NCBI GenBank assembly: GCA_022823465.1
Contig: JAJEHX010000018.1
Coordinates: forward strand, 1 to 64,000
DNA from: Candidatus Latescibacterota bacterium
GTDB lineage: Bacteria; JAAXHH01
Length of the DNA stretch: 64,000 nucleotides
Direction: 5' to 3'
Position numbers and translations under genes: made by a program. Position 1 is the first letter of the stretch. Every line of letters begins with the position of its first letter. The notes under the pieces are model-generated. The model did no database searches. It saw only the letters and a list, made by a program, of their open reading frames with translations, and was not told where the DNA came from. Below are positions 1-64,000 of this stretch, one piece after another.

Positions 1-1
1 C

Positions 2-3000
2 CTGAAGGCCCTCAGCAACGACATCCACGCCAACCTGCAGGTCCCCCTGAAGGGCATCAAGGCCATCCTCAAGGAGCGCGGCCGGCCCGACGTGCCCATC
101 CGCGTGGCGGTCCGCACGGGCGACACGCCCACGAGCGAGCGCGCCGCCATGACGAAACACCCGCCCCACATCCTGGTGACGACCCCGGAAAGCCTCTACC
201 TGCTGCTCACGAGCGCGGGTGGGCGGCGGATCCTGCCGAACGTGCACACGCTCATCATTGACGAGATCCACGCGCTGGTCGGCAACAAGCGGGGTTCGCA
301 CCTGGCCCTTTCGGTGGAGCGACTGGAACGGATCACCTCCGAACCGCTGACCCGGATCGGCATATCGGCCACGCAGAAGCCCATCGACCGGATCGCCCAC
401 TTTCTCACCGGCGCCGCCTACGATAAGGGCAAGGGCTGCAAGATCCTCAACACCGGGCATCGGCGGAAACTCGAACTCAAGATCGAAGTGCCCCGTTCCC
501 CCCTCAGCGCCGTCATGTCCAACGAGATGTGGGAGGAAGTCTACGAGCGGCTCGAGGAACTCATCCTCCGTCACGAGACTACCCTGGTCTTCGTCACGAC
601 GCGGAGCATGTCGGAACGGCTGGCCCGCCACCTCAGCGAGCGGCTCGGCGCCGAAAACGTCACCTCCCATCACGGCAGCATGTCGAAGGAGCACCGCCAC
701 GACGCCGAGCAGCGGCTGAAGGCGGGCACGCTGAAGGCCCTCGTGGCCACGGCCTCCCTGGAACTGGGCATCGACATCGGGTCCGTCGATCTCGTGTGCC
801 AGATCGGATCACCCAAGGCCATCGCGACGCTGATCCAGCGAGTGGGCCGCTCCGGCCACACGATCACGGGCACGCCCCGGGGCCGGCTCTTCCCCCTCAC
901 GCGCGACGAACTGGTGGAGGCCGCCGCCATCATGGATTCGGTGCGGCGGGGCGAACTGGACCGGATCATCATCCCGGAACAGCCCCTCGACGTGCTGGCC
1001 CAGCAGATCATCGCGGAGGTTGCCAACCGCGATTATGCCGAGGACGACCTGTACCATCTCGTGCGGCGGGCCTATCCCTACCGCGATCTGTCCCGGGAGG
1101 AATTCGACGGCGTCGTGGCCATGCTGGCAGAGGGCTATACGCCTCGCCGTGGCCGCAAGCACGCCTACATCCAGCGGGACCTGGTGAACAGCCTGGTCAA
1201 GGGAAGGCGAGGGGCCCGGATCAACGCCCTGATGTCGGGCGGAACGATCCCGGACCAGTTCGACTACGACGTGATCATGGAGCCCACGGAGACTTTCATC
1301 GGCACGCTGAACGAGGACTTCGCCATCGAGAGCACGGCGGGGGACATCGTCCAGCTCGGCAACAACTCGTGGCGGATCCTGCGCGTGGAGAGGGGCAAGA
1401 TCCGCGTGGAGGACGCCCAGGGCATGCCACCGACCATGCCCTTCTGGTTCGGCGAGGCGCCGGGCAGAAGCGCGGAACTGTCCGCGTCCCTGTCGCGGCT
1501 GAGGCAAGAGGTGGCGAGCCGGATCGAACTGGGGAACGACAGACCGGAAGATGGCGACGGCTCGGAAGCCGCGAACGGTCGTGACGACAGGGCAGGATCG
1601 GAGAAGGGGCACGACGGCGAGAAGAAGCTCGACGCGCACTGGAAGCGGGAGGCCGAGGAGTGGCTGATGGAGTCCGCGGGCATTTCCCACGTGGCGGCGA
1701 CGCAGATCGCGGAGTACCTGGGCGCGACCAAGGCGGCCCTCGGCGTGATCCCCTCCCAGAAGGACCTGGTGGCGGAACGGTTCTTCGACGAGGCCGGCGA
1801 CATGCACCTCGTGCTCCACAGTCCGTTCGGGAGCCGGGTCAACCGGGCCTGGGGGCTGGCCCTGCGCAAGCGATTCTGCCGGACCTTCAACTTCGAACTG
1901 CAGGCCGCGGCGAACGAGGATTCCATCATCCTGTCTCTCGGCGCCACGCATAGCTTTCCCCTGGACGACGTGTTCCGCTACCTGAGCGCCAAATCCGTCC
2001 GCGAGGTCCTGGTCCAGGCCCTCCTCGACGCCCCCATGTTCGAGGTGCGCTGGCGCTGGAACGCGTCCACCGCCCTGGCCGTGCTGCGGCGCAGGGGCGG
2101 GGACCGGGTGCCGCCGCAGATACAGCGGTCCGTGGCCGAGGACCTGATCGCCCAGGTGTTTCCGGACCAGATCGCATGCCTGGAGAACATCGCCGGAGAT
2201 CGAGAGGTGCCGGACCATCCCCTGGTCAGTCAGACCATCGAGGACTGCCTGCACGAGGCCATGGACGTCGAGTCGCTGGAGTCGGTGCTGAAGACGATGA
2301 AGAATGGGGACATGAACGTGCACGCCCAGGACCTCCGCGAGCCTTCCCCCATGGCGGAGGAGATCCTCAACGCCCGTCCCTACGCCTTCCTGGACGACGC
2401 GCCTCTCGAGGAGCGCCGGACCAACGCCGTACGGAACCGCCGCTGGCTCGACCCCGCGGTCGCCGGCGATCTGGGGCGGCTGGACCCCGAGGCGATCCGG
2501 ACCGTCCGGAGCGACGCGTGGCCCGAGGTGAAAAGTCCCGACGAACTGCACGACGCCCTGGTGCTCGCGGGGTATGTCACGGAAGAAGAGGGGAAGAAGG
2601 GCGATCAGTTCGGGGGATGGACGGACTACTACGTCGCGCTGGAAGGCGACCGCCGGGCCGCCACACTCGTGACGGAAGGCGGGCGGCGCCTGTGGGTGCC
2701 GCTGGAACGGCGCATTCACTTCGAGTGCGTGCATCCCCGTGGACGGTTCGAACCGGAGAAGGCAATACCGGTCGACGTAAGAAGCAAACTGGAGAAGAGT
2801 TTTCAAACCGCCGCAGGCGAATCCGCGACGGAAGAGACCGCGCTGGTGGAACTGATACGAGGGAGACTGGAGACACTCGGACCAGTCACGGCGGCTGGCC
2901 TGGCCGAGTCCATCGACCTGCCCGTCGAACAGATCGATAAGGCCCTGATCACCCTGGAGAACGAAGGCTTCGTCTTCAGAGGGCAGTTTTCGCCGGGCGC

Positions 3001-4261
3001 GGACGCGCTGGAATGGTGCGAGCGCCGGCTCCTGGCGCGGATCCACCGCTTCACGATCACCAAGCTGCGCAGGGAGATCCAGCCCGTTTCACCCGCCGAC
3101 TTCATGCAATTCCTCTTCACCTGGCATCACCTGGCGCCCGACACCCGGTTGAAGGGAGCCGACTCCGTGACCGCCGTGCTGCGCATGCTGGAGGGCGTGG
3201 AGGCGCCGGCCGCGGCCTGGGAAAGCGAGATCCTGCCTTCCCGCGTCACCGACTATGACTACGCCTGGCTCGACAACCTCTGCCTATCGGGCAAATACGC
3301 GTGGGGCCGCCTGCGTCCCCACCGGGCCAACGGCGAGCAGGCCCGTTCGGTCGGTCCGATCCGGTCTACGCCCATCGCCATCGTGGACCGCATGAACCGC
3401 TCGCTCTGGGTGTCGCTGAGCGGCGCGACCGGCGATGAAGAACTTCCGCTGTCCACCTACGCGAAGGCGGTACTGGACCTGATGACCCGGCAGGGCGCGG
3501 TGTTTTTCGACGACATCGTGGCGCAATCCGGGATCCTGCGTACCCACGCCGAGGAAGCAGTGGCGGAGCTGGTCTCGGCGGGGCTGGTGACCTCCGACAG
3601 TTTCGCGGGTCTCCGGGCGCTGCTGGTCCCGACGCGTCACAAGGAGTCCCGGCGGGGACGGGAACGCAGGAATCCCTTCGACCTGTCGACGGCGGGACGC
3701 TGGGGGCTGACTTCCAGGACACCGGCGGAAGGCAACCCGGAGGAGGACCTCGAGGCCTATGCCCGCGTGGCCCTGGCCCGGTACGGCGTGGTCTTCAGGC
3801 GGCTCACGGAACGGGAGAACACCTCGCCGCCGTGGCGGGACCTCGTGCGCGTCCTGCGGCGCATGGAAGCCCGAGGGGAAATACGCGGCGGGCGGTTCGT
3901 CAACGGGGTCTGGGGCGAGCAGTACGCCTTGAGTGAGGCCGTTACACTGTTGCGAAGCATCCGACGGAAGGAGAAGCAGGGCACGCACGTGGCCATCAGC
4001 GCGGCCGACCCGTTGAACCTGATCGGGATCATCACGCCCGGACGGCGCATTCCCGGCATCACGAACAACCGGATCCTCTACCGGGACGGCGAACCCATCA
4101 TGATCATGGAAGGCGGCGAGATCCGGGAGGTGTCCCCGGTGTCCGCCGAAGAACAGTGGGCGCTGCGGCAGGAACTGGTCAAGCGGGAATTCCCCCCGAA
4201 GTTGAAGGCCTACCTGAGCGGCCGGCCTGCAAGACAGAAGGCCAGTATGACAAAGTCCTGA
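2..4261 (+). CDS. lhr: Lhr-like ATP-dependent helicase (5' truncated)
   Basis: Large superfamily 2 helicase of the Lhr family, which unwinds nucleic acid in DNA repair or RNA-linked processes. The reading frame is open from the window edge, so the N-terminus including Walker A lies upstream. About 1,419 residues are visible. Motif II DEIH is at nt 260-271, motif III SAT follows near nt 365, and motif [10 protein letters not shown] is at 836-859. The long C-terminal half matches the size of full-length Lhr rather than the short Lhr core. A hydrophilic, Asp/Glu/Gly-rich linker (nt about 1525-1640) separates the helicase core from the C-terminal part and looks like an insert. The family call is secure. 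The precise substrate cannot be read from the sequence. Confidence 0.93.
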
Positions 4262-4353
4262 TACGCTTGGGGATACGGATCGGCATGCGCTCAATCTTCT
4301 GACTTGGAATAGGCGCGCTTCAAAGGTTGAACAACCGGTCCCGGGCGGTAAGC

Positions 4354-4989
4354 ATGAAGAAAACCGTCATAGTCCTGCTGATTGCCGGGATATCCCTGTC
4401 GGCAACCGGCAGGGGTTACGCCCAGGTCCACGAAAAGCGCATGTCGATCAGCCTGGGCGGCGGGAGAAGTATACCTCTAGGCGGTTACGCCGACGGAAAA
4501 ACCAGGGGATCCGCGTTCCTCATGGGGGTAACGGTACGTGTGCACAAATCCGTCCATCTCGCGTTCAATGGCTATGACAACCTCCTGTCCGTAAAGCGCG
4601 GTCAGCACGACAGGAACCGTCTGGACGACGAAGCGCTGCAGAGACTCGGACCGCACGTGGATGCCAATGTAAGCCTGGAAGGCGCCAACTTCGGATTGAT
4701 GTTCAAAAAATCCACTTCCCCGGCGACAGTGCACGGGATAGGCGGCATCGGCTATTCCAGGGTGATCGACCGGTTCTTCGGTACCGTGCACGGTACGAAG
4801 CTGACCGCATTCAGTACAGAAACTTCTTTCAGCATCCTCCTCGGCGGCGGCGTGCACGTTCCGATGACGTCCACAATCGGCCTGGCGCTGGACGTTCGGT
4901 ACATTCGCGCCTTCAACGACCGGAAAACCCAGTGGATTCCGGTAGCCGCGTCCGTTGTCTTCAGTTTTTGGAAGGCAACACCTGGTTAG
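4354..4989 (+). CDS. Secreted outer-membrane beta-barrel-like protein
   Basis: Unrecognised 211-residue protein. The ATG at 4354 is preferred over the in-frame TTG at 4327 because it puts a classic signal peptide first: MKKT, a hydrophobic core of about 15 residues, and likely cleavage after a GYAQ-type site. The mature part alternates Gly/aromatic/polar residues in short strands and ends in FSFWKATPG, consistent with a small OmpA/OprF-like barrel that usually ends near an aromatic residue. It follows lhr by about 90 bp on the same strand with no obvious functional link. The envelope location is inferred from the signal peptide and strand pattern. The function is unknown. Confidence 0.6.
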   Translation: MKKTVIVLLIAGISLSATGRGYAQVHEKRMSISLGGGRSIPLGGYADGKTRGSAFLMGVTVRVHKSVHLAFNGYDNLLSVKRGQHDRNRLDDEALQRLGPHVDANVSLEGANFGLMFKKSTSPATVHGIGGIGYSRVIDRFFGTVHGTKLTAFSTETSFSILLGGGVHVPMTSTIGLALDVRYIRAFNDRKTQWIPVAASVVFSFWKATPG

Positions 4990-5070
4990 GCACTGCTGTC
5001 CGTGTCGGACTTCCAAGACCGATCGGCGCGGTCAGCCCAGGGTTTACCTCCGAAATCGAAGGCGCCCCCT

Positions 5071-6222
5071 TCAGCTCAACGCGTTCAATGCTTCCATCAA
5101 CTGCCCGGGCGACGCCGTTCCCGTTACGCCCAGTTGCCGGACGGTGACGGACGCCGCGAGGTTGCCGACCAGACCGGCCTCGGCATGGCTCGCTCCCGCG
5201 GCGAGCGACGCGACGATGACCGCCGTGACGCTGTCTCCCGCCCCGACCGTATCCACCGGACCCGGCACGCGGATGCCGGGCATGTGGCGGCACCCCTCCC
5301 CGTCGATCAGGAGTAAGCCGTCGGCTCCCAAGGTTACGTAAACCGGCCGAGCCGGTCCGTCGCCGGCAACGCAACCGTTATCAACGCAACCGTTATCGAA
5401 GAGCACGCCGCCCCATCGTTCCGCCTCCTCCCGGTCAGAGTTCCCGTTCCGTTTCCCGGCTCCATCCCGACCGGAACGTGCTTCCCTGCCTTTGCCTTTT
5501 TCGTCGAACGCACTCTTCTCGACAGTGCCCTGGGTCTGTGCGGCCCTATAGATCTCGCCCCGGTTACCCTTGCGGATGACTTGGCGGAATTCGCCGATGC
5601 GTTCGCGCGAATCCGCCAGGATAACCAGGTCGGGATAAGCCCTGCCCAGGTCGCCGATCGCTTCCCTGACGCGGTCCGTGACCACCCCCGCATTGCGCCG
5701 TCCCACCTGGTCCAGGACGACCAGGCCATCCAGCGCCGGCGCCATGTCTCCCAGGTACGCGATGATCCGGTCTTCCAGCGCCCGGGGCAGAGGCGCGCGG
5801 TTCTGAATATCGATCCGATTCGATTCCTCTTCCCCCTCACCGCGAGGCACCATGGGCTTGATGTAGGTGGGCGTGAATAGTTCCTTTGACTCGAACAGGC
5901 CTTCCAGGCGCGCGCCCATCTTCGTCAAACCCTGCCGGAGTTCGTAGCCTTCCCCGTCGTCGCCCGTAACGCCGAGGACGTGCAACCTTCCGACACCCAG
6001 GGCATGCAGATTGGCCACGACGGTGCCGGCGGCGCCTGGCATGCACCGCCGGGCCACGACCTGGCGAGCGGTCAGCCCCGTCTCCAGGGACGGTTCGTCC
6101 AGCGCCGGGTCGAGAACCAGGTACTTGTCGAGGAAGAAATCGCCCATGACCATGACGGACAGGCCGGCGAAGCGGGACAGCAGGATTTCGAGGCGGTTCG
6201 GCGTCAGATAGAGCGGGGTCAT
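5071..6222 (-). CDS. PfkB-family carbohydrate kinase
   Basis: Ribokinase-fold sugar or nucleoside kinase, 383 residues. The N-terminal GDFFLDKY segment and a Gly-rich GAAGTVVANL stretch form the substrate lid. The C-terminal DTVGAGDS motif supplies the catalytic Asp and anion hole and is the family signature. The overall order resembles the kinase domain of HldE/RfaE (heptose-phosphate kinase), but the specificity is not resolvable. Unusually, a charged insert of roughly 60 residues rich in Gly, Arg, Glu and Asn follows the central domain, where relatives carry a short loop. Part of it is an exact 15-bp tandem duplication (5368-5397) giving DNGCVDNGCV. No other sugar-nucleotide gene is adjacent. 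It is divergent from the ABC operon. Confidence 0.85.
   Translation of the reverse strand: MTPLYLTPNRLEILLSRFAGLSVMVMGDFFLDKYLVLDPALDEPSLETGLTARQVVARRCMPGAAGTVVANLHALGVGRLHVLGVTGDDGEGYELRQGLTKMGARLEGLFESKELFTPTYIKPMVPRGEGEEESNRIDIQNRAPLPRALEDRIIAYLGDMAPALDGLVVLDQVGRRNAGVVTDRVREAIGDLGRAYPDLVILADSRERIGEFRQVIRKGNRGEIYRAAQTQGTVEKSAFDEKGKGREARSGRDGAGKRNGNSDREEAERWGGVLFDNGCVDNGCVAGDGPARPVYVTLGADGLLLIDGEGCRHMPGIRVPGPVDTVGAGDSVTAVIVASLAAGASHAEAGLVGNLAASVTVRQLGVTGTASPGQLMEALNALS
5368..5397. repeat. Exact 15-bp tandem duplication inside the PfkB kinase gene
   Basis: Unit AACGCAACCGTTATC occurs twice head to tail with no mismatch (5368-5382, 5383-5397). Because 15 is a multiple of three, it adds five residues without shifting the frame. 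Perfect identity suggests a recent event. Confidence 0.95.
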
Positions 6223-6589
6223 GACGTCAGGGTCGAGGGTAGGTCCGTTCTACCGAAAAGCAGGTGTGGAGACATGGGTTCGGTTCGACGTTTCGCGGTG
6301 AAGATGCGGATACGTACCGGTCTCATGTAATGTAAGGGCAGGTGAACGTAAATCAAGGTATATACAGGAAATATCCGCATTCAACATGAAGCTTTTCCTT
6401 GATTTTCAGGCCGCGGAAGTGTACATTCGCAAACCTGAGCGACCTTGGGTTTCATCACGCTGCATCAACGCCTCGAATCGCATTCGTAATCGGGCAGGCC
6501 TACGGGTGCATCCACATTATTGATATATGACTGGTTCCGTTCGACCCGTACGACGGCACGCCCCGCAGCATATGCCCAAGGGAAGCTCC
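6223..6589. other. Divergent intergenic region between PfkB kinase and ABC operon
   Basis: About 365 bp with no convincing gene. It is more AT-rich than its surroundings. On the minus strand a weak promoter-like pair (ATTCAA at 6379-6384 read as TTGAAT, and GGTATA at 6357-6362 read as TATACC, spacer 16) could serve the PfkB gene. No clear promoter was found for the ABC operon, although TATATG-like sequence lies near 6522. No terminator or RNA gene was recognised. Confidence 0.4.
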
Positions 6590-8791
6590 ATGCGCCTGGC
6601 CGATCCCCTGCCGGATCAGATTCAGAAAAAACTCTACCCCGTACTGGAACCCAATGAAGAAATCCGTATCACGCTGGAATCGGACATGGACGCGAAAGGC
6701 CGGTTCGAGCCCTCCTGGCTCATCGTAACCGACCGCCGCGTCATGGCCCTGGAACAGAACGGAACCGGCGACGACATCGCCGTCCCGCTGGCGGACCTGA
6801 CCAGGGTGGCGGTGGAACCCCTGGTGGGCGGTTCCCGCCTGGAAGTCTCCACGGCCGAAGACACCATCCCGCTCATCCAGTATTCCCAGAGCCGGGTCGA
6901 CCTCTTCAACGAGGCGCAGCGAGGCATAGAGCAGCACATCGAGCAGAAACCGTTCCAGGTCAAGACCGAATTCCCGCGGGTGGTCTGCGAGACCTGCGGC
7001 CGTCGTCTGCCCACGAAGGACGGGCTGTGTCCGGCCTGCGTCAGCAAATGGGGCATGCTCAAGCGGATCTGCTCCTACCTGGGCGCCCACCGGGCCAAGG
7101 CCGCCATCATGGTGGCGCTGTTCGCCGTGCTCAGCGTGGCGGAACTCCTCCCGCCCAAGATCACGCAGCTCATTATCGACGACGCTTTCGAAAACGGGGA
7201 CAGGGATCTCCTGTTCTGGCTGGTCGCGGTCATGGCCGGCCTGCTCGTCATCCGCTGGCTGGGCGAGATGGCGAACGGCTGGCTGACGGCCTGGGTAGGC
7301 GCCCGCGTGGTGGCCGATATCCGGGCACAGGTGTACCACCACGTCGAATACCTGTCGCTGGGATTCCACGACAAGCAGAAGACGGGCGGCCTGCTTTCGC
7401 GGGTAACGCGGGACACCCGGAACGTGCGCAGCTTCCTGGTGGACGGACTGCCCTTCCTCATCCTTCGCTGGCTGACGACGCTCGGGATCATCGGCATGCT
7501 GTTCTATACCAACTGGGTGCTCACGCTGTACATCCTCATTCCGGTGCCGTTCATCGTCATATGGGGCCGGGTCCTGTACAGGCGGCTGCGGGTCTACTAC
7601 ACCCGCATGTGGCGCCAGTGGGAAGGGTTCTTTACCCACATCCAGGAATCCCTTTCGGGGATCCGCATCGTAAAGGCCTTCGCCCAGGAAAACAGGGAAG
7701 TCGGCCGGTTCAGGCGCAACGCGCGGGACATGTTCGCCCTGGAATACTGGACCGAGAAGCAGTGGATCTACTACTTCTCCGCCATGGGGCTGCTGAACTT
7801 CCTGGGCTTCATCGTGGTCTGGCTGGTGGGCGGCAGGCAGGTGCTCGGACAGGAGCTCACCACGGGCGAACTGATTATGTTCTACTTCTACCTGCACATG
7901 TTCTACGGACCGTTGCGCTGGCTCGGCCGGGTCAACAGCTGGATGACCCGGGCCATGAGCGCCGCCGAACGGGTGTTCGAGCTCATCGACATGGAGCCGG
8001 AGAACTACGAGGACCGGAACGCGAAACCGATGCCGGGCACACGGGGCGAAATCGTCTTCGAAGGCGTAACCTTCGGCTATGACGCCGCGCTGCCGGTGCT
8101 CCGGGACGTAAACCTCCATATCCGGCCCGGGGAGATGATCGGGCTGGTCGGCAAGTCGGGCGCCGGGAAGAGCACGACCATCAATCTCATCTGCCGGTTC
8201 TACGATGTGAATTACGGTTCGATCACGCTGGACGGCGTGGACCTGCGGGACATCCGGCTCGAAGACTTGCGGGGCCACATCGGCGTCGTCCTGCAGGAAC
8301 CGATCCTCTTCAACGGCACGATCCGGGAGAACATCGCCTATGGCAAGCCCGCCGCGAGTTTCGAGGATATCATGACGGCGGCCCGCGCGGCCAACGCCCA
8401 CAACTTCATCCTCGCGAAGCCCGACGGTTACGATACGATTCTCGGCGACAAGGGCACCGGACTGTCGGGCGGCGAAAAGCAGCGCGTCTCTATCGCACGG
8501 GCGATCCTCCACGACCCCCGCATCCTGATCCTGGACGAGGCGACTTCCGCGGTGGACGCCGAGACGGAGAAACAGCTCCAGGAAGCCATCGCCCGGCTGA
8601 TCAAGGGACGCACGACGATCGCCATAGCGCACCGCCTGTCCACGCTGCGGGACGCCGACCGGCTCGTAGTGCTGGAGCAGGGAAAGGTCGTCGAGGAAGG
8701 CACCCATGAAGAACTGATCGCGAATCGCGGCCATTTTCATCACCTGGTGCGGCTCCAGAAAGCCACTTCCGAGATCATGGAGGTGGCATGA
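6590..8791 (+). CDS. ABC exporter half-transporter with N-terminal PH-like domain and zinc ribbon (subunit 1)
   Basis: Type IV ABC exporter, about 733 residues. The ATG at 6590 is chosen because AGGGA lies 6 nt upstream; in-frame ATGs at 6527 and 6572 lack a Shine-Dalgarno. Residues about 1-120 form a PH-like beta domain (SWLIVTDRRVMALE strand pair, similar to bPH_3/YokE-like domains). Residues 133-150 form a zinc ribbon Cx2C-x10-Cx2C. Six membrane helices follow, then the ATPase with Walker A GKSGAGKST near residue 520, signature LSGGEKQR, Walker B ILILDEATS and H-loop AHRLS. All nucleotide-site residues are present. It overlaps the next gene by ATGA, so the two are probably co-translated and form a heterodimer. 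The substrate is unknown; the neighbouring DUF1854 gene is the only hint. Confidence 0.92.
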   Translation: MRLADPLPDQIQKKLYPVLEPNEEIRITLESDMDAKGRFEPSWLIVTDRRVMALEQNGTGDDIAVPLADLTRVAVEPLVGGSRLEVSTAEDTIPLIQYSQSRVDLFNEAQRGIEQHIEQKPFQVKTEFPRVVCETCGRRLPTKDGLCPACVSKWGMLKRICSYLGAHRAKAAIMVALFAVLSVAELLPPKITQLIIDDAFENGDRDLLFWLVAVMAGLLVIRWLGEMANGWLTAWVGARVVADIRAQVYHHVEYLSLGFHDKQKTGGLLSRVTRDTRNVRSFLVDGLPFLILRWLTTLGIIGMLFYTNWVLTLYILIPVPFIVIWGRVLYRRLRVYYTRMWRQWEGFFTHIQESLSGIRIVKAFAQENREVGRFRRNARDMFALEYWTEKQWIYYFSAMGLLNFLGFIVVWLVGGRQVLGQELTTGELIMFYFYLHMFYGPLRWLGRVNSWMTRAMSAAERVFELIDMEPENYEDRNAKPMPGTRGEIVFEGVTFGYDAALPVLRDVNLHIRPGEMIGLVGKSGAGKSTTINLICRFYDVNYGSITLDGVDLRDIRLEDLRGHIGVVLQEPILFNGTIRENIAYGKPAASFEDIMTAARAANAHNFILAKPDGYDTILGDKGTGLSGGEKQRVSIARAILHDPRILILDEATSAVDAETEKQLQEAIARLIKGRTTIAIAHRLSTLRDADRLVVLEQGKVVEEGTHEELIANRGHFHHLVRLQKATSEIMEVA

Positions 8792-11094
8792 CGGATAACA
8801 CGACCACCTACGAAGAGCGGATGCCCGACGCGCTGGCCGACCGTTGCCGGGAGGCGCTGCGGGAAGGGGAGTCCGTCCGCATTGCGGCGGCGACCGACCT
8901 GACGGAAGACCTCCGGTTCGAGGAACGCTGGCTCGTGGTTACGGACCAGCGCCTGATGCGGTTCGAAGCGAACGGGGCGGGCGCGGCTAACGGGAACGCC
9001 ACCATCGAGTTTTCCGACGCGAAAAGCGCCGCCGTGGAAGAACTGGTGGGCTCGGGCCGAATCAACGTGGTGATCGGCAACGAAGAGGTCGAGGTCATCC
9101 GCTACACGCCGTCCGAGCGTGCCAAGTTCGCGCGGATCGCCCGGGGTATCGACCAGCTCATCAAGAAAGAACCGGTCAACATGCAGGGGGAGGTGGACCG
9201 GACCCGCTGCGACCGGTGCAGACGCCTTCTGCCCGAACCGAACGGGATCTGTTCGGCGTGCACCAACCGGCTTGCGATGATGCGTCGGATCGCCCGGTAC
9301 GCCCTGCCCTTCAAGGGCCGCCTCGCGCTCATGGTCTTCCTCTCGCTGCTTTTCACCCTGGCCGAACTCGGTCCGCCCTACATCATGCGGATCATCATCG
9401 ACGACGTACTGGTCGAACCGGGCGCCGCCGAGGCCGGGGACGCCACGACCGGGGACCCGTTCACGTTCCTCTACCTGCTCGTCGGCGCCTACGCGGTCGT
9501 CCGGCTGGTGTCGTTCGTCCTGGAGATCTTCAAGGACCGGCTTTCCGTCTGGCTCGGCGGCCGCGTGATCGTGTCCGTCCGCGAGGACCTGTACGAAAAC
9601 CTGTCCCGCCTGAGCATGAAGTTCTACAACAAGCGGCAGGTCGGGTCCCTGATCTCGCGGGTGTCCAACGACACGGAAAGCATGATGTGGTTCCTGGTCG
9701 ACGGGGTGCCCTATATCCTGACCAATCTCCTGCTCCTGGTCGGGATCCTGGTCCTGCTTTTCGTGACCAGCTGGCAACTGACGCTCCTGGTGCTCATTCC
9801 CATACCCCTGCTCGTGATCGGAGGGGGATTCTTCTGGGTCCGGCTGATCCGCGCCTTCCGTACGAAGTACTACCGCTGGGGCAAGCTGGTGGGCATGGCG
9901 GGCGAGATGCTTTCCTCGGTACGCGTCGTAAAGACCTTCGTCCAGGAAAAGCGGGAGATGCGGCGGTTCAGAAGCAGCAACGAGGGCGTCTTCCAGGGAG
10001 ATTACGAGAGTGAGAAGGAAGCGGCCGTGTTCTTCAGCACGGTCAGCATGCTCACTTCGTCGGGACTGATCCTGGTCTGGTTCTACGGTGGATCCGCCGT
10101 AATCGACGACACCTTCACCCCCGGCGCGCTGATGATGTTCATCGCCTATCTCTGGATGATGTACGAACCCCTGCGGTGGTTCGGCGAGCTGAACACCTGG
10201 TCGAGCCGGGCCATGAGCGGGGCGGAGAAGGTTTTCGAAATCGTCGACACCCCGGCGGAAACCGAGGATCTGGACGACCCGGTCGAGATGAAGGACGTGC
10301 GGGGCGAGGTGGAATTCAGCGACGTGGTCTTTGCGTATGAGGCGGGCAAGCCCGTACTCCACGACATCAACCTGCACGTACAGCCCGGCGAGATGATCGG
10401 GCTGGTGGGCAAGTCCGGTTCCGGCAAGACGACGATGACCAACCTGCTGTGCCGGTTCTACGATATCGACGAAGGCGGCCTGACGATCGACGGCGTGCCG
10501 ATCCGGGACATCAGCCTGGAGGACCTGCGCAGGCAGATCGGCGTCGTGTTGCAGGACTCCTATTTCTTCAGCGGGTCCGTCGCGGAGAACATCCGGTACA
10601 GCAGTCCGGATGCTTCGATCGAGCAGGTCATGCGGGCGGCCCGAACCGCAAACGCCCACGATTTCATCTGCGCGAAGCCCGACGGATACGACACGCAGAT
10701 CGGCGAGAACGGGAAGGAACTGTCGGGGGGAGAAAAGCAGCGGATCGCCATCGCGCGGGCCATCATCCATGATCCCCGCATCCTGATCCTGGACGAGGCG
10801 ACCTCGTCGGTGGACACCCACACGGAGAAACTCATCCAGGAGGCCATCGCCAACCTCGTGAAGGGCCGGACGACCTTCGCCATCGCCCACCGGCTTTCGA
10901 CGCTTCGCCGCGCGGACCGGCTGGTGGTGCTGGACGCGGGCAAGATCGTGGAGACGGGTACGCATGAAGAACTGCTGGACATGAAGGGTCATTTCTATCG
11001 CATGGTCGAAACCCAGCGGGCGAGTACCGCGGTCATGGCCGTGGGCGGGAGCAGGGGCGACCCCAACCGCGACGCCAACGGACATAAATCATGA
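8788..11094 (+). CDS. ABC exporter half-transporter with N-terminal PH-like domain and zinc ribbon (subunit 2)
   Basis: Paralogue of the preceding gene, 768 residues, starting in an ATGA overlap at 8788. It has the same domain order: PH-like module (RWLVVTDQRLMRFE at about residues 48-60), zinc ribbon with Cys 141, 144, 155 and 158 in the identical Cx2C-x10-Cx2C spacing, six-helix transmembrane domain, and ATPase with GKSGSGKTT, LSGGEKQR, ILILDEATSSVD and AHRLS. Both ATPase sites look competent, unlike many heterodimeric exporters with one degenerate site. A short acidic C-terminal tail follows. It overlaps the DUF1854 gene by four bases. The tight coupling of three genes argues for a stoichiometric complex, which is inferred rather than shown. 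Confidence 0.92.
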   Translation: MTDNTTTYEERMPDALADRCREALREGESVRIAAATDLTEDLRFEERWLVVTDQRLMRFEANGAGAANGNATIEFSDAKSAAVEELVGSGRINVVIGNEEVEVIRYTPSERAKFARIARGIDQLIKKEPVNMQGEVDRTRCDRCRRLLPEPNGICSACTNRLAMMRRIARYALPFKGRLALMVFLSLLFTLAELGPPYIMRIIIDDVLVEPGAAEAGDATTGDPFTFLYLLVGAYAVVRLVSFVLEIFKDRLSVWLGGRVIVSVREDLYENLSRLSMKFYNKRQVGSLISRVSNDTESMMWFLVDGVPYILTNLLLLVGILVLLFVTSWQLTLLVLIPIPLLVIGGGFFWVRLIRAFRTKYYRWGKLVGMAGEMLSSVRVVKTFVQEKREMRRFRSSNEGVFQGDYESEKEAAVFFSTVSMLTSSGLILVWFYGGSAVIDDTFTPGALMMFIAYLWMMYEPLRWFGELNTWSSRAMSGAEKVFEIVDTPAETEDLDDPVEMKDVRGEVEFSDVVFAYEAGKPVLHDINLHVQPGEMIGLVGKSGSGKTTMTNLLCRFYDIDEGGLTIDGVPIRDISLEDLRRQIGVVLQDSYFFSGSVAENIRYSSPDASIEQVMRAARTANAHDFICAKPDGYDTQIGENGKELSGGEKQRIAIARAIIHDPRILILDEATSSVDTHTEKLIQEAIANLVKGRTTFAIAHRLSTLRRADRLVVLDAGKIVETGTHEELLDMKGHFYRMVETQRASTAVMAVGGSRGDPNRDANGHKS

Positions 11095-11657
11095 GCGGGG
11101 AGATCGAGATGCCGGAAGAACCTGGCGTAGACGCGCCGGACACCTTTGAATTCGAAACGGGAATAGAGAATGCCCCCGTCGAACCCTACCAGGCGCACGA
11201 GATCCGCGTCTTCCGCGCGCCTGCGCACACGGTGCGCATGACGGTCACAGGCGAGCGGTCCTATATCCGCGTCCGGCCGGTCAACGCCTCGCCCATGGCC
11301 CACTCCGACCGTTACGTGTCGCTCCTGGACATCAAGAACGAGGAAGTGGCCTTCATCCGGGACATGAACGACCTGGACGAGGAGTCGCGCAAGGTCATCG
11401 AGGAAGAGCTGGCCCACCGGTACCTGCGGGCGACGATCGAGTGCGTCCATTCCATCCAGATGGAATATGGCGTGACGTACTGGGACGTAACGACCGACCG
11501 GGGGAAACGCGAGTTCGTAATCCGCGGCCACGAGAATACCCACTGGGCTTCGGATACGCGGCTCCTGCTCACCGACGTCGACGGCAACCGTTTCGAGGTC
11601 ATCGATTACACGCAATTGGACCCCAACAGCGTACGGTTGATCGAGACGAACGTTTGA
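11091..11657 (+). CDS. DUF1854 family protein
   Basis: Soluble protein of 188 residues matching the DUF1854 pattern: a central SLLDIKNEEVAFIRDMNDL segment, then EEELAHRYLRATIE, WDVTTDRGKREFVIRG and a C-terminal DVDGNRFEVID motif. It starts by ATGA overlap with the second ABC subunit, so it is the third gene of the operon. DUF1854 genes are known to lie beside ABC exporters of this kind, some of them close to cyanophycin genes. No cyanophycin synthetase or cyanophycinase is present in this window, so that role cannot be assumed. No signal peptide or membrane segment is visible, which fits a cytosolic accessory or regulatory partner of the exporter. Confidence 0.8.
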   Translation: MSGEIEMPEEPGVDAPDTFEFETGIENAPVEPYQAHEIRVFRAPAHTVRMTVTGERSYIRVRPVNASPMAHSDRYVSLLDIKNEEVAFIRDMNDLDEESRKVIEEELAHRYLRATIECVHSIQMEYGVTYWDVTTDRGKREFVIRGHENTHWASDTRLLLTDVDGNRFEVIDYTQLDPNSVRLIETNV

Positions 11658-11699
11658 CGGGCGGCGTATAGACGTACAACAGACACGTCAGGACGCATC

Positions 11700-12539
11700 A
11701 TGACTCATCGGGCGGTGCGGGACAAGTACGACCAGTTGCTGAGAGACGGATTCTGCGTATTCGAGCGGGTGCTGAAGCCCGATATGCTGGAGAAGGTGCG
11801 GGCCGTCTCCGACCGCCTGCTCGACGCCCAGCCCGCGTCCCATTTCGCGGAACAGAAGTCCACCGGCAGCATGATCAGCGTCTTCGACGACGTGTTCTTC
11901 GCCGAACTGGTCTCCTATCCACCGGCGCTCAAGGCGCTGGCCGACCTCGGATTCGACGGCCCCACCTGGTCTTCCGGGTTCGTCATCAGCAAGCCGCCCC
12001 GGAGCCCGGCGCTTTTCTGGCACCAGGACTGGTGGGGCTGGGACGATCCCTGCAGCTACGAGCCACCGCCGCAGCAGGTCTTCCTGATGTACTACCTGGT
12101 AGACACCGACCGCCGCAACGGATGCCTCCGCGCGATCGCCGGATCCCACCTGAACCGCCATCCCATGCACGAGCACGTCGATGAAGCGCACACCGACGAA
12201 CTGCGTGCCATGGCCGACCCCGACCATCCGGCCTACCAGCCCGTCCCGGGCGAGGTGGACGTGCCGGTCCGGGCCGGCGACCTGGTCATCGGGGATTCCC
12301 GGCTGCTGCACGCGGCCCACGGGAACAAGAGCGACCGGCGGCGGACGGTGATCACCCTGTGGTACATCCCCCTGTATCACCAGTTGCCCGGCCGGATACA
12401 GGCCTACCTGGCGCGGCATCCCCGGCCGGATACGTGGGCGGAGGCGACCCGGGGCGAGTTGAAACCGCTGACCGCGGTCTACGAGGGCGAGGCGGAACCC
12501 ATCGCGTGGAACCGCACGCCCGGGCGCGCCCTGAAGTAG
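11700..12539 (+). CDS. Phytanoyl-CoA dioxygenase (PhyH) family protein
   Basis: Fe(II)/2-oxoglutarate-dependent oxygenase fold, 279 residues. The proximal iron ligands are the HxD of WHQDWW at about residue 103. The distal His lies in LLHAAHGN, and the Arg that binds 2-oxoglutarate follows in SDRRRTVI. The family hydroxylates diverse small molecules, and the substrate is not predictable from sequence. It is one of four PhyH paralogues in the window. It lies between the ABC operon and the GH32 gene on the same strand, 42 bp after the DUF1854 gene, so it may be co-transcribed with either side. Confidence 0.9.
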   Translation: MTHRAVRDKYDQLLRDGFCVFERVLKPDMLEKVRAVSDRLLDAQPASHFAEQKSTGSMISVFDDVFFAELVSYPPALKALADLGFDGPTWSSGFVISKPPRSPALFWHQDWWGWDDPCSYEPPPQQVFLMYYLVDTDRRNGCLRAIAGSHLNRHPMHEHVDEAHTDELRAMADPDHPAYQPVPGEVDVPVRAGDLVIGDSRLLHAAHGNKSDRRRTVITLWYIPLYHQLPGRIQAYLARHPRPDTWAEATRGELKPLTAVYEGEAEPIAWNRTPGRALK

Positions 12540-12617
12540 CGGCTCGCCAGGACCGCCGCTAATCCCGGCCAATCAGGGGCGGGAACCGGCCAATCAGCGT
12601 AATCAGGAAGCACCGAA

Positions 12618-14057
12618 ATGACCAACGATACCCTTTACCGGGAAACCCTCCGTCCCCAGTTTCACTTCACGGCGAAGAAGCACTGGATCAACGACCCGAA
12701 CGGGCTGGTGTATTTCGACGGGGAGTACCACCTCTACTTCCAGCATACGCCGGAAAGCATGATACACGGCCGCACCACCTGGGGACACGCGGTCAGCACG
12801 GACCTGGTGCACTGGAAGCAGCTCCATACCGCCGCGCTGGACGTGGACGAAACGGGATGGATGTGGTCGGGGTCCGCGGCGGTGGATCACGAAAATACCG
12901 GCGGATTCCAGGAAGGAGACGGGCCGTCCCTGATCGCCTTCTACACGGCCGGCGGAGAAAGGATGTTCCCCGGTAAACGGTGTATACAATGTATAGCCTA
13001 CAGCAACGACCGCGGCCGTTCATGGACGAAATACGACGGAAATCCGGTCATCGGGCATATCCGGGCACAGAATCGGGACCCCAAAGTGATCTGGCATGCG
13101 CCGACAGCGCGATGGATCATGACCCTGTTCATGGACGAAAACGACTATGCCTTGTTCACGTCACCGGACATGAAGTCGTGGACGCACCTGCAGGACCTGA
13201 CCCTACCGGGCGTGTCGGAGTGCCCCGACATCTTCGAACTGCCGGTGGACGGCGATCCATCGGAGACGCGGTGGGTCTTCTGGGGCGCGAGCGGGGGTTA
13301 CCTGCTTGGACGTTTCGACGGCCGGACCTACACGCCGGAAACCGAGGTCCTCCAGGCGGAGCAGGGCGCCAACGGATACGCCGCCCAGACGTGGAGCGAC
13401 ATCCCGTCGGAAGACGGCAGGCGGATCCAGATTTCCTGGATGCGGGACGGCAGGTACCCCGCCATGCCCTTCAACCAGCAGATGTCCTTCCCCGTGGAAC
13501 TGACGCTCAGGACGTTGCCGGAGGGTATCCGGCTGTGCAGGGAACCCGTCAGGGAAATCGAACGGCTACATGACAGGACGCGCACCTGGCCCGCGGGCGA
13601 GGTGGCGCAATTGGCGGCGGCTCAGTTCAATCAGCGGTTCGAATCGGGAGAGATAAGCAGCTATGCGGTGACGAACCTGCGGGAGGCCGAAAGCCGGCTT
13701 GTGCTGGCCGACGAGGGCGACCTTTTCGACGTGCGGATGGAGATCGAAGTGGACGAGGGGAAGGGGTTCGCCATGGAAGTGCGGGGTCACCGCTTGGAAT
13801 ATGACACGGCCACACAGTCCCTATCGTGTTTTGATCGAAGCGCGGACCTGCGCGCCATCAACGGCCGCGTTATCCTCCAACTCCTGGTCGACCGCACCTC
13901 CCTGGAGATCTTCGGCAACCACGGCGAACTATCCATGTCCTTCTGCTTTCTGCCGACCGCGTCCAACCATTCCCTGGCGATTCGAGCGGATGACGGGGGC
14001 GTACTCATCGTATCATTGGCCGTCCACGAACTCCGGTCCGCCTGGGACGCCGGGTAA
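12618..14057 (+). CDS. Glycoside hydrolase family 32 (invertase/fructanase-like)
   Basis: Five-bladed beta-propeller GH32 enzyme with C-terminal beta-sandwich, 479 residues, hydrolysing beta-fructosides such as sucrose, sucrose-phosphate or fructans. The nucleophile motif WINDPNG is at residues 23-29 (Asp26). The RDP motif (residues 153-155) stabilises the transition state, and the acid/base ECPD motif is at 201-204. The C-terminal part ends with DRTSLEIFGNHG, typical of the sandwich domain. There is no signal peptide, so it is probably cytoplasmic and acts on imported sucrose or an oligosaccharide. No PTS or sugar ABC importer is adjacent. The start ATG is at 12618, with only a weak ribosome site. 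Confidence 0.93.
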   Translation: MTNDTLYRETLRPQFHFTAKKHWINDPNGLVYFDGEYHLYFQHTPESMIHGRTTWGHAVSTDLVHWKQLHTAALDVDETGWMWSGSAAVDHENTGGFQEGDGPSLIAFYTAGGERMFPGKRCIQCIAYSNDRGRSWTKYDGNPVIGHIRAQNRDPKVIWHAPTARWIMTLFMDENDYALFTSPDMKSWTHLQDLTLPGVSECPDIFELPVDGDPSETRWVFWGASGGYLLGRFDGRTYTPETEVLQAEQGANGYAAQTWSDIPSEDGRRIQISWMRDGRYPAMPFNQQMSFPVELTLRTLPEGIRLCREPVREIERLHDRTRTWPAGEVAQLAAAQFNQRFESGEISSYAVTNLREAESRLVLADEGDLFDVRMEIEVDEGKGFAMEVRGHRLEYDTATQSLSCFDRSADLRAINGRVILQLLVDRTSLEIFGNHGELSMSFCFLPTASNHSLAIRADDGGVLIVSLAVHELRSAWDAG

Positions 14058-14094
14058 TTCTGAATCAATCTAAGGCGATTAGCGCGTTCCCCGT

Positions 14095-14178
14095 GGGAGA
14101 GTCGAGCTTCCACAAGAGCAAGTCAAGTTTCCACAAGAGCGAGTCGAACTTCTACGAGAGCAAGTCGAGCTTCCATCG
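14095..14178. repeat. Four 21-bp degenerate tandem repeats between GH32 and the PLP enzyme gene
   Basis: Units at 14095-14115, 14116-14136, 14137-14157 and 14158-14178 with approximate consensus GAGCAAGTCGAGCTTCCACAA. A degraded fifth unit follows. With a period of seven codons, one forward frame reads as Ser/Phe/His/Lys-rich heptads and stops in TAA just before the next gene. No ribosome site supports translation, so I treat it as noncoding. Confidence 0.9.
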
Positions 14179-14202
14179 AAACTAAATCGAGCAGCCCCGA
14201 AC

Positions 14203-15267
14203 ATGTCCAGCCCACTATCCAAAGCCATCGATAAGTTCCCGCGTGTCCGGCTCGGTCACGCGCCGACACCTCTCGACGCCGCGCCACGCCTCGGTGCGTC
14301 CCTCGGCATCGAGCTGTGGATCAAGCGCGACGACTGCACAGGCCTGGCCATGGGCGGCAACAAGGTCCGGCAACTGGAGTTTCCCCTCGGCGAAGCGCAG
14401 TCCCGGGATGCCGACACCCTGCTGATCACCAGCGCGGTACAGTCGAATTACGTCCGCGTGGCCGCCGCGGCCGGACGCCGGCTGGGCATGGAAGTCCACA
14501 TTCAACTTGAAGAACGCGTACCAGGCGTGGACGCGCTATACCGTGCATCCGGCAACGTACTGCTCGACCGGATCTTCGGCGCAAAGCTGCACTCCTTCCC
14601 GGTCGGCGAAGACGAACCCGCGGCGGACGCGTCCCTGGACCTGCTTGCCCAATCGCTCGCGGACGAAGGACGACGACCTTACGTGATCCATCTCGCTCCC
14701 GCCCATCCTCCGCTCGGCGCGCTTGGCTACGTGATCGCCGCCGAGGAGATCCTGGCGCAGGTCCGGTCCCTCGACCTGGCATTCGACGCCGTGGTCTGTC
14801 CCACGGGCAGCGCGCTGACCCACGCCGGAATCCTGGTGGGCCTGCGGGCTCTGGGAGAGACGATTCCGGTATACGGCATCTGCGTGCGGCGCGATGCCCG
14901 CAGCCAGGCGGCGCGGGTGAGGAAGGTGGCGTCGGAACTAACCGGGATGATCGAACGGCCGGAGGTGTTCGACGCGGACGACGTCAAGGCTTTCGACGGG
15001 GTGCTCTCGCCAGGTTATGGGCGACTCAGTGACGCCGTGCGTGAGGCGATCGCCCTGGCGGCCCGGCGGGAGGGATTGCTCCTCGACCCCGTATACACGG
15101 GCAAGACGATGGCCGGCCTGATCGACCACGTGCGATCAGGCGTTATCCCGAAAGGCAGCCGCGTGCTGTTCATCCATACGGGTGGATTGCCAGCCATCTT
15201 CGCGTACGGGGACGAGCTTGGGCCGTGGTTGTCCGATGTGCCCTGGGACCGGCGAGTAGATCACTGA
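14203..15267 (+). CDS. D-cysteine desulfhydrase / ACC deaminase-family PLP enzyme
   Basis: Fold-type II pyridoxal-phosphate enzyme, 354 residues. The PLP lysine is in MGGNKVRQLEF, followed by the SAVQSNYVR substrate-binding loop. The C-terminal LFIHTGGLPAIFAY motif carries the phosphate-contacting Gly-rich region. This order matches DcyD/ACC deaminase relatives, which eliminate sulfide and ammonia from D-cysteine or open 1-aminocyclopropane-1-carboxylate. Choosing between them would need active-site comparison. The gene directly follows the 21-bp repeat array. No sulfur genes are adjacent, although an assimilatory sulfate operon lies elsewhere in the window. Confidence 0.85.
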   Translation: MSSPLSKAIDKFPRVRLGHAPTPLDAAPRLGASLGIELWIKRDDCTGLAMGGNKVRQLEFPLGEAQSRDADTLLITSAVQSNYVRVAAAAGRRLGMEVHIQLEERVPGVDALYRASGNVLLDRIFGAKLHSFPVGEDEPAADASLDLLAQSLADEGRRPYVIHLAPAHPPLGALGYVIAAEEILAQVRSLDLAFDAVVCPTGSALTHAGILVGLRALGETIPVYGICVRRDARSQAARVRKVASELTGMIERPEVFDADDVKAFDGVLSPGYGRLSDAVREAIALAARREGLLLDPVYTGKTMAGLIDHVRSGVIPKGSRVLFIHTGGLPAIFAYGDELGPWLSDVPWDRRVDH

Positions 15268-15414
15268 ATTACCGTGAGCTTCGATTGATTCCGTATGCAT
15301 TATTGCGTATATTCATGTAGAGAAATGCTATGACGCCCGACCTCTCCGGATCAGCGATCGCTATCCGGATGGGCAATATCTGCGGAGTTCGGGGAACCGG
15401 TTTTGGAAAGGGAT

Positions 15415-16275
15415 ATGTCCTTGGGTAGGATTCCGCTGTCCATCGCGGTGGTATTGTCACTGCTCCTGCCTGCTGTAATCTACGCGCAAACAGATCAACC
15501 CGACGGTACGACGACGCGTGATTTTCGCGTTTCCGGATCGATTTCCCAGGTGGCCGTGTCCGGGGATGCCAATGACGACAACCAGGAATCCGGCACCGTG
15601 GCTCCCGCGGAGGTCACGGGAACCGACGCCCTGGCGTGGGCGCTTCAATCCGAATTCGGTATAGAACATACGAACCGCTGGGGCATCTCCGCGCTGCGTC
15701 TGCGCGCCGGATACGGCCAGGTGCGCGATGGCGGAGCGCCGCGCGAGGCTTTGGACCGGCTTATCGGCGACGCGTCATACGAGTTGCCCATCGACGCCCG
15801 TCCGAACGTGGTCACCATCGCGCCATTCCTGGGCGTGTCGGGCATCTCGGCGTGGACCGCGCCAGCCCGACCGGACGGCTCTGCGGCTGACAGGCCCCTT
15901 TCTCTGCGCGTCAAGGCCGGCGTAACGAACAGGCTGGGCATGGAGAAAACAGGTGGAAGCGCCGCCTCTCCGGCGGGATGGGTCGGGCTTTTCAGAATAA
16001 GCGCGGCAGGAGACTGGGACCGGCTGACCGGCACCCGTGATTACGGGATTGAGATCGCCCAGGAATTCAAGCGACAGATCACGTCCGGCGTGGCAGTCAC
16101 CTCGCGGGGCGACCTCTTTCTTTCCAACCATCTTTCGTTACGGCAATACACGCATATCGACGTATCCGTCGTGTCCCGTCTTTCCATCGCTATCGACGGC
16201 AACCTCTACCTGCACCGCGCCGGCCACACGCGAACAAAGACGGAAATCCTGGTAGGGCTGGGCGTTCATTTATAG
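15415..16275 (+). CDS. Secreted outer-membrane-like hypothetical protein
   Basis: Unrecognised protein of about 286 residues. The ATG at 15415 is chosen (an upstream in-frame TTG is at 15403) with a GGAAAGGGA ribosome-site-like stretch just before it. Residues about 1-25 form a signal peptide ending in VIYAQ. A low-complexity Asp/Asn/Gly segment follows, then alternating hydrophobic/polar strands. The C-terminus ILVGLGVHL resembles a closing beta strand of an outer-membrane barrel. It is not visibly homologous to the secreted protein at 4354. Function unknown. Confidence 0.55.
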   Translation: MSLGRIPLSIAVVLSLLLPAVIYAQTDQPDGTTTRDFRVSGSISQVAVSGDANDDNQESGTVAPAEVTGTDALAWALQSEFGIEHTNRWGISALRLRAGYGQVRDGGAPREALDRLIGDASYELPIDARPNVVTIAPFLGVSGISAWTAPARPDGSAADRPLSLRVKAGVTNRLGMEKTGGSAASPAGWVGLFRISAAGDWDRLTGTRDYGIEIAQEFKRQITSGVAVTSRGDLFLSNHLSLRQYTHIDVSVVSRLSIAIDGNLYLHRAGHTRTKTEILVGLGVHL

Positions 16276-16306
16276 AGAAGTCGAGCCCGCCGCGTTTGAA
16301 AACGCT

Positions 16307-16350
16307 TCAGCCGAACGCCTCAGCCTTACACATCAACCAAACGCTTCGGC
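16307..16350. repeat. Degenerate repeat of the PhyH 3' coding tail beyond its stop
   Basis: The last codons of the minus-strand PhyH gene (AEAFG-stop at 16333-16350) reappear 26 bp downstream of the gene at 16307-16324, again reading AEAFG-stop, with a third partial copy near 16295. Copies differ at several third positions. Confidence 0.6.
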
Positions 16351-17070
16351 AAACTTCTGCGAACGCGTGTTGAGCAGGCTGTAGAAGCCGCGCACTTCCG
16401 GATCGGGATGGTCGCGCCAGAGACCCGTGGGTATGGTGGTGTACTGGCTGAGGACGGGCCCGTCGCGGTGGCCGTAGTAGACCTGGACGGACTTGCGTTC
16501 GTGTGCAGTTTTGCGCACGGTGGCGGCGTGGACCACGGACAGGTTGAAGAGGATGACGGTACCGGCCGGTCCGTGGAGCGGTACTCCGCCGCGCTGTTCG
16601 ACCTGTTCCCCGGTATCCAGTATGGGAGCGTCGCAGGGTTCCGGCGAAATGGAAAAGCAGTGGGTATCCTCGTTTACGTCGGAGAGGTAGAGCATCATGT
16701 GGACGTACCCGCACCGGTAGGGACGGTCGGTCATGTGCCGACTGTCACGATGCCAGACCTCCACCGGGTCGCCGTCGTGGGGCGCCATGTGGCGCAGGCA
16801 GGCCTCCGCGAGGCAGCTGGGTCCTTCGAAGATGGTTTCGATCGGTTCGATGAGCGCGGGGTGGCGGATCAGTCCGTCGAATTCCGGTGAAGAGATGAGC
16901 GGTTCGCAGTTCACGCTCTGGTGGCCGTCGAAGGCGATGGGGCGCCAGAAATACCCCGTCTCCGACCGGTCGCGGTCGTACAGCTCGATGTAGCGGCTCA
17001 GTTCTTCCACCGTGAATGGCTGTCCGAGAATAACGTAGCCGTTCTGCTTGAAGAACTCGAGATCGACCAT
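16333..17070 (-). CDS. Phytanoyl-CoA dioxygenase (PhyH) family protein
   Basis: Second PhyH paralogue, 245 residues. Iron ligands are HxD in VWHRDSRH (about residue 105) and the distal His in VVHAATVRKTAHERK. The Arg that would contact 2-oxoglutarate follows in this segment. It is shorter than the first paralogue and only distantly similar to it, so a different substrate is likely. It is the last gene of a minus-strand run (aldolase, HisC-like aminotransferase, PhyH) with gaps of 28 and 15 bp, consistent with one transcript. The 3' end is part of a tandemly reiterated sequence. Confidence 0.88.
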   Translation of the reverse strand: MVDLEFFKQNGYVILGQPFTVEELSRYIELYDRDRSETGYFWRPIAFDGHQSVNCEPLISSPEFDGLIRHPALIEPIETIFEGPSCLAEACLRHMAPHDGDPVEVWHRDSRHMTDRPYRCGYVHMMLYLSDVNEDTHCFSISPEPCDAPILDTGEQVEQRGGVPLHGPAGTVILFNLSVVHAATVRKTAHERKSVQVYYGHRDGPVLSQYTTIPTGLWRDHPDPEVRGFYSLLNTRSQKFAEAFG

Positions 17071-17085
17071 TGCTGTAGGATCCCT

Positions 17086-18183
17086 CTACGTCCCCTGCAT
17101 GACGTACCGGAACAGCTCCGAGAAGACGGCCCGGTCCTCAGGCGTGCCCACCGTGACCCTGACGAGGCGGTCCAGGCACGGCGCAGCGGGTTTTCTCAGG
17201 AATACGCCCCGTTCGATCAGGGCGTTCATGACGGCCCCGGCCCGCTCGCCTGTGCCGAAATCGAAGGCTACGAAGTTTGTCTGGGACGGCAGGGACGAGA
17301 CTCCGGTGTCCTCGGCCAGTTCCCGGTAGTCTTGCCGGCCCTCTGCCACGGCCCGTACCACGCTCGCGACAAAACCGGGGTCGCGCAGGGAGGCCAGCGC
17401 GCCGACCTGGGCCACGAGGCTCACGCCGAAATGCAGTCGGACCTTGTCGAACGTCCGGATGACGTCCTTGTGTGCGATGGCGTATCCGATCCGGGCGCCG
17501 GCCATCCCGTGGGCCTTGGAGAAGGTGCGCACGCGGATCAGCCGGGGATCTTCCACGTCTATGGGAAGGACGGTATCGGGCGGTACGAAGTCCAGGTAGG
17601 CCTCGTCGAGAATGAAAAGGCAATCCGGCGGCACGCGGTCCAGGAGATCGCCGATGGCGTTGCTGCCGTAATAAGAGCCCGTGGGATTGTCCGGATTGGA
17701 CAGGTAGAGGATGCGGGCCTTCCGTTTCGCGGCCAGATCCGTGAGCGCCATCAAATCGTTGCGGTCGTTGCGGTAGGGAACGGTCTCCAGCCTGCCGCCG
17801 AAACCGTCGACGTGATAGACGAACGTGGGGTAGCAACCGAGGGAGGCGGCGACCGCGTCACCCGGGTTCATGTACATGCGGACGATCAGTCCCAGCAGGT
17901 CGTCGATCCCCGCGCCAAGCGTCACGTTGTCGATGTCCACGCCGTGCATCCTGGCCAGTTCCGTCCGCAGATCGTAGCCTTCCGGGTCGCAGTACCAGGC
18001 GACGCCCCTGGCGGCATCGCTCATGGCCGCAGCGGCCCGGGGCGATACGCCGAAGGCGCTTTCGTTGGCGCCGATGCGCACCCGGAACGGTTGACCTTGC
18101 TGTCGTTCGATGGTTTCGGGACCCACGAAGGGGGTCACGGAGGGCAGGCCGGCTACGATTTCGGAGTAAGGAGGTCTGGACAT
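17086..18183 (-). CDS. Histidinol-phosphate aminotransferase-like PLP enzyme
   Basis: Class I/II aminotransferase of the HisC/CobD group, 365 residues. Features in order: substrate-Arg region near IGANESAFG, SNPDNPTGS, DEAYLDF with the Asp that pairs with the PLP nitrogen, and the Schiff-base lysine in TFSKAHGMAGARIGY. The start at 18183 (MSRPPYSE) is chosen because the open frame further upstream runs into the aldolase gene and is not conserved-looking. No his operon gene is adjacent, so the physiological substrate may be another amino acid or phosphonate. It lies 28 bp downstream of the aldolase gene on the same strand, in a spacer of GGCTATGC-type short repeats. Confidence 0.85.
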   Translation of the reverse strand: MSRPPYSEIVAGLPSVTPFVGPETIERQQGQPFRVRIGANESAFGVSPRAAAAMSDAARGVAWYCDPEGYDLRTELARMHGVDIDNVTLGAGIDDLLGLIVRMYMNPGDAVAASLGCYPTFVYHVDGFGGRLETVPYRNDRNDLMALTDLAAKRKARILYLSNPDNPTGSYYGSNAIGDLLDRVPPDCLFILDEAYLDFVPPDTVLPIDVEDPRLIRVRTFSKAHGMAGARIGYAIAHKDVIRTFDKVRLHFGVSLVAQVGALASLRDPGFVASVVRAVAEGRQDYRELAEDTGVSSLPSQTNFVAFDFGTGERAGAVMNALIERGVFLRKPAAPCLDRLVRVTVGTPEDRAVFSELFRYVMQGT

Positions 18184-18211
18184 CAGATCCGTCGCGGCTA
18201 TGCCGGCTATG

Positions 18212-19240
18212 CTATGCCGCGATTTCCATGTCGGCGCTGTACTGGCCGGTCCGGGCGGCGCTGTTGCACATGGCGCGGTGGTAAAAGGCCTTCTGTCCCG
18301 ACTCGAAATTGGCTGGATCACCACCCCAGGCCCGTAGCGGAGCGGCCTGCAGGGCGCGTCCATAGGAGAAGCTGAGTTCCCAGGGAAGCTCGTTGAACAG
18401 GGCGTTCATGGCGTTCAGGTGCGCCGTGGCGATCTCCGAGGACTGCCCGCCCGAGAGAAAGGCGATACCGGGCACTTCGCGCGGCACGTTGCGCAGGAAA
18501 TTGTTCACCGTGCGGCGCGCCACTTCTTCGACAGAAGCCTGTTCAGGGCACTCCGAGCCCGAGATGACCATGCTGGGTTTCAGGACGATCCCCTCCAGCA
18601 CGACCTCATGCTCGACCAGTGCCTCGAATGTGCGCCGCAGGGCGACGCCGGTAATCTCGTCGCACCGGTAGATGGTGTGATCGCCGTCCATCAGCACCTC
18701 GGGTTCCACGATCGGCACGATGCCACTTTCCTGGCACAGGGCGGCGTACCGCGCGAGCGCGTGGGCATTGGCATCGATGCAGACGTCTGTGGGAATGCCC
18801 CTGCCCACGGTTATGACCGCCCGCCACTTGGCGAAGGCGGCGCCCAGTTGGCCGTATCTCTGCAGGCGCTCGCGCAGGCCGTCGAGTCCCTCGGTGACCT
18901 TTTCGCCGGGAAACCCCGCCAGGTCATGGATGCCGGCATCCACCTTGATTCCCGGGATCACGCCCTTGTCGGACAACAGTTTCGGGAACGGCGTTTCGGC
19001 TTCGTCGAGAGCATTCTGTCGCAGGGTCTCGTCGTAGAGGATGACGCCGCTGATGAATTGCTCCATGCCTTCGGTGGTAAACAGCATGTGGCGGTACGCG
19101 CGGCGGTTCTCCTTTGTCGACGGCAGTCCGATACCGTCGAACCGGCTCTTGATCGTGCCGCTGCTTTCATCCGCGGCCAGGATTCCCTTGTCGGGGGCCA
19201 CCATGGCCCGGGCGACTTCTTTCAGATTGGAAGACATCAT
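18212..19240 (-). CDS. Fructose-bisphosphate aldolase, class I
   Basis: Schiff-base (metal-independent) aldolase of glycolysis and gluconeogenesis, 342 residues, the eukaryote-like class I family. Signatures: DKGILAADESSGTIKSRF at the N-terminus, AKWRAVI, and the catalytic lysine in EGIVLKPSMVI, followed by LSGGQSSEIAT for phosphate binding. The start MMSSNL at 19240 follows a strong GAGGAGGG ribosome site 6 nt away. The frame stays open far upstream but lacks homology there. A perfect -35 hexamer (TTGACA on the minus strand, 19333-19338) lies upstream, though with a poor -10. It is first in the aldolase-aminotransferase-PhyH run and divergent from an FGGY kinase. Confidence 0.95.
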   Translation of the reverse strand: MMSSNLKEVARAMVAPDKGILAADESSGTIKSRFDGIGLPSTKENRRAYRHMLFTTEGMEQFISGVILYDETLRQNALDEAETPFPKLLSDKGVIPGIKVDAGIHDLAGFPGEKVTEGLDGLRERLQRYGQLGAAFAKWRAVITVGRGIPTDVCIDANAHALARYAALCQESGIVPIVEPEVLMDGDHTIYRCDEITGVALRRTFEALVEHEVVLEGIVLKPSMVISGSECPEQASVEEVARRTVNNFLRNVPREVPGIAFLSGGQSSEIATAHLNAMNALFNELPWELSFSYGRALQAAPLRAWGGDPANFESGQKAFYHRAMCNSAARTGQYSADMEIAA

Positions 19241-19363
19241 CTTCTGCCCTCCTCGCAAGTTTAGATCTGTCGGCGATGACGCGTCGGAGTTAAAGCGTAG
19301 ACCGCTTGTAAAAAAGGCTCCCGGGGTCTGTCTGTCAATCCTTTCTTGGCCGTCGCTTTTGGC

Positions 19364-19392
19364 TTGAAACGCGCACCGCTCTTCGATATAAT
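19364..19392 (+). promoter_or_regulatory. Sigma-70-type promoter for the FGGY kinase gene
   Basis: TTGAAA at 19364-19369 and a perfect TATAAT at 19387-19392 with the optimal 17-bp spacer. Transcription would start near 19400 and leave a leader of about 130 nt containing a 26-bp tandem repeat. Confidence 0.6.
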
Positions 19393-19423
19393 ACCACCTG
19401 CAGCCCTTTTCCAACTCCTGTAT

Positions 19424-19475
19424 TCGCGACCGTAGTTCGATGGATATAGTCGCGGCCGTTGTTCGACGGATGTAT
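19424..19475. repeat. 26-bp imperfect tandem repeat in the FGGY kinase leader
   Basis: Units 19424-19449 and 19450-19475 agree at 21 of 26 positions (first begins TCGCGACCGTAGTTCGATGG). Located between the promoter and the start codon. Confidence 0.85.
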
Positions 19476-19528
19476 CCGTCCAGCATCAGGACACGGTTTC
19501 TCATCGACCCGCCCGCCAGGCATCGTCC

Positions 19529-21004
19529 ATGCCCCGCGACACGATCCGGCCCCCCTGCGTTCTGGCCATTGACATCGGCACGTCGTCCGTGCGGGCGATC
19601 CTGTTTGACCGGATGGGCCGGATCGCCTCCCCCGTCTTTCAAAACACCTACGACATGGAAACCACGCCCGACGGCGGCGTCTTCATCGACGCGGACCGCC
19701 TGGCGGCGGAGACGGGTTCGGTCCTCGACGATTTCTGTGCCACGGGCGGCCAACCCGCTATCGGCGGCGTGGCCATGACCACCTTCTGGCACAACGTGGT
19801 GGGCGTGGAGGGGGACCGTGCCGCGACCCCGCTCATCAGCTGGGCGGATACACGGCCGGGGACGGTCATCTCCGAACTGGACGGGCGCCTGGACGCTGTT
19901 TCGACACATAAGCGCACCGGATGCGTGCTCCACGCGTCCTATCTTCCCGCCAAGATATGCTGGTTCGCCTGGAGCGATCCCCAACGGTTCGCCCGGGTGG
20001 AACGGTGGATGTCCATCGGGGAGTATCTCTTCCTGAAGTGGTTCGGCGCGCCGGCCTGCAGCATCTCCATGGCATCCGGCACCGGACTGTTCAATGCGCA
20101 CCAGTGCGACTGGGACGACGAGACACTCGCGTCCCTTCCGGTAGAACGGACGCAGCTGACCCCCTTGTGCGACGTGGACGAACCGATCCGGGGCCTGAAG
20201 GACGCATACGCCGACCGCTGGCCGGCCCTGGCCGGCGCGTCCTGGTATCCCGCCATCGGCGATGGCGCCTGCAACAACATCGGAAGCGGCTGCGTGGACG
20301 AGGACCGTATCGCCCTGATGGTGGGCACTTCCGGCGCCATGCGGGTCATGAAACGCGCCGAAGCGTTTACGATCCCCGAAGGCCTGTGGTGCTACCGCTC
20401 GGACCGCCGGAGGATCCTGATGGGAGGCGCCCTGAGCAACGGCGGGAACGTCTACGGCTGGATGCGCGACACGCTCAGGCTCGACGACGAGCAAAGCGTC
20501 GAGAAGGAGCTTTCCCGCATGGCGCCGGACAGTCACGGCCTCACGGTGCTGCCCTTCTGGGCGGGCGAACGCAGTCCGGGCTGGCATGATTCCGCCAGGG
20601 CGGCCATCACCGGCATGACGCTGCATACCACGCCCTTGGACGTCATGCGGGCCAGCCTGGAGGCCACAGCCTACTGTTTCGCGGACATCTACGGCCGGCT
20701 TCGGGGCATCGCGGGAAATTCCGGCGAGATCGTCGCATCGGGCGCCGGCCTGTTGCAGTCCCCCGTCTGGATGCAGGTCCTGGCCGACGTCCTGGACCGC
20801 CCGATCACCGCCTCGGCCGTGACCGAGGCTTCGAGCCGCGGCGCGGCGCTGCTGGCGCTGGAGGCGGCCGGCGCGCTGGAAGACCTGTCCGCCGCAGCCG
20901 CTCCCATGGGGAAGACCTACGAACCGGATCCGGCGAAGCGGGACCGCTATCGCGAAGCCATGCGCCGGCAGCGGGACCTGTACGATATGATGATGGACAG
21001 TTGA
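19529..21004 (+). CDS. FGGY-family carbohydrate kinase (gluconokinase/xylulokinase-like)
   Basis: Sugar kinase of the FGGY/ASKHA fold, 491 residues. N-terminal phosphate-1 motif AIDIGTSSVRAI, a central GTSGAMRV phosphate-2 segment, and the C-terminal adenosine motif near VASGAGLLQSPVWMQVLADVL. Substrates in this family include gluconate, xylulose, glycerol and ribulose. The sequence pattern is closest in my judgement to gluconokinase-like members. Context supports pentose-phosphate metabolism: transketolase follows on the same strand 190 bp downstream and aldolase is divergent. Good promoter at 19364-19392. Confidence 0.88.
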   Translation: MPRDTIRPPCVLAIDIGTSSVRAILFDRMGRIASPVFQNTYDMETTPDGGVFIDADRLAAETGSVLDDFCATGGQPAIGGVAMTTFWHNVVGVEGDRAATPLISWADTRPGTVISELDGRLDAVSTHKRTGCVLHASYLPAKICWFAWSDPQRFARVERWMSIGEYLFLKWFGAPACSISMASGTGLFNAHQCDWDDETLASLPVERTQLTPLCDVDEPIRGLKDAYADRWPALAGASWYPAIGDGACNNIGSGCVDEDRIALMVGTSGAMRVMKRAEAFTIPEGLWCYRSDRRRILMGGALSNGGNVYGWMRDTLRLDDEQSVEKELSRMAPDSHGLTVLPFWAGERSPGWHDSARAAITGMTLHTTPLDVMRASLEATAYCFADIYGRLRGIAGNSGEIVASGAGLLQSPVWMQVLADVLDRPITASAVTEASSRGAALLALEAAGALEDLSAAAAPMGKTYEPDPAKRDRYREAMRRQRDLYDMMMDS

Positions 21005-21111
21005 GGGATCGGGTTGTATCTTTAGCGGGCATTTGGACCGGCCCGATTGAAACGCGATACCCATGGCATACCTGGGTTGATTGGGCGTCCGCCTGCGACC
21101 AGTAACTCGTT

Positions 21112-21143
21112 ACGGCAGACATCGGCCACGGCAGACATCGGCC
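21112..21143. repeat. Exact 16-bp tandem duplication upstream of transketolase
   Basis: ACGGCAGACATCGGCC occurs twice without mismatch (21112-21127, 21128-21143). It lies in the spacer before tkt. Confidence 0.95.
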
Positions 21144-21194
21144 GGCTACTACAGTCCTGGCGTAACAACGAACCGAATGAAGGGGACTCAGACC

Positions 21195-23210
21195 GTGTCA
21201 GTGAACGATCTCGAGCAACGATGCATCAATACCATCCGCATGCTGACCGTCGACGCCGTGCAGCAGGCCAACAGCGGCCATCCAGGCCTTCCCATGGAAG
21301 CGGCGCCCATCGCCTACGTGCTATGGACGCGCCTCATGCGATACAACCCGAGGAACCCCGACTGGCCGAACCGGGATCGATTCGTGCTCTCCGGCGGACA
21401 CGGGTCCATGCTCCTCTACGCCATGCTCCACCTCACGGGCTATGATCTGTCCCTCGATGAGATCAGGAACTTCCGGCAGTGGGAAAGCCAGACGCCCGGC
21501 CACCCCGAGTACGGTGAGACGCCGGGCGTGGAGACGACCACGGGGCCCCTGGGCCAGGGTATCAGCACGGCAGTGGGCATGGCCATGGCCGAAGCCCACC
21601 TGGCGGAGCGGTACAACCGGCCCGGCCACGAGATCGTGAACCACCACACCTACGTGATCGCCAGCGACGGTGACATGATGGAGGGCGTCGCCTCCGAGGC
21701 CTGCTCCCTCGCGGGCCACCTCGGACTCGGGCGGCTGATCGTCCTCTATCTGGACAACAGTATCACGATCGACGGCGGCACGGACCTGGCTTTCTCGGAG
21801 AACACGGGCCTGCGGTTCGATGCCTATGGATGGCACGTGCAGCGGGTCATCGACGGCAACGACCTCGCCCGCGTCGAAGCCGCGGTGGAAATGGCGCGTC
21901 AGGAGACCGGCCGGCCCTCGATCATCATATGCCGGACGGTCATCGGATACGGCAGTCCCAACAAGGCCGGCACGTCCAAGGCCCACGGCGAACCCCTCGG
22001 CGAAGACGAAGTGGAACTGACCAAGAAGAACCTGGGCTGGCCGCTTGAACCGAAGTTCCTGGTACCCGACGAAGTACAGGCGTTCTTCCAGCAGATGCCC
22101 CTTTATGGCAAGGGATGGGAACTGGCCTGGCGCCAGACCTTCGATGCCTACACGGCCGCCTTCCCGGAATTGGCGGAGTCCTTTCAGCAGGCCATGACCG
22201 GGGAACTGCCGGCCGGCTGGGACGAGAACCTGCCGTCCTTCGCGCCCGACCAGGGGGCCATGGCCACACGGCAGGCCTCCGGCGTGACCATCAATGCCCT
22301 CTCACAGAGAATCCCCGGGTTGCTGGGCGGTTCGGCGGACCTGGCCGGGTCCAATAACACCATGGTGGAAGCGGAAACGAACTACGCCGCCGGCAATTAC
22401 GGCGGGCGCAACCTGCACTTCGGGGTGCGAGAACACGCCATGGCCGCCGCGCTCAACGGGATGGCGCTCCACGGCGGCCTGCGTCCATACGCCGGCACGT
22501 TCCTCGTGTTCTCGGATTACATGCGCCCGGCCATTCGTCTCGCGGCCTTGATGGGCATCGCGCCGGTCTACGTCTTCACCCACGACAGCGTGGGCCTGGG
22601 CGAGGACGGTCCGACCCACCAGCCCGTCGAACACTACATGGCCCTGCGGGCGATCCCGAACCTCACCCTCATCCGCCCCGCCGACGCCACGGAGACGGCG
22701 GAAGCGTGGGTGGCCGCGCTGCGGTGCACGGACGGCCCGGTTGCCCTGGCGCTGACCCGGCAGAAAATCCCCGTGCTGGACCGGGCAGGGCTCGCGCCCG
22801 CCGACGGCCTCCACATGGGCGCTTACGTGCTGGTTGACGCGGACAACGGGCAGCCGGACATCATCCTCATCGCCTCCGGTTCGGAAGTCTGCCTGACTCT
22901 CGAGGCCCGGGACGCGCTGGCCGGTGAAGGCGTGGCGGCGCGCGTCGTCAGCATGCCGAGTTGGGAACTGTTCGAAGCACAGACCGCGGAATACCGGGAA
23001 TCCATACTCCCGGCGTCGGTCACCGCGCGCCTGGCCGTGGAGCCCGGCGTGACACTGGGCTGGGAGCGGTACGTCGGTCCGCGGGGCGACGTCATCGGCC
23101 TGGACCGGTTCGGCGCATCGGCGCCTTACGAGGATGTCTTCGAAAACCTGGGCTTCACGGCGGAGAACGTCGTCGACAGGGCGAAGGCGCTGCTCGCGGC
23201 TGCCGACTGA
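21195..23210 (+). CDS. tkt: Transketolase
   Basis: Thiamine-diphosphate enzyme of the pentose phosphate pathway, about 671 residues. The GTG at 21195 is chosen because AAGGGG lies 8 nt upstream and the product then begins [15 protein letters not shown] like other transketolases; ATG 21177 is an alternative. Motifs: [40 protein letters not shown], the ThDP-binding GDGDMMEGV-type segment (ASDGDMMEG) and the C-terminal pyrimidine domain with [10 protein letters not shown]. The full length is intact. It is downstream of an FGGY kinase and near class I aldolase, giving a small sugar-phosphate cluster. Confidence 0.96.
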
Positions 23211-23298
23211 CCGAGTGATCGGAAGATGCTAGATCGCGTCAGCCGGGCGATGAGAAGACGCTCCCCGCGTGTGCGATACGTGATCAGAGCCCAACCTC

Positions 23299-24303
23299 CT
23301 AAAATCCTACCTCTTTGAATACCTCCAGAGGCATTTCCTTCTCCAGGTCCTTGAAATACTGGTAGTTGGTATCGACTACCTCATACCCCATATTCGTGTA
23401 CAGAAGTATGGGACGGGGGCTGCCCGTGTTCGCCTGGGTCGTCGCGTGGCGGTATCCGAGCTGGCGCATCTCCCGCAGCAGGACCTCCATCATGTACCGT
23501 CCGAATCCCTTGCCCTGCTCCCCCTCGCTCACACGCCCTCCCACAGGACTGCCTTCGATGAAGAACCAGGGGATGTAGAAGGTTTCCTGCGCCTGGGGCG
23601 ATCGGCAGAAATCACCGATGGACTGGGCGAACCCCTGCCCGATGCACTGATCTCCGCGGAAGAGTTGGAATTCCATGTTGGGCAGCCTGCCCCGTCCGGG
23701 CTTGACGTCGAACCGCGTGGTAACTTCCGGATCCGGCAATACGGGATCGGGTACGGTGAAATCGGGAAGTTCGAGGAGGATGATGCCGCGCGTTATGCGG
23801 TAGTCGTTCATGCTGAGCAGGGCGCCCACGTGGCCCATTCTGTCGGACTGGAACGCGTGGCAGAAGCGGTAGAAACGGTATCCGAAGTAACTGAAGGCCC
23901 GGATCTGGCTTATCCCAAACCCCCGCAAATGTGCTTCCGCCGCTTCCAGGAGCGCCAGGCCGGCCGGCCTGGCACCTGCCCGGTAGTGAAAGAACCGTAT
24001 TAGGCCGATTCGGTCCTCTAACAGGTCCTCGATGGGATGAAGCCCGATGCGGTCCTCCTCTTCACCCTTCCGGCAGACGGCCACGTGGGCGAATCCCGCG
24101 ATGGCGCCGTCGTCGTCTTCCACCACCAGGATGGACTCGTCCGAAAGGTCCTCGTAGGGTTCGTCCCGTTCTTCATGCCACAGAACGCCGGTTTCGAATT
24201 CATCCGCTGTGACCGGATAACAGTACGGCATGTCCGCGAATTGTTCGTTGTAGAAATCCGTCAGCCTGGACACCTGGTCGATTTCAAGGGTTGTGATTCT
24301 CAT
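23299..24303 (-). CDS. Tandem GNAT-family acetyltransferase
   Basis: Protein of 334 residues with two GNAT-like halves. The C-terminal half carries the acetyl-CoA motif A (EQGKGFGRYMMEVLLREM) and the typical following YRHATTQANTGSPRPILLYTNMGYEVVD strand-helix ending. The N-terminal half (IAGFAHVAV, then RPAGLALLEAAEAHLRGFG) looks like a diverged first domain. Start ATG at 24303 with GAGGAA about 9 nt upstream; eight further residues are possible in frame. The acceptor substrate is unknown. It is convergent with tkt and divergent from fic. Confidence 0.8.
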   Translation of the reverse strand: MRITTLEIDQVSRLTDFYNEQFADMPYCYPVTADEFETGVLWHEERDEPYEDLSDESILVVEDDDGAIAGFAHVAVCRKGEEEDRIGLHPIEDLLEDRIGLIRFFHYRAGARPAGLALLEAAEAHLRGFGISQIRAFSYFGYRFYRFCHAFQSDRMGHVGALLSMNDYRITRGIILLELPDFTVPDPVLPDPEVTTRFDVKPGRGRLPNMEFQLFRGDQCIGQGFAQSIGDFCRSPQAQETFYIPWFFIEGSPVGGRVSEGEQGKGFGRYMMEVLLREMRQLGYRHATTQANTGSPRPILLYTNMGYEVVDTNYQYFKDLEKEMPLEVFKEVGF

Positions 24304-24612
24304 GGTGGATGGTTCCTCGCGCGGCAACCGTGTTCGTCGGGGTAATTAGCTGATTCACATTCAGCCGTGTTCGTCGGGACACTTACTAACTGATACGCAT
24401 TTGGATGCATGAAAAAGGGGGGCAACTGGGGGAACTGGCCCGAGAGCAACACACCAAAATCCCGGGACCCTCTCCTCTGCCAGCCCCCCTCTCTGGTTGA
24501 AAAATTGCATCTATTAACTTGTGTTACCACTAATATCGTGAATAATACCCATAAATTCGATATAATTCACATTATTTTGACAATAAAGCGTGAACGAGTT
24601 AATTTCGATCTC
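24304..24612. other. Divergent intergenic region before fic, with repeats and AT-rich promoter zone
   Basis: About 309 bp without a gene. Near the GNAT start there is an imperfect 37-bp direct repeat (24328-24364 and 24365-24401, the first 14 bases identical, CCGTGTTCGTCGGG). The half next to fic is strikingly AT-rich. It contains a perfect TATAAT at 24561-24566 without a good -35, a TTGACA at 24577-24582 whose -10 would be poor and very close to the start codon, and a GTGAAT/ATTCAC inverted pair (24538-24543, 24565-24570). This base composition suggests foreign origin of the fic segment. Confidence 0.5.
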
Positions 24613-25533
24613 ATGGCCACGACCAGACCAATGAAAAACCGCATCCAGATGTTGAAACGTGAATACGATACCTTGCGGAAAGGCAAGGATTCGCTCTTGT
24701 CCATGATCGACGAGGTGGAGATAGCAGAGAGCGTGTACAACTCCAACGCCATTGAGAATTCAACGCTGTCGCTCGAGGAAACCGAGCGGATCCTGCTGGA
24801 ACAAATACTGTCCCGCAATGTATCCATTCGTGAAGTCTACGAGGCGAAAAACCTCGCCCGGGTCATGGAGTACAAGCGAATCGCGGCGAAAGAAAGCGAA
24901 TTGAGCGAATCCCTGATTCTGCAGTTCCACCAGATGCTGATGGGGGGTATCGACGATTCCATCGCCGGACGCTTTCGACGGCGGGGCGAATACGTTCGAG
25001 TCGGAACGCATATCGCTCCGGCGCCCGAGCACGTGGAACGCATGATGGAAAATCTTCTTATAGACTACGTCAGTGACCTGGATGCTTACTTTCTGGACAA
25101 GATCGCGCTTTTTCACCTGGACTTCGAATATATCCATCCATTCTGTGATGGAAACGGCAGACTGGGACGGGTCATCATGAATTTCCACCTTCTGCAACTC
25201 GGCCTGCCCCGTATCATCATACGTAACTCAGAGAAGGAGAGGTACTACCAGGCGTTCAGGGAATATGGGGACGGCGCGTCGACCAGAACCATGGAGAATA
25301 TCGTCTTCCTCGGACTTATGGAATCGTTACACAAACGGTTGAGTTATTTGAGAGGCGCGGAGATCATCCGGCTGTCGGACTACGTCAGGCAGAACGGCCT
25401 GTCAGCCCCGGCGTTCACAAACGCCGCCCGGCGGCAAACCATTCCCGCGTTCCGCGAAAAGGGGGTTTGGAAGATCGGAAGAGCATACGACTATAGAGAA
25501 AAGGCAGGCCGCGTCGAACGTTCGAGAGCCTGA
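24613..25533 (+). CDS. Fic family protein, class II (self-inhibited) with C-terminal HTH-like region
   Basis: AMPylation-type Fic protein, 306 residues, which would transfer a nucleotide monophosphate to a protein. The catalytic motif HPFCDGNGRLGR starts at residue 175 and is complete. The inhibitory helix motif S-x-x-x-E-N (SNAIEN, residues 44-49) is N-terminal to the Fic domain, which defines class II. The last 70 residues contain LSDYVRQNGLSAPAFTNAARRQTIPAFREKG, resembling the DNA-binding helix-turn-helix tail of many stand-alone Fic proteins. The start ATG at 24613 is preferred to upstream frame extension. It is solitary, with no separate antitoxin. Likely laterally acquired given the AT-rich upstream. 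Confidence 0.92.
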   Translation: MATTRPMKNRIQMLKREYDTLRKGKDSLLSMIDEVEIAESVYNSNAIENSTLSLEETERILLEQILSRNVSIREVYEAKNLARVMEYKRIAAKESELSESLILQFHQMLMGGIDDSIAGRFRRRGEYVRVGTHIAPAPEHVERMMENLLIDYVSDLDAYFLDKIALFHLDFEYIHPFCDGNGRLGRVIMNFHLLQLGLPRIIIRNSEKERYYQAFREYGDGASTRTMENIVFLGLMESLHKRLSYLRGAEIIRLSDYVRQNGLSAPAFTNAARRQTIPAFREKGVWKIGRAYDYREKAGRVERSRA

Positions 25534-25560
25534 GTCTGGCGCCTTGAGCTTCTACTCCAG

Positions 25561-25649
25561 TCGCGCCAGGTCCACAGTACTCGCACCAGATCCATACTAC
25601 TCACGCCAGGCGCACCTGGTCCATAGTACTCGCGCCAGGTCCACACTAC
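25561..25649. repeat. Four-copy 20-bp tandem repeat between fic and a serine hydrolase gene
   Basis: Units at 25561-25580, 25581-25600, 25601-25629 (with a 9-bp internal insertion) and 25630-25649. Consensus TCGCGCCAGGTCCACAGTAC. Copies 1 and 4 differ at one base. The period is not a codon multiple and no spacers separate the units, so it is neither coding nor CRISPR. Confidence 0.92.
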
Positions 25650-25667
25650 CAGAGAGGAACCACATCC

Positions 25668-26957
25668 ATGTACCCGATACGACGCTTCCGCGCCCTGCTT
25701 CCGCTGCTTGCGGCATTGCTCTTCTTCGCGCCCGCCGCACCGCAAGTATTCGCTCAGTCCTTTGTCCCGGCCAGCCCGGAGGAGGCGGGGGTTTCTTCCG
25801 AACGGCTTGCGCGCATCGATACAATGCTTGAAGCGTATGTCGAGGAAGAACGGCTGCCGGGCGCCGCGCTCGTGATCGGGCGGCGCGGCCACGTGGTCTA
25901 CGCCAGGGCCTTCGGCTACCGGGACCGCGAGGCGGGGGAACCGCTCGAGATCACGGATCTCTTCCGCATCGCTTCGCAGACCAAGGCGGTCATTTCGGTG
26001 GGCGTGATGATTCTGCAGGAACAGGGGCGCCTGCTGATCGACCAGGACCTGGGCGACTTCATCCCCGAATTCGATAGCACCACCGTCGCCGTTAAAACCG
26101 AGGAAGGAAACTTCGAGACCGTTCCCGCCAACCGCAAGATCACAGTGCGCGACCTGCTCACGCACACCGCCGGCATCGGGTACGGATGGGGGCCGGGCGC
26201 GGAGCGCTGGGAAGAGGCCGGCATTGTGGGCTGGTATTTCGCGGACCGCGACGAACCGATTGCCGACACCGTCGAGCGCATGGGAGATCTGCCCATGGAT
26301 GCCCAGCCGGGCGAGGCCTTCGTATACGGCTACGCCACGGATATCCTGGGCGTAGTGATCGAGCGGGCTTCCGAGATGCCGCTGGACGAATTCCTGCGTG
26401 TCGAGATTCTCGAGCCGCTGGGCATGGTGGATACGCACTTCTATGTGCCTCAGGAAAAAGCGGACCGGCTGACCGTCGTGTACTCAGTGACGGAAGAAAC
26501 CGGGATGGAGCGCGCGCCCGATCCGGGCCACATGGTCGGACAGGGGATGTATCTCGAAGGACCGCGCAAGAGCTTCTCGGGCGGCGCGGGGCTCGTCTCC
26601 ACGCCGGACGATTACGCCCGCTTTCTCGAGGCGCTCCGGCGCGGGGGTACGCTGGACGGGGCGCGCATCCTGTCGCCCAAGACGGTGCAACTCATGACCG
26701 TCGATCACGTCCACGATGCGTGGCAGGGAGACGGCGGCGGGTTCGGCCTCGGGTTCGGCATTACGGAGGAGATCGGCTGGAACGGACTGCCGGGTACTCC
26801 GGGGACATACGCCTGGGGAGGGGCTTATCACTCCACGTACTGGGTCGATCCGGCCGAAGAACTGGTGGTTTCGTACATGACGCAGGTCATCCCCGCCCAG
26901 GGTCTCGACGACCACCAGCGTCTCCGGGCGCTCATCTACCAGGCGCTGGTGGACTGA
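25668..26957 (+). CDS. Serine beta-lactamase-related hydrolase (class C / EstB type), exported
   Basis: Penicillin-binding-fold hydrolase, 429 residues. A signal peptide (Arg-rich n-region, hydrophobic core, cleavage near VFAQ) precedes the domain. The catalytic Ser-x-x-Lys is SQTK in LFRIASQTKAVISV, the Tyr motif is YGYATDILG, and the C-terminal KTG-like element is replaced by WGGAYHSTYW, as in esterase-like members. The periplasmic role is probably an esterase or D-amino peptidase rather than antibiotic resistance, but this is inference. Promoter elements were not identified. The 20-bp repeat array lies immediately upstream. Confidence 0.9.
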   Translation: MYPIRRFRALLPLLAALLFFAPAAPQVFAQSFVPASPEEAGVSSERLARIDTMLEAYVEEERLPGAALVIGRRGHVVYARAFGYRDREAGEPLEITDLFRIASQTKAVISVGVMILQEQGRLLIDQDLGDFIPEFDSTTVAVKTEEGNFETVPANRKITVRDLLTHTAGIGYGWGPGAERWEEAGIVGWYFADRDEPIADTVERMGDLPMDAQPGEAFVYGYATDILGVVIERASEMPLDEFLRVEILEPLGMVDTHFYVPQEKADRLTVVYSVTEETGMERAPDPGHMVGQGMYLEGPRKSFSGGAGLVSTPDDYARFLEALRRGGTLDGARILSPKTVQLMTVDHVHDAWQGDGGGFGLGFGITEEIGWNGLPGTPGTYAWGGAYHSTYWVDPAEELVVSYMTQVIPAQGLDDHQRLRALIYQALVD

Positions 26958-27251
26958 ACCGGAAGGTCCGGTACTTGGAGTGTGCTGGCTGGCATTGCGA
27001 GTTCTACCCGGGTTTTTGGTTTACTTGATTTCGGATGAAATGGGTGAAAGACTTGGGAAATTACGAGATGATTCACGATTTTTGGACTGTAGTTAGTGAA
27101 CTTTGGAACTATTGAGAAGACACGACAGTATAGTTTACTTTGTAAGTTTGGGTCTGGTGAGGTTTGATATTGACGCCGAACTTTGTGGCACGTTACTTGG
27201 ATATATACCTCCCATTCCCCCAATACGCTTATTCTACCCCGAGGTGTCATG

Positions 27252-27413
27252 ATGGCTAAAGACTCCAAAAAGGATGCTTCCTACATACGTGTTCGGGAAT
27301 ACGGTGGGTTTGAGGTTGATATAAACTCCTATGTCAAGAAGCCCGAAGTCCGTAAAACGATAAGCAAACTCCGCAACATTACGGACAAGAAGGAGTCTGA
27401 TAGGAGGGCTTGA
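27252..27413 (+). CDS. Small hypothetical protein in low-GC insert
   Basis: Charged 53-residue protein (Lys/Asp/Arg-rich, MAKDSKKDASYIRVREYGG start). The ATG at 27252 (or 27249) follows GAGGTG at a usable distance. No family recognised. The region has visibly lower GC than its neighbours and the gene sits 19 bp before a membrane protein gene on the same strand, so the two may be one acquired unit. Confidence 0.5.
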   Translation: MAKDSKKDASYIRVREYGGFEVDINSYVKKPEVRKTISKLRNITDKKESDRRA

Positions 27414-27432
27414 ATCTCTTTTTATTCCGGCA

Positions 27433-28134
27433 TTGAGTGGTTACGTCTATCACAGGACATCATATAAATACAGATCGCAGATAAACAGAGAATCAGGATA
27501 CCATGTCCTGTTTCGATCTGCAATAATAGGAATCTTCACCTACCCAGTTGCCTACCTGGTCGCCTGGTTTGTGTTTTCTCACCTGCCAAACTACGCCGCG
27601 ACAAACTACCCGTTCCTTGCTGGCTGGATTCCCATCGGTAACATCCCCACTACCTACTTTCCTTTTTTAACTGGCTGGATCTCCATCGGTCTATGTTGGA
27701 GCGCAGCCAGTGTTAAAAATCGGCGTTCAGACAAAGAGGAAGTAGAAGCAGAAGTGGCGGCCGAAATGGGGGACTTCCTGAGTCTTCTGATGCGGGACTG
27801 CAATAAACGCAACAAGATGATGGAGATTACTTTGAAGAACAGAAAAGTCTACGTGGGTCTACCAATCAGTAGTCCGGGGCCGAGACTAAGTACCGACCAG
27901 TTCATACGCATTCTGCCCTTCATGAGCGGGTACCGAGATGAGGAGTCCTTGGAATCACATTTCAACACCTACTATGAATGGGTTAGTGAGCCTGGCGATG
28001 ATAGATATCTTAAAAATGTATTGGATCTGGATACTGGAGATTTCGCAGTGACTATAGCAAGGAAGGAAATCGTTTCGGCCAGGATATTCGATGAGGAGGT
28101 TTACGTACGCTTCATCACTGGTGAATGGCAATAG
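27433..28134 (+). CDS. Hypothetical membrane protein in low-GC insert
   Basis: About 233 residues beginning at a TTG (27433), the only plausible start after the upstream gene; no ribosome site is close, so the start is uncertain. Two or three membrane segments occupy residues about 28-92, including an internal near-duplication (YPFLAGWIPIG / FPFLTGWISIG). After a Glu-rich linker, the cytosolic part has EITLKNRKVYVGLPI, LPFMSGYRDEESL and a nearby FNTYYEWV motif. I have seen this combination in uncharacterised membrane-associated proteins but know no function. Low GC and isolation from the surrounding metabolic genes suggest transfer. Confidence 0.6.
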   Translation: MSGYVYHRTSYKYRSQINRESGYHVLFRSAIIGIFTYPVAYLVAWFVFSHLPNYAATNYPFLAGWIPIGNIPTTYFPFLTGWISIGLCWSAASVKNRRSDKEEVEAEVAAEMGDFLSLLMRDCNKRNKMMEITLKNRKVYVGLPISSPGPRLSTDQFIRILPFMSGYRDEESLESHFNTYYEWVSEPGDDRYLKNVLDLDTGDFAVTIARKEIVSARIFDEEVYVRFITGEWQ

Positions 28135-28196
28135 GGATGGGGGAAAACGGAGTCTGACGGCTGCCAGTCAAATCGATGAATCGCTAATTCCTACAA

Positions 28197-29336
28197 CTAC
28201 ACCTCGAACACCTTCTCCAGGCGCGTAAGGTTCTCGCATCCATCCTCGGTAACGACGACGTTGTCCTCGATCCGCACGCCGCCGCCGAGGTCGGGGTAGT
28301 AGAGGCCCGGCTCCACGGTCACGACGTGGCCCGCCTTCAGGACCTGCGATACCTTCGAAATACGGGGCGGTTCGTGGATCTCCAGGCCGAAGCCGTGGCC
28401 CGTGCCGTGGAAGAAGCCCTGCATGCGGCCGTTCTTCGCGCCCGTCTCGTAGCCCCGGCTTTCGAACAGCCGTTCCACTTCCCCGTGGATCTCCCGGCCG
28501 TCCACACCCGCTCGAACCCGTGAGAGCGCGACTTCCTGCCCTTCCAGCACCGTATCGTAGAGCCGCCGGAACGTGTCGGACACCGGACCTTTCGCCACGG
28601 TACGGGTGATGTCGGCGAAATAACCGGTTTTTGTGGACTTGGGAAACAGGTCGAAGATGATGGGTTCGCCGGCACGTAGCGGCCCGGAGCCGCCATTATG
28701 GGGATCGCAGCCCTGGACGCCTCCCGCGATGATTGTGTGCTGGGCGATGCAGTCCCGTTCCAGCAGGTAGACGTGGATCCTGTTCCGGATGTATTCAGAG
28801 GTAATCGGGCCTTCCGGACCGTGGAGCGTGCCGCACTTCACGGTGGCCTCCGCGAGTAAGGCGAAGGCCATGCGCAGGGCGGCTTCCGTGTGCCGGGACG
28901 CGTCCGAGATGGCGGCTACCTCGTCATCGGTCTTCACCGGCCGCCGGTCCCAGAAGGGATCCTCCTTCGGCACCACTTCGAAACCCCGGTCCCGAAGCCG
29001 GTCCGCGTAGCCCAGGGGAAAGCCGTTCGGCACCCGGACGCATTTCACCTCCCGGTCCCGGAGCAATTCGACCACGGCGTCCACGAGCCCCGGATCCGCG
29101 TTGCCGCTGCCCTTCGCACGGTCCGTGTAGTCCGTCAGCGAAACTACTTCGTCGGCCTTCGACTGGGCCCGGGCGCGATCGATCTCCAGGTCGCTCATCA
29201 TGATGGTCGTCCGGCCGTCTACCTGTAGGAAGGTGAAGGGGTCCGGCACGAACATGCCCGTGGCGTACAACATGTCGGCGTCGCGCTCGCTGTCCGCGAT
29301 GAGCAGGACGGCCTCGTTACCGGGTGAAGCGGTCAT
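28197..29336 (-). CDS. M24-family Xaa-Pro aminopeptidase-like metallopeptidase
   Basis: Pita-bread-fold peptidase, 379 residues, releasing N-terminal residues before proline or acting as a creatinase-like enzyme. The five metal ligands are visible: Asp in IIFDLFP, Asp in YFADITRT, His in FHGTGHGFGLEIHE, Glu in TVEPGLYYP and Glu in GVRIEDNVVV. The N-terminal creatinase-type domain spans about residues 1-130. It has no signal peptide. The upstream region contains a 20-bp perfect palindrome at 29429-29448 that could bind a regulator. Confidence 0.92.
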   Translation of the reverse strand: MTASPGNEAVLLIADSERDADMLYATGMFVPDPFTFLQVDGRTTIMMSDLEIDRARAQSKADEVVSLTDYTDRAKGSGNADPGLVDAVVELLRDREVKCVRVPNGFPLGYADRLRDRGFEVVPKEDPFWDRRPVKTDDEVAAISDASRHTEAALRMAFALLAEATVKCGTLHGPEGPITSEYIRNRIHVYLLERDCIAQHTIIAGGVQGCDPHNGGSGPLRAGEPIIFDLFPKSTKTGYFADITRTVAKGPVSDTFRRLYDTVLEGQEVALSRVRAGVDGREIHGEVERLFESRGYETGAKNGRMQGFFHGTGHGFGLEIHEPPRISKVSQVLKAGHVVTVEPGLYYPDLGGGVRIEDNVVVTEDGCENLTRLEKVFEV

Positions 29337-29428
29337 ACGGTTGCCTCTCGTTCTGGATCATTCAGTTCTGTATCTTTCCAGTTGAATATACCAACACTGT
29401 GAGCATGGTGATGTTCCACTACGTTTTG

Positions 29429-29448
29429 TATTGTACAATTGTACAATA
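29429..29448. promoter_or_regulatory. 20-bp perfect palindrome, candidate operator
   Basis: TATTGTACAATTGTACAATA is an exact 20-bp palindrome made of two TTGTACAA half-palindromes. It lies in an AT-rich spot about 93 bp upstream of the Xaa-Pro peptidase start. The geometry suits a dimeric repressor such as a GntR- or TetR-type protein, but no regulator gene is adjacent. Confidence 0.55.
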
Positions 29449-29479
29449 AATTGCCTGCTCGAATGGATTTGCAACTTCC

Positions 29480-29521
29480 CGACTTGCTCGACTGGCTTCA
29501 CGACCTGCTCGACAGGCCTCT
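29480..29521. repeat. 21-bp imperfect tandem repeat upstream of the peptidase gene
   Basis: 29480-29500 and 29501-29521 match at 17 of 21 positions (second begins CGACCTGCTCGACAGGCC). A further diverged copy precedes at about 29454. Confidence 0.75.
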
Positions 29522-29550
29522 CGCTAATTTTGACATCGGCCTCGCGGGAC

Positions 29551-30402
29551 TCAACCGTAATCGTAAAACCCCCGGCCGCTTTTGCGTCCGTTCATCCCGG
29601 CGGCGACCATCTGGCGCAACAGGGGCGGGGCGGCGTACCGATCGGTTCGGAAGGCGTCGTAGAGTACTTCCGCGATATAGAGCGTGGTGTCCAGGCCGAT
29701 GAAATCGAGCAGCTTGAGGGGGCCGAGAGGGTGACTGCAGCCCAGGACCATGCCCGCGTCGATGTCCTCCTTCGTGGCCACGCCCGATTCGACCAGGCGC
29801 ACCGCGTCCAGCAGATACGGGATGAGGAGATAGTTGACGATGAAACCGGGCGTGTCCTTGGCCTCGATCACCTGCTTGCCCAGCGATTCGCCGAACTGCC
29901 GGGCGGCTTCCACGGTCTTCTCGCTTGTCTGTAGGCCGATGACCATCTCGATGAGCCCCATCACGGGTACGGGATTGAAGAAATGAAGCCCCACGACCTG
30001 CTCTGGCCGGTTGGTAGCCGAAGCCAGTTCGGTGATGGAGATGGATGAGGTGTTGCTGGCCAATATGGCATCGGGCGGGGCGATACCGTCCAGGACCCGG
30101 AAGACTTCCTGCTTGGTCTCGAGATTCTCCGTGACCGCCTCGATCACCAGGTCGCACGCGGCGAGATCGTCAAATTCCGTCGTTCCCGTGATGCGTCCGA
30201 GTACGGCCGCCTTTTCGTCCGCCGTCATCTTTCCCTTTGAGACGTCCCGCGACAGGACGCCGTCGATACGGCCGATGCCTCCGCTTACCAACTCTTCGGA
30301 CGCCTCGCGGACGACCGTCCGGTACCCTGCCTGGGCGCACACCTGCGTGATGCCCGACCCCATCAATCCACATCCGATGACGCCAACGGTCTCGATGGCC
30401 AT
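29551..30402 (-). CDS. hbd: 3-hydroxybutyryl-CoA / 3-hydroxyacyl-CoA dehydrogenase
   Basis: NAD(P)-dependent 3-hydroxyacyl-CoA dehydrogenase, 283 residues, the single-function length. The Rossmann motif GVIGCGLMGSGITQVCAQAG is at the N-terminus. LHFFNPVPVM carries the catalytic His, and DTPGFIVNYLLIPY and HPLGPLKLLDFIGLD mark the C-terminal dimerisation domain. It acts in fatty-acid beta-oxidation or butyrate/PHB metabolism. A strong GGAGG ribosome site lies 7 nt before the ATG at 30402. No thiolase or enoyl-CoA hydratase is adjacent. Confidence 0.94.
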   Translation of the reverse strand: MAIETVGVIGCGLMGSGITQVCAQAGYRTVVREASEELVSGGIGRIDGVLSRDVSKGKMTADEKAAVLGRITGTTEFDDLAACDLVIEAVTENLETKQEVFRVLDGIAPPDAILASNTSSISITELASATNRPEQVVGLHFFNPVPVMGLIEMVIGLQTSEKTVEAARQFGESLGKQVIEAKDTPGFIVNYLLIPYLLDAVRLVESGVATKEDIDAGMVLGCSHPLGPLKLLDFIGLDTTLYIAEVLYDAFRTDRYAAPPLLRQMVAAGMNGRKSGRGFYDYG

Positions 30403-30525
30403 GCCGATCCTCCATATTCCTTTCAGTCAGGTTTCTCGTATTTCGCCTGGTATTTTCCTGTCATTATTTCCGGATCAAATTCACACGAATGGGCTCAGGA
30501 GCGGCCACTCTTAGTGCTTCACGCC

Positions 30526-32154
30526 CTACTTCAGCTCGGCCACGGCTTCCTTGAACAGCTTTCCGCGCTCCTCGAAATTGGTGAACATGTCGTAACTGGC
30601 GCAGCCGGGCGACAGTACCACCACGTCTCCAATTTGTGCCAGCCCCGCGCTTTGCCGGACGGCCTCATCGAGCGTACCGGCGCGGGTGATGACTGTTGTG
30701 TCGGTCGCCCCGCTCTTCCTGAGCGCGGCCTCGATCGCGGCGGCCGTCGCACCGATGAGGACAACGGCCCGGGCGCGCCGGACGATTTCCGACGCCATGC
30801 TGTCGAAGGACATCCCTTTATCGTACCCGCCCGCGATCAGCACGACCGGACGATCGAAGGCACGCAGCGCGGTGACCGTAGACGCCGGCGTGGTGCAGGC
30901 CGAATCGTTGTAATAGCCCACGCGGTCGATAACGGCTACCTCTTCCAGCCGGTGCTCCACGCCGCGGAACGCCTCGACCGTGGAGCGGATGACTGGCGCG
31001 GGGATCCCGCCCAGGCACGCGGCCGTCACGGCGGCGAGCAGGTTGGCCCGGTTGTGCGGACCCGGGAGCTGGAGGCTGTCCACGGGGCACACGACGCGTT
31101 CGTCCGCGGGAGCGCCTTCTCCTGCCGAGCCGCGTTCGACCGATGGATCGCCACCGTCCGCTGAATCGCGTTCACGAGGCGCATCGTGTTCACCCGCCGG
31201 ATCGCCGCCCAGCACGGGCTCGCCTTCTCCTACCGTATCACGTTCTCCCGAAGCGTCGCGAAAGACCACTTCTCCGTCATGCAGGTAACATCCGGTCTCG
31301 ACCGGACCCTCCATGCTGAACCACGCCACCCGCCCCGGACAAATAGGCACCCACGCGCGCAGCCGCTCATCATCGGCATTCAACACGGTCACGTCGCCCG
31401 ACGCCTGGTAACGCACGATGTGCTGCTTGGCCTGCTCGTAGGCGTCGAAGGTCCCATGCCAGTCCAGGTGATTGGGCGACAGGTTCGTCACCACGGCCAG
31501 CCCGGGGCTTCGCCGGATCCAGGCCAGCCGGTGGAGCTGGAAGCTGGACAGTTCCAATATCACGGGGCTGCCGTCGCCCGGCGCATCCGCGGCTTCGGTC
31601 ACCTCCACAGATTTGGACAGACTGTCGGCGCCCGGCGCTACCCTCGCTTCAGCCACTTCCCCGGCTTCGGCCGCCTCGCTCCGGCTGTCGAGTTCGTTGA
31701 GCACGGCCCGGCCGATGTTCCCGCCTACCAGCGTCTCCGGATCAATCGCCCGGTACAGTTCGCCGATGAGGCGGGTGGTCGTTGTCTTGCCGTTGCTGCC
31801 CGTGACGCCGATGATCGGCCGGCGGCGGGTCTCGAAGACCAGGTTCGTTTCGGTGGTCAGCGGAACGCCCCGGTCCCGCGCCAGACGGAGGAACGGACTG
31901 TCCTCCCGGACGGCGGGACCTACCACCACGAGGTCCGCGCCAGTGACGTCCTCCTCCCGGTGCTCCCCGAGCACGTAGCGGACCGGCCAGCGGGCGAGGG
32001 CGTCGATGGACTTCCGAAGCGCTTCAGCGGGCTTCAGGTCGGTGACGGTGACGTCCGCTCCCCGAGCGGCGAAATACCGCGCCGAAGCGACCCCGCCGGA
32101 GAACACGCCGAGGCCCAGCACAGTAACCCGTTTGCCGGTTAAATCCCTTGACAC
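30526..32154 (-). CDS. murD: UDP-N-acetylmuramoylalanine--D-glutamate ligase with two low-complexity inserts
   Basis: Mur ligase adding D-Glu to UDP-MurNAc-L-Ala in peptidoglycan synthesis. The GTG at 32154 (VSRDLTGKRVTVLG) is the preferred start because it fits the family N-terminus; an in-frame TTG at 32226 would overlap the upstream gene. Features: VLGLGVFSGGVASARYF, ATP loop GVTGSNGKTTTTRLI, GGNIGRAVL, SPNHLDWHG and the C-terminal HRLEEV and NDSACTTPAST motifs. The protein is about 542 residues against roughly 440 normally. The excess is two inserts: one before ILELSSFQL and one between the central and C-terminal domains, the latter a 9 x 6-residue repeat. Core motifs are intact, so it is probably functional. 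Confidence 0.94.
   Translation of the reverse strand: MSRDLTGKRVTVLGLGVFSGGVASARYFAARGADVTVTDLKPAEALRKSIDALARWPVRYVLGEHREEDVTGADLVVVGPAVREDSPFLRLARDRGVPLTTETNLVFETRRRPIIGVTGSNGKTTTTRLIGELYRAIDPETLVGGNIGRAVLNELDSRSEAAEAGEVAEARVAPGADSLSKSVEVTEAADAPGDGSPVILELSSFQLHRLAWIRRSPGLAVVTNLSPNHLDWHGTFDAYEQAKQHIVRYQASGDVTVLNADDERLRAWVPICPGRVAWFSMEGPVETGCYLHDGEVVFRDASGERDTVGEGEPVLGGDPAGEHDAPRERDSADGGDPSVERGSAGEGAPADERVVCPVDSLQLPGPHNRANLLAAVTAACLGGIPAPVIRSTVEAFRGVEHRLEEVAVIDRVGYYNDSACTTPASTVTALRAFDRPVVLIAGGYDKGMSFDSMASEIVRRARAVVLIGATAAAIEAALRKSGATDTTVITRAGTLDEAVRQSAGLAQIGDVVVLSPGCASYDMFTNFEERGKLFKEAVAELK
31096..31257. repeat. Nine 18-bp tandem repeats encoding a hexapeptide array within murD
   Basis: Nine consecutive 18-bp units with no length variation, in register with the murD codons. 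On the coding (minus) strand each gives six residues: DASGER, DTVGEG, EPVLGG, DPAGEH, DAPRER, DSADGG, DPSVER, GSAGEG, APADER. The rough consensus is Asp-x-x-x-Glu-Arg/Gly. Nucleotide divergence between units is substantial, so the array is old or rapidly diverging. Confidence 0.95.
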
Positions 32155-32197
32155 ACGAAGCCCGCCCGGTTTAATATACGGCGTTGATTCTAAGGAT

Positions 32198-32947
32198 TCA
32201 TTCCGCGAAGTCCAGTAGTTCGTCAAGCGCCGTCAGAAAGGCGTTGGTTTCCGGCGCTTCCACGGTTTCAGGACCGCGCATCAACTGCACCAGGTCTTCG
32301 ATCGTATCGACGTCCAGCAGGCGGTACCCGTCGAGCACCTCGTGGGTGATTCGACGCTTCCGAAGCAGGGCGACGGTCTCCTCGAGTTCCGATCCCGAAC
32401 TCCAGCGCGATATATCGAATATTCGGTGCGGCCTGCGCATGCCGATAAGATTGTACGCGCCGTCCTGGGCCGGGACAAGCACAATATCATGGGATGAGAG
32501 GGACGCGCGGACCCGGTCGATGACCGTTTCGTCCAGGTGGGGCATATCGCTCCCCGAGATCAGTACGTACGCGTATCGTCCGAGCAGCGCCTCGAAGATC
32601 CCGAGCATGATCTCGCCCATGTTCGCGCCGGATACGAAGTGGTACGGTATATCCGGCCCGGTAATCGAGCGAAAGCCCTCCGCGCATTCGGGTTGCGACG
32701 CGGCCAGCCAGAGGTCGTAATCCCGTTCCCGGTGAGCCGCGAAACGGTCCACCAGGAACGCGCGGTACATGCGGGCCGCCAGGCGGAAGGCTTCGTCCTC
32801 GCCGATAACCCGGCCTGAAGCGTCCGGGACGTCCTTGAGGCCGCGATAGCCGTTTTCCACGGTACCTTTGACAAGCCTGGTTTTTACGCTGCGGGGTTCC
32901 GGGTACTTTGCCGGCAGGACGAGTGCGGTAGGCGGGTACGGAGTCAT
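32198..32947 (-). CDS. DUF2064 / TIGR04282-type glycosyltransferase-like protein
   Basis: Nucleotidyl/glycosyl-transferase fold of the DUF2064 family, about 249 residues. Family features seen: the N-terminal AKYPEPRSVKTRL segment, SGSDMPHLDETVIDR and the PAQDGAYNLIGM motif. Members are annotated as glycosyltransferase-like, some linked to arsenosugar biosynthesis; no arsenic gene is present here. The start ATG at 32947 is chosen over GTG 32962, neither having a good ribosome site. It ends 43 bp before the preferred murD start and probably belongs to the same transcript. Confidence 0.8.
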   Translation of the reverse strand: MTPYPPTALVLPAKYPEPRSVKTRLVKGTVENGYRGLKDVPDASGRVIGEDEAFRLAARMYRAFLVDRFAAHRERDYDLWLAASQPECAEGFRSITGPDIPYHFVSGANMGEIMLGIFEALLGRYAYVLISGSDMPHLDETVIDRVRASLSSHDIVLVPAQDGAYNLIGMRRPHRIFDISRWSSGSELEETVALLRKRRITHEVLDGYRLLDVDTIEDLVQLMRGPETVEAPETNAFLTALDELLDFAE

Positions 32948-33007
32948 TGGCCGGAAAGGCACGGATTGGCGCGATGGGGATCGCGTAACGATGACGCCAC
33001 GGCATCC

Positions 33008-33985
33008 ATGAACATCGATAAAGATAATGTAGCGGAATACCTGTATACAAGAGATCTTTTGGACGCGCCGCCGGAGGGATCCTGCACGGTGGAAGGGCTG
33101 GGCGGCGGGTTTCTGAACACCGTGCTGCGGGTCTCCGCCGACGGCCGGTCGGTCGTGGTGAAACAGGCATTGGACGCCTTGCGGCTATTCCCCGATCTCA
33201 AGGTCACCACCGACCGGATCGTCTACGAGACGGAGGCGCTGCGGGTGCTGGGCGGCCTGTTCCCCTCGGGGACCGTCCCGTCCGTGCTGCATTTCGATGA
33301 CGCGCACCGCATCCTGGTCATGTCGGACCTTGGAAAGCGGCCGTCCCTAGAAACCGAGTTGGTAGAGGAAAAAGTCGACCCGGACGTGGCGGGACGGCTG
33401 GGCCGGTTCCTGTCGGAGTTGCACCGTCAGACCTGGGACGACCCTGAGTTGCGTGAAAGGTTCGACAACGAGGCCATGCAGGGTCTCAGGTACGAGTATT
33501 GTTTCTATTTCGTCGAAGACCCGGAGTTGAACCGCGTCGCCCGCCGGTTGGCCGAGACGTTCACGGAGACGAAGCTGGCGCTGCTCCACGGCGATTTCTG
33601 GACGGCCAGCGTCATCGCCGCGGAGGAGCGGGTCCATACCTTCGACCTGGAATTCGTCAACTATGGGCACCCGGCCCAGGACGCGGGTTTCATCATGGCC
33701 CATTACCTTTTGCACGCGTACAACAGTCCACGGGACGCGGACACGATCTTCGAAGCCGTTGAACGGCTCTGGAGCGCCTATGCAGAGGGCATGGGCGGCC
33801 TCTTGCCGGACGGCACGGAAACGACGGCCCTGCGGCAGGCCGGTCTGGAAATGCTGTTCCGGATCGACGGGATCAACCAGGTCGGCTACATCACCGACGA
33901 CGGGGTCAAGGCCCGCATCCGGCAGGCCGCCCGCCCCATGATGCTGGACGACGGGATGACGGTGGCGGGGTTGAGCCAGATTTAA
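33008..33985 (+). CDS. Phosphotransferase-family kinase, methylthioribose-kinase-like
   Basis: Protein-kinase-like small-molecule kinase, 325 residues. ATP-binding Lys in SVVVKQAL, catalytic Brenner motif HGDFWTASVIA and metal-binding Asp in FDLEFVNYGHP. In aminoglycoside phosphotransferases the catalytic loop ends HGDxxxxN. Here the Asn is replaced by Ser, as in methylthioribose kinases (HGDLHTGS), which supports an MtnK-like assignment. No other methionine-salvage gene is adjacent, so the substrate remains open. Start ATG 33008. It is divergent from the DUF2064-murD genes. Confidence 0.72.
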   Translation: MNIDKDNVAEYLYTRDLLDAPPEGSCTVEGLGGGFLNTVLRVSADGRSVVVKQALDALRLFPDLKVTTDRIVYETEALRVLGGLFPSGTVPSVLHFDDAHRILVMSDLGKRPSLETELVEEKVDPDVAGRLGRFLSELHRQTWDDPELRERFDNEAMQGLRYEYCFYFVEDPELNRVARRLAETFTETKLALLHGDFWTASVIAAEERVHTFDLEFVNYGHPAQDAGFIMAHYLLHAYNSPRDADTIFEAVERLWSAYAEGMGGLLPDGTETTALRQAGLEMLFRIDGINQVGYITDDGVKARIRQAARPMMLDDGMTVAGLSQI

Positions 33986-34054
33986 GTTGGAGAAAGACTT
34001 AAAGACTTGAGGGTATATTAAAGAACAGGACCATTTCGGGGACAAAGAGGTTCT

Positions 34055-36952
34055 GTGATTCCACGATCGTCCCCAACACAACGGGCAAGGAGCGATATTT
34101 TGGGCAGATTCAGATCAACGCTTTTCATTGCAGCCATTGTCGCGATCGGACTTTGGATCCTCAGTGGATTCTGGGCCAGTATCTTCGTCGAAGCGCTCTG
34201 GTTCGATCAACTGGGATTCAACGACGTGTTCTGGACGACAATCGGCGCCAAGTTCATCACGGGCCTGGTCTTCGGTCTGGTCGCGGTGGTGGGTCTCGGG
34301 ACGAATGTCTACCTGGCGCGGTACTTCTCCACGCGCCTCACCGAAGTGCACCTGTTCAACGAGGAGATGTCGGAACTCGAGCAGCTGTTTTCCTCGTCGA
34401 AGCTGATCGAGGTCGTGACGATCATAGGCATCCTGGTCATTTCCGCCATCATGGGACTGATCGGCCTGGCGAACTGGGACGGCATGCTCCGGTTTTTCAA
34501 CCAGGAAGCCTTCGGCGCCACCGACCCCATTTTCAATCTCGACATCGGTTTCTTCGTCTTCTCGCTGCCGATCTGGCATTTCGTCCGGTTCTGGCTGCTG
34601 CTCCTGGTGGTGGCCTCGGCAATCGCCGTCACCCTGTACTACCTCTACCGCGGCGCCGTGACCATCGAGGAACGCGGCGTACAGATCCGCTCCTACGCCC
34701 GCAACCACATCTGCGTTCTGGGCGCCATCGTGTTTCTGCTCATGGCCTGGGGCTACCGGCTCGACATGTACCGCCTGCTTTACTCCGAATCGGGATTCGC
34801 CTTCGGCGCGGGATATACCGACCTGCACGCCCGGATGTACGCGTTGTGGGTCCTGCTTTTCGTGGCCGTCGCCTGCGCCGGGCTCTTCCTGATGACGCTC
34901 CGCTCCCAGCGCCGCAACCTCCCGTTCATCGCCATCGGCGGCATGATCGCCTCGTCGCTGATCGCAGGTTCCGTCTATCCCGGACTCGTTCAGTACTTCC
35001 TGGTGGCGCCCAACGAATACGACCGGGAGGCGCCTTACATTCAGCACACCATCAACTATACCCTGCGGGGCTACGGTCTGGACGGCGTCGACGAGGTGCC
35101 CTTTCAGATCCAGGAGAACCTCACGGCAGGGGATATCCAGTCCAACATCACGACCATCAACAACCTGAAGATCCAGGACAAGCGTCCGCTGCGCCGTACC
35201 TACCAGCAGCTCCAGGAGATCCGGACCTACTACGATTTCTCCAACGTGGACGAGGACCGGTACCTGATCGACGGACAGTACCGCCAGGTCATGCTGGCCG
35301 CCCGGGAGCTGTCCTACAACCAGATCCCGTCGCCCACGTGGCAGAACCGGCACCTCTTCTACACCCATGGTTACGGCCTGTGCCTGAGTCCGGTGAACAC
35401 CTCCACGCCCGAGGGGCTGCCGGATCTCTTCGTCAAGGACATCCCGCCCGTTTCCATCAGCGACGACCTCACCGTACGAAGGCCGGAGTTGTACTTCGGC
35501 GAGAACATGGACGCCTACGCGGTCGTTAAGACCACGCAGGAGGAGTTCGACTATCCTGAGGGCGACCAAAACAAGTTCAGCCGGTACGAGGACGACGGCG
35601 GGGTGGAACTCAGCTCCTATTTCCGCCGCCTGGCCTTCGCCCGTTATTTCAGCGAGGCCAACTTCGTCATCAGCCCGCTCATCACCGAGGAAAGCCAGGT
35701 GATGTTCTATCGCCGCCTGCAGAGCCGGGTGGAGAACATCGCGCCTTTCCTGGATTATGACCACGATCCCTACCTGGTCATCGCCGGCGGGAAGCTCTAC
35801 TGGATGATCGACGCCTATACGACGACGGGTTCCTATCCCTACTCGCAGCGATTCAGCGGGCTCCTGCAGATGCCGGACGCGGGCGACCTGGGCGCCGGGC
35901 CGCAGTCGGACATCCCGGGCCTCAATCCCCCGCCGCAACGGCGGTTCGTCCAGGACCAGCCCACGCTGCAGAACATCAACTACATCCGCAATTCGGTGAA
36001 GGTGGTCATCGACGCCTATTCGGGCGAGACCGACTTCTACCTCGTGGACGAGGTGGATCCGCTGGTGCTGACCTACCAGAAGATCTTCCCGACGCTGTTC
36101 CGGCCGCTGAGCGAGATGCCGCAGACGCTGAAAGACCACATCCGCTATCCGCGCGACCTGTTCGCCATCCAGGCGGCCATGTACCGCATCTACCACATGC
36201 GTAATCCCCAGGTGTTCTATAACAAGGAAGACATGTGGGCGGTGCCTCAGCAGGTCTACGCCGAGCAGGAACAGCAGGTGTACCCGTACTACGCCGTGAT
36301 GAAGACGGCCCAGATGGACAAGGAGGAACTGCTCCTCCTGCTGCCCTTCACGCCGGCCGGGAAGGAGAACATGATCGGCTGGATGGCCGCCCATTGCGAC
36401 GCGCCCCTCTACGGCCGTATCCAGGTGTATAACTTCCCGAAGCAGGAACTGGTCTACGGTCCCATGCAGATCGAGGCGAGGATCACCCAGGACGCGGACA
36501 TCGCCAAGGAGCTCACCCTCTGGAACCAGGAGGGATCCCAGGTGATCCGGGGCGACATCATCGTCGTGCCGATCCAGGAATCCCTGCTCTACATCGAGCC
36601 GCTGTACCTGCGGCAGCGGTCCTCCCGGGGCGGCCTGCCCGAGCTCAAGCGCGTGATCGTCGCCTACGGCAACCGCATCGCCATGCGGGAGACGCTCGAC
36701 CAGGCCCTTTCGTCCATTTTCGCCCTCGACGGCACGACCCTCGCCCTGGAGACGACGGAAACCAGCGACGGGCAGGTCGTGACGCAGCCGAGGCGGATTA
36801 CGCTCAACGACCTGGCCAGGCGGGCGGTGACCCATTTCGACGAAGCCCAGACTCACCTCCAGGCTGGTGACTGGTCCGAATACGGGGCTTCGCTGCAGCA
36901 GCTTGAGAACGTCCTCAAGCGCCTGTCGGACGAGGCCGCCCAATTGGAGTAG
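34055..36952 (+). CDS. UPF0182 family integral membrane protein
   Basis: Large membrane protein of 965 residues matching UPF0182/COG1615. About seven hydrophobic helices occupy the first 320 residues, followed by a long soluble domain with family motifs such as [40 protein letters not shown] and [16 protein letters not shown]. The family has no assigned function. The soluble domain probably faces the periplasm. The GTG start at 34055 is preceded by GAGG at 5 nt. It stands alone on its transcript or leads the following hydrolase-OsmC gene 29 bp downstream. Confidence 0.93.
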
Positions 36953-36981
36953 GAACGGGTCAATCGCGGACCGGGGATTTC

Positions 36982-38205
36982 ATGCCCGTTCAGACGCTCA
37001 GCTTTCCCAATGACCACGGCGACCTGCTTGCCGCGCGGCTCAGCCTGCCGCCCGACGGCAGGCCGGTCGCCTACGCCCTCTTCGCCCACTGTTTCACCTG
37101 CAACCGGAACCTGAACGCCGTCCGGCGCATCAGCCAGGAAATGTCCGATCACGGCCTGGCCGTGTTGCAATTCGATTTCACCGGACTGGGCGACAGCGAA
37201 GGCGACTTCTCCGAAACCGGCTTCTCGTCCAACGTGGACGACCTGGTCGCCGCGGCGAGGTACCTCGAGACGCACCACCAGGCGGTCCAGGTCCTGATCG
37301 GCCACTCCCTCGGCGGCGCGGCCGTGCTCAAGGCCGCCGGATCCATACCTTCTTGCAGGGCTGTCGTGACCATCGGCGCGCCGGCCGATCCGAAGCACGT
37401 TGCCCACCTGATCGAGGACGCCCGGGAGACGATCGAGCACACGGGCCAGGCGACCGTCACGCTCGCCGGCCGTTCCTTCCTGATCAGAAAGCAGTTCCTG
37501 GACGACCTGGAAGAGACGCGGATGGATGAAACGATCCGCGGTCTGCGCCGCGCCTTGCTGGTATGCCATTCACCCATCGACCAGACTGTCGGCATCGAGA
37601 ACGCCGCCCGGATCTTTCAGGCCGCCCTTCATCCCAAGAGTTTCCTCTCCCTGGACAAGGCGGACCACCTGCTGTCGAACGAGGCCGATGCCTTTTACGT
37701 GGGCCGTGCCGCCGCGGCGTGGGCCACGCGGTACCTGGATCTGCCGGGGGCAGAAGATGAAGCGGCCGATGCCGGAGGTAGCCAGGTGGTGGTACGCACG
37801 GGCCGGGAACACTACTATACCGAGGTCGTGGCTTCGGGCCACCGTATGACCGTGGACGAACCGGAATCGGTGGGGGGAACGGACCGCGGCGGGACGCCCT
37901 ACGACCTGCTGCTAGGGGCCCTGGGGTCCTGCACGTCCATCACCCTGCGGATGTACGCCGACCGGAAATCCTGGCCGCTGGAGGAGATCGTCGTCCGGCT
38001 CGGCCACGAGAAGATCCACGCCAGTCAGTGCGAGACCTGTGAAACCGCCGAGGGCAAGGTGGACCGCATCGAACGGGAGATCGAGTTGGTCGGCGACCTG
38101 ACCGATGATCAGCGGGCGCGGCTGCTCGAAATCGCCGACCGCTGCCCCGTGCACCGGACCCTGCATTCGGAGATCCTGGTGGAGACCCGGCTCTACGAAC
38201 CATGA
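36982..38205 (+). CDS. Alpha/beta hydrolase-OsmC fusion protein
   Basis: Two-domain protein, 407 residues. Residues about 1-255 are an alpha/beta hydrolase with nucleophile GHSLGGAA and the catalytic His near DKADHLLS. Residues about 265-407 are an OsmC/Ohr peroxiredoxin-like domain with the two redox cysteines in [16 protein letters not shown] and [10 protein letters not shown]. OsmC proteins reduce organic hydroperoxides. The same fusion is known in other bacteria, where the hydrolase half may release or bind the substrate. It overlaps acpH by ATGA at 38202 and is the first of an ATGA-linked trio. Confidence 0.92.
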
Positions 38206-38909
38206 ACTACCTTGCTCACCTGTACTTCGCCGAAGACACGCCCGAGTCTCGCGTGGGGAACCTGATGGTGGATTTCGTCCGGGGACCCGTGGACGGTCAG
38301 CCGTACAATGGCGCGGTCATGCGGGGCATGCGGAGTCACGTGGCCGTGGATCGCTACACCGACGGCCACGAAGTGGTCCGCGAGAGCAAGGCGCTCATAA
38401 GCGGCACCCGACGACGATTCGCCGGGATCATCGTGGATATCTGCTACGACCATTTCCTTGCAAGGCACTGGTCGGACTTTTCGGACGAGTCTCTCGCCGG
38501 TTTCATCGACCGGACCTACAGTTCCCTGAGTGCCTACCGGGGCGATATGCCGCCGGTCCTCTCACGGGTACTGAATCACATGGTGAAGCACGACTGGCTG
38601 GGCGGCTACCGGGAACTGACGGGCATCGGGCGGGCGCTGGACGGCCTGTCCATGCGCATCCGGCGGCCCAACACGCTGGCGGGATCGGTGGAGGAACTCG
38701 AGGCCAACTACGGAGCGATGGAAGGACAGTTCCTGCGGTTTTTCCCGGACCTGATCAGACACATGGAGACCGGACCAGGCAGCATGGACGAAGGGGCGCG
38801 GGTACAACCGACCGGCAGTACGGACAAAGAGGCGCGGGTCGGGCGTGAAAGCCGCGAGGCACGGGACGACCGCCGTGATAGACCACTGGAAAGGCAACGG
38901 GCGCGATGA
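38202..38909 (+). CDS. acpH: Acyl carrier protein phosphodiesterase (AcpH/DUF479) with repetitive tail
   Basis: Hydrolase removing 4'-phosphopantetheine from holo-ACP, 235 residues. Family start [21 protein letters not shown], then [14 protein letters not shown] and [11 protein letters not shown] metal-binding segments. The standard family length is about 195 residues. The final 40 residues are a charged, low-complexity extension containing a duplicated 26-bp core (GSMDEGARV / GSTDKEARV). The extension reaches the ATGA overlap with the next gene, so it may have arisen by duplication that moved the stop codon. The function assignment rests on the N-terminal part. Confidence 0.85.
38778..38839. 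repeat. 26-bp direct repeat (36-bp period) in the acpH 3' extension
   Basis: 38778-38803 and 38814-38839 agree at 22 of 26 positions and are in frame, giving two GS-x-D-x-x-ARV peptides. Confidence 0.8.
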
Positions 38910-40045
38910 ACAACCACTACGACGTCATCGTCGTCGGTATCGGCGCCATGGGTTCGGCGACGTGCTACCACCTGGCCGGCCGGGGGGCGAAGGTCTTAGG
39001 TCTGGAACGCTTCGACCTGCCCCACGCCCAGGGCAGTTCCCACGGATATTCCCGCCACACGAAGACGGCGGTGTACGTGGATACGCCCTACGAGCCCTTC
39101 ATCGGGCGCTCCTTCGAGCTCTGGCGGCTCCTCGAGGGCGAGACAGGCCAGCAGATCCTGGTGACGACCGGCTACCTGCGCATGGCCGATACCGGGTCGT
39201 GGGATCATTTGCGGGGCAAGGTAACGCACGAGGTGCTGACCGCCGACGAACTGGCCTACCGGTATCCGCAGTTCACGCTGACGTCCGACTACCACGGACT
39301 GTACGATCCGAACGGCGGGCTGCTCCGTCCTGAACTGGGCATCGCGAGTCACATCATACAGGCGTCGCGGCGCGGCGCCGAGATACGCGGACGCGAGGCC
39401 GTGACCGGGTGGAAGGAAACCGGCCAATGCGTGGAGATGGAGACCGACCGGGGCCGTTACAGCGCGGACCAGGTCGTCTTCTGCAGCGGTTCGTGGACCG
39501 CCCCGCTGATCGCGGACCTCGGCATATCCATGACCGTTACGCGGCAGCCCCTGGCCTGGGTGTGGCCCGCGCGGAACGCGGCGTCCTTCGACGTCGGAGC
39601 GCTGCCCATCTGGCAGATCCCCGCGCCCGAAATGGACGGCGAGTACTACGGATTCCCCATGATGCCCGACCATCCCGGGTTCAAGCTGGCGCTCCACAGG
39701 TACGGCGAGGCGTCCGATCCCGACAACCTGGACCGGAGCGCCCGTCCCGAAGACGAGAAGGAGGTGCGGGCGTGCCTGCGCCGGTACATTCCCGACGCCG
39801 ACGGACCGCTCACGGCCATGCGGATCTGCATGTACACCCGAACGGCGGATGATCATCCCGTGATCGACCGGCATCCGAACCACGAGCGGGTGACGGTGGG
39901 CTGCGGCTTCAGCGGGACCGGCTTCAAGTTCTCCTGCGTCTTCGGCGAATGGCTGGCCGAAACGGCCCTCGGGCAGCAGACGACGATCGAAAACGACACC
40001 TTCCGTTTCGAACGACTGCTCGCGTCCGAAAATACAACCGACTAA
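38906..40045 (+). CDS. Monomeric sarcosine oxidase / N-methyltryptophan oxidase-like flavoenzyme
   Basis: DAO-family FAD oxidase, 379 residues. Dinucleotide motif VIVVGIGAMGSATCYHLA at the N-terminus. HGYSRHTKTA lies near the flavin, and RICMYTRTADDHPVID contains the Cys that binds FAD covalently in monomeric sarcosine oxidases. A C-terminal GCGFSGTGFKF motif closes the FAD site. It oxidises N-methyl amino acids such as sarcosine, which would fit use of methylated osmolytes. It starts by ATGA overlap with acpH. A PhyH gene follows 106 bp downstream. Confidence 0.9.
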   Translation: MNNHYDVIVVGIGAMGSATCYHLAGRGAKVLGLERFDLPHAQGSSHGYSRHTKTAVYVDTPYEPFIGRSFELWRLLEGETGQQILVTTGYLRMADTGSWDHLRGKVTHEVLTADELAYRYPQFTLTSDYHGLYDPNGGLLRPELGIASHIIQASRRGAEIRGREAVTGWKETGQCVEMETDRGRYSADQVVFCSGSWTAPLIADLGISMTVTRQPLAWVWPARNAASFDVGALPIWQIPAPEMDGEYYGFPMMPDHPGFKLALHRYGEASDPDNLDRSARPEDEKEVRACLRRYIPDADGPLTAMRICMYTRTADDHPVIDRHPNHERVTVGCGFSGTGFKFSCVFGEWLAETALGQQTTIENDTFRFERLLASENTTD

Positions 40046-40047
40046 GT

Positions 40048-40081
40048 ATACAGCGCGCCTCACAAATACAGCGCGCCTCAC
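40048..40081. repeat. 16-bp exact direct repeat (18-bp period) after the sarcosine oxidase-like gene
   Basis: ATACAGCGCGCCTCAC at 40048-40063 and 40066-40081, separated by AA. Located just past the stop codon. Confidence 0.93.
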
Positions 40082-40151
40082 GATCTGAATACTGACGGTG
40101 TGATTCAGCACATACAACGACCGGAACCCTGACAGGACAGGAGCGACCATC

Positions 40152-40943
40152 ATGAATACCCATATCACCGCGGACCAGTGGACGGTATTCGAACGGCAGG
40201 GTTACCTGCGTCTCGGCACCGTGATGGAGCCGGGTGAGCTCGTGCGGCTCCAAGAGCGTATCGACGACATCATGCTGGGCAGGGCCGATATCGACTACAG
40301 CCGGGTCATGATGCAGCTCGACCGCGACCCGGAGCGTGGGGGAGACAAGCCCGGACCGCAGAGCAGGGGCCACAAGGGCGCCACGCTGAGCTACCGGAAG
40401 ATCCAGGACCTGGAACTGGACCCCGTGTATCTCGCCTTCATGCAGAAACCGGTCTTCGAGGCGATCTGCGAACGGGTCTACGGTCCCGACACACCGGTGG
40501 CCTGCTTCCGAGCAATGTTCATGAACAAGCCCAGCGGGGAAGGTACGCCGCTCGTGTGGCACCAGGACCGGTGGACCGACTTGGACCGCGACCCCCTCGT
40601 CACGTTGTGGACGGCGCTGGACGACGCCGTCGAGGCAAACGGCTGCGTGAAGATCATCCCGGGGTCGCACCGCCGGCTCATCAACCCGAGCCATGGCTCC
40701 GGGTTCCTGACCGACGAGCAGGCGGCGGCCGTGGTGGCCGAAAACGAACCCGTCAACATGGAAGTCGCGTCCGGCGAAACTGTCCTGATGCACAACTGGA
40801 TGCTGCACAGTTCCGGGACGAACAGTACCGATACGGCGAGACGCGCCTTCAGCGTGTGCTTCATGGACGCGGCGACCCGGTCCCGGGCGGGGCACACCTT
40901 CCCCGTCATTTTCGGCGAGGGGTCGCTGAGTCCGGCGCTGTAA
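40152..40943 (+). CDS. Phytanoyl-CoA dioxygenase (PhyH) family protein
   Basis: Third PhyH paralogue, 263 residues. HxD ligand pair in VWHQDRWTDL at about residue 137, distal His in WMLHSSGTNSTDTARRAF with the 2-oxoglutarate Arg at the end. EANGCVKIIPGSH is the conserved strand between them. It is on the same strand as the sarcosine oxidase-like gene. PhyH enzymes and N-methyl amino acid oxidases could act on the same class of compound, but this is inference from proximity. Confidence 0.9.
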   Translation: MNTHITADQWTVFERQGYLRLGTVMEPGELVRLQERIDDIMLGRADIDYSRVMMQLDRDPERGGDKPGPQSRGHKGATLSYRKIQDLELDPVYLAFMQKPVFEAICERVYGPDTPVACFRAMFMNKPSGEGTPLVWHQDRWTDLDRDPLVTLWTALDDAVEANGCVKIIPGSHRRLINPSHGSGFLTDEQAAAVVAENEPVNMEVASGETVLMHNWMLHSSGTNSTDTARRAFSVCFMDAATRSRAGHTFPVIFGEGSLSPAL

Positions 40944-41002
40944 CACTCGCGCTTAGTGACGCGTTGCAGATCGCTGCGTGAAATCCCGGCATTATCTGGT
41001 CA

Positions 41003-41022
41003 TTACGGCGTACAGGCCGTAA
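41003..41022. repeat. 7-bp inverted repeat (hairpin) upstream of the solute-binding lipoprotein
   Basis: TTACGGC at 41003-41009 and GCCGTAA at 41016-41022 with a 6-nt loop. No T-run follows, so it is more likely an operator or a structured leader than an intrinsic terminator. Confidence 0.4.
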
Positions 41023-41056
41023 CTTTCTACCAAGGAGCGAGAGAGGATTCCTTCCC

Positions 41057-41884
41057 ATGATTTTCAAGCATAAAAGCATACTGGCCGCCGTCTTCATCGC
41101 CGCACTGATCATTTCGGGCTGCGGATCCGCTTCGGAAACTACCCGGCCCAGCCTGCTCGACCAGATCAAGCAGCGGGGGACCATACGGGTCGGCGTGTCG
41201 ACTTTCGTCCCCTGGGCCATGCGAAACAAGCAAGGAGAACTGGTGGGATTCGAGGTCGACGTGGCCAGCCGCCTGGCGTCCGACGCCGGACTGGAGATCG
41301 AATTCATTCCCACGGCCTGGGACGGGATCATCCCCGGACTCCTGGCCGGCAAGTTCGACGCGATCATCGCCGGCATGTCAATCACTCCGGCGCGTAACCT
41401 GAGCGTAAACTTCACCCGGCCCTATTCCCATTCGGAACTGCTCCTTGCCGCCGGCAGGGACAAGGCGGGCCATCTCGTCGACAGGGAGGACTACGACCGC
41501 GCCGACGTGACCATCGCGGTGCGACGCGGCTCGACCTCGGTCCAGGCCGCGCGTAAGAACTTCCCCAGTGCGACCATCCAGCAGTTCGACGACGACATCC
41601 TCGCCTTCCAGGAGGTGCTGAACGGCAACGCCGAAGCGGTGATTGCGTCCTCGCCCAAACCGGAACACGAGGTCCTGCGCAACAGCGACCGGCTGTTCAT
41701 TCCCTTTGACGAACCTCTGGACCGGGGCGCCGAGGCCATCGCGATCCGCCAAGGCGAAACGGACGCCCTGAATTTCTTCGACAACTGGATCCTGCTGCGG
41801 ACCGAGGATGGATGGCTGAAAGAACGGCGGGATTACTGGTTCAAGACGCTGGACTGGGAGGACGAAGTGGCGGAGGACCAGTAG
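41057..41884 (+). CDS. Amino-acid-type ABC transporter substrate-binding lipoprotein
   Basis: Periplasmic binding protein of the SBP_bac_3 family, 275 residues. A lipoprotein signal peptide ends in the lipobox ISGC (Cys about residue 22). The mature protein begins with the family pattern RGTIRVGVSTFVPWAM, then GFEVDVASRLA, WDGIIPGLLAGKFDAIIAGMSIT and DRGAEAIAIRQG. It binds a polar amino acid or similar ligand. No permease or ATPase gene is adjacent, so it is an orphan that must use a transporter encoded elsewhere. Start ATG 41057. Confidence 0.92.
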   Translation: MIFKHKSILAAVFIAALIISGCGSASETTRPSLLDQIKQRGTIRVGVSTFVPWAMRNKQGELVGFEVDVASRLASDAGLEIEFIPTAWDGIIPGLLAGKFDAIIAGMSITPARNLSVNFTRPYSHSELLLAAGRDKAGHLVDREDYDRADVTIAVRRGSTSVQAARKNFPSATIQQFDDDILAFQEVLNGNAEAVIASSPKPEHEVLRNSDRLFIPFDEPLDRGAEAIAIRQGETDALNFFDNWILLRTEDGWLKERRDYWFKTLDWEDEVAEDQ

Positions 41885-41933
41885 AAAGCATCCGGCAAGG
41901 AGTGTTTACCGGGAGCTTTGTAATTAGCGGGGC

Positions 41934-41977
41934 CAGGTGTTTTTGAAGGTACTATATATATCCAGGTTTGACACCTG
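41934..41977. repeat. Long-loop inverted repeat between convergent genes
   Basis: CAGGTGT at 41934-41940 and ACACCTG at 41971-41977 flank an AT-rich 30 bp. It sits where the lipoprotein and antitoxin genes converge. Possible bidirectional terminator, weak because no T-tract follows. Confidence 0.3.
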
Positions 41978-41989
41978 CTGCTGATGTAC

Positions 41990-42316
41990 TCAGGCCTCGA
42001 CGCTTAGTCGTCCCGTTCCCCTTGACCGAGCCTTCCGGATTTTGATGTCGATGTCACGCCCCAATCTTGTCAGAAGACGAAGAAGCCGCTCCAATGAGTA
42101 CTCCTGGAAGTCTCCTCGCATCAGTCGCGACACATCGGGTTGTGACAGCCCCAGTAGTTTCGCCGCCTCGACCTGTTTAAGGCCACGTTGGCGAATGATC
42201 CTGTCGATACGCGTAACCAACTCAGCCTTGAGCAGGTGCGCTTCGGCATCCGGTAAGCCCAGATCAGCAAAGACGTTTCCGCTGCTGCGTTCAATCTTTA
42301 TGTCTTGGGTCTTCAT
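41990..42316 (-). CDS. XRE-family antitoxin (HigA/COG5606-like)
   Basis: Helix-turn-helix protein, 108 residues. The HTH covers about residues 48-70: GLKQVEAAKLLGLSQPDVSRLMRG. The N-terminus has the FADLGLPDAEAHLLKAELV segment typical of the COG5606 antitoxins that partner Gp49-like toxins. The ATG at 42316 shares one base with the stop codon of the toxin remnant, so the two were translationally coupled. The gene itself looks intact although its toxin is internally deleted. It would act as an autorepressor and, if a related toxin exists elsewhere, as a neutraliser. Confidence 0.85.
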   Translation of the reverse strand: MKTQDIKIERSSGNVFADLGLPDAEAHLLKAELVTRIDRIIRQRGLKQVEAAKLLGLSQPDVSRLMRGDFQEYSLERLLRLLTRLGRDIDIKIRKARSRGTGRLSVEA

Positions 42317-42484
42317 CAGTCTTCCTCCTCTTCATAGTATAAACGGTAATGCTGCTCCGCGATTTTCAATCTGCGCCTGATAGAGTGCAAAGCCTATCTT
42401 GCTACGTACAAATTTTGGAAACGCTTTAAGGTCTGACTTACTGGAGCCGACCCATTCGATAGGTTTTAGTATCTGAGTGGTCAT
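42316..42484 (-). pseudogene. Internally deleted Gp49/HigB-like (PF05973) toxin gene
   Basis: The start MTTQILKPIEWVGSSKSDL and following AFPKFVRSKIGFALYQAQ match the N-terminus of Gp49-like RelE-superfamily toxins. The reading frame then ends after 50 residues (stop at 42332). In the next frame the DNA reads RLKIAEQHYRLYYEEED and stops at 42316-42318, which is the characteristic C-terminus of the same family. The middle of the protein (about 55-60 residues, including the catalytic strands) is missing and the frame is shifted at the junction near 42375. It is therefore a non-functional deletion derivative. Its promoter and the antitoxin are kept. Confidence 0.85.
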
Positions 42485-42488
42485 AGCA

Positions 42489-42517
42489 ATGATAGTTGAT
42501 CCACCATATTTGCACAA
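42489..42517 (-). promoter_or_regulatory. Candidate promoter of the toxin-antitoxin remnant
   Basis: On the minus strand TTGTGC (42512-42517) and TATCAT (42489-42494) are separated by 17 bp. It lies only a few bases before the toxin start codon, implying a very short or absent leader. Confidence 0.35.
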
Positions 42518-42629
42518 TCTTTTTCGGAATCCTGAACTTTGAGCCCGATCTCGGCCAAACCATGTAAAATGGGTGGCTGTTTTACAACAAAACGGTCCTG
42601 TAGTTCGTAACAAACGCCCGAATTACCGC

Positions 42630-42658
42630 TTGACATCAACCCTTCCCCTGCATATCTG
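42630..42658 (+). promoter_or_regulatory. Candidate promoter upstream of cysS
   Basis: Perfect TTGACA at 42630-42635, 17-bp spacer, and TATCTG at 42653-42658. It would give a leader of about 125 nt before cysS that contains a small open frame. Confidence 0.4.
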
Positions 42659-42662
42659 GTAC

Positions 42663-42787
42663 ATGGCAAAATTGACGATAAACGAGACTGAATCTCGAAA
42701 CGGATTTAGGTGGCCGGAGAAACTGGAGCAGCTGGAGATACCGGAGCAGCCGTCAAGGCCAGAGAAGATCCAACGGAATCACATTCC

Positions 42788-42791
<4 letters not shown>
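42663..42791 (+). CDS. Possible 42-residue upstream open frame coupled to cysS
   Basis: ATG at 42663, hydrophilic product starting MAKLTINETESR and rich in Glu/Pro, with the stop TGA overlapping the cysS ATG as ATGA (42788-42791). No clear ribosome site precedes it, and the candidate promoter's transcription start would fall at or next to the ATG. The second half is formed by a 4 x 9-bp repeat. The overlap is the main reason to list it; it could equally be fortuitous. Confidence 0.25.
42716..42751. repeat. Four 9-bp tandem repeats in the cysS leader
   Basis: GGAGAAACT, GGAGCAGCT, GGAGATACC and GGAGCAGCC follow one another without gaps. Confidence 0.75.
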
Positions 42792-44185
<1,394 letters not shown>

Positions 44186-44218
44186 CGATTACCCCGAACG
44201 CGGTAGCGAACATTCCTC

Positions 44219-44998
44219 ATGAATCTGCTCCTCGTCGGTGGTTCCGGCCTTGTCGGGACGGCCGTCACACCCTACCTGCGGAAACACCATAACCTGCGCG
44301 TGCTGGACCTCAAATCCCCTGAACACGACCTGGAGTATGTCGAAGGATCCATCGCCGATCCCGACACGGTGCGCCGGGCCCTCGACGGCATGGACGGGTT
44401 CATCACAATGGTCATGAAGGGTGGCCAGGGCGGCCATGACCGGCATCACACCTTGGAACAGGTGATCGACAACTATACCGTCAACTGCCTGGGCCACCAT
44501 ATACTGCTGTATACCGCCGCTGAAATGGGCATCATGCGCGGGATCTACACCGGCACCATGAGCGTCCACAACCGGCACCGGACCTGGTATCCTTCCGAGG
44601 AGGAGGTGCCCCTGGACGGTCCCAACGTCTACGGGTTGACTAAGGGACTCACGGAGGAGATCTGCCGGTATTTTGCCCGTGAGTACGACATGAGCCTGCT
44701 CGTCTACCGGATCACGGGACCCTGCAACAGAGCCATGTTCATCGACCGGATCAAGCACCCGCCCGGCGGGCCAAAACTCTATTACACCGACGAGGAAGAC
44801 ATGGCCGAGGCCTACCTGGCAGGGCTGCGTTTCCTAGACCAGGGCGGCAGCGGCCAGGGCGGCAGCGTTCAGGCCGGCCGAGGCCGCTGCGAGGTGTTCT
44901 TCATCTCCGGGGACGAGAAGCGCGAAGAAATGAACATGGCCAGGGCCCGCGAGCTTTTGGACTGGGAGCCGGTAGCGCGGAAGAAGCTGGGGATCTGA
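44219..44998 (+). CDS. NAD-dependent epimerase/dehydratase (extended SDR)
   Basis: Short-chain dehydrogenase-like protein of 259 residues. Cofactor motif LLVGGSGLVGTAV at the N-terminus, substrate-site Tyr-x-x-x-Lys in NVYGLTKGLTEEI. It is short for an extended SDR and the active-site Ser appears in YTGTMSVHN. Near the C-terminus a 3 x 15-bp tandem repeat inserts QGGSG-QGGSV-QAGRG into an otherwise plain loop. The substrate is unknown, probably a nucleotide sugar or uronate. It lies 33 bp after cysS. Confidence 0.82.
   Translation: MNLLLVGGSGLVGTAVTPYLRKHHNLRVLDLKSPEHDLEYVEGSIADPDTVRRALDGMDGFITMVMKGGQGGHDRHHTLEQVIDNYTVNCLGHHILLYTAAEMGIMRGIYTGTMSVHNRHRTWYPSEEEVPLDGPNVYGLTKGLTEEICRYFAREYDMSLLVYRITGPCNRAMFIDRIKHPPGGPKLYYTDEEDMAEAYLAGLRFLDQGGSGQGGSVQAGRGRCEVFFISGDEKREEMNMARARELLDWEPVARKKLGI
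44840..44884. repeat. Three 15-bp in-frame tandem repeats in the SDR gene
   Basis: 44840-44854, 44855-44869 and 44870-44884. The first two differ by two bases. Encodes a Gly/Gln/Ser-rich pentapeptide triplet. Confidence 0.9.
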
Positions 44999-45070
44999 GG
45001 TTCCGGAGGCCGGGAATACGCGGGGTGCCGGTGTTCAGAACCACCGCGCCGTCGTGACGGCCAAGGCCGG

Positions 45071-45745
45071 TTACGGCCGCCTGGCCGCCATGCACGCCTT
45101 TTTTCCCCGCTGCATTTCACACCTGAAATCGACGTAGCCCAGGCTGGACAGCAGGACCTTGTGCGTTTCAACGGGCAACCTGCGGGGTCGTTCGGGGTCG
45201 TCTTTCTCGAATGGAACCACGAAGTCTGCGTTGACCAGGAGGCCGCCTGGTGCCAGGATTCCCAGGATCTGTCGGTAGACGGCTTCGAGGGCGTCGATAC
45301 CGCCGAGGTCGTGGAACGTCTGGAGCGAGAAGGCTGCGTCGAAAGGGCCGATACCTGCGGTCCATGCGACATCTTTAAGGTCCGCGTGGACAAGGCGTAT
45401 GTCCCGATGGCCGGCCGTTTCAAGCAGTTCCTTCCCGTGCAGGACGAGCGCCGGCTCGATCTCGATCCCTGTATACTCGACAGTGGCGGGCGGCCCCTCA
45501 CCGGATGCATCGGCTAACGAGTTCAGCACGGACCTGGCGAGTCCCGCCGCGCCGACCCCCAGTTCCAGCACCCGGATCACCGCGTGACGCTTCTCCTCGC
45601 TCGGATCCACAACACCCTCATTACACCACCGGACCAGCGCCCTCACGACGCACTCGGCCATCATCGCCCGCTCCGGCCACCTCCGGTCCAGATCCGCCGT
45701 CCATGCGTCGATGTAGTCCGGCCCGGTGAAATCCGACAACGCCAT
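45071..45745 (-). CDS. Class I SAM-dependent methyltransferase
   Basis: Rossmann-fold methyltransferase of 224 residues. Motif I VLELGVGAAGLARSVL, acidic residue at the end of strand 2 in YTGIEIEPAL, then FDAAFSLQTFHDLGG (motif IV region) and LAPGGLLVNADFV (motif VI). The substrate is not predictable. Immediately upstream (on its strand) lies a spacer with repeated copies of the neighbouring gene's 3' end. Confidence 0.85.
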   Translation of the reverse strand: MALSDFTGPDYIDAWTADLDRRWPERAMMAECVVRALVRWCNEGVVDPSEEKRHAVIRVLELGVGAAGLARSVLNSLADASGEGPPATVEYTGIEIEPALVLHGKELLETAGHRDIRLVHADLKDVAWTAGIGPFDAAFSLQTFHDLGGIDALEAVYRQILGILAPGGLLVNADFVVPFEKDDPERPRRLPVETHKVLLSSLGYVDFRCEMQRGKKACMAARRP

Positions 45746-45775
45746 GCCAGAGGTTCCCTTGTCGTTGCGTGTGGT

Positions 45776-45928
45776 CTAGTCGGTCCGCTTCGGCATGCAA
45801 CCGTGCCCCGTGCTCCTTGGCCGGTCCGCGTCAATACAGCACGTCCGTACCCGCGCCGCTGGTAAGTCTGTGTCGATCTGGCCCTGTAATCATGCCTTCT
45901 AGTCGGTCCGCGTCGGCTTGCGCCCGTG
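45776..45928. repeat. 30-bp direct repeat duplicating the 3' coding end of the 45899-47251 gene
   Basis: 45899-45928 is the end of that gene and encodes HGRKPTRTD-stop. 45776-45805, 123 bp further downstream, matches at 26 of 30 positions and would encode HGCMPKRTD-stop. Confidence 0.85.
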
Positions 45929-47251
45929 GCTGAAGGAATCGAGCCGGGGCGTATCAGGCGGCCAGTAAGGTGCGTCGTTCGACTCCTGCCAGGGATTGCC
46001 GCAGAAATTGGTGAGGATATGCCATTCGGGCGCGCCGATATCGGGGTCGGGATGGAAGAGAAAACGCTTGAGGCCGGCTTCCCTGGAGGCGTTGAGGATC
46101 CCGTGCAGGTCCCGGGCCGGCATGGCGTCGCCCGCGTGGGGCGCCCGGCCCGTCGAGACCCAGCAGATGCACTTGTCCGTATCACCGATGGCCTCCAGGG
46201 CGCGGCGGGTTTCCCCGTACACGATGGTGGAGAAGAACTCGTCGGGGAACCCCATCTCCATGTCCATCAGGGTGCGCACGCCCGGCAGGTCGATGCCGAA
46301 GAGCAGTTTCACCACGTCGAAGGCGTCCTCTTCGGTGAGCGACGGGTTCCACTTCCGTAGCCGCTGCACCCAGCGGGAGACCGTCCCGTACATGCCGTCG
46401 AAGCCCCGGTGCCAGTAGTAGTGCTTGGGGAAGATAAAGTCGAACCAGGAAGCCATGGCGTGGTAGTCCTGGCAGGTCAGCGAGGAGAAGGCTGCCGTGC
46501 GCGGGATGCCGCCGAGTTCCACCTTGCGGTTGAGCTTGCCGACCTGTTCGGCTATGGCGGCCATGAATCCAAGGGCCGTTTCGCGGCGGGCACGGAGCCA
46601 GTACAGGGCATCCTCGTTGATGTCGAAGAGTTGCATGCCCGCCAGCATGCCGCCCGGCGCGCGATACCGTACCTCGGCCGGTGTGAGCTGGTGAAACCGT
46701 GTACGCAGGTGTTCGATCCCCTGCTGCAGCCGGTCCATGTCATACCCCAGCGCGGCGAAGCGCTCGTCTTCGCCGGGTCGTATCTCGAAGAGTTCGCCCC
46801 CGTGGTGGAAGGCGAGTTCGTAGTGCTGTTCCCCAGGGCCGTCGATCAGGAATCCGTGGGCCTGGGGCAGTGCGTTCATGGCATCCTGGACGGTCGCTGC
46901 GTGGCTGATTGCGCCGTATGGATCTTCTTCCACGGGAAGGCGTCCCCCGCCCAGGCCGGCGCCAAAGGTAATGATGTGCCAGCCCCGCTCCCTGGCGTCG
47001 TCGAGCATGGCGGAGAAAAGGCGTTCCTTTTCGGGGTCGCGGGGCATCTCACCGGGTGGATCGACGCCGAAGGACCGGTATACGGCGGGGTCGCTGCCGA
47101 AGACCGGGATCCGCGTGCCGTCATCCAGCTCGAAGTGGAGATAGCCCACCACGATGCCGGTGACGCCGCCGTCCTGCCACGCGTCGAAGATCCGCTTGTA
47201 GTCGGTAATGTATCGATCGAGGGGGTTGTGGACGAAGATCCAGGCTTCCAT
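45899..47251 (-). CDS. Conserved hypothetical protein, possible TIM-barrel glycosidase-like
   Basis: 450 residues, not confidently recognised. The N-terminus EAWIFVHNPLDRYITDYKRIFDAW and later aromatic, acidic segments (DFIFPKHYYWHRGFDGMYG, LPGVRTLMDMEMGFPDEFF, RFLFHPDPDIGAPEWHIL) suggest an eight-stranded barrel as in uncharacterised glycoside hydrolase-like proteins. No signal peptide. It neighbours another conserved unknown (47351-48460) on the same strand about 100 bp upstream, so they may function together. The 3' end is duplicated downstream. Confidence 0.6.
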   Translation of the reverse strand: MEAWIFVHNPLDRYITDYKRIFDAWQDGGVTGIVVGYLHFELDDGTRIPVFGSDPAVYRSFGVDPPGEMPRDPEKERLFSAMLDDARERGWHIITFGAGLGGGRLPVEEDPYGAISHAATVQDAMNALPQAHGFLIDGPGEQHYELAFHHGGELFEIRPGEDERFAALGYDMDRLQQGIEHLRTRFHQLTPAEVRYRAPGGMLAGMQLFDINEDALYWLRARRETALGFMAAIAEQVGKLNRKVELGGIPRTAAFSSLTCQDYHAMASWFDFIFPKHYYWHRGFDGMYGTVSRWVQRLRKWNPSLTEEDAFDVVKLLFGIDLPGVRTLMDMEMGFPDEFFSTIVYGETRRALEAIGDTDKCICWVSTGRAPHAGDAMPARDLHGILNASREAGLKRFLFHPDPDIGAPEWHILTNFCGNPWQESNDAPYWPPDTPRLDSFSHGRKPTRTD

Positions 47252-47350
47252 TTAGGTCTCCTTGCCGGGAATTGTACTATGACGCGAGCGCTGGTTTGCG
47301 GAACCCATGCATCGTGGCCCGCCGGCATTTCCTTAATCCAGTTTCAACTT

Positions 47351-48460
47351 TCAGCCAGTGAGCCGCCTGCACAAATGGGGAATGAACACCCGGTTGTCGG
47401 CGGCCGTGTAGATCAGTTCGCCTCCCATGCGGCTGAAACTCTTGCCCATGCGATTGTAATAGGCCGGGTTGTCCATGGGCGGTTCGCCGGCGTTCCAGTC
47501 CCAGTCCTCTTCCGTGAGGTCGTTCACCGCGATGAAGGGTCGCAGGGGTCCGATACCCTCCCGGCGCCTGAGGTTGTTGGCGATCGACATGGATTTCTCG
47601 AATACCTGGGGCGCCATGATCGAGGAGCCGACGGACAGGAAAACGCCGCCGTCGATGCGCGATACGCCCTCGGCGAAGACCTGGAAGTCGATCATTCCGC
47701 CACGCCCGTAAGCGGCGCCGCTGGCGAGGGGATGGGTATATACAATATCGTACCCGATGCCGGGATGAACGGTGAGCGGTACACCCAGCCGGAAGGCATT
47801 CCCGGTCAGCGAATATTCCTTGTACGGGTGTTCGACGGCGTGGCGGCCCGGCGCGATCCGGTGGCGTACGATGGTCTGCAGGATGTCGGCACGGGCGGGC
47901 ATGGCCTCGTCGTCCTCCGGATTCCCGGACCAGTCCGAGAGCGCCTTCTGAAGTTCGGCCGGATCAGGCATGCTGTATCCGTCCTCGACGATCATCCTGC
48001 CCATCGATTCCCCGTATCCGAGCCCCCGAATCGCGCCGGTCAGCACCGCCAGGGCCGTATGGCGGCCGGTCTCGTCCCACGTGCCGAAGCATCCCTGCGC
48101 GACGTGGGCGCGCACGTCCTCCTCGGACCGTCCGTGGAAGGCGTACTCCCAGTCGTGGATCACGCCGGCGCCGTTGGTGGCCAGGTGGGTGATCCAGCCG
48201 GCTTTCATCATGCGCGTGACCACGGGACCAAGCCCGTTCTTCACGAGATGGGCACCATAGGCCAGCATGACGGTCGCGCCACTGGAACGGGCGGCACGGA
48301 TACGGTGCGCTATCGTTTCGATCTGGGCGGCCTGGCGGGACGAAGCCGGGGGCAGCGGACCGTCGGGATCGACGCGGATCTCGTCGATATGGTGCTTGCT
48401 TTCACGCTCCGCCAGGGGTTGTACCTTTACCCTGCGGCCGTCGATGCGCGGGTAGCCCAT
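47351..48460 (-). CDS. Conserved protein with deoxyhypusine-synthase-like features
   Basis: 369 residues. The central stretch ATVMLAYGAHLVKNGLGPVV, ITHLATNGAGVIHDWEYAFHGRSEEDV and later HPGIGYDIVYTHP and SVGSSIMAPQVFEKSMSIANNL resembles bacterial proteins distantly related to deoxyhypusine synthase and likely binds a dinucleotide. I am not certain of the family, and no eIF5A-like target is expected in a bacterium. Start ATG 48460 with a good promoter 60 bp upstream (48521-48548). Probably co-transcribed with the next gene downstream. Confidence 0.6.
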   Translation of the reverse strand: MGYPRIDGRRVKVQPLAERESKHHIDEIRVDPDGPLPPASSRQAAQIETIAHRIRAARSSGATVMLAYGAHLVKNGLGPVVTRMMKAGWITHLATNGAGVIHDWEYAFHGRSEEDVRAHVAQGCFGTWDETGRHTALAVLTGAIRGLGYGESMGRMIVEDGYSMPDPAELQKALSDWSGNPEDDEAMPARADILQTIVRHRIAPGRHAVEHPYKEYSLTGNAFRLGVPLTVHPGIGYDIVYTHPLASGAAYGRGGMIDFQVFAEGVSRIDGGVFLSVGSSIMAPQVFEKSMSIANNLRRREGIGPLRPFIAVNDLTEEDWDWNAGEPPMDNPAYYNRMGKSFSRMGGELIYTAADNRVFIPHLCRRLTG

Positions 48461-48520
48461 GGGCGCCCATTCCCGAGGAGTGATTTACGGAGGAGAGGTT
48501 TGATCGCCTGCCTGAAGGCT

Positions 48521-48548
48521 AATATACGGCCGGGGCGGGTCGCGCCAA
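48521..48548 (-). promoter_or_regulatory. Candidate sigma-70 promoter for the 48460 gene
   Basis: Minus strand TTGGCG (48543-48548), 16-bp spacer, TATATT (48521-48526). The leader would be about 55 nt. Confidence 0.45.
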
Positions 48549-48622
48549 CTTTTTTCGGAAGGGAGCCCGACGGTTCGTCCGAGAATCGATCCGATACGAG
48601 GAGGAGGCAGGTCCGGGAGGTT

Positions 48623-49099
48623 TCAGATGCCGATCTCGACGCCCTTGACCGATACGCCCTGGCGGGTGATCTCGAGGTCGACCCGGCAGGCTTCCGTGTC
48701 GATGAGGAGCCGGTAGGCGCCCGGTGTATTCGGGGTGAAGGAGACGGTGTCCAGGACCTGTCCCTTCAGAGACGCGAGGGCCTCGTTGGTTTCGGTCACC
48801 GCCCGCTTGACGGCGGCGCCCCGCGGCGTGCCGTGAAACAGCCGCAGGAGCCGCTTCTCGGCCTGGGGACTCTGACGCCGCCGTGCGCGGCCGGACTGCA
48901 GGGTCAGTTCGAGGATGTTCTCCAGGCAGGGGACGTTTTCGGGGGAAACTCCGCCTTCTTCGATATCCCGGCGGAGGGCGAGGTAGGGGATCTTCGATTC
49001 CGCATCGGCCAGGGTGGAGGTAAAGGCGTCCACTTCATCCAGCAGCAGTTCACGCTCCTGGTCGTCGAGCCTGGTCAAAGAGGTATTGAGATTGCTCAC
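48623..49099 (-). CDS. Hypothetical protein, last gene of the sulfur assimilation operon
   Basis: 158 residues, GTG start at 49099 directly abutting the TAA of the preceding gene. Predominantly helical and charged in the first 100 residues (LDDQERELLLDEVDAFTSTLADAESK, LTLQSGRARRRQSPQAEKRLLRLF), with a C-terminal beta-like part. No cysteines beyond one and no known family. Tight coupling to sulfite and APS reductase genes suggests an accessory role in sulfate assimilation, but only position supports this. Confidence 0.7.
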   Translation of the reverse strand: MSNLNTSLTRLDDQERELLLDEVDAFTSTLADAESKIPYLALRRDIEEGGVSPENVPCLENILELTLQSGRARRRQSPQAEKRLLRLFHGTPRGAAVKRAVTETNEALASLKGQVLDTVSFTPNTPGAYRLLIDTEACRVDLEITRQGVSVKGVEIGI

Positions 49100-49327
49100 T
49101 TATGCCTGTTCCCGTATCTGGTCTGCCTGTTCCCGTGTCCGGCCGCACGTGGTCTCCCGTCGTACGCCAGGATTTTGGCTTCGAACGGTCCCACGGTGGG
49201 TGATGGTTGTGTCATCTCCACTGAATCCCGCGGCCAGGAGCGTCTCTTCGGCCCCGCCGAGACGCCAGGCGGATTCACGGACGATCTTTCGCAATAATCG
49301 CAGGTAGAGGATACCCGAACTGCTCAT
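49100..49327 (-). CDS. Small hypothetical protein in the sulfur assimilation operon
   Basis: 75 residues, beginning in an ATGA overlap with the end of the APS reductase gene (49324-49327). The N-terminus SSSGILYLRLLRKIVRESAWRLGG is amphipathic or helical. The C-terminus TREQADQIREQA comes from a 21-bp tandem repeat. No family recognised. The start overlap at one end and the abutting stop at the other make it a convincing gene despite its length. Confidence 0.6.
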   Translation of the reverse strand: MSSSGILYLRLLRKIVRESAWRLGGAEETLLAAGFSGDDTTITHRGTVRSQNPGVRRETTCGRTREQADQIREQA

Positions 49328-50160
49328 TTTTCCACCTCCTCCGCCACCAGCGCTTCCATTTCGTGCTCGAAGCCGCCGGTCTCCACCGGGCAGTGCATGC
49401 CGCATTCCTTGGGCGCGTTCTTCTCCCACCACCAGCGCCCCGCCCGCGAGTCCTCGCCGGGCTTCGTGACCCGGGTGCACGGCATGCAGCCGATACTCGT
49501 AAAGCCTTTTTCATACAGCGGGTGCTTCGGGACGTCGTAGAGCTCTATGTAGTCCCAGACCTCGTCCTCGGTCCAGTCCGCCAGGGGGCTGATCTTCGCC
49601 AGTCCGCCGTGGTCGTGGTCGATCTCGATCTTGCGGATGTTCGCCCGGCTGGCCCACTGGTCGCGCCGAAGCCCGGTGAACAACCCGTCCAGCCCCTCGA
49701 GGGCCCGCCGGATCGGCTCCACCTTGCGCACGTTGCAGCACTTGAACCGCGATTCCACGGACTTGTAGAAGAGGTTCACGCCGTGGGCGCCCACCATGTT
49801 CTCCACCTGGAGCAGGTCGGGGAAGTAAACCTGGATATCGATGTCGTAGTGGTCCCGGACCTGGTCGATGAAGTCGTAGGTCTCCTGGTGCAGCCGGCCC
49901 GTATCCACCGTGAACACGTGGATATTGGGATCGATCTGCCAGGCCATGTCCAGCAGGACCATCCCCTCCGCCTGGAAGCTCGTACACAGTCCGGCGCGTC
50001 GGCCCCAGCGGTCCAGGGCCCATTCGATCACGGCCTCGGGGGATTCTCCGTCGAACTCAATGGCCAGTTGTCCGGCTTCGAATTCATCCAGAAAGTCGCG
50101 GTCCAGGCGTTCCAGGTGTTCCGGGCGGTCCGGACGGTCCAGGCGTTCCATGGCGGTCAT
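49324..50160 (-). CDS. cysH: Assimilatory adenylyl-sulfate (APS) reductase, CysH family
   Basis: Thioredoxin-dependent reductase making sulfite from activated sulfate, 278 residues. The catalytic cysteine is in KECGMHC (Cys253). The [4Fe-4S] ligands are Cys141-Cys142 (FKCCNVRK) and Cys225-x-x-Cys228 (GCMPCTR). This CC...CxxC set is diagnostic of APS-specific enzymes and is absent from PAPS reductases such as that of E. coli. The first 20 residues are a Leu/Asp/Arg-rich repeat (ERLDRP type). The start at 50160 is chosen because it forms an ATGA overlap with sulfite reductase. A farther upstream open frame is antisense-like and not conserved. Confidence 0.93.
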   Translation of the reverse strand: MTAMERLDRPDRPEHLERLDRDFLDEFEAGQLAIEFDGESPEAVIEWALDRWGRRAGLCTSFQAEGMVLLDMAWQIDPNIHVFTVDTGRLHQETYDFIDQVRDHYDIDIQVYFPDLLQVENMVGAHGVNLFYKSVESRFKCCNVRKVEPIRRALEGLDGLFTGLRRDQWASRANIRKIEIDHDHGGLAKISPLADWTEDEVWDYIELYDVPKHPLYEKGFTSIGCMPCTRVTKPGEDSRAGRWWWEKNAPKECGMHCPVETGGFEHEMEALVAEEVEK

Positions 50161-51812
50161 TCCTCTCCTGTTGCTAATGCGGCGACTTCGCTTCCCGTGG
50201 CAATCGCGGTCAACTCGTCGTCGCTGTGGCGGTGAAAGAATCCTTGTATGGTCTCGTCGTCTGTTTTCTGGTCCAGGTAGGCTTGGAAAAGCCGTTCGGT
50301 ATAGAGATGAACGGACTCCGCGGGCACGCGCCGAAGCACCGGCTGGCCGATGCCGGCCTGCCCGCTCAGGCCGCCGCGGAGGAACAGGTCGTATCCCCGC
50401 AGCCGCTCGCCGCCTTCGCCCCGCTCGCGGAGCGTCGTGGCCTGGAATCCGATGTCGCCGATCCAGTGATGGGCGCAAGCGTGGGGGCAGCCGTCCAGGT
50501 TCAGCCGCAGGCCCCGCGCCTGGTCCCCGAAAACCCCTTCCATGTGCTCGACGATCTCTTCCATTTTGGTCTTGGTCTCCCCCACGGAGTAGTTGCAGAA
50601 GGGCTCGCCCGTGCAGGCGATGCTCGTCCCGCGCAGGTCGTTGACCTCCATGGGAAAGCCGATGCCGGCTACCGCGTTGGTAACCGACTCCAGCCTGTCT
50701 TCGGGAATGTCCGTGAGGATGACGTTCTGGCGGCGGGTCAGCCTGAACTCGCCCCCGTATTCGTCGGCCAGGTCGGCCAGCTGGATCATCTGCGTGCCGG
50801 TGCACAGCCCCAGGAACACGGGGAAGCCGGCGTAGTACAGCCCTTCCTGCGCCTGCTCGTGGATACCGGTGTGGTCGTGTTCCGTTTCCGGCGGTGCCGG
50901 CGCCTCGCCATCGGCCAGCCGGTATCCCAGGCGCGCTTCCACGCGTTCGCGATAGGATTCCGGACCGAGGTCGGCGACCATGAATTTCAGCCGCGCCTTT
51001 ACGCGGGACATGCGGTACTTGAGGTCTTCCTTCCACACGTCGATAATGGCGCGCAGTACGGGGATCACGTCGTCCACCGGGACGAAGACGCCCAGGTCGC
51101 TCGAGAGCCGGGGCCAGGTGGACAGGCCGCCGCCGATCCTGACCGCGAAGCCGGGACTTCCCTCCCTGACCAGGCCCATCAGGCTGATGCAGTTGATTTC
51201 CGGCGCGTTGCAATGGTGGGGGCAGCAGGAGATGGTGATCTTGTGCTTGCGCGGCAGGTCGCAGTAATCGGGATTGCCGTAGAAGAAATCGGCCGCCGCC
51301 TCGATGACAGGACGGGCGTTGAACAGTTCATCGCCGGCGATTCCCGCCACCGGGCAGCCCGTGATGTTCCGCACGGTGTCGCCGCATCCCCCGCTCGTGG
51401 ACAGGCCGGCCCGGTTCAGCGTGGCGAAAATCTCGGGCAGGTCGTTGAGCTTCATGCCGTGGAGCTGGATGTTCTGGCGGGTGGTGAGCTCGCCGTAGTC
51501 GCCCCCGAAATCCTGGGAGACCCGGCCGATGGTGCGCAGCTTGTGCGGCGTCAGGCTGCCGCCCGGGAGCTTTACCCGCATCATGAAGTGCCCCACCTTG
51601 GGCTTGTCGTGGTACAGGCCGTACCACTGCAGGCGCACCACGTCCTCTTCCGAAATCTCCTCGTAGCCCTGTTCGATCAGCTCCGGAATGTCGTTTATGA
51701 CCTCCATCGGCGCCTTCTCGTGCTTGAGCCGTTCCACGTAGTTGCGCTTCCGGACCAGTTCCCAAGTGGGTTCCGGCTGCTCCCGCCGCGGTCTGCGGAC
51801 CGCTTTCGCCAT
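50157..51812 (-). CDS. Ferredoxin-type sulfite/nitrite reductase (siroheme)
   Basis: Siroheme [4Fe-4S] reductase, 551 residues. Cluster ligands are the CTGEPFC and GCPHAC cysteines (C-x5-C...C-x3-C). Duplicated ferredoxin-like halves are seen with FMMRVKLPGG/LTTRQNIQLH in the first and LTRRQNVILTDI in the second. Placement next to APS reductase indicates sulfite reduction to sulfide in assimilation rather than nitrite reduction. First gene of a four-gene coupled operon. GGAG ribosome site just before ATG 51812, and an excellent promoter upstream. Confidence 0.93.
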   Translation of the reverse strand: MAKAVRRPRREQPEPTWELVRKRNYVERLKHEKAPMEVINDIPELIEQGYEEISEEDVVRLQWYGLYHDKPKVGHFMMRVKLPGGSLTPHKLRTIGRVSQDFGGDYGELTTRQNIQLHGMKLNDLPEIFATLNRAGLSTSGGCGDTVRNITGCPVAGIAGDELFNARPVIEAAADFFYGNPDYCDLPRKHKITISCCPHHCNAPEINCISLMGLVREGSPGFAVRIGGGLSTWPRLSSDLGVFVPVDDVIPVLRAIIDVWKEDLKYRMSRVKARLKFMVADLGPESYRERVEARLGYRLADGEAPAPPETEHDHTGIHEQAQEGLYYAGFPVFLGLCTGTQMIQLADLADEYGGEFRLTRRQNVILTDIPEDRLESVTNAVAGIGFPMEVNDLRGTSIACTGEPFCNYSVGETKTKMEEIVEHMEGVFGDQARGLRLNLDGCPHACAHHWIGDIGFQATTLRERGEGGERLRGYDLFLRGGLSGQAGIGQPVLRRVPAESVHLYTERLFQAYLDQKTDDETIQGFFHRHSDDELTAIATGSEVAALATGEE

Positions 51813-51867
51813 TTTTTACTCCGAATCGATGATCTGAAAGTGACCTAGGCTTCACAAAACGACTCTC

Positions 51868-51896
51868 ATGATATCGCCTTGAAAAATGACTGTCAA
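51868..51896 (-). promoter_or_regulatory. Near-consensus sigma-70 promoter of the sulfur operon
   Basis: Minus strand TTGACA (51891-51896), spacer of exactly 17 bp, TATCAT (51868-51873). The leader would be about 50 nt. An AT-rich segment including the 8-bp palindrome TTGATCAA lies just upstream and may hold activator or repressor sites. Confidence 0.7.
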
Positions 51897-52033
51897 CAGA
51901 AAAAATAACAATCTTGATCAAAATAGTAATTATTAAGAAATGCGCATGGAAAATACGAGATTCGGACCGTCTGTCACACTGTAGTGATCAAACGGACGAA
52001 GCTATGCCGGAAGGAAGAAAGGAGGGAACATCA

Positions 52034-52195
52034 ATGTCCGAATCTTTGAACCATGAAGGCAGGATAAGCCGGCTCGAGGGGATTATAGAACAAATCGACA
52101 AGAGACTGGGAACAATAGAAAGGGTGGGCTTTTCATTGCTCGCGGTTCTTCTGGCCGGGGTGATATCGATTCTGGTTAAAGTGTGGTCCCAGTGA
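52034..52195 (+). CDS. Small single-helix membrane protein (XhlA-like)
   Basis: 53 residues with a strong ribosome site GGAGGG 7 nt before the ATG at 52034. The first half (GRISRLEGIIEQIDKRLGTIERVG) is a heptad-like helix, and residues about 31-49 form one membrane segment (FSLLAVLLAGVISILVKVW). This organisation is that of XhlA/haemolysin-type mini-proteins often found near phage holins, but similar proteins are also common housekeeping oddities. No phage genes are nearby. Divergent from the sulfur operon and convergent with the permease gene. Confidence 0.6.
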   Translation: MSESLNHEGRISRLEGIIEQIDKRLGTIERVGFSLLAVLLAGVISILVKVWSQ

Positions 52196-52226
52196 GTAAT
52201 GAAAAGGAGGGTCGACGGGATCTGAA

Positions 52227-53648
52227 TCAACTGTCTTTTCCGGATCCTTCACCCGATTCTTCTCCCGATCCTTCGTTTCGCTTGTTCCGCATCCACAGCC
52301 AGTACGCCGGGATGCCCAACGAGGTGATGGTCAGCCCGATCAGGGTATTCCCGGGGTCGCTGATGACGATGGACACGAAGAAGATCACACCGATGAGCAC
52401 GAAGATCGCGGGTGTGACGGGATACCCGAGGGTGCGGTAGGGCCGTGGCACGTCGGGACGGGTGCGCCGGAAGATGAACACGCTGAAGGTAGTTGTGATG
52501 TAGAAAAGCCAGAGGGAGCCGGTCCGCGCCGCAATGATGGCGCCCCAGTCGCCGAGGAACACGATATTGAGGATGCCCACAACGGCCAGGAACACGACGG
52601 CGTTGGCCGGCGTACGGTAGCGCGGGTGGACGCGCGCGACCCATGAGAAGAACATCTTCTCGCGGGCCATGGCGAAGAAGACGCGCGGTCCGGTCAGCAT
52701 GCCGGCGTTCACGGTGCCGAAGGTGGAGATCATGGCGGTCGCGGCGATGAAACCCGCTCCGATCGGTCCGACGAGCGATTGCATGGTCTCGGATGCGACG
52801 CGCTCGCTCTGGGCGACGCCCGTGTTGGAGAGCACCAGCAGGTAGGCGCTGTTCACGAGCAGGTAGACGACGGTGGTGATGGCGAGACCCAGTATGATGG
52901 ACAGGGGCACCCAGCGTCTCGGATTCTTGATCTCTTCCGCCACGTAGGTCGACCCGTCCCACCCGTCGTAGGCGCCGAAGGACGCCATCATGCCGAGGCT
53001 GACCATGCTGAGAAACCCGATCGTGAGGGTGGAATCGGAAGGCCAGACCGGTTGGAAATTACTCGTGTCGGGGGTGATGCCGAAGGCCAGGGCGACCATG
53101 AGGAGCAACCCGCCCACCTTGAGGAAGGAAGACAGGTTCTGGACGAGACCGCCGAACCGCACGCCCAGGTAATTGATGAAGGCCAGGATGATCAGGGCGA
53201 TTATCGCCACGCCCCGCATGGCCCAGTCCGGGTATGGACTGAACTGGCTGACGAAATAACCCAGGTAGGTGGAGAATACGATGGATATGGCCGCCAGGTC
53301 GCAGGGACGTATGACCAGGAGCGAGGTCCACCCGAAGAGAAAACTCCACAGTCGCCCGTAGGCTTCCCTCAGGAATACGTACACCCCGCCTGAACGCGGC
53401 ATGAGGCCGCCCAGTTCGGCGAATGTCACCGCGCCGCAGAAGGCCATGAAGGCGCAGATGACCCAGACCAGGAGGTTCCAGCCGGAAGTACCCACGTAAC
53501 CGGCCACGATGGCGGGACCCGCGAAGATGCCGGAACCGATGATCCCACCGATAATCACGGTCGTCGCCGTGACCGGTCCCAGGTCCCGCTTGAGCTCGGT
53601 TTCCTCACCGAATGAATCGGATCGGGCGTCTTCCCGCACGTCGCTCAT
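52227..53648 (-). CDS. APC-superfamily amino acid permease
   Basis: Integral membrane transporter of 473 residues with about 12 helices, LAT/SLC7-like. The first helix carries the unwound GGIIGSGIFAGPA motif used for amino-acid carboxylate binding. FAELGGLMPRSGGVYVFLREAYG in the helix 2-3 region and ASFGAYDGWDGSTYVAEEIKNPRR at helix 6 are typical. The last 15 residues are a Gly/Ser/Glu repeat from a 3 x 12-bp array. Predicted substrate is an amino acid, exchanged or imported. No neighbour points to a particular one. Confidence 0.9.
   Translation of the reverse strand: MSDVREDARSDSFGEETELKRDLGPVTATTVIIGGIIGSGIFAGPAIVAGYVGTSGWNLLVWVICAFMAFCGAVTFAELGGLMPRSGGVYVFLREAYGRLWSFLFGWTSLLVIRPCDLAAISIVFSTYLGYFVSQFSPYPDWAMRGVAIIALIILAFINYLGVRFGGLVQNLSSFLKVGGLLLMVALAFGITPDTSNFQPVWPSDSTLTIGFLSMVSLGMMASFGAYDGWDGSTYVAEEIKNPRRWVPLSIILGLAITTVVYLLVNSAYLLVLSNTGVAQSERVASETMQSLVGPIGAGFIAATAMISTFGTVNAGMLTGPRVFFAMAREKMFFSWVARVHPRYRTPANAVVFLAVVGILNIVFLGDWGAIIAARTGSLWLFYITTTFSVFIFRRTRPDVPRPYRTLGYPVTPAIFVLIGVIFFVSIVISDPGNTLIGLTITSLGIPAYWLWMRNKRNEGSGEESGEGSGKDS
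52240..52275. repeat. Three 12-bp tandem repeats at the permease 3' end
   Basis: 52240-52251, 52252-52263 and 52264-52275 (CCGGATCCTTCA-like). In frame, extending the C-terminus with Gly-Ser-Gly-Glu units. Confidence 0.85.
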
Positions 53649-53754
53649 GGTTGCCTCGAAAGAGGATCAGGACAGGATGATTTTAGTAGGGATGGTTCTA
53701 ATGTTGTCTTTCTTTCGGTTCGTGTAAACGATAAAACGCGTGAGACGCGATAAT

Positions 53755-53846
53755 CGCGCGCGCCGGCCTCAGACAGATACCGCGCGCAGGCCTTAGAAAG
53801 TTACGCATGCAGGTTTTAGTAAGTTACTGCGCGCGGCGCTCAGCTG
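53755..53846. repeat. Degenerate repeats of about 24 bp between permease and amidohydrolase
   Basis: Units at 53755-53779, 53780-53803 and 53804-53826, with a partial fourth reaching the amidohydrolase stop codon. Each contains a GC-rich head and an (A)GGCCT(T/C)AGA-like tail. Lengths are 25, 24 and 23 bp, so they have drifted. Confidence 0.75.
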
Positions 53847-54736
53847 CCTTCCACGATACCCAATCCGATGATCCGGTCGGCGTTTCGCCAGAGGATCTTC
53901 TCGCAGGCCTCGTCCGTGATATGTCCTTCGTCCCGCTGCGCCCGCAGCCACTCGATGTGCTGGAAATCAAGCTCGGCGTCCGTGTGGTCGAGTCCGAGCA
54001 TCAGGCGGTCCTGGAATTCGTCCACGAACTCGTAAGTGAAGGCCGGATCGCGGGTCAGTGCGTTGAACCCAGAGCCCGCCGACAGATCGCCGCACAGGTT
54101 GGGATAGGTCCTGAACAGCCGGGGCAGCGTTCCGCCCGGGGTAATGGGCGTCTTCGGATAGCCTTCCTTCTGGTCGGCCGCCAGGTCACCGCTGATCTCG
54201 CTCCAGAAGGAGGCGCTATGTCCGAAGAAACGCAGTCGGGGAAACCGCTGAAGGGCTTTCTCGAAACGGGGCAGGCCCAGTTCGTCGATCAACCCGTAGG
54301 CGACCGCCTCAGGGGGCGATGTATGGAAAGTGACGGGCAGGCCCAGGTCCTCGCACGCGGTGAAGAGGTCCCAGAGCCGGGGGTCGTCCCAGTAGACACG
54401 GCAGGTCAGTTCTCCCACGCCTTTGGCCCCCCGCGCCATGTACTGCTCCAGCACCTCGCGGTACCGCTCCGCGCTGTTCATGTCATAGCGGCGCACGTCG
54501 AAATCGCAGAAAGGGATGAAGCGTCCCGGATACAGCCGGCAGATGTCGAAGACCTCGCCCATGCTCTGGGGTTCTCCGATCACTTCGGCCGACGTGAGCG
54601 GCAGGATGACCGCCTTGTCGATACCCTTCTCGTCCATGCGGCGGACCTGCTCCTCGGCCGACATGAGGGGCAGGCCGTTGTTGAACTTCTTCAGGACCGG
54701 CCAGCGCAGGACGTGGGCGTGTACGTCGATGACCAT
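53840..54736 (-). CDS. Amidohydrolase-related metal-dependent hydrolase
   Basis: TIM-barrel amidohydrolase_2 family protein, 298 residues. HxH motif IDVHAH at the N-terminus, LPVTFHTSP (strand 5 His), FFGHSASFW (strand 6 His) and LGLDHTDAE with the strand 8 Asp region. Members include decarboxylases and lactonases acting on aromatic or sugar acids. Substrate unknown. It is 118 bp from the APC permease and on the same strand. Confidence 0.82.
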   Translation of the reverse strand: MVIDVHAHVLRWPVLKKFNNGLPLMSAEEQVRRMDEKGIDKAVILPLTSAEVIGEPQSMGEVFDICRLYPGRFIPFCDFDVRRYDMNSAERYREVLEQYMARGAKGVGELTCRVYWDDPRLWDLFTACEDLGLPVTFHTSPPEAVAYGLIDELGLPRFEKALQRFPRLRFFGHSASFWSEISGDLAADQKEGYPKTPITPGGTLPRLFRTYPNLCGDLSAGSGFNALTRDPAFTYEFVDEFQDRLMLGLDHTDAELDFQHIEWLRAQRDEGHITDEACEKILWRNADRIIGLGIVEGS

Positions 54737-54854
54737 GTGAGCGCCTTCTTTCGCAATGATCCCGTAATCCGATTATCCGATTCTTCGGTCAGTCCGTCAC
54801 GTTCGATTCACCAGACACTACGGGCCTGTGTGGACCAGATGCTTACGCGATCGC

Positions 54855-55214
54855 CTACAACCGGACGGACGGCAATTTCTTCAGACGCTGATTGACCGGG
54901 TCTACTTCGATGCCCGCGGATTCCAACGCGGTTACGCCGAGTAGCGGTTCGGTGTCCGGATCGCCGAATATAACCGTAGCTCCGATTTTATCGTCCATCA
55001 ATTCAAGCATGGCCACGGTGACGCCCACCGAGATTTCACTCCCGTCCGCCAGCGTATAGACGCGTGTGGCCTCCGGCTTCAGACCGATACCTTCAAGATA
55101 CGGACCGGGGACGAGGGTGTCGGTGGCGCCTGTGTCCACCAGGAACATCCCCTCCCAGTATTTCCGCGCATCCGCGGGGTTGGTGACCCTGACCTTGACA
55201 TGAGTCGTACCCAT
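54855..55214 (-). CDS. Retropepsin-like aspartic protease (clan AA)
   Basis: 119-residue single-domain aspartic protease-like protein. The catalytic motif is FLVDTGATDTLVP. The flap region is LADGSEISVG, and the psi-loop GATVIFGDPDTEPLLGVTALESAG ends the domain. Such bacterial proteins act as homodimers. The start ATG at 55214 has AAGGAGG 6 nt upstream. Upstream in-frame extension is not needed. Substrate unknown. Confidence 0.85.
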   Translation of the reverse strand: MGTTHVKVRVTNPADARKYWEGMFLVDTGATDTLVPGPYLEGIGLKPEATRVYTLADGSEISVGVTVAMLELMDDKIGATVIFGDPDTEPLLGVTALESAGIEVDPVNQRLKKLPSVRL

Positions 55215-55420
55215 TTTCGTGCCTCCTTCATTTGGACGCATTCCGCGTAACCCGTTCCCGGAATCGACTGGCACCAATTGGACATCTCAACCCGGCCAGC
55301 CATCCCCTGATGTTGACTGTCTTCTTCCTTTTAGTCGGAATCAGGGGCGTCCATATCGTGTTTTATAATGGTAATGCCTTGATCCGAGGATCCATTTCAA
55401 CCGCAACGCTTGAGTGGCAA

Positions 55421-56293
55421 TCATTCCGGAAGGAGCGAGAGGGCGTTACTTTCCAACCCCCACACCTCCACCGCCGTACCGCCCAGCAGACGGTCCTTCT
55501 GCGTGTCCGTCAGGAAATCGTACCCCTCTCTGACCAGGCGCAGTTCGTCGGCCAGCGATAACCAGTTGTGCTTAACCCGGTGATGGCCCGGATACCCGGT
55601 GCCCCACATGGCCCGCTCCACGCCGAAGGCGTCCAGCAGCGCCCGGACGTAGGGATGGACGTCACGGAATGGAAAGGCTTCCCGCGACCGTCCCTTCACA
55701 TCCGAAATCTTCACGAACATCCGCTCGTGCCGGGCCAGGTCCAGAATAGGCCGGAAGGCGTCCATGCCGGTCTCCGGATCCGGATATCCCATGTGATCGA
55801 TGATCAGGTTCATCCGGGGATGGCGACGGGCGATCTCGTCGACCTGGACGGCGTCCCACGGCTTCATGTGGAACTGCACCACCGCGTCCCGCGAGGCGAG
55901 TTCCTCCCACATGGGCCGGTTGCGATCTTCCACGAGAATCTGCTCGTCCGGGTAGTAGAAAGGATGGAAGCGGAACCCGACCAGCCCCCGGTCTTCCATC
56001 CAGTAACGGACCCGTTCCGCGTTCCCACCAGCATCCTGCGGGTCGATCAGCCCATGCCCCACGAAGCGGTCGGGGAAACGGTCCACGGAATCGGACATGT
56101 ACCCATTGTCCCACGTCGACCACGACGTCTGAACCAGCACGCTCATATCGACGCCGTTGGCGTCCATGTCCGAAACCAGTTCGTCCGCCGTGCCGGGTTC
56201 GTCCGGTTCCGCCGTCCACGTCGGCGCGGTGGGTCCCACCGGGTACCGGGGCGGGTCGATCTCCCAGATGTGTACGTGGGTGTCTACGATCAA
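55421..56293 (-). CDS. Amidohydrolase family protein
   Basis: Second amidohydrolase_2 protein, 290 residues. HxH is THVHIWE near the N-terminus. FHMKPWDAVQ and IIDHMGYPD hold the later ligands, and MWGTGYPGHHR closes the barrel. The pattern resembles 2-pyrone-4,6-dicarboxylate or L-fuconate-type lactonases. Its neighbours are a hydroxypyruvate isomerase-like gene and a PhyH gene on the same strand, consistent with catabolism of a small oxygenated carbon source. The exact substrate is not inferable. Confidence 0.82.
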   Translation of the reverse strand: MIVDTHVHIWEIDPPRYPVGPTAPTWTAEPDEPGTADELVSDMDANGVDMSVLVQTSWSTWDNGYMSDSVDRFPDRFVGHGLIDPQDAGGNAERVRYWMEDRGLVGFRFHPFYYPDEQILVEDRNRPMWEELASRDAVVQFHMKPWDAVQVDEIARRHPRMNLIIDHMGYPDPETGMDAFRPILDLARHERMFVKISDVKGRSREAFPFRDVHPYVRALLDAFGVERAMWGTGYPGHHRVKHNWLSLADELRLVREGYDFLTDTQKDRLLGGTAVEVWGLESNALSLLPE

Positions 56294-56394
56294 AGATCGA
56301 GTCCTTTCTCTAAGTGATGTCCTGCGGCATATACCGAGATGAGCAGGTCTCCCGGCGGAATTTGACGCAGGATCCGATACGGACGATTATCCGC

Positions 56395-57156
56395 TCAGAC
56401 GTCACACGTATCGTAGGCCGCCTGCATGGCCGCCAGCGGATCGCCCAACGGGACGAATTCGTGGCCGACGAACCCCGCGTACCCGGTCTCGGCGATGGCG
56501 CGCATAACGGGCGGGTAGTAGATCTCCTGGGTTTCGTCCAGGTCGTTGCGCCCCGGGTTGCCGGCCGTGTGGAAGTGCCCGATGTGGCCGATGTTGTCCC
56601 GGATGGTCCGGATCAGGTCGCCTTCCATGATCTGCATGTGGTAGATGTCGTAGAGCAGCTTGACCCGGGACGAGCCGACGCCCTCGCAGACGGACACGCC
56701 CCATTCGGTGCGGTCGCACTGGTAGTCCGGGTGGTTCACCTTGCTGTTGAGGAGCTCCATGGACAGCGTGACGCCCTTTTCCTCGGCGGCCTTCGCGACG
56801 CGCAGCAGCCCCTCGATGCAGTTGTCGCGGCCCTCTTCGTCGGACTTGCCCTCCCTATTGCCCGAGAAGCAGATCAGGCCGGGGATGCCGTACTCGACGG
56901 CCAGGTCCATGTTGGCGAGCAGTTCATCCTCGATGCGGTCATGGTTTTCCGGCTTGTTCAGGCCGTCGGGCAGGGAGGCGTGCCCCACCACGATGGCGAT
57001 GTCCATGCCCGCGTCTCGGACCTGGTCCCAGTGCTCCCGCGGCAGCATCTCCACGGAAGCGTAGCCGATCCGCGCCGCTTCACGGATTACAGCTTCGGGG
57101 GTGACTCCGTTTCGCTGGAAACAGCCGAAACAGATGGACTGGCGGATCGTTCCCAT
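56395..57156 (-). CDS. Hydroxypyruvate isomerase-like sugar isomerase (AP endonuclease 2 fold)
   Basis: TIM-barrel isomerase, 253 residues. The metal ligands are visible in their expected order: Glu in SMELLNSK, Asp in LLYDIYHMQI, His in HFHTAGNPGR and Glu in VGHEFVPLG. The YDIYHMQI and HTAGNPGR strings are characteristic of hydroxypyruvate isomerase and close sugar-phosphate isomerase relatives. Converts hydroxypyruvate to tartronate semialdehyde in glyoxylate metabolism. No glyoxylate carboligase or reductase is adjacent, so the pathway is incomplete here. Confidence 0.85.
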   Translation of the reverse strand: MGTIRQSICFGCFQRNGVTPEAVIREAARIGYASVEMLPREHWDQVRDAGMDIAIVVGHASLPDGLNKPENHDRIEDELLANMDLAVEYGIPGLICFSGNREGKSDEEGRDNCIEGLLRVAKAAEEKGVTLSMELLNSKVNHPDYQCDRTEWGVSVCEGVGSSRVKLLYDIYHMQIMEGDLIRTIRDNIGHIGHFHTAGNPGRNDLDETQEIYYPPVMRAIAETGYAGFVGHEFVPLGDPLAAMQAAYDTCDV

Positions 57157-57291
57157 TCTTGTCTCCCTTGTTTAGGATTCCTACCTGCAGGCGCGTCAAT
57201 GGTCCCGATCGGCAGGGGTGTTCCCGTTTCCAGTGAGCAGGCGCGTTCCGGATCGCAAGCAACCACTCAATCGTCCCAATTGCCCGCGCCC

Positions 57292-58095
57292 TCAACCATA
57301 CGCGCCATGCTCCAGGAACCCGAGCAGGCGTCTTCGGCGCGGGTCCGCGTCCCGGTACACGTGTTCGGGCATGGTGTAATTGACGAAGGGAAAGTACTTG
57401 TGACCGATCACGCGGCGGGCGTAGGTGACCTGGGTGATGTACCGCGTGCGGTCGCTCCGGTTCGGTCCGCCGCGGTGCCAGACCTGGTTGTTGAACATGG
57501 TGACGCTGCCGGCCGGGCCGAGGTTGTAGTGGATCTGATCCTCCCATTCCGTCCCCTCCAGCGAATCGGGACAGGGGCGGCCGAAGAGGTGGGAGCCCGG
57601 GATGACCTCCGTGCCGCCGTGTTCAGGCTCGGTGACGTCGGTAAGGTAGTAGTTGCACGTAAAGAAAAGCACAGGCAAGCGGATGTTCGCCGGCGCCTCG
57701 CCTTCGGTCAGCAGGAAATGGGGCGCGTCGTCCTGGTGCCAGCGGAAGAACCCGCCCGGACGGGTCACGAAGGAATTGTTGTGGATCACGTGGCAGTTCT
57801 CGGCCACCAACGCCTCGGCAAAACTGACGATCGGCTCGAGGTCGAAGAGCCGCAGGTTCGTCTCGCTGAATTCGAACATGCGGTGGCACAGTGCCATGTT
57901 CTCGCTGACCGAATTCAGGCCGTTCGGGTTTTCGCGCAGGCCGCGATCGAGATCCTCACGCAGGACTTCGCACCAGTCGGTTGGCAGGACGTTCTCCAGG
58001 AACAGGAATCCCTGGCGGTTGAACGTGTCGACCCATTCCCGGATCTGTGCCTGGTCCGCGACCCGGCCGCCCAGGCTGATCGTATCGGTGGTCAT
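57292..58095 (-). CDS. Phytanoyl-CoA dioxygenase (PhyH) family protein
   Basis: Fourth PhyH paralogue, 267 residues. HxD pair in FRWHQDDAPHFL, distal His in NQVWHRGGPNRSDRTRY with the following Arg for 2-oxoglutarate, and EHGGTEVIPGSHLFG between. The C-terminus RDADPRRRRLLGFLEHGAYG is often seen at the end of bacterial PhyH proteins. It is upstream of the isomerase and amidohydrolase genes on the same strand and could initiate a catabolic transcript. Confidence 0.9.
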   Translation of the reverse strand: MTTDTISLGGRVADQAQIREWVDTFNRQGFLFLENVLPTDWCEVLREDLDRGLRENPNGLNSVSENMALCHRMFEFSETNLRLFDLEPIVSFAEALVAENCHVIHNNSFVTRPGGFFRWHQDDAPHFLLTEGEAPANIRLPVLFFTCNYYLTDVTEPEHGGTEVIPGSHLFGRPCPDSLEGTEWEDQIHYNLGPAGSVTMFNNQVWHRGGPNRSDRTRYITQVTYARRVIGHKYFPFVNYTMPEHVYRDADPRRRRLLGFLEHGAYG

Positions 58096-58528
58096 GCCGG
58101 TTCCAGGTTACGTTGGATGTTTCAAGAGAGCGTAAGAGAGCAGGTTCGGTTGTACAGGGATAGACCCGTACACGTGAAAACCGAATTAAACGCCGCCTGA
58201 AAGATTGGGCAAGGGATTAAGTCCTGCATCCGGTTCGATCATGGGGGGCTTTGGGAACACACGCGTTACGTCAGTTTCGAGCACGACTATCCGATCGCTC
58301 GGTTGCTATCCGGCGGCCGATCCGAATAGACGAAGAGGATTGACTGGGTACGTATGTAAGCGTATTATTGAGTTGTGCCGCTATCCATGGCCTGTGGGAT
58401 TTCAGAACGAAGCCAAATGCATCTTTGACCGGGCGCCTGCTTCTGACTTATGGTTGCCTGCGCGGCGGTTGTCCGCGTCGAACATGGAAGACTGGCGCAG
58501 ATGGGATTTGGAGGATGCAAAGAGTCAA
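58096..58528. other. Intergenic region with possible DUF4160 remnant
   Basis: About 430 bp without a convincing gene. The last 100 bp before the DUF2442 remnant translate in the same frame as LPARRLSASNMEDWRRWDLEDAKS, loosely like the C-terminus of DUF4160 proteins that normally precede DUF2442. The similarity is weak. No promoter, repeat or RNA gene was recognised. Confidence 0.3.
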
Positions 58529-58797
58529 ATGATTCGTCCAACCGAGGTGCAAGCCCGTGGAGGATACCGGTTATGGCTCCGGTACTCTGACGGGTCCGCC
58601 GGAGAGGTTGATCTTTCCCATCTCGTGGGCAGAGGGTGTTTACAGCTTGGAAGGGTCCGGAAAGCTTCGACCTAGTCCATATAGCCCCGCACGGATCTAT
58701 TGCTTGGGACGATGATCTTGAGCTCTGCTCAGATGCGCTCTATTTGGCGCTCACCGGTAAGTCTGTCAGGAAAGTTATGCCTGGTGTGAGGAACTGA
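58529..58797 (+). pseudogene. DUF2442 family gene with a frameshift
   Basis: The first part MIRPTEVQARGGYRLWLRYSD through DLSHLVGRG is a clear DUF2442 N-terminus. The frame then runs to a premature stop (58673-58675). One base shifted, the DNA reads VFTAWKGPESFDLVHIAPHG and continues to DDLELCSDALYLALTGK, the expected rest of the domain, ending at 58797. Restoring a fourth G in the GGG at 58634-58636 would repair the gene. Either a true frameshift pseudogene or a sequencing/assembly error in a G run. DUF2442 often pairs with DUF4160 in a toxin-antitoxin-like module. Confidence 0.85.
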
Positions 58798-58875
58798 AGA
58801 AACTACAAGCGGCATCTATTCAAAATCTATGAGGACTGTGAGCGTGGTGTCCCTACTGCAAAGAAGGTACGAGTT

Positions 58876-59244
58876 GTGAAACGCGACATGGATCTTGCAC
58901 GACGCATCCTTCAAGCGATCGAGTCGAGCGAGGAGGATCCGCGCGGCTGGATCGAACTTGACTTCGTAGATGAGTACCCCAAGAACCTTGTCTCCTACCA
59001 TGTTGTGCTACTTGCCGACGAAGGGCTGATTGAGGCCGAGGATCTGATGACGGGGGGTGAAGACGGGTACGTATGGATGCCGAAGCGTCTCACGGCATCG
59101 GGCCACGATTTTCTTGATGCTGCGCGGAAGGAAGAGAACTGGACCGAAGGCAAACGACTTCTGAATCAAGCTGGCAACATGAGTTTCACGCTGCTCAAGG
59201 AAGTGCTCATGCAACTTGCCCGACAGCAGCTCGGCCTTGTGTAA
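58876..59244 (+). CDS. DUF2513 domain protein
   Basis: 122 residues, GTG start at 58876 with AAGG upstream. The family start MKRDMDLARRILQAIE, the HVVLLADEGLIEAEDL hydrophobic segment and LTASGHDFLDAARKE all match DUF2513, a small winged-helix-like family common in phage, plasmid and defence regions. Precedes the restriction-modification pair by 50 bp on the same strand and may regulate it. Function not established. Confidence 0.88.
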   Translation: MKRDMDLARRILQAIESSEEDPRGWIELDFVDEYPKNLVSYHVVLLADEGLIEAEDLMTGGEDGYVWMPKRLTASGHDFLDAARKEENWTEGKRLLNQAGNMSFTLLKEVLMQLARQQLGLV

Positions 59245-59294
59245 TTGATGACGTTCTGCTCGGTTCATTGGAAGCTAATTGTGGAGAACAAACG

Positions 59295-60956
59295 GTGATA
59301 CCGTCAACTGAAGACGATCTGGCAACGCTGGCTGCTGTCGTGGCAGACTGCTCGGGCAGCCCACGAAACGGCGACACCAACGGAGCGCAACAGGTTTCCC
59401 ATCCGTTACCTGATCGCATCGAGCAGGTCGTCCGAGCAATCGCGAACGGCGACGACCCGCTTGGTGATGCCTTCTGTAGACTGCGACCTTCAAGAATCCG
59501 CCGCAACCAAGGCGCGGTTTATACCCCCGCGCCGATTGTCGAATCCATGATCACTTGGGCGGCTTCGGAAGGCACTCCGCAACGTGTGGTTGATCCCGGT
59601 GCCGGGTCGGGTCGCTTCCTGTTCGCTGCCGGCCGGGTTTTCCCCGGGGCCGAATTGGTCGCGGTCGAGTCGGACCCGCTGGCGGCGCTCGTGCTGCGCG
59701 CGAATGCCGCGGCACTCGGTATGGCAGATCGACTGACTCTGCACGTCAATGATTATAGGACGATAGACCTTACGGCAATTGGCGGTAGTACCCTCTTCGT
59801 TGGTAACCCACCGTATGTCCGTCACCATGACATTTCGCCCTCCGAAAAGGAATGGTTGTCAACAGCCGCCGCTGCCTTCGGACTGAGAGCAAGCCGCCTT
59901 GCTGGTCTGCATATTCATTTCCTCCTGAAGACATGTTGCCTTGCCAGACCCGGAGACTACGGAGCGTTTATCACCTCTGCAGAATGGATTGACGTCAATT
60001 ACGGAGATGTTGTTCGAAAGGCGTTTGTCAACATACTCGGTGGAGTTTCGCTACACGTCATGGCTCCCACTGCGACGCCATTTCCTGGTTCTGAAGTGAC
60101 CGGTGCGATTTCCTGTTTCCGAGTTGGAGACAAGGCAGACCACATTCGACTTCGATCAGTCGGGAAGCCTTCCGCTCTGGGGGCGCTTGAGGGGGGTCGA
60201 GTTGTCCCTAAATCCCGGCTGTATGCCGCGCGGCGGTGGTCTCCCTTGCTGCGACCGGTCAAGCGTGCACCGCGTGGGTACATCGAGCTGGGGGAACTTT
60301 GCCGTGTGCACCGCGGACAGGTCACAGGTTGTAACGCCGTATGGATCGCTGGAGACTATCCTGGCACTTTGCCCGACACCGTCCTCATTCCTTCTATAAC
60401 CAGGGCGCGGGAGTTATTCAATGCAGCACCCGTGCTCGATTCGACAAAAATGCTACGACAGGTGATCGACCTGCCAGTAGACCTGGGAGATCTCGACGAT
60501 GTTGCGCAAGCTGAGGTTCACCGCTTTCTGCGTTGGGCGAAGAGTATGCGTGCCGACGATTCTTACATCGCCAAAAACCGTCGCGCCTGGTGGGCTGTTC
60601 AACTGCGAGATCCGGCCCCGATACTGTGCACATATATGGCGCGTAGACCGCCAGCTTTCGTGAGGAACCCATGCGGTGCACGGCACCTGAACATCGCCCA
60701 CGGGATTTATCCACGCGAAACCTTGTCGGCTAATACTCTCGATGCATTAGCCAATTGGCTCCAGAAGAACGTATCTACCTTGAGCGGACGCACATACGCA
60801 GGCGGTCTTACTAAATTCGAACCGAGGGAGATGGAACGAATCCTCATTCCTCCGCCAGAACAACTACATGACATATCCACGACACTGGACCACGGCGGAA
60901 TTGGCGAGCGACGTAGAAGAAGCCAAGGCCGTGTTTCGGGATCAGCGTCTTCGTGA
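59295..60956 (+). CDS. N6-adenine DNA methyltransferase (type II, XamI-associated)
   Basis: SAM-dependent DNA methylase, about 553 residues. GTG at 59295 is chosen because GGAGAA lies 7 nt upstream; TTG 59268 is possible. N-terminal RRNQGAVYTPAPIVESMI, motif I VVDPGAGSGRFLFA, and motif IV NPPY in LFVGNPPYVRHHD (adenine N6 target). The C-terminal recognition part ends in TYAGGLTKFEPREMERILIPPPEQL. It overlaps the endonuclease gene by 89 nt and protects host DNA from it. The whole island is lower in GC and different in style from flanking genes. Confidence 0.9.
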   Translation: MIPSTEDDLATLAAVVADCSGSPRNGDTNGAQQVSHPLPDRIEQVVRAIANGDDPLGDAFCRLRPSRIRRNQGAVYTPAPIVESMITWAASEGTPQRVVDPGAGSGRFLFAAGRVFPGAELVAVESDPLAALVLRANAAALGMADRLTLHVNDYRTIDLTAIGGSTLFVGNPPYVRHHDISPSEKEWLSTAAAAFGLRASRLAGLHIHFLLKTCCLARPGDYGAFITSAEWIDVNYGDVVRKAFVNILGGVSLHVMAPTATPFPGSEVTGAISCFRVGDKADHIRLRSVGKPSALGALEGGRVVPKSRLYAARRWSPLLRPVKRAPRGYIELGELCRVHRGQVTGCNAVWIAGDYPGTLPDTVLIPSITRARELFNAAPVLDSTKMLRQVIDLPVDLGDLDDVAQAEVHRFLRWAKSMRADDSYIAKNRRAWWAVQLRDPAPILCTYMARRPPAFVRNPCGARHLNIAHGIYPRETLSANTLDALANWLQKNVSTLSGRTYAGGLTKFEPREMERILIPPPEQLHDISTTLDHGGIGERRRRSQGRVSGSASS

Positions 60957-61791
60957 ACCTCTCGAAGTATACTCAAGATTCTTCGAGACGTTCGCGCCGG
61001 TTTTTGCCGACCTCATAGACCGACTACCGTCCCTTGCTCAAGATCAGCTTGATCCTTCGATCCCGGGTAACCTTGTTCGTAACGATGATGTCCGTACGGC
61101 GTTACGCTACCTGACGGCACCACCCATTTCCGAGGACGACTTGAAGACGTTGGCGGGGACAACACTGTCGCCAACCAATTTGAGAACTGATGCGGAACGG
61201 GCTCGACGCGTCCGAGACGTTATCTTTCAGATCCTGGATTCGCATCGCTTCCCGTGGATCTTGGAGAACCGAAAGCCTACTGAGCACGAACGCATGCAGG
61301 CCGTTGTTGCGTCAGCCGTGCTAGTGGCGGCGCAGAAGGTCGCGACCTCGCGTCGGTCGGACGCCCGAAAGGACCAGGAAGAAGCCGTCAAGAACCTGCT
61401 TTGGGACATCGGATTCACCGAAGTCAGACCTCGTGATATACCCATCATTGATCTCGCGCCACATCCGCGAGAGTTCTGCAGCGAATCAAAGCTTGGCGGC
61501 ACTCGCGCCGACATCCTCGTCCGTCTCTACGACCGTCGGTTAATGCCTATCGAATGCAAAGCCTCCAACAGCGCCGTGAATTCTTTCAAGCGTGTCAACC
61601 ACGAGGCACTAGGGAAAGCACGAAGCTGGATTACCGGTTTTGGGAAACGCCACGTCGTACCTGTGGCAGTTATAGGAGGCGTATTTAACGCTGCCAATCT
61701 TGACTTGGCTCAGGAGGAAGGGCTGTCTGTCATCTGGAGCCATCGCCTTGAGGATCTAGCTGAATTCGTTGAGTCCAGCAAAGGGGTTTAG
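60868..61791 (+). CDS. XamI family type II restriction endonuclease
   Basis: 307 residues, resembling the XamI endonucleases (GTCGAC, the SalI site). Start ATG 60868 lies within the end of the methylase gene. The N-terminus WTTAELASDVEEAKAVFRDQRL and the central DAERARRVRDVIFQIL are family-like. The PD-(D/E)xK core is DILVRLYDRRLMPIECKASNS, with Asp and Glu-x-Lys spaced as expected. Specificity is inferred from family only. Long overlap with the methylase suggests linked expression with methylase first, the usual protective order. Confidence 0.82.
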   Translation: MTYPRHWTTAELASDVEEAKAVFRDQRLREPLEVYSRFFETFAPVFADLIDRLPSLAQDQLDPSIPGNLVRNDDVRTALRYLTAPPISEDDLKTLAGTTLSPTNLRTDAERARRVRDVIFQILDSHRFPWILENRKPTEHERMQAVVASAVLVAAQKVATSRRSDARKDQEEAVKNLLWDIGFTEVRPRDIPIIDLAPHPREFCSESKLGGTRADILVRLYDRRLMPIECKASNSAVNSFKRVNHEALGKARSWITGFGKRHVVPVAVIGGVFNAANLDLAQEEGLSVIWSHRLEDLAEFVESSKGV

Positions 61792-61918
61792 CAATACCGG
61801 TGGCAGACCGCGGCGTAGATGAATACCCCTTGATTCGTAATCGATAGCCGGTTTAAGGTCTGAAGTGCGAGCCTGCATGAATTCCCTCCGTTTCCATGTG
61901 TCATCTCTACAGTGTTTC

Positions 61919-61947
61919 TTGACATATTTCTACTGACTAGTCATATT
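61919..61947 (+). promoter_or_regulatory. Promoter of the Phd-VapC operon
   Basis: Perfect TTGACA at 61919-61924, 17-bp spacer, CATATT at 61942-61947. The -10 is exactly the loop of the inverted repeat at 61932-61957. Confidence 0.55.
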
Positions 61948-61957
61948 ACTAGTCAGT
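61932..61957. promoter_or_regulatory. 10-bp inverted repeat overlapping the -10: candidate antitoxin operator
   Basis: ACTGACTAGT (61932-61941) and ACTAGTCAGT (61948-61957) are perfect inverted arms around a 6-bp centre. Phd-type antitoxins usually repress their own promoter through such sites, so binding here would block RNA polymerase. Confidence 0.6.
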
Positions 61958-62051
61958 TACTTGTTCATGTGTGAATATAACATCCACCAGGGCGGGTTAT
62001 TATACTGGCAGATCATTACGGACGGACCATCCCAATCGAGGCGGCCGCATT

Positions 62052-62312
62052 ATGCGTAAGGAATGGCAGGTCCAGGAAGCGAAGGCGAAGTTCAGCGAAT
62101 TGCTCGAGACCAGCCGGACCGCGGGCCCGCAGACCGTGACCAAGCGAGGCGCGAAAGCGGCGGTCCTGGTTTCCGTCGAAGAGTGGGAACGGATGAAGCA
62201 GTCGGCAAGATCCGATCTGAAGGACCTGCTGCTTTCTCCCGAGGCGCGCACGGAGTCCCTGACGCCTATGCGTGAGAAACGCCGGTCGCGCAGCGCGGCA
62301 AGCCGGGAATAG
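62052..62312 (+). CDS. Phd/YefM-type antitoxin
   Basis: 86 residues from ATG 62052. The N-terminal Phd fold is clear: EWQVQEAKAKFSELLETS, PQTVTKRGAKAAVLVSVEEWERM. The C-terminal tail (about 35 residues, Arg/Lys-rich) would wrap the toxin. Three bases separate its stop from the VapC start, typical of these operons. DNA binding by the N-terminal dimer to the inverted repeat at 61932-61957 would autoregulate the operon. Confidence 0.92.
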   Translation: MRKEWQVQEAKAKFSELLETSRTAGPQTVTKRGAKAAVLVSVEEWERMKQSARSDLKDLLLSPEARTESLTPMREKRRSRSAASRE

Positions 62313-62315
62313 CCT

Positions 62316-62753
62316 ATGTATCTCCTGGATACCGAAGTCGTATCGGAACTTCGAAGGAACCAGCCTCACCCGGGTGCGCTGGCGTGGCTTTCGGACGTTG
62401 CCCCGGACCGGTTGTACCTTTCCGCCGTGACCGTGGGCGAAATCCAGACAGGCGTCGAGATCGCTCGTGCAAAAGACGCGCCCGGGGCTGCCGAGCTGGA
62501 AGCCTGGTTGGGCAAGTTGATGGATACCCAGCGCGTACTGCCCATGGATTCGGCCGTCTTCCAGGTATGGGGCAGGCTCCTGTACCGCCGGTGGGATGTT
62601 CGTATGACAGACGCCATGATCGCGGCTACGGCCGTAGTGCACAGGCTGACCGTCGTGACCCCGCACCCCGGGGATTTCGACCGGCTCGGTGTAAAAACGC
62701 TCAATCCGTTTGAGGAAGGATCGGACTTACAAGGGAGAACCCGCCATGTATGA
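62316..62753 (+). CDS. vapC: VapC-family toxin (PIN-domain ribonuclease)
   Basis: PIN-domain protein, 145 residues. Acidic residues for metal binding: Asp5 and Glu in YLLDTEVVSELRR, Glu in SAVTVGEIQTGVE, Asp in MTDAMIAATA and Asp in TPHPGDFDRLG. FitB/VapC-like toxins cleave tRNA or rRNA. Coupled to the Phd antitoxin upstream. Its 3' end overlaps the start of the enolase-superfamily gene by seven bases, which is odd for a mobile module and implies insertion directly against a resident gene, or a slightly extended toxin C-terminus. Confidence 0.9.
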   Translation: MYLLDTEVVSELRRNQPHPGALAWLSDVAPDRLYLSAVTVGEIQTGVEIARAKDAPGAAELEAWLGKLMDTQRVLPMDSAVFQVWGRLLYRRWDVRMTDAMIAATAVVHRLTVVTPHPGDFDRLGVKTLNPFEEGSDLQGRTRHV

Positions 62754-64000
62754 CGTGGACGCCATCGCCGCCTTCGACCGCGAAAACGTGGCGGACATCA
62801 AGGCCCGGCAGGGCCATATCAACGAAAGCGGCAGGGCGGCAGGGCTGAAGATCACCGATGTGCGCACCTGGCGGGTACTGATGCCCTGGCGGGGCACCAA
62901 GCGCTGGGACGGGTCCGCGGAAGGGTTCTCCTTCGCCGAGTTCGAGACCGACCAGGGGCTGGTCGGCGTGGCCGAGGGCGTCTCCGGCGAATCGGAGGAA
63001 CTGCGCGAAAACGTAGTGGGAAAGAACCCCTTCGACCCCGAAATACGGGGCCTGCTTGGCCTGGCCTACTGGGATTTCGCCGGCAAGATCGCCGGCAAGC
63101 CCCTTTACCGATACCTGCGCGACGTCTTCGATCTCGATACGCCCGTGCTCACGAAGATCCCCATGGCGGCCTACACCTGGTACAGGTTTCCCGACGTCAA
63201 CGGCGAAAACGAAGTGACCTTCGACACGTATCCGCAACACGTGAAGTCGCTCATGGAGGACGAGAGTTTCCGCATCATCAAGCTGTCCATGTGCGATTTC
63301 GAGCCCGTGCGCTACATCGAACTGATCCACAATATCCGCGACCTGGTCGGCAGGGACGTGGATATCCGCGTCGATCCCCACGCGTCCTGGAGCGAGAGCG
63401 AGGCGCTGCGGTTCATGCAAGGGGTCGACGACTGCCGGATCGAATGGATCGAAGAACCGGTGGGCGGCCGGTTCGAAAACATCTTCCGCGCCGGGCACCG
63501 CCTACGGCTCATGAGCAGCATCCCTATTTCCTCCCATGTCTGGCTGCCGCCGCTCAAGCGGGACGCGGCGCCTCGTCCCTACGGCGCTTACGTTTCGGGC
63601 CGATACGGAGACGAGACCCTGGACCAGCCGCTCGATCTCGAGGTCATGGGCCGCCACGTGCCCGCCGACGTGTCCGCGCCGGACGCCTACGCGGGTCCGC
63701 TGGCCCTCAAGCGCTATTACGACACCGCACGGTTCATGGGCATGGAACTCGGCATGCACAGCGCCTATGAACTGGGGCCGGGCACCGCCATACGCCTCCA
63801 CGCCGCAGCCTTCGCCTTTCCCTACACCATCGCCTATCACATCGTACACGGCAACGGCACCATGCCCATGTCGCTCCACGGCCTCGACGCCCACTACAAC
63901 CAGTGGGTCGGCGACGTGATCAAGGGCGGCAAGATGCCCTACGAGGACGGATGCCTGCGGGTACCCGAGGGACCCGGGCTGGGGGTCGAGCTCGACCCGG
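62747..64000 (+). CDS. Mandelate racemase / enolase-superfamily protein (3' truncated)
   Basis: At least 418 residues, still open at the window end. ATG 62747 with AAGGGAGAA upstream. The N-terminal capping domain runs to about residue 140. In the barrel the expected Lys-x-Lys appears as KLS (IIKLSMCDFEP), so the second lysine is Ser. RVDPHASWSE gives the first metal ligand and WIEEPVGG the second. The absence of the second lysine suggests an atypical acid/base arrangement or a dehydratase subfamily with a different catalytic set. Substrate is probably a sugar acid. It starts inside the end of vapC. Confidence 0.85.

What the first reader, a model, noticed from the sequence alone, without database searches (positions are those of the whole stretch)
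1..64000. Recurrent short tandem duplications in spacers, gene ends and enzyme linkers
At least 16 separate loci show tandem or near-tandem repeats of 9-37 bp: 5368, 14095, 16307, 19424, 21112, 24328, 25561, 29480, 31096, 38778, 40048, 42716, 44840, 45776, 52240, 53755. Intergenic ones have any period (16, 18, 20, 24, 26, 37 bp). Those inside genes have periods divisible by three and make Gly/Ser/Asp/Glu-rich inserts or C-terminal tails. Units are unrelated between loci, so this is not a dispersed repeat family. Exact copies (5368, 21112, 40048) imply continuing activity. I infer an unusual local duplication process whose products survive wherever they are tolerated.
Basis: partly seen in the sequence, partly recalled or inferred. 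Interest (0 to 1): 0.72.

Follow-up and report, generated by a model that had tools for sequence, protein, structure and literature searches.

The report
Short tandem duplications by replication slippage
A genus of uncultured Latescibacterota keeps gaining short head-to-tail DNA duplications in gene spacers and flexible protein linkers, three to four times more than other bacteria sampled, and the junctions point to ordinary copying slippage rather than a new machine.

Summary
Fifteen of the 16 named loci carry a tandem or near-tandem repeat beyond dinucleotide shuffles; 45776 does not (p=0.16). The feature is genome-wide. Intergenic arrays (TRF score >=50) number 81.5 per 100 kb of spacer in this genome, 68 in nine congeners, 21 in two sister genera, 18 in unrelated bacteria and 19 in GC-matched ones (4.3x, p=3e-10). 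A count independent of gene calls (periods not divisible by three) gives 3.0-3.5x over controls.

Most arrays are private to one species or shared with one or two others, and copy number differs between species (2, 4 and 3 copies at 40048). Median copy divergence in spacers (12%) equals spacer divergence from the nearest relative. Exact duplications carry 3 or more bases of junction microhomology in 21 of 37 cases, against 6% for random duplications. Ku is absent; MutS, MutL, RecJ and ExoVII are present. This fits slipped-strand mispairing at short direct repeats, filtered by selection: inside genes nearly all periods are multiples of three.

Exact duplications are only about twofold enriched, so slow loss probably contributes. 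The genus lacks SbcCD, which its sister genera have, but other genomes without it show no excess. Known mechanism, unusually dense in one genus.

The parts
5367..5397 (.). exact 15-bp tandem duplication, in frame, in ORF 5071-6222 (-); absent in 3 of 3 congeners with the site
14100..14175 (.). 21-bp unit x3.6, copies about 80% alike, in the spacer after the GH32 gene; congeners have 17-29 bp of spacer here
16301..16338 (.). 13-bp unit, about 3 diverged copies, spacer
   Evidence: p=0.01
19421..19474 (.). 26-bp near-tandem repeat, spacer upstream of the FGGY kinase; G010 has its own exact 21-bp array nearby
21112..21143 (.). exact 16-bp tandem duplication, spacer before transketolase; absent in 5 of 5 congeners
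24325..24378 (.). 17-bp repeat at lag 37, spacer before the Fic gene
25554..25649 (.). compound 20/29/49-bp array, spacer before the beta-lactamase-family gene; absent in 5 of 5 congeners
29475..29523 (.). 21-bp duplication, spacer; absent in 10 of 10 congeners
31095..31173 (.). 36-bp-lag repeat inside ORF 30526-32121 (-); the region varies in length among congeners
38748..38839 (.). 20-bp and 36-bp-lag repeats in the C-terminal tail of the ACP phosphodiesterase-family gene, after the Pfam domain (residues 1-184); the TRF array is absent in 10 of 10 congeners
40048..40081 (.). 18-bp-period repeat (exact 16-mers), spacer; 2 copies here, 4 in G009, 3 in G001, none in the rest
42713..42750 (.). 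18-bp repeat just upstream of cysS; found only in G009 besides this genome
44839..44878 (.). 15-bp unit x2.7 near the end of the epimerase gene (Gln-Gly-Gly-Ser type insert); most congeners are 30 bp shorter here, G001 is longer
50098..50158 (.).
52235..52274 (.). 12-bp unit x3.3 at the end of the amino-acid permease gene; present in 5 of 5 congeners
53757..53804 (.). 24-bp duplication, spacer; absent in 4 of 4 congeners

Best explanation
These are independent, short, local tandem duplications made by slipped-strand mispairing (or an equivalent microhomology-mediated misalignment) between chance short direct repeats during DNA synthesis. Each event copies roughly 9-40 bp next to itself; later slippage changes copy number, and point mutation blurs the copies. 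Selection removes products that shift frame or disturb folded domains, so survivors sit in spacers (any period) and in linkers, tails and gene ends (multiples of three). Shown here: excess over chance, genus-wide excess over other bacteria, species-specific presence, copy-number change and junction microhomology. Inferred: the biochemical step, and the cause of the genus-level excess (some mix of higher birth rate and slow loss).
For: Shuffle tests. Density 81.5 per 100 kb spacer here and 68 in congeners against 21 in sister genera and 18-19 in controls; gene-call-free check 3.0-3.5x. Of 22 intergenic arrays with at least two orthologous sites, 10 are private and 11 shared with one or two species. 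Copy number 2/4/3 at 40048 in G000/G009/G001. Junction microhomology of 3 or more bases in 21 of 37 exact intergenic duplications against 5.9% expected. Median copy identity 0.88 in spacers against 12.4% spacer divergence from G009. No Ku, so no NHEJ route. In-frame filter in genes.
Against: In two closer species pairs (about 4.5% divergence, 44 kb aligned) only about 7 of 26 indels of 6 bp or more were tandem-like, so tandem duplication is not the dominant recent indel in that stretch. Exact duplications are only 2.0-2.8x enriched, with p from 0.016 to 0.06. Units show no hairpin signal. The slippage step itself was not observed.
Confidence: 0.72

Rival explanations
1. The excess is mainly retention: birth is ordinary, but arrays are lost slowly because this lineage tolerates longer spacers or removes repeats poorly, for example through weak selection in a host-associated population.
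For: All arrays are about 4.3x enriched but exact ones only about 2-2.6x; copies in arrays are on average as diverged as the nearest sister species.
Against: Exact duplications are still about twofold enriched, and copy number changes between related species. Spacer fraction (12.6%) is ordinary.
Confidence: 0.35
2. Loss of the SbcCD hairpin nuclease in this genus raises the birth or lowers the deletion of short repeats.
For: No SbcD in any of 12 genus genomes and no full-length SbcC, while G012, G013, G014 and G015 have them; array density drops in G012/G013.
Against: G019, G020 and G024, without a clear SbcC, have 1 array in 220 kb (G020 does have a weak SbcD-like match). Units are not hairpin-prone. 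It is a single phylogenetic contrast.
Confidence: 0.1
3. Assembly artefact: duplicated short stretches introduced by metagenome assemblers.
For: All Latescibacterota genomes here are MAGs.
Against: Most arrays have diverged copies, in-gene arrays keep frame, units are far shorter than reads, and some arrays recur at the same site in independently assembled genomes.
Confidence: 0.04
4. The arrays are functional elements: regulatory repeats, phase-variable switches or a dispersed repeat family.
For: Some lie upstream of genes, and at least one coding array (52240) is conserved in all congeners with the site.
Against: Units are unrelated, most positions are not conserved, orthologous genes do without them, and there is no hairpin signal.
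Confidence: 0.05

Closest known systems
Bacterial minisatellites / VNTRs made by slipped-strand mispairing
   Same: Head-to-tail copies of 9-40 bp, microhomology at junctions, copy-number change between related genomes, in-frame bias in genes
   Different: Mostly 2-4 diverged copies at very many unrelated loci, at about four times the control density across one genus
Close direct repeats of prokaryotic genomes (survey PMC4060949)
   Same: Over-represented in intergenic regions of many prokaryotes, normal in genes
   Different: That survey counts exact short words genome-wide and does not treat this genus, lineage-specific birth or age
Short tandem repeat families of cyanobacteria (STRR type)
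   Same: Intergenic short tandem arrays
   Different: Those, from general knowledge, reuse a few units across the genome; here units differ at every locus. The cyanobacterial loci sampled reach 31.9 arrays per 100 kb of spacer

Membership tests
Slippage-born minisatellites / VNTRs | head-to-tail copies beyond chance | tested here: met
Slippage-born minisatellites / VNTRs | copy number differs between related genomes | tested here: met
   2/4/3 copies at 40048; species-private arrays
Slippage-born minisatellites / VNTRs | junctions at short direct repeats (microhomology) | tested here: met
   21 of 37 against 5.9% expected
Slippage-born minisatellites / VNTRs | copy number varies within one population | not testable with these tools
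   no reads or strains available
Dispersed tandem repeat family (STRR type) | same unit at many loci | tested here: not met
   consensus units differ from locus to locus (by inspection)
NHEJ-made duplications | Ku present | tested here: not met
   no Ku in any genus genome searched
Mismatch-repair mutator | loss of MutS or MutL | tested here: not met
   MutS found in all genus genomes searched, MutL in six of six searched

The most novel reading that the evidence does not exclude
The genus has a heritable change in repeat metabolism, possibly linked to its loss of SbcCD, that makes short tandem duplications a major source of spacer growth and of new disordered linkers, including the linker in MutS just before its clamp-binding-like motif.
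Probability: 0.15. Interest if true: 0.55.

Novelty: new member of a known kind. Interest (0 to 1): 0.36.

Why it matters
It gives a comparative system of 12 related species in which the birth, expansion, decay and in-frame filtering of short tandem duplications can be followed at orthologous sites, and it shows how bacterial protein linkers change length between species. It also marks a genus-specific loss of SbcCD whose link to repeat load can be tested by comparative genomics.

Tried and rejected
Chance: rejected by shuffles, except at 45776. GC bias: rejected with GC-matched controls. Gene-call bias: checked with periods not divisible by three. NHEJ: Ku absent. Mismatch-repair, ExoVII or RecJ loss: all present. 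Hairpin-prone units: no signal. RecJ length differences: no internal gaps above the print threshold in the alignment, so only end extensions. Indel polarisation in two close pairs: too few events to settle how dominant tandem duplication is. Literature searches found no report on tandem repeats in this genus.

Full report
Source. The window is part of a 3.86-Mb, 55-contig genome. Its nearest relatives in the named collection are MAGs labelled Candidatus Latescibacterota or Gemmatimonadetes. Eleven same-genus genomes are held, with gene order conserved across the window at about 85-89% nucleotide identity to it. A host-associated (sponge or coral) origin is suggested by the isolate labels and is not confirmed here.

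Is it there? TRF and a best-lag test against shuffles confirm 15 of 16 loci; 45776 fails (p=0.16). One strong extra array lies at 50098-50158. The window is typical of its genome, 17.2 against 16.3 arrays per 100 kb.

Is it more than other genomes have? Intergenic arrays at TRF score 50 or more: 85 in 104 kb of spacer here (81.5 per 100 kb), 77 in 113 kb in nine congeners (68.0), 6 in 28 kb in two sister genera (21.2), 49 in 273 kb in controls (18.0) and 18 in 95 kb in controls of 57-69% GC (19.0). The ratio to GC-matched controls is 4.3 (p=2.6e-10) for this genome and 3.6 (p=7e-8) for congeners. Because my gene calls are simple, I repeated the count with periods not divisible by three over all sequence: 3.0-3.5x over controls, and 3.1-3.4x over sister genera with p about 0.01-0.02. 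Densities differ among congeners, and several are thinly sampled. Cyanobacterial loci reach 31.9. Density in coding sequence is 7.2 per 100 kb here, close to GC-matched controls (6.1), so the excess in this genome is in spacers; in congeners coding density is 15.1.

How old are they? Spacer copies are a median 88% identical, and spacers differ by 12.4% between this genome and its nearest relative G009. At orthologous sites, 10 of 22 intergenic arrays were private and 11 occurred in one or two other species. At 21112 five congeners lack the duplication, and at 14100 the spacer is 17-29 bp in congeners against 152 bp between the same anchors here. At 40048 this genome has 2 copies, G009 has 4, G001 has 3 and the rest have none. 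So arrays arise, grow and vanish on the time scale of species splits.

How are they made? For exact duplications, the match beyond one full period measures homology at the junction. It is 3 bases or more in 21 of 37 intergenic cases in the genus; simulated random duplications in the same spacers give 5.9%. Controls show the same tendency (8 of 22), and the difference from the genus is not significant (p=0.18). Ku is absent, while MutS, MutL, ExoVII and RecJ are present. Units do not fold better than their shuffles. That is the signature of slipped mispairing at short direct repeats. Mismatch repair handles loops above a few bases poorly (discussed in PMC4060949), so its presence does not forbid this.

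Selection. Within genes, 39 of 40 indel-free arrays have periods divisible by three. They sit in tails or linkers, for example after the Pfam domain at 38748. Outside the window, the MutS linker before a conserved YQLSLF stretch, which resembles a clamp-binding motif (my reading), runs from 36 to 81 residues of Gly/Asp/Ala among eight congeners, with tandem arrays in its DNA in several of them. MutS is thus both a repair protein of the lineage and a substrate of the process.

Why is the genus rich? Exact (young) duplications are only about 2-2.8x above controls, with p from 0.016 to 0.06, less than all arrays. Retention therefore probably contributes. In two closer pairs, tandem-like changes were about 7 of 26 indels of 6 bp or more, a small sample that does not show tandem duplication to be dominant. 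The genus has no SbcD and no full-length SbcC, both present in its sister genera. That is a lead, weakened by G019, G020 and G024, which lack a clear SbcC and have almost no arrays.

Comparison with the known. Slipped-strand mispairing, VNTRs and intergenic excess of close direct repeats are established (PMC4060949). What is added is a genus-level excess with lineage-by-lineage history. I found no paper on it in the library searched. Verdict: a real and general feature of this genus, known mechanism, moderate interest.

Noticed in passing
G000-G011 (whole genomes): SbcD missing from all 12 genus genomes and no full-length SbcC, though both occur in G012-G015 of the same family or order.
   Followed up: partly
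L233, L234, L236, L237, L239, L240, L241 (MutS genes): MutS has a Gly/Asp/Ala-rich linker of 36-81 residues, very variable between congeners, just before a conserved YQLSLF motif.
   Followed up: partly
window 29428-29447: Palindromic ATTGTACAATTGTACAA sits in this fast-changing spacer and is kept in G006, G007, G009 and G011 while the rest differs; operator-like.
   Followed up: no
window 19340-19400: Stretch CTGTCAATCCTTTCTTGGCC...GCTTTTGGCTTGAAACGCG...TATAAT is strongly conserved among congeners upstream of the FGGY kinase, with promoter-like TTGAAA-N17-TATAAT.
   Followed up: no
spacer orthologous to window 40020-40160: A 35-bp block (TTCGGCGTAAATTGGAAAGCGACCAGGCCCGGAAT) is in G003, G008 and G010 but not in their closer relatives G006 and G002; patchy, suggests recombination between species or repeated loss.
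   Followed up: no
L147:1-220 and L184:15287-15450: Collagen-like Gly-X-Y coding repeats at a contig end and inside another contig of the same genome.
   Followed up: no
intergenic arrays of G000: Differences between copies are transition-rich (ts/tv 2.1) compared with 1.3 in congeners' arrays and about 1.0-1.6 in ortholog spacer comparisons.
   Followed up: partly

Follow-up and report, generated by a model that had tools for sequence, protein, structure and literature searches.

The murD locus and its hexapeptide array

The window analyzed here, 64,000 nucleotides at the start of contig JAJEHX010000018.1 of a Candidatus Latescibacterota genome (G000), encodes on its minus strand MurD, the UDP-N-acetylmuramoyl-L-alanine--D-glutamate ligase, in an open reading frame (30526..32226) of 566 residues when read from the listed TTG. 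In a profile search the product matched TIGR01087 (E=7e-112, 374.7 bits vs. a cut-off of 211.95), and it contains matches to the Pfam families MurD-like_N, Mur_ligase_M and Mur_ligase_C. The listed TTG (32226) is probably too early and the GTG at 32154 (codon 25) the likelier start, because both the alignment with outgroup proteins and the confidence of the AlphaFold model begin at that point (pLDDT is below 50 at residues 1-24). An earlier note on this DNA, made from the letters and reading frames, had considered the MurD motifs to be intact, and they are: the P-loop GVTGSNGKTTTT (31774..31809, minus strand) is invariant at almost every position in both of our alignments (A1 and A2), and the GxxGKTTT motif and the Mur-ligase Glu, His and Lys are all present, with G143, G146, K147, T149-T151, N170, E225, H253, and K267 invariant across alignment A2. 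The enzyme is presumably active, because the genome, at 98% complete, holds no other full-length MurD (four further matches are partial, with 33-39% identity). In the part of the window from 28197 to 32962, as judged from its reading frames, murD is flanked by putative genes for a 3-hydroxyacyl-CoA dehydrogenase-like protein and a DUF2064-type protein and lies outside any evident mur/fts cluster.

Residues 324-377 of MurD are encoded by an array of nine hexapeptide (18-bp) units (31096..31257, minus strand), identified by its periodicity, a shuffle test and comparison between species. From 31257 downward, units 1-5 read DASGER DTVGEG EPVLGG DPAGEH DAPRER and units 6-9, ending at 31096, read DSADGG DPSVER GSAGEG APADER, and the coordinates of the nine in-frame, indel-free units that had been noted earlier proved exact. 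The register that describes the units as R/G-D-x-x-x-E begins at 31260; aspartate occupies unit position 2 in six of the nine units and glutamate position 6 in seven, a pattern that recurs in congeners. Mean pairwise identity between the units is 57%, vs. 34.5% ± 1.6% in codon shuffles, a similarity that none of 20,000 shuffles reached, and the array is by this measure an intragenic tandem repeat, its head-to-tail units remaining in frame and exceeding chance. At the DNA level self-identity reaches 0.55 for lags of 18 and 36, all other lags giving about 0.20-0.35. Tandem Repeats Finder called just 2.3 copies, because the units are degenerate and have diverged from one another.

Variation of the MurD loops between species and in the predicted fold

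Complete MurD sequences were obtained from 11 species of the genus (the window genome and ten congeners, one genome per species), and four MurDs from outside the genus, representing two genera of the same family and two other families of the order, served as outgroups. The segment from NADD to LPGxHN is 52 residues long in all four outgroups; in the genus it exceeds this length by 0, 0, 12, 17, 24 (five species), 30, and 48 residues, a multiple of six in every species except G010 (+17). These lengths correspond to 1, 1, 3, about 4, 5 (five species), 6, and 9 units, and the array thus varies between species. Each outgroup MurD has a single hexapeptide at this position (RDEANE, RDGMRE, RMHGLE, and RHEGRE), apparently the seed from which the array grew. 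In a tree of core codons, from which the inserts were left out, the window species with its nine units and G009 with three are sisters (support 100/100). The two species with one unit, G003 and G006, branch together among species with 4-6 units, although support for this placement (58/73) and for the deep branches is weak, and they may either have lost the array or have kept the ancestral one-unit state.

Alignment with the closest relatives was the check that the earlier note had proposed for its reading of the array as a repeat expansion, and it supports that reading: the site is common to the relatives, and neither the number of units (1-6 in the ten congeners vs. 9) nor their sequence is conserved. 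The same insert with conserved units in close relatives, which the earlier note took as the sign of an old functional domain, is not what we found, the sister species having three units vs. nine. The range among the congeners, the short array of the sister species and the single native hexapeptide of the outgroups together indicate that a turn was expanded in tandem within this lineage, and speak against an old domain.

Two other loops of MurD are also variable. Insert 1, an Ala/Glu/Ser-rich low-complexity loop before SPVILELSSFQL (31570..31686, minus strand; approximately residues 181-219), lies in a segment of 51 residues in the window MurD vs. 17 in the outgroups, and the alignment with relatives bears out the earlier mention of a second low-complexity insert ahead of ILELSSFQL. 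This segment (segment 1, VGGNIG to LELSSFQL) is 17-19 residues long in all 80 MurD rows from outside the genus (one protein is included twice, as L017 and L078) and 15-78 residues long within it; segment 2 exceeds 62 residues in just five non-genus MurDs. In G005, segment 1 holds a 7-residue repeat of its own (ESAEATV) unrelated to the hexapeptide. The third site, in the C-terminal domain (30688..30717, minus strand), was recognized by alignment and is unexpanded in the window MurD; an insert is present there in G001, G002, G003, G008, and G010, with segment 3 measuring 82-111 residues in expanded congeners vs. 66-68 in unexpanded species.

The AlphaFold model, built on a 15-sequence alignment, has a core with pLDDT mostly of 80-94 and two long stretches of low confidence, 183-217 and 328-372, that coincide exactly with the inserts, and pLDDT drops below 50 at residues 183-217 (insert 1) and at 328-360 and 362-372 (array), which we take as disorder. 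The best fold matches of the model in the PDB are MurD structures (TMt up to 0.87), consistent with the three-domain MurD fold. In this prediction the array forms a surface-type disordered loop on an intact MurD fold, joining the strands 319-324 and 375-381; in the light of known MurD structures, we take this loop to be a hairpin of the central domain, not an interdomain linker. The position originally given for the array, between the central and C-terminal domains, therefore agrees with the Pfam matches, the array falling after M (141-306) and before C (425-540), but not with the central-domain hairpin of the model. Solved MurD structures from E. coli (1uag/2jfg), S. agalactiae (3lk7), and P. 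aeruginosa (8dp2) share the core fold and catalytic motifs, and differ from the window MurD in its two larger loops (+34 and +48 residues); 3lk7 runs almost straight from the strand before the array loop to the strand after it. Relative to the outgroups these two gains add up to 82 residues, fewer than the approximately 100 of the first estimate.

Loop expansions across the genus

The more notable result is that loop expansions are common across the housekeeping enzymes of the genus, the MurD array being one case of a genus-wide excess. Orthologs at least 70% identical were compared between 1.16 Mb of window-genome sequence and a 645-kb contig of G001, with protein ends excluded (median identity 86.5%; window GC 0.62), and one pair of metagenome genomes, G059 and G060, was taken as the control (median identity 87.9%; GC 0.61). 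Internal indels of at least 10 residues were found in 29 of 206 orthologs (14%) vs. 2 of 116 (1.7%) in the control (Fisher p=1.2e-4), and indels of at least 15 residues in 25/206 vs. 0/116 (Fisher p=1.2e-5). Two further pairs within the genus each had internal indels in 11% of orthologs. A, G, D, S, P, and T are abundant among the inserted residues, and tandem periodicity at p<0.05 was detected in 37 of 48 insert sites where 2-3 were expected (by codon shuffles that included the lag search), with best lags varying from 9 to 48 bp. Among the carriers are QueG, MnmA, UvrA, PyrD, RsmD, transketolase, ThiL, HpnC, an HpnD-like protein and a large helicase; the MnmA of G001, for instance, has about 40 extra residues where order-level outgroups are contiguous.

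In the comparison of G000 with G001 most of the long inserts sit in G001, and the insert load therefore differs between congeners. The window itself has further short in-frame tandem repeats in frames conserved among congeners, at 14100-14175 (21 bp), 42716-42750 (18 bp), 44839-44878 (15 bp), and 52235-52274 (12 bp).

Origin of the array and known parallels

We consider it likely that a native hexapeptide was duplicated in frame to give the array, a coding minisatellite tolerated in a disordered loop as part of a genus-wide trait. A single native hexapeptide at the tip of a β-hairpin in the central domain would have undergone repeated in-frame duplication, and sometimes loss. The anatomy of the array leads us to infer slippage or unequal exchange between 18-bp units as the mutational route, by which the loop would change in length by whole hexapeptides. 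Products that keep the frame would project from the catalytic core as a disordered loop and be tolerated under weak purifying selection, and the array would need no dedicated function. The same route may have produced insert 1, and also insert 3 in relatives, at two other loops from unrelated units.

A possible cause behind this explanation, and not an alternative to its anatomy, is that a missing repair function, with SbcCD as the candidate, raises the rate of slippage or lowers the removal of repeats, so that the MurD array is a by-product. None of the 11 genus genomes searched had a match to SbcD (TIGR00619) above the cut-off, whereas SbcD was found in the order-level outgroups G014 and G015, and the excess of inserts spans many gene classes. 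However, the absence of SbcD represents one evolutionary event, assessed over the 11 genus genomes and these two outgroups, and SbcD was likewise not found in one of 14 named control genomes. Moreover MutS1, RecJ, and XseA are present in the genus, and the array units, at 57% identity, are old and do not demonstrate a high current rate of slippage. The association of SbcD absence with loop inserts is a correlation that we treat as a lead only, and we doubt, on balance, that repair loss accounts for the array. Loss of mismatch repair was rejected as a cause, since MutS1 was found in the ten genus genomes searched (as a partial match in G004), and so was loss of RecJ or ExoVII, as RecJ and the ExoVII large subunit were found in all 11. 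We hold only tentatively the broader idea that the housekeeping proteome of this Latescibacterota genus has been pervasively remodelled by in-frame loop minisatellites, permitted by the loss of a repeat-processing (SbcCD-like) nuclease; if true, the genus would be a bacterial counterpart of the low-complexity-rich proteomes of protists.

It is unlikely, in our judgment, that the inserts are functional, as disordered D/E/G/R-rich linkers that aid solubility, serve regulation or recruit MurD into a cell-wall synthesis complex. An array is present in nine of the 11 species with complete MurD, the aspartate and glutamate recur at their unit positions in congeners also, and array dN/dS is below one (about 0.27-0.50 vs. 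0.15-0.20 for the core, from small counts in five pairs of species with 24-31 array codons in common), which suggests that constraint on the array is relaxed, not absent. Most units retain these two residues, a hint that composition is under some constraint, which leaves room for a role at that level. Against a linker function, however, G003, G006 and all outgroups make do with just one unit, unit number and sequence are not conserved, and similar inserts with unrelated units occur in functionally unrelated enzymes.

Insertion of a mobile or dispersed in-frame element, of the type of the Rickettsia palindromic elements, into MurD and other genes would account for inserts at different sites in several genes, but is highly improbable given that the array has no second copy elsewhere in the window genome (the best other match being 20 bp, E=0.08), that insert sequences and periods vary from gene to gene, and that the MurD array appears to be seeded by a native hexapeptide. 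Equally improbable is an artefact of assembly or binning: metagenome assemblies are among the genus genomes and repeats are reported to be able to mislead assemblers (PMC6868369), yet 11 genomes, each assembled separately, have open in-frame arrays with lineage-consistent sequences at matching sites. The array is, besides, only 162 bp long and could be spanned by ordinary reads.

Discussion of bacterial coding tandem repeats has centred mostly on surface and effector proteins. Across this genus they enlarge compact essential enzymes. The MurDs of closely related species, with anything from 1 to 9 units at one position, form a natural series in which the tolerance of an essential enzyme for disordered sequence could be measured. 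The series also bears on how a loop arises from one turn, and the genus on whether the pace of loop growth is set by a repair gene; annotators and modellers should be aware that length variation in the genus is real.

Intragenic tandem repeats are already known, and the loop expansions of MurD and other housekeeping enzymes are a variant of that kind. Legionella pneumophila has such repeats at 26 genomic loci, secretion-system genes and one heat-shock protein among them, and shares with the genus a unit length divisible by three, a copy number that varies between relatives and a frame that is kept (PMC2639597). Unlike those of Legionella, the repeats of the genus lie in loops of many housekeeping enzymes and have old, diverged units, and the comparison is between species, not strains. 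Low-complexity regions of prokaryotes resemble the inserts in being A/G/P/S/T/D-rich inserted segments for which an origin by slippage has been proposed, but the survey that described them chose conserved, functional regions (PMC6821194), whereas the genus inserts are lineage-specific and variable. The low-complexity-rich proteins of Plasmodium resemble the inserts in composition and proposed origin, a likeness and not a relation (PMC3197514). The literature searched for repeats in MurD, for in-frame duplications and for palindromic elements yielded nothing that matches the MurD array. Association with sponges is known for Latescibacterota at the level of the phylum (PMC12993501), and the words tandem, low complexity, and insertion are all absent from the one paper dedicated to sponge Latescibacterota.

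A minor observation concerns MutS1, whose profile match ends near 784-789 in G001, G002, G003, G005, G006, and G008. The frame is longer in five of these six (936-979 residues vs. 910 in G000), and in G005 a C-terminal piece (794-840) resumes downstream, suggesting that MutS itself may carry a repeat-type insert.
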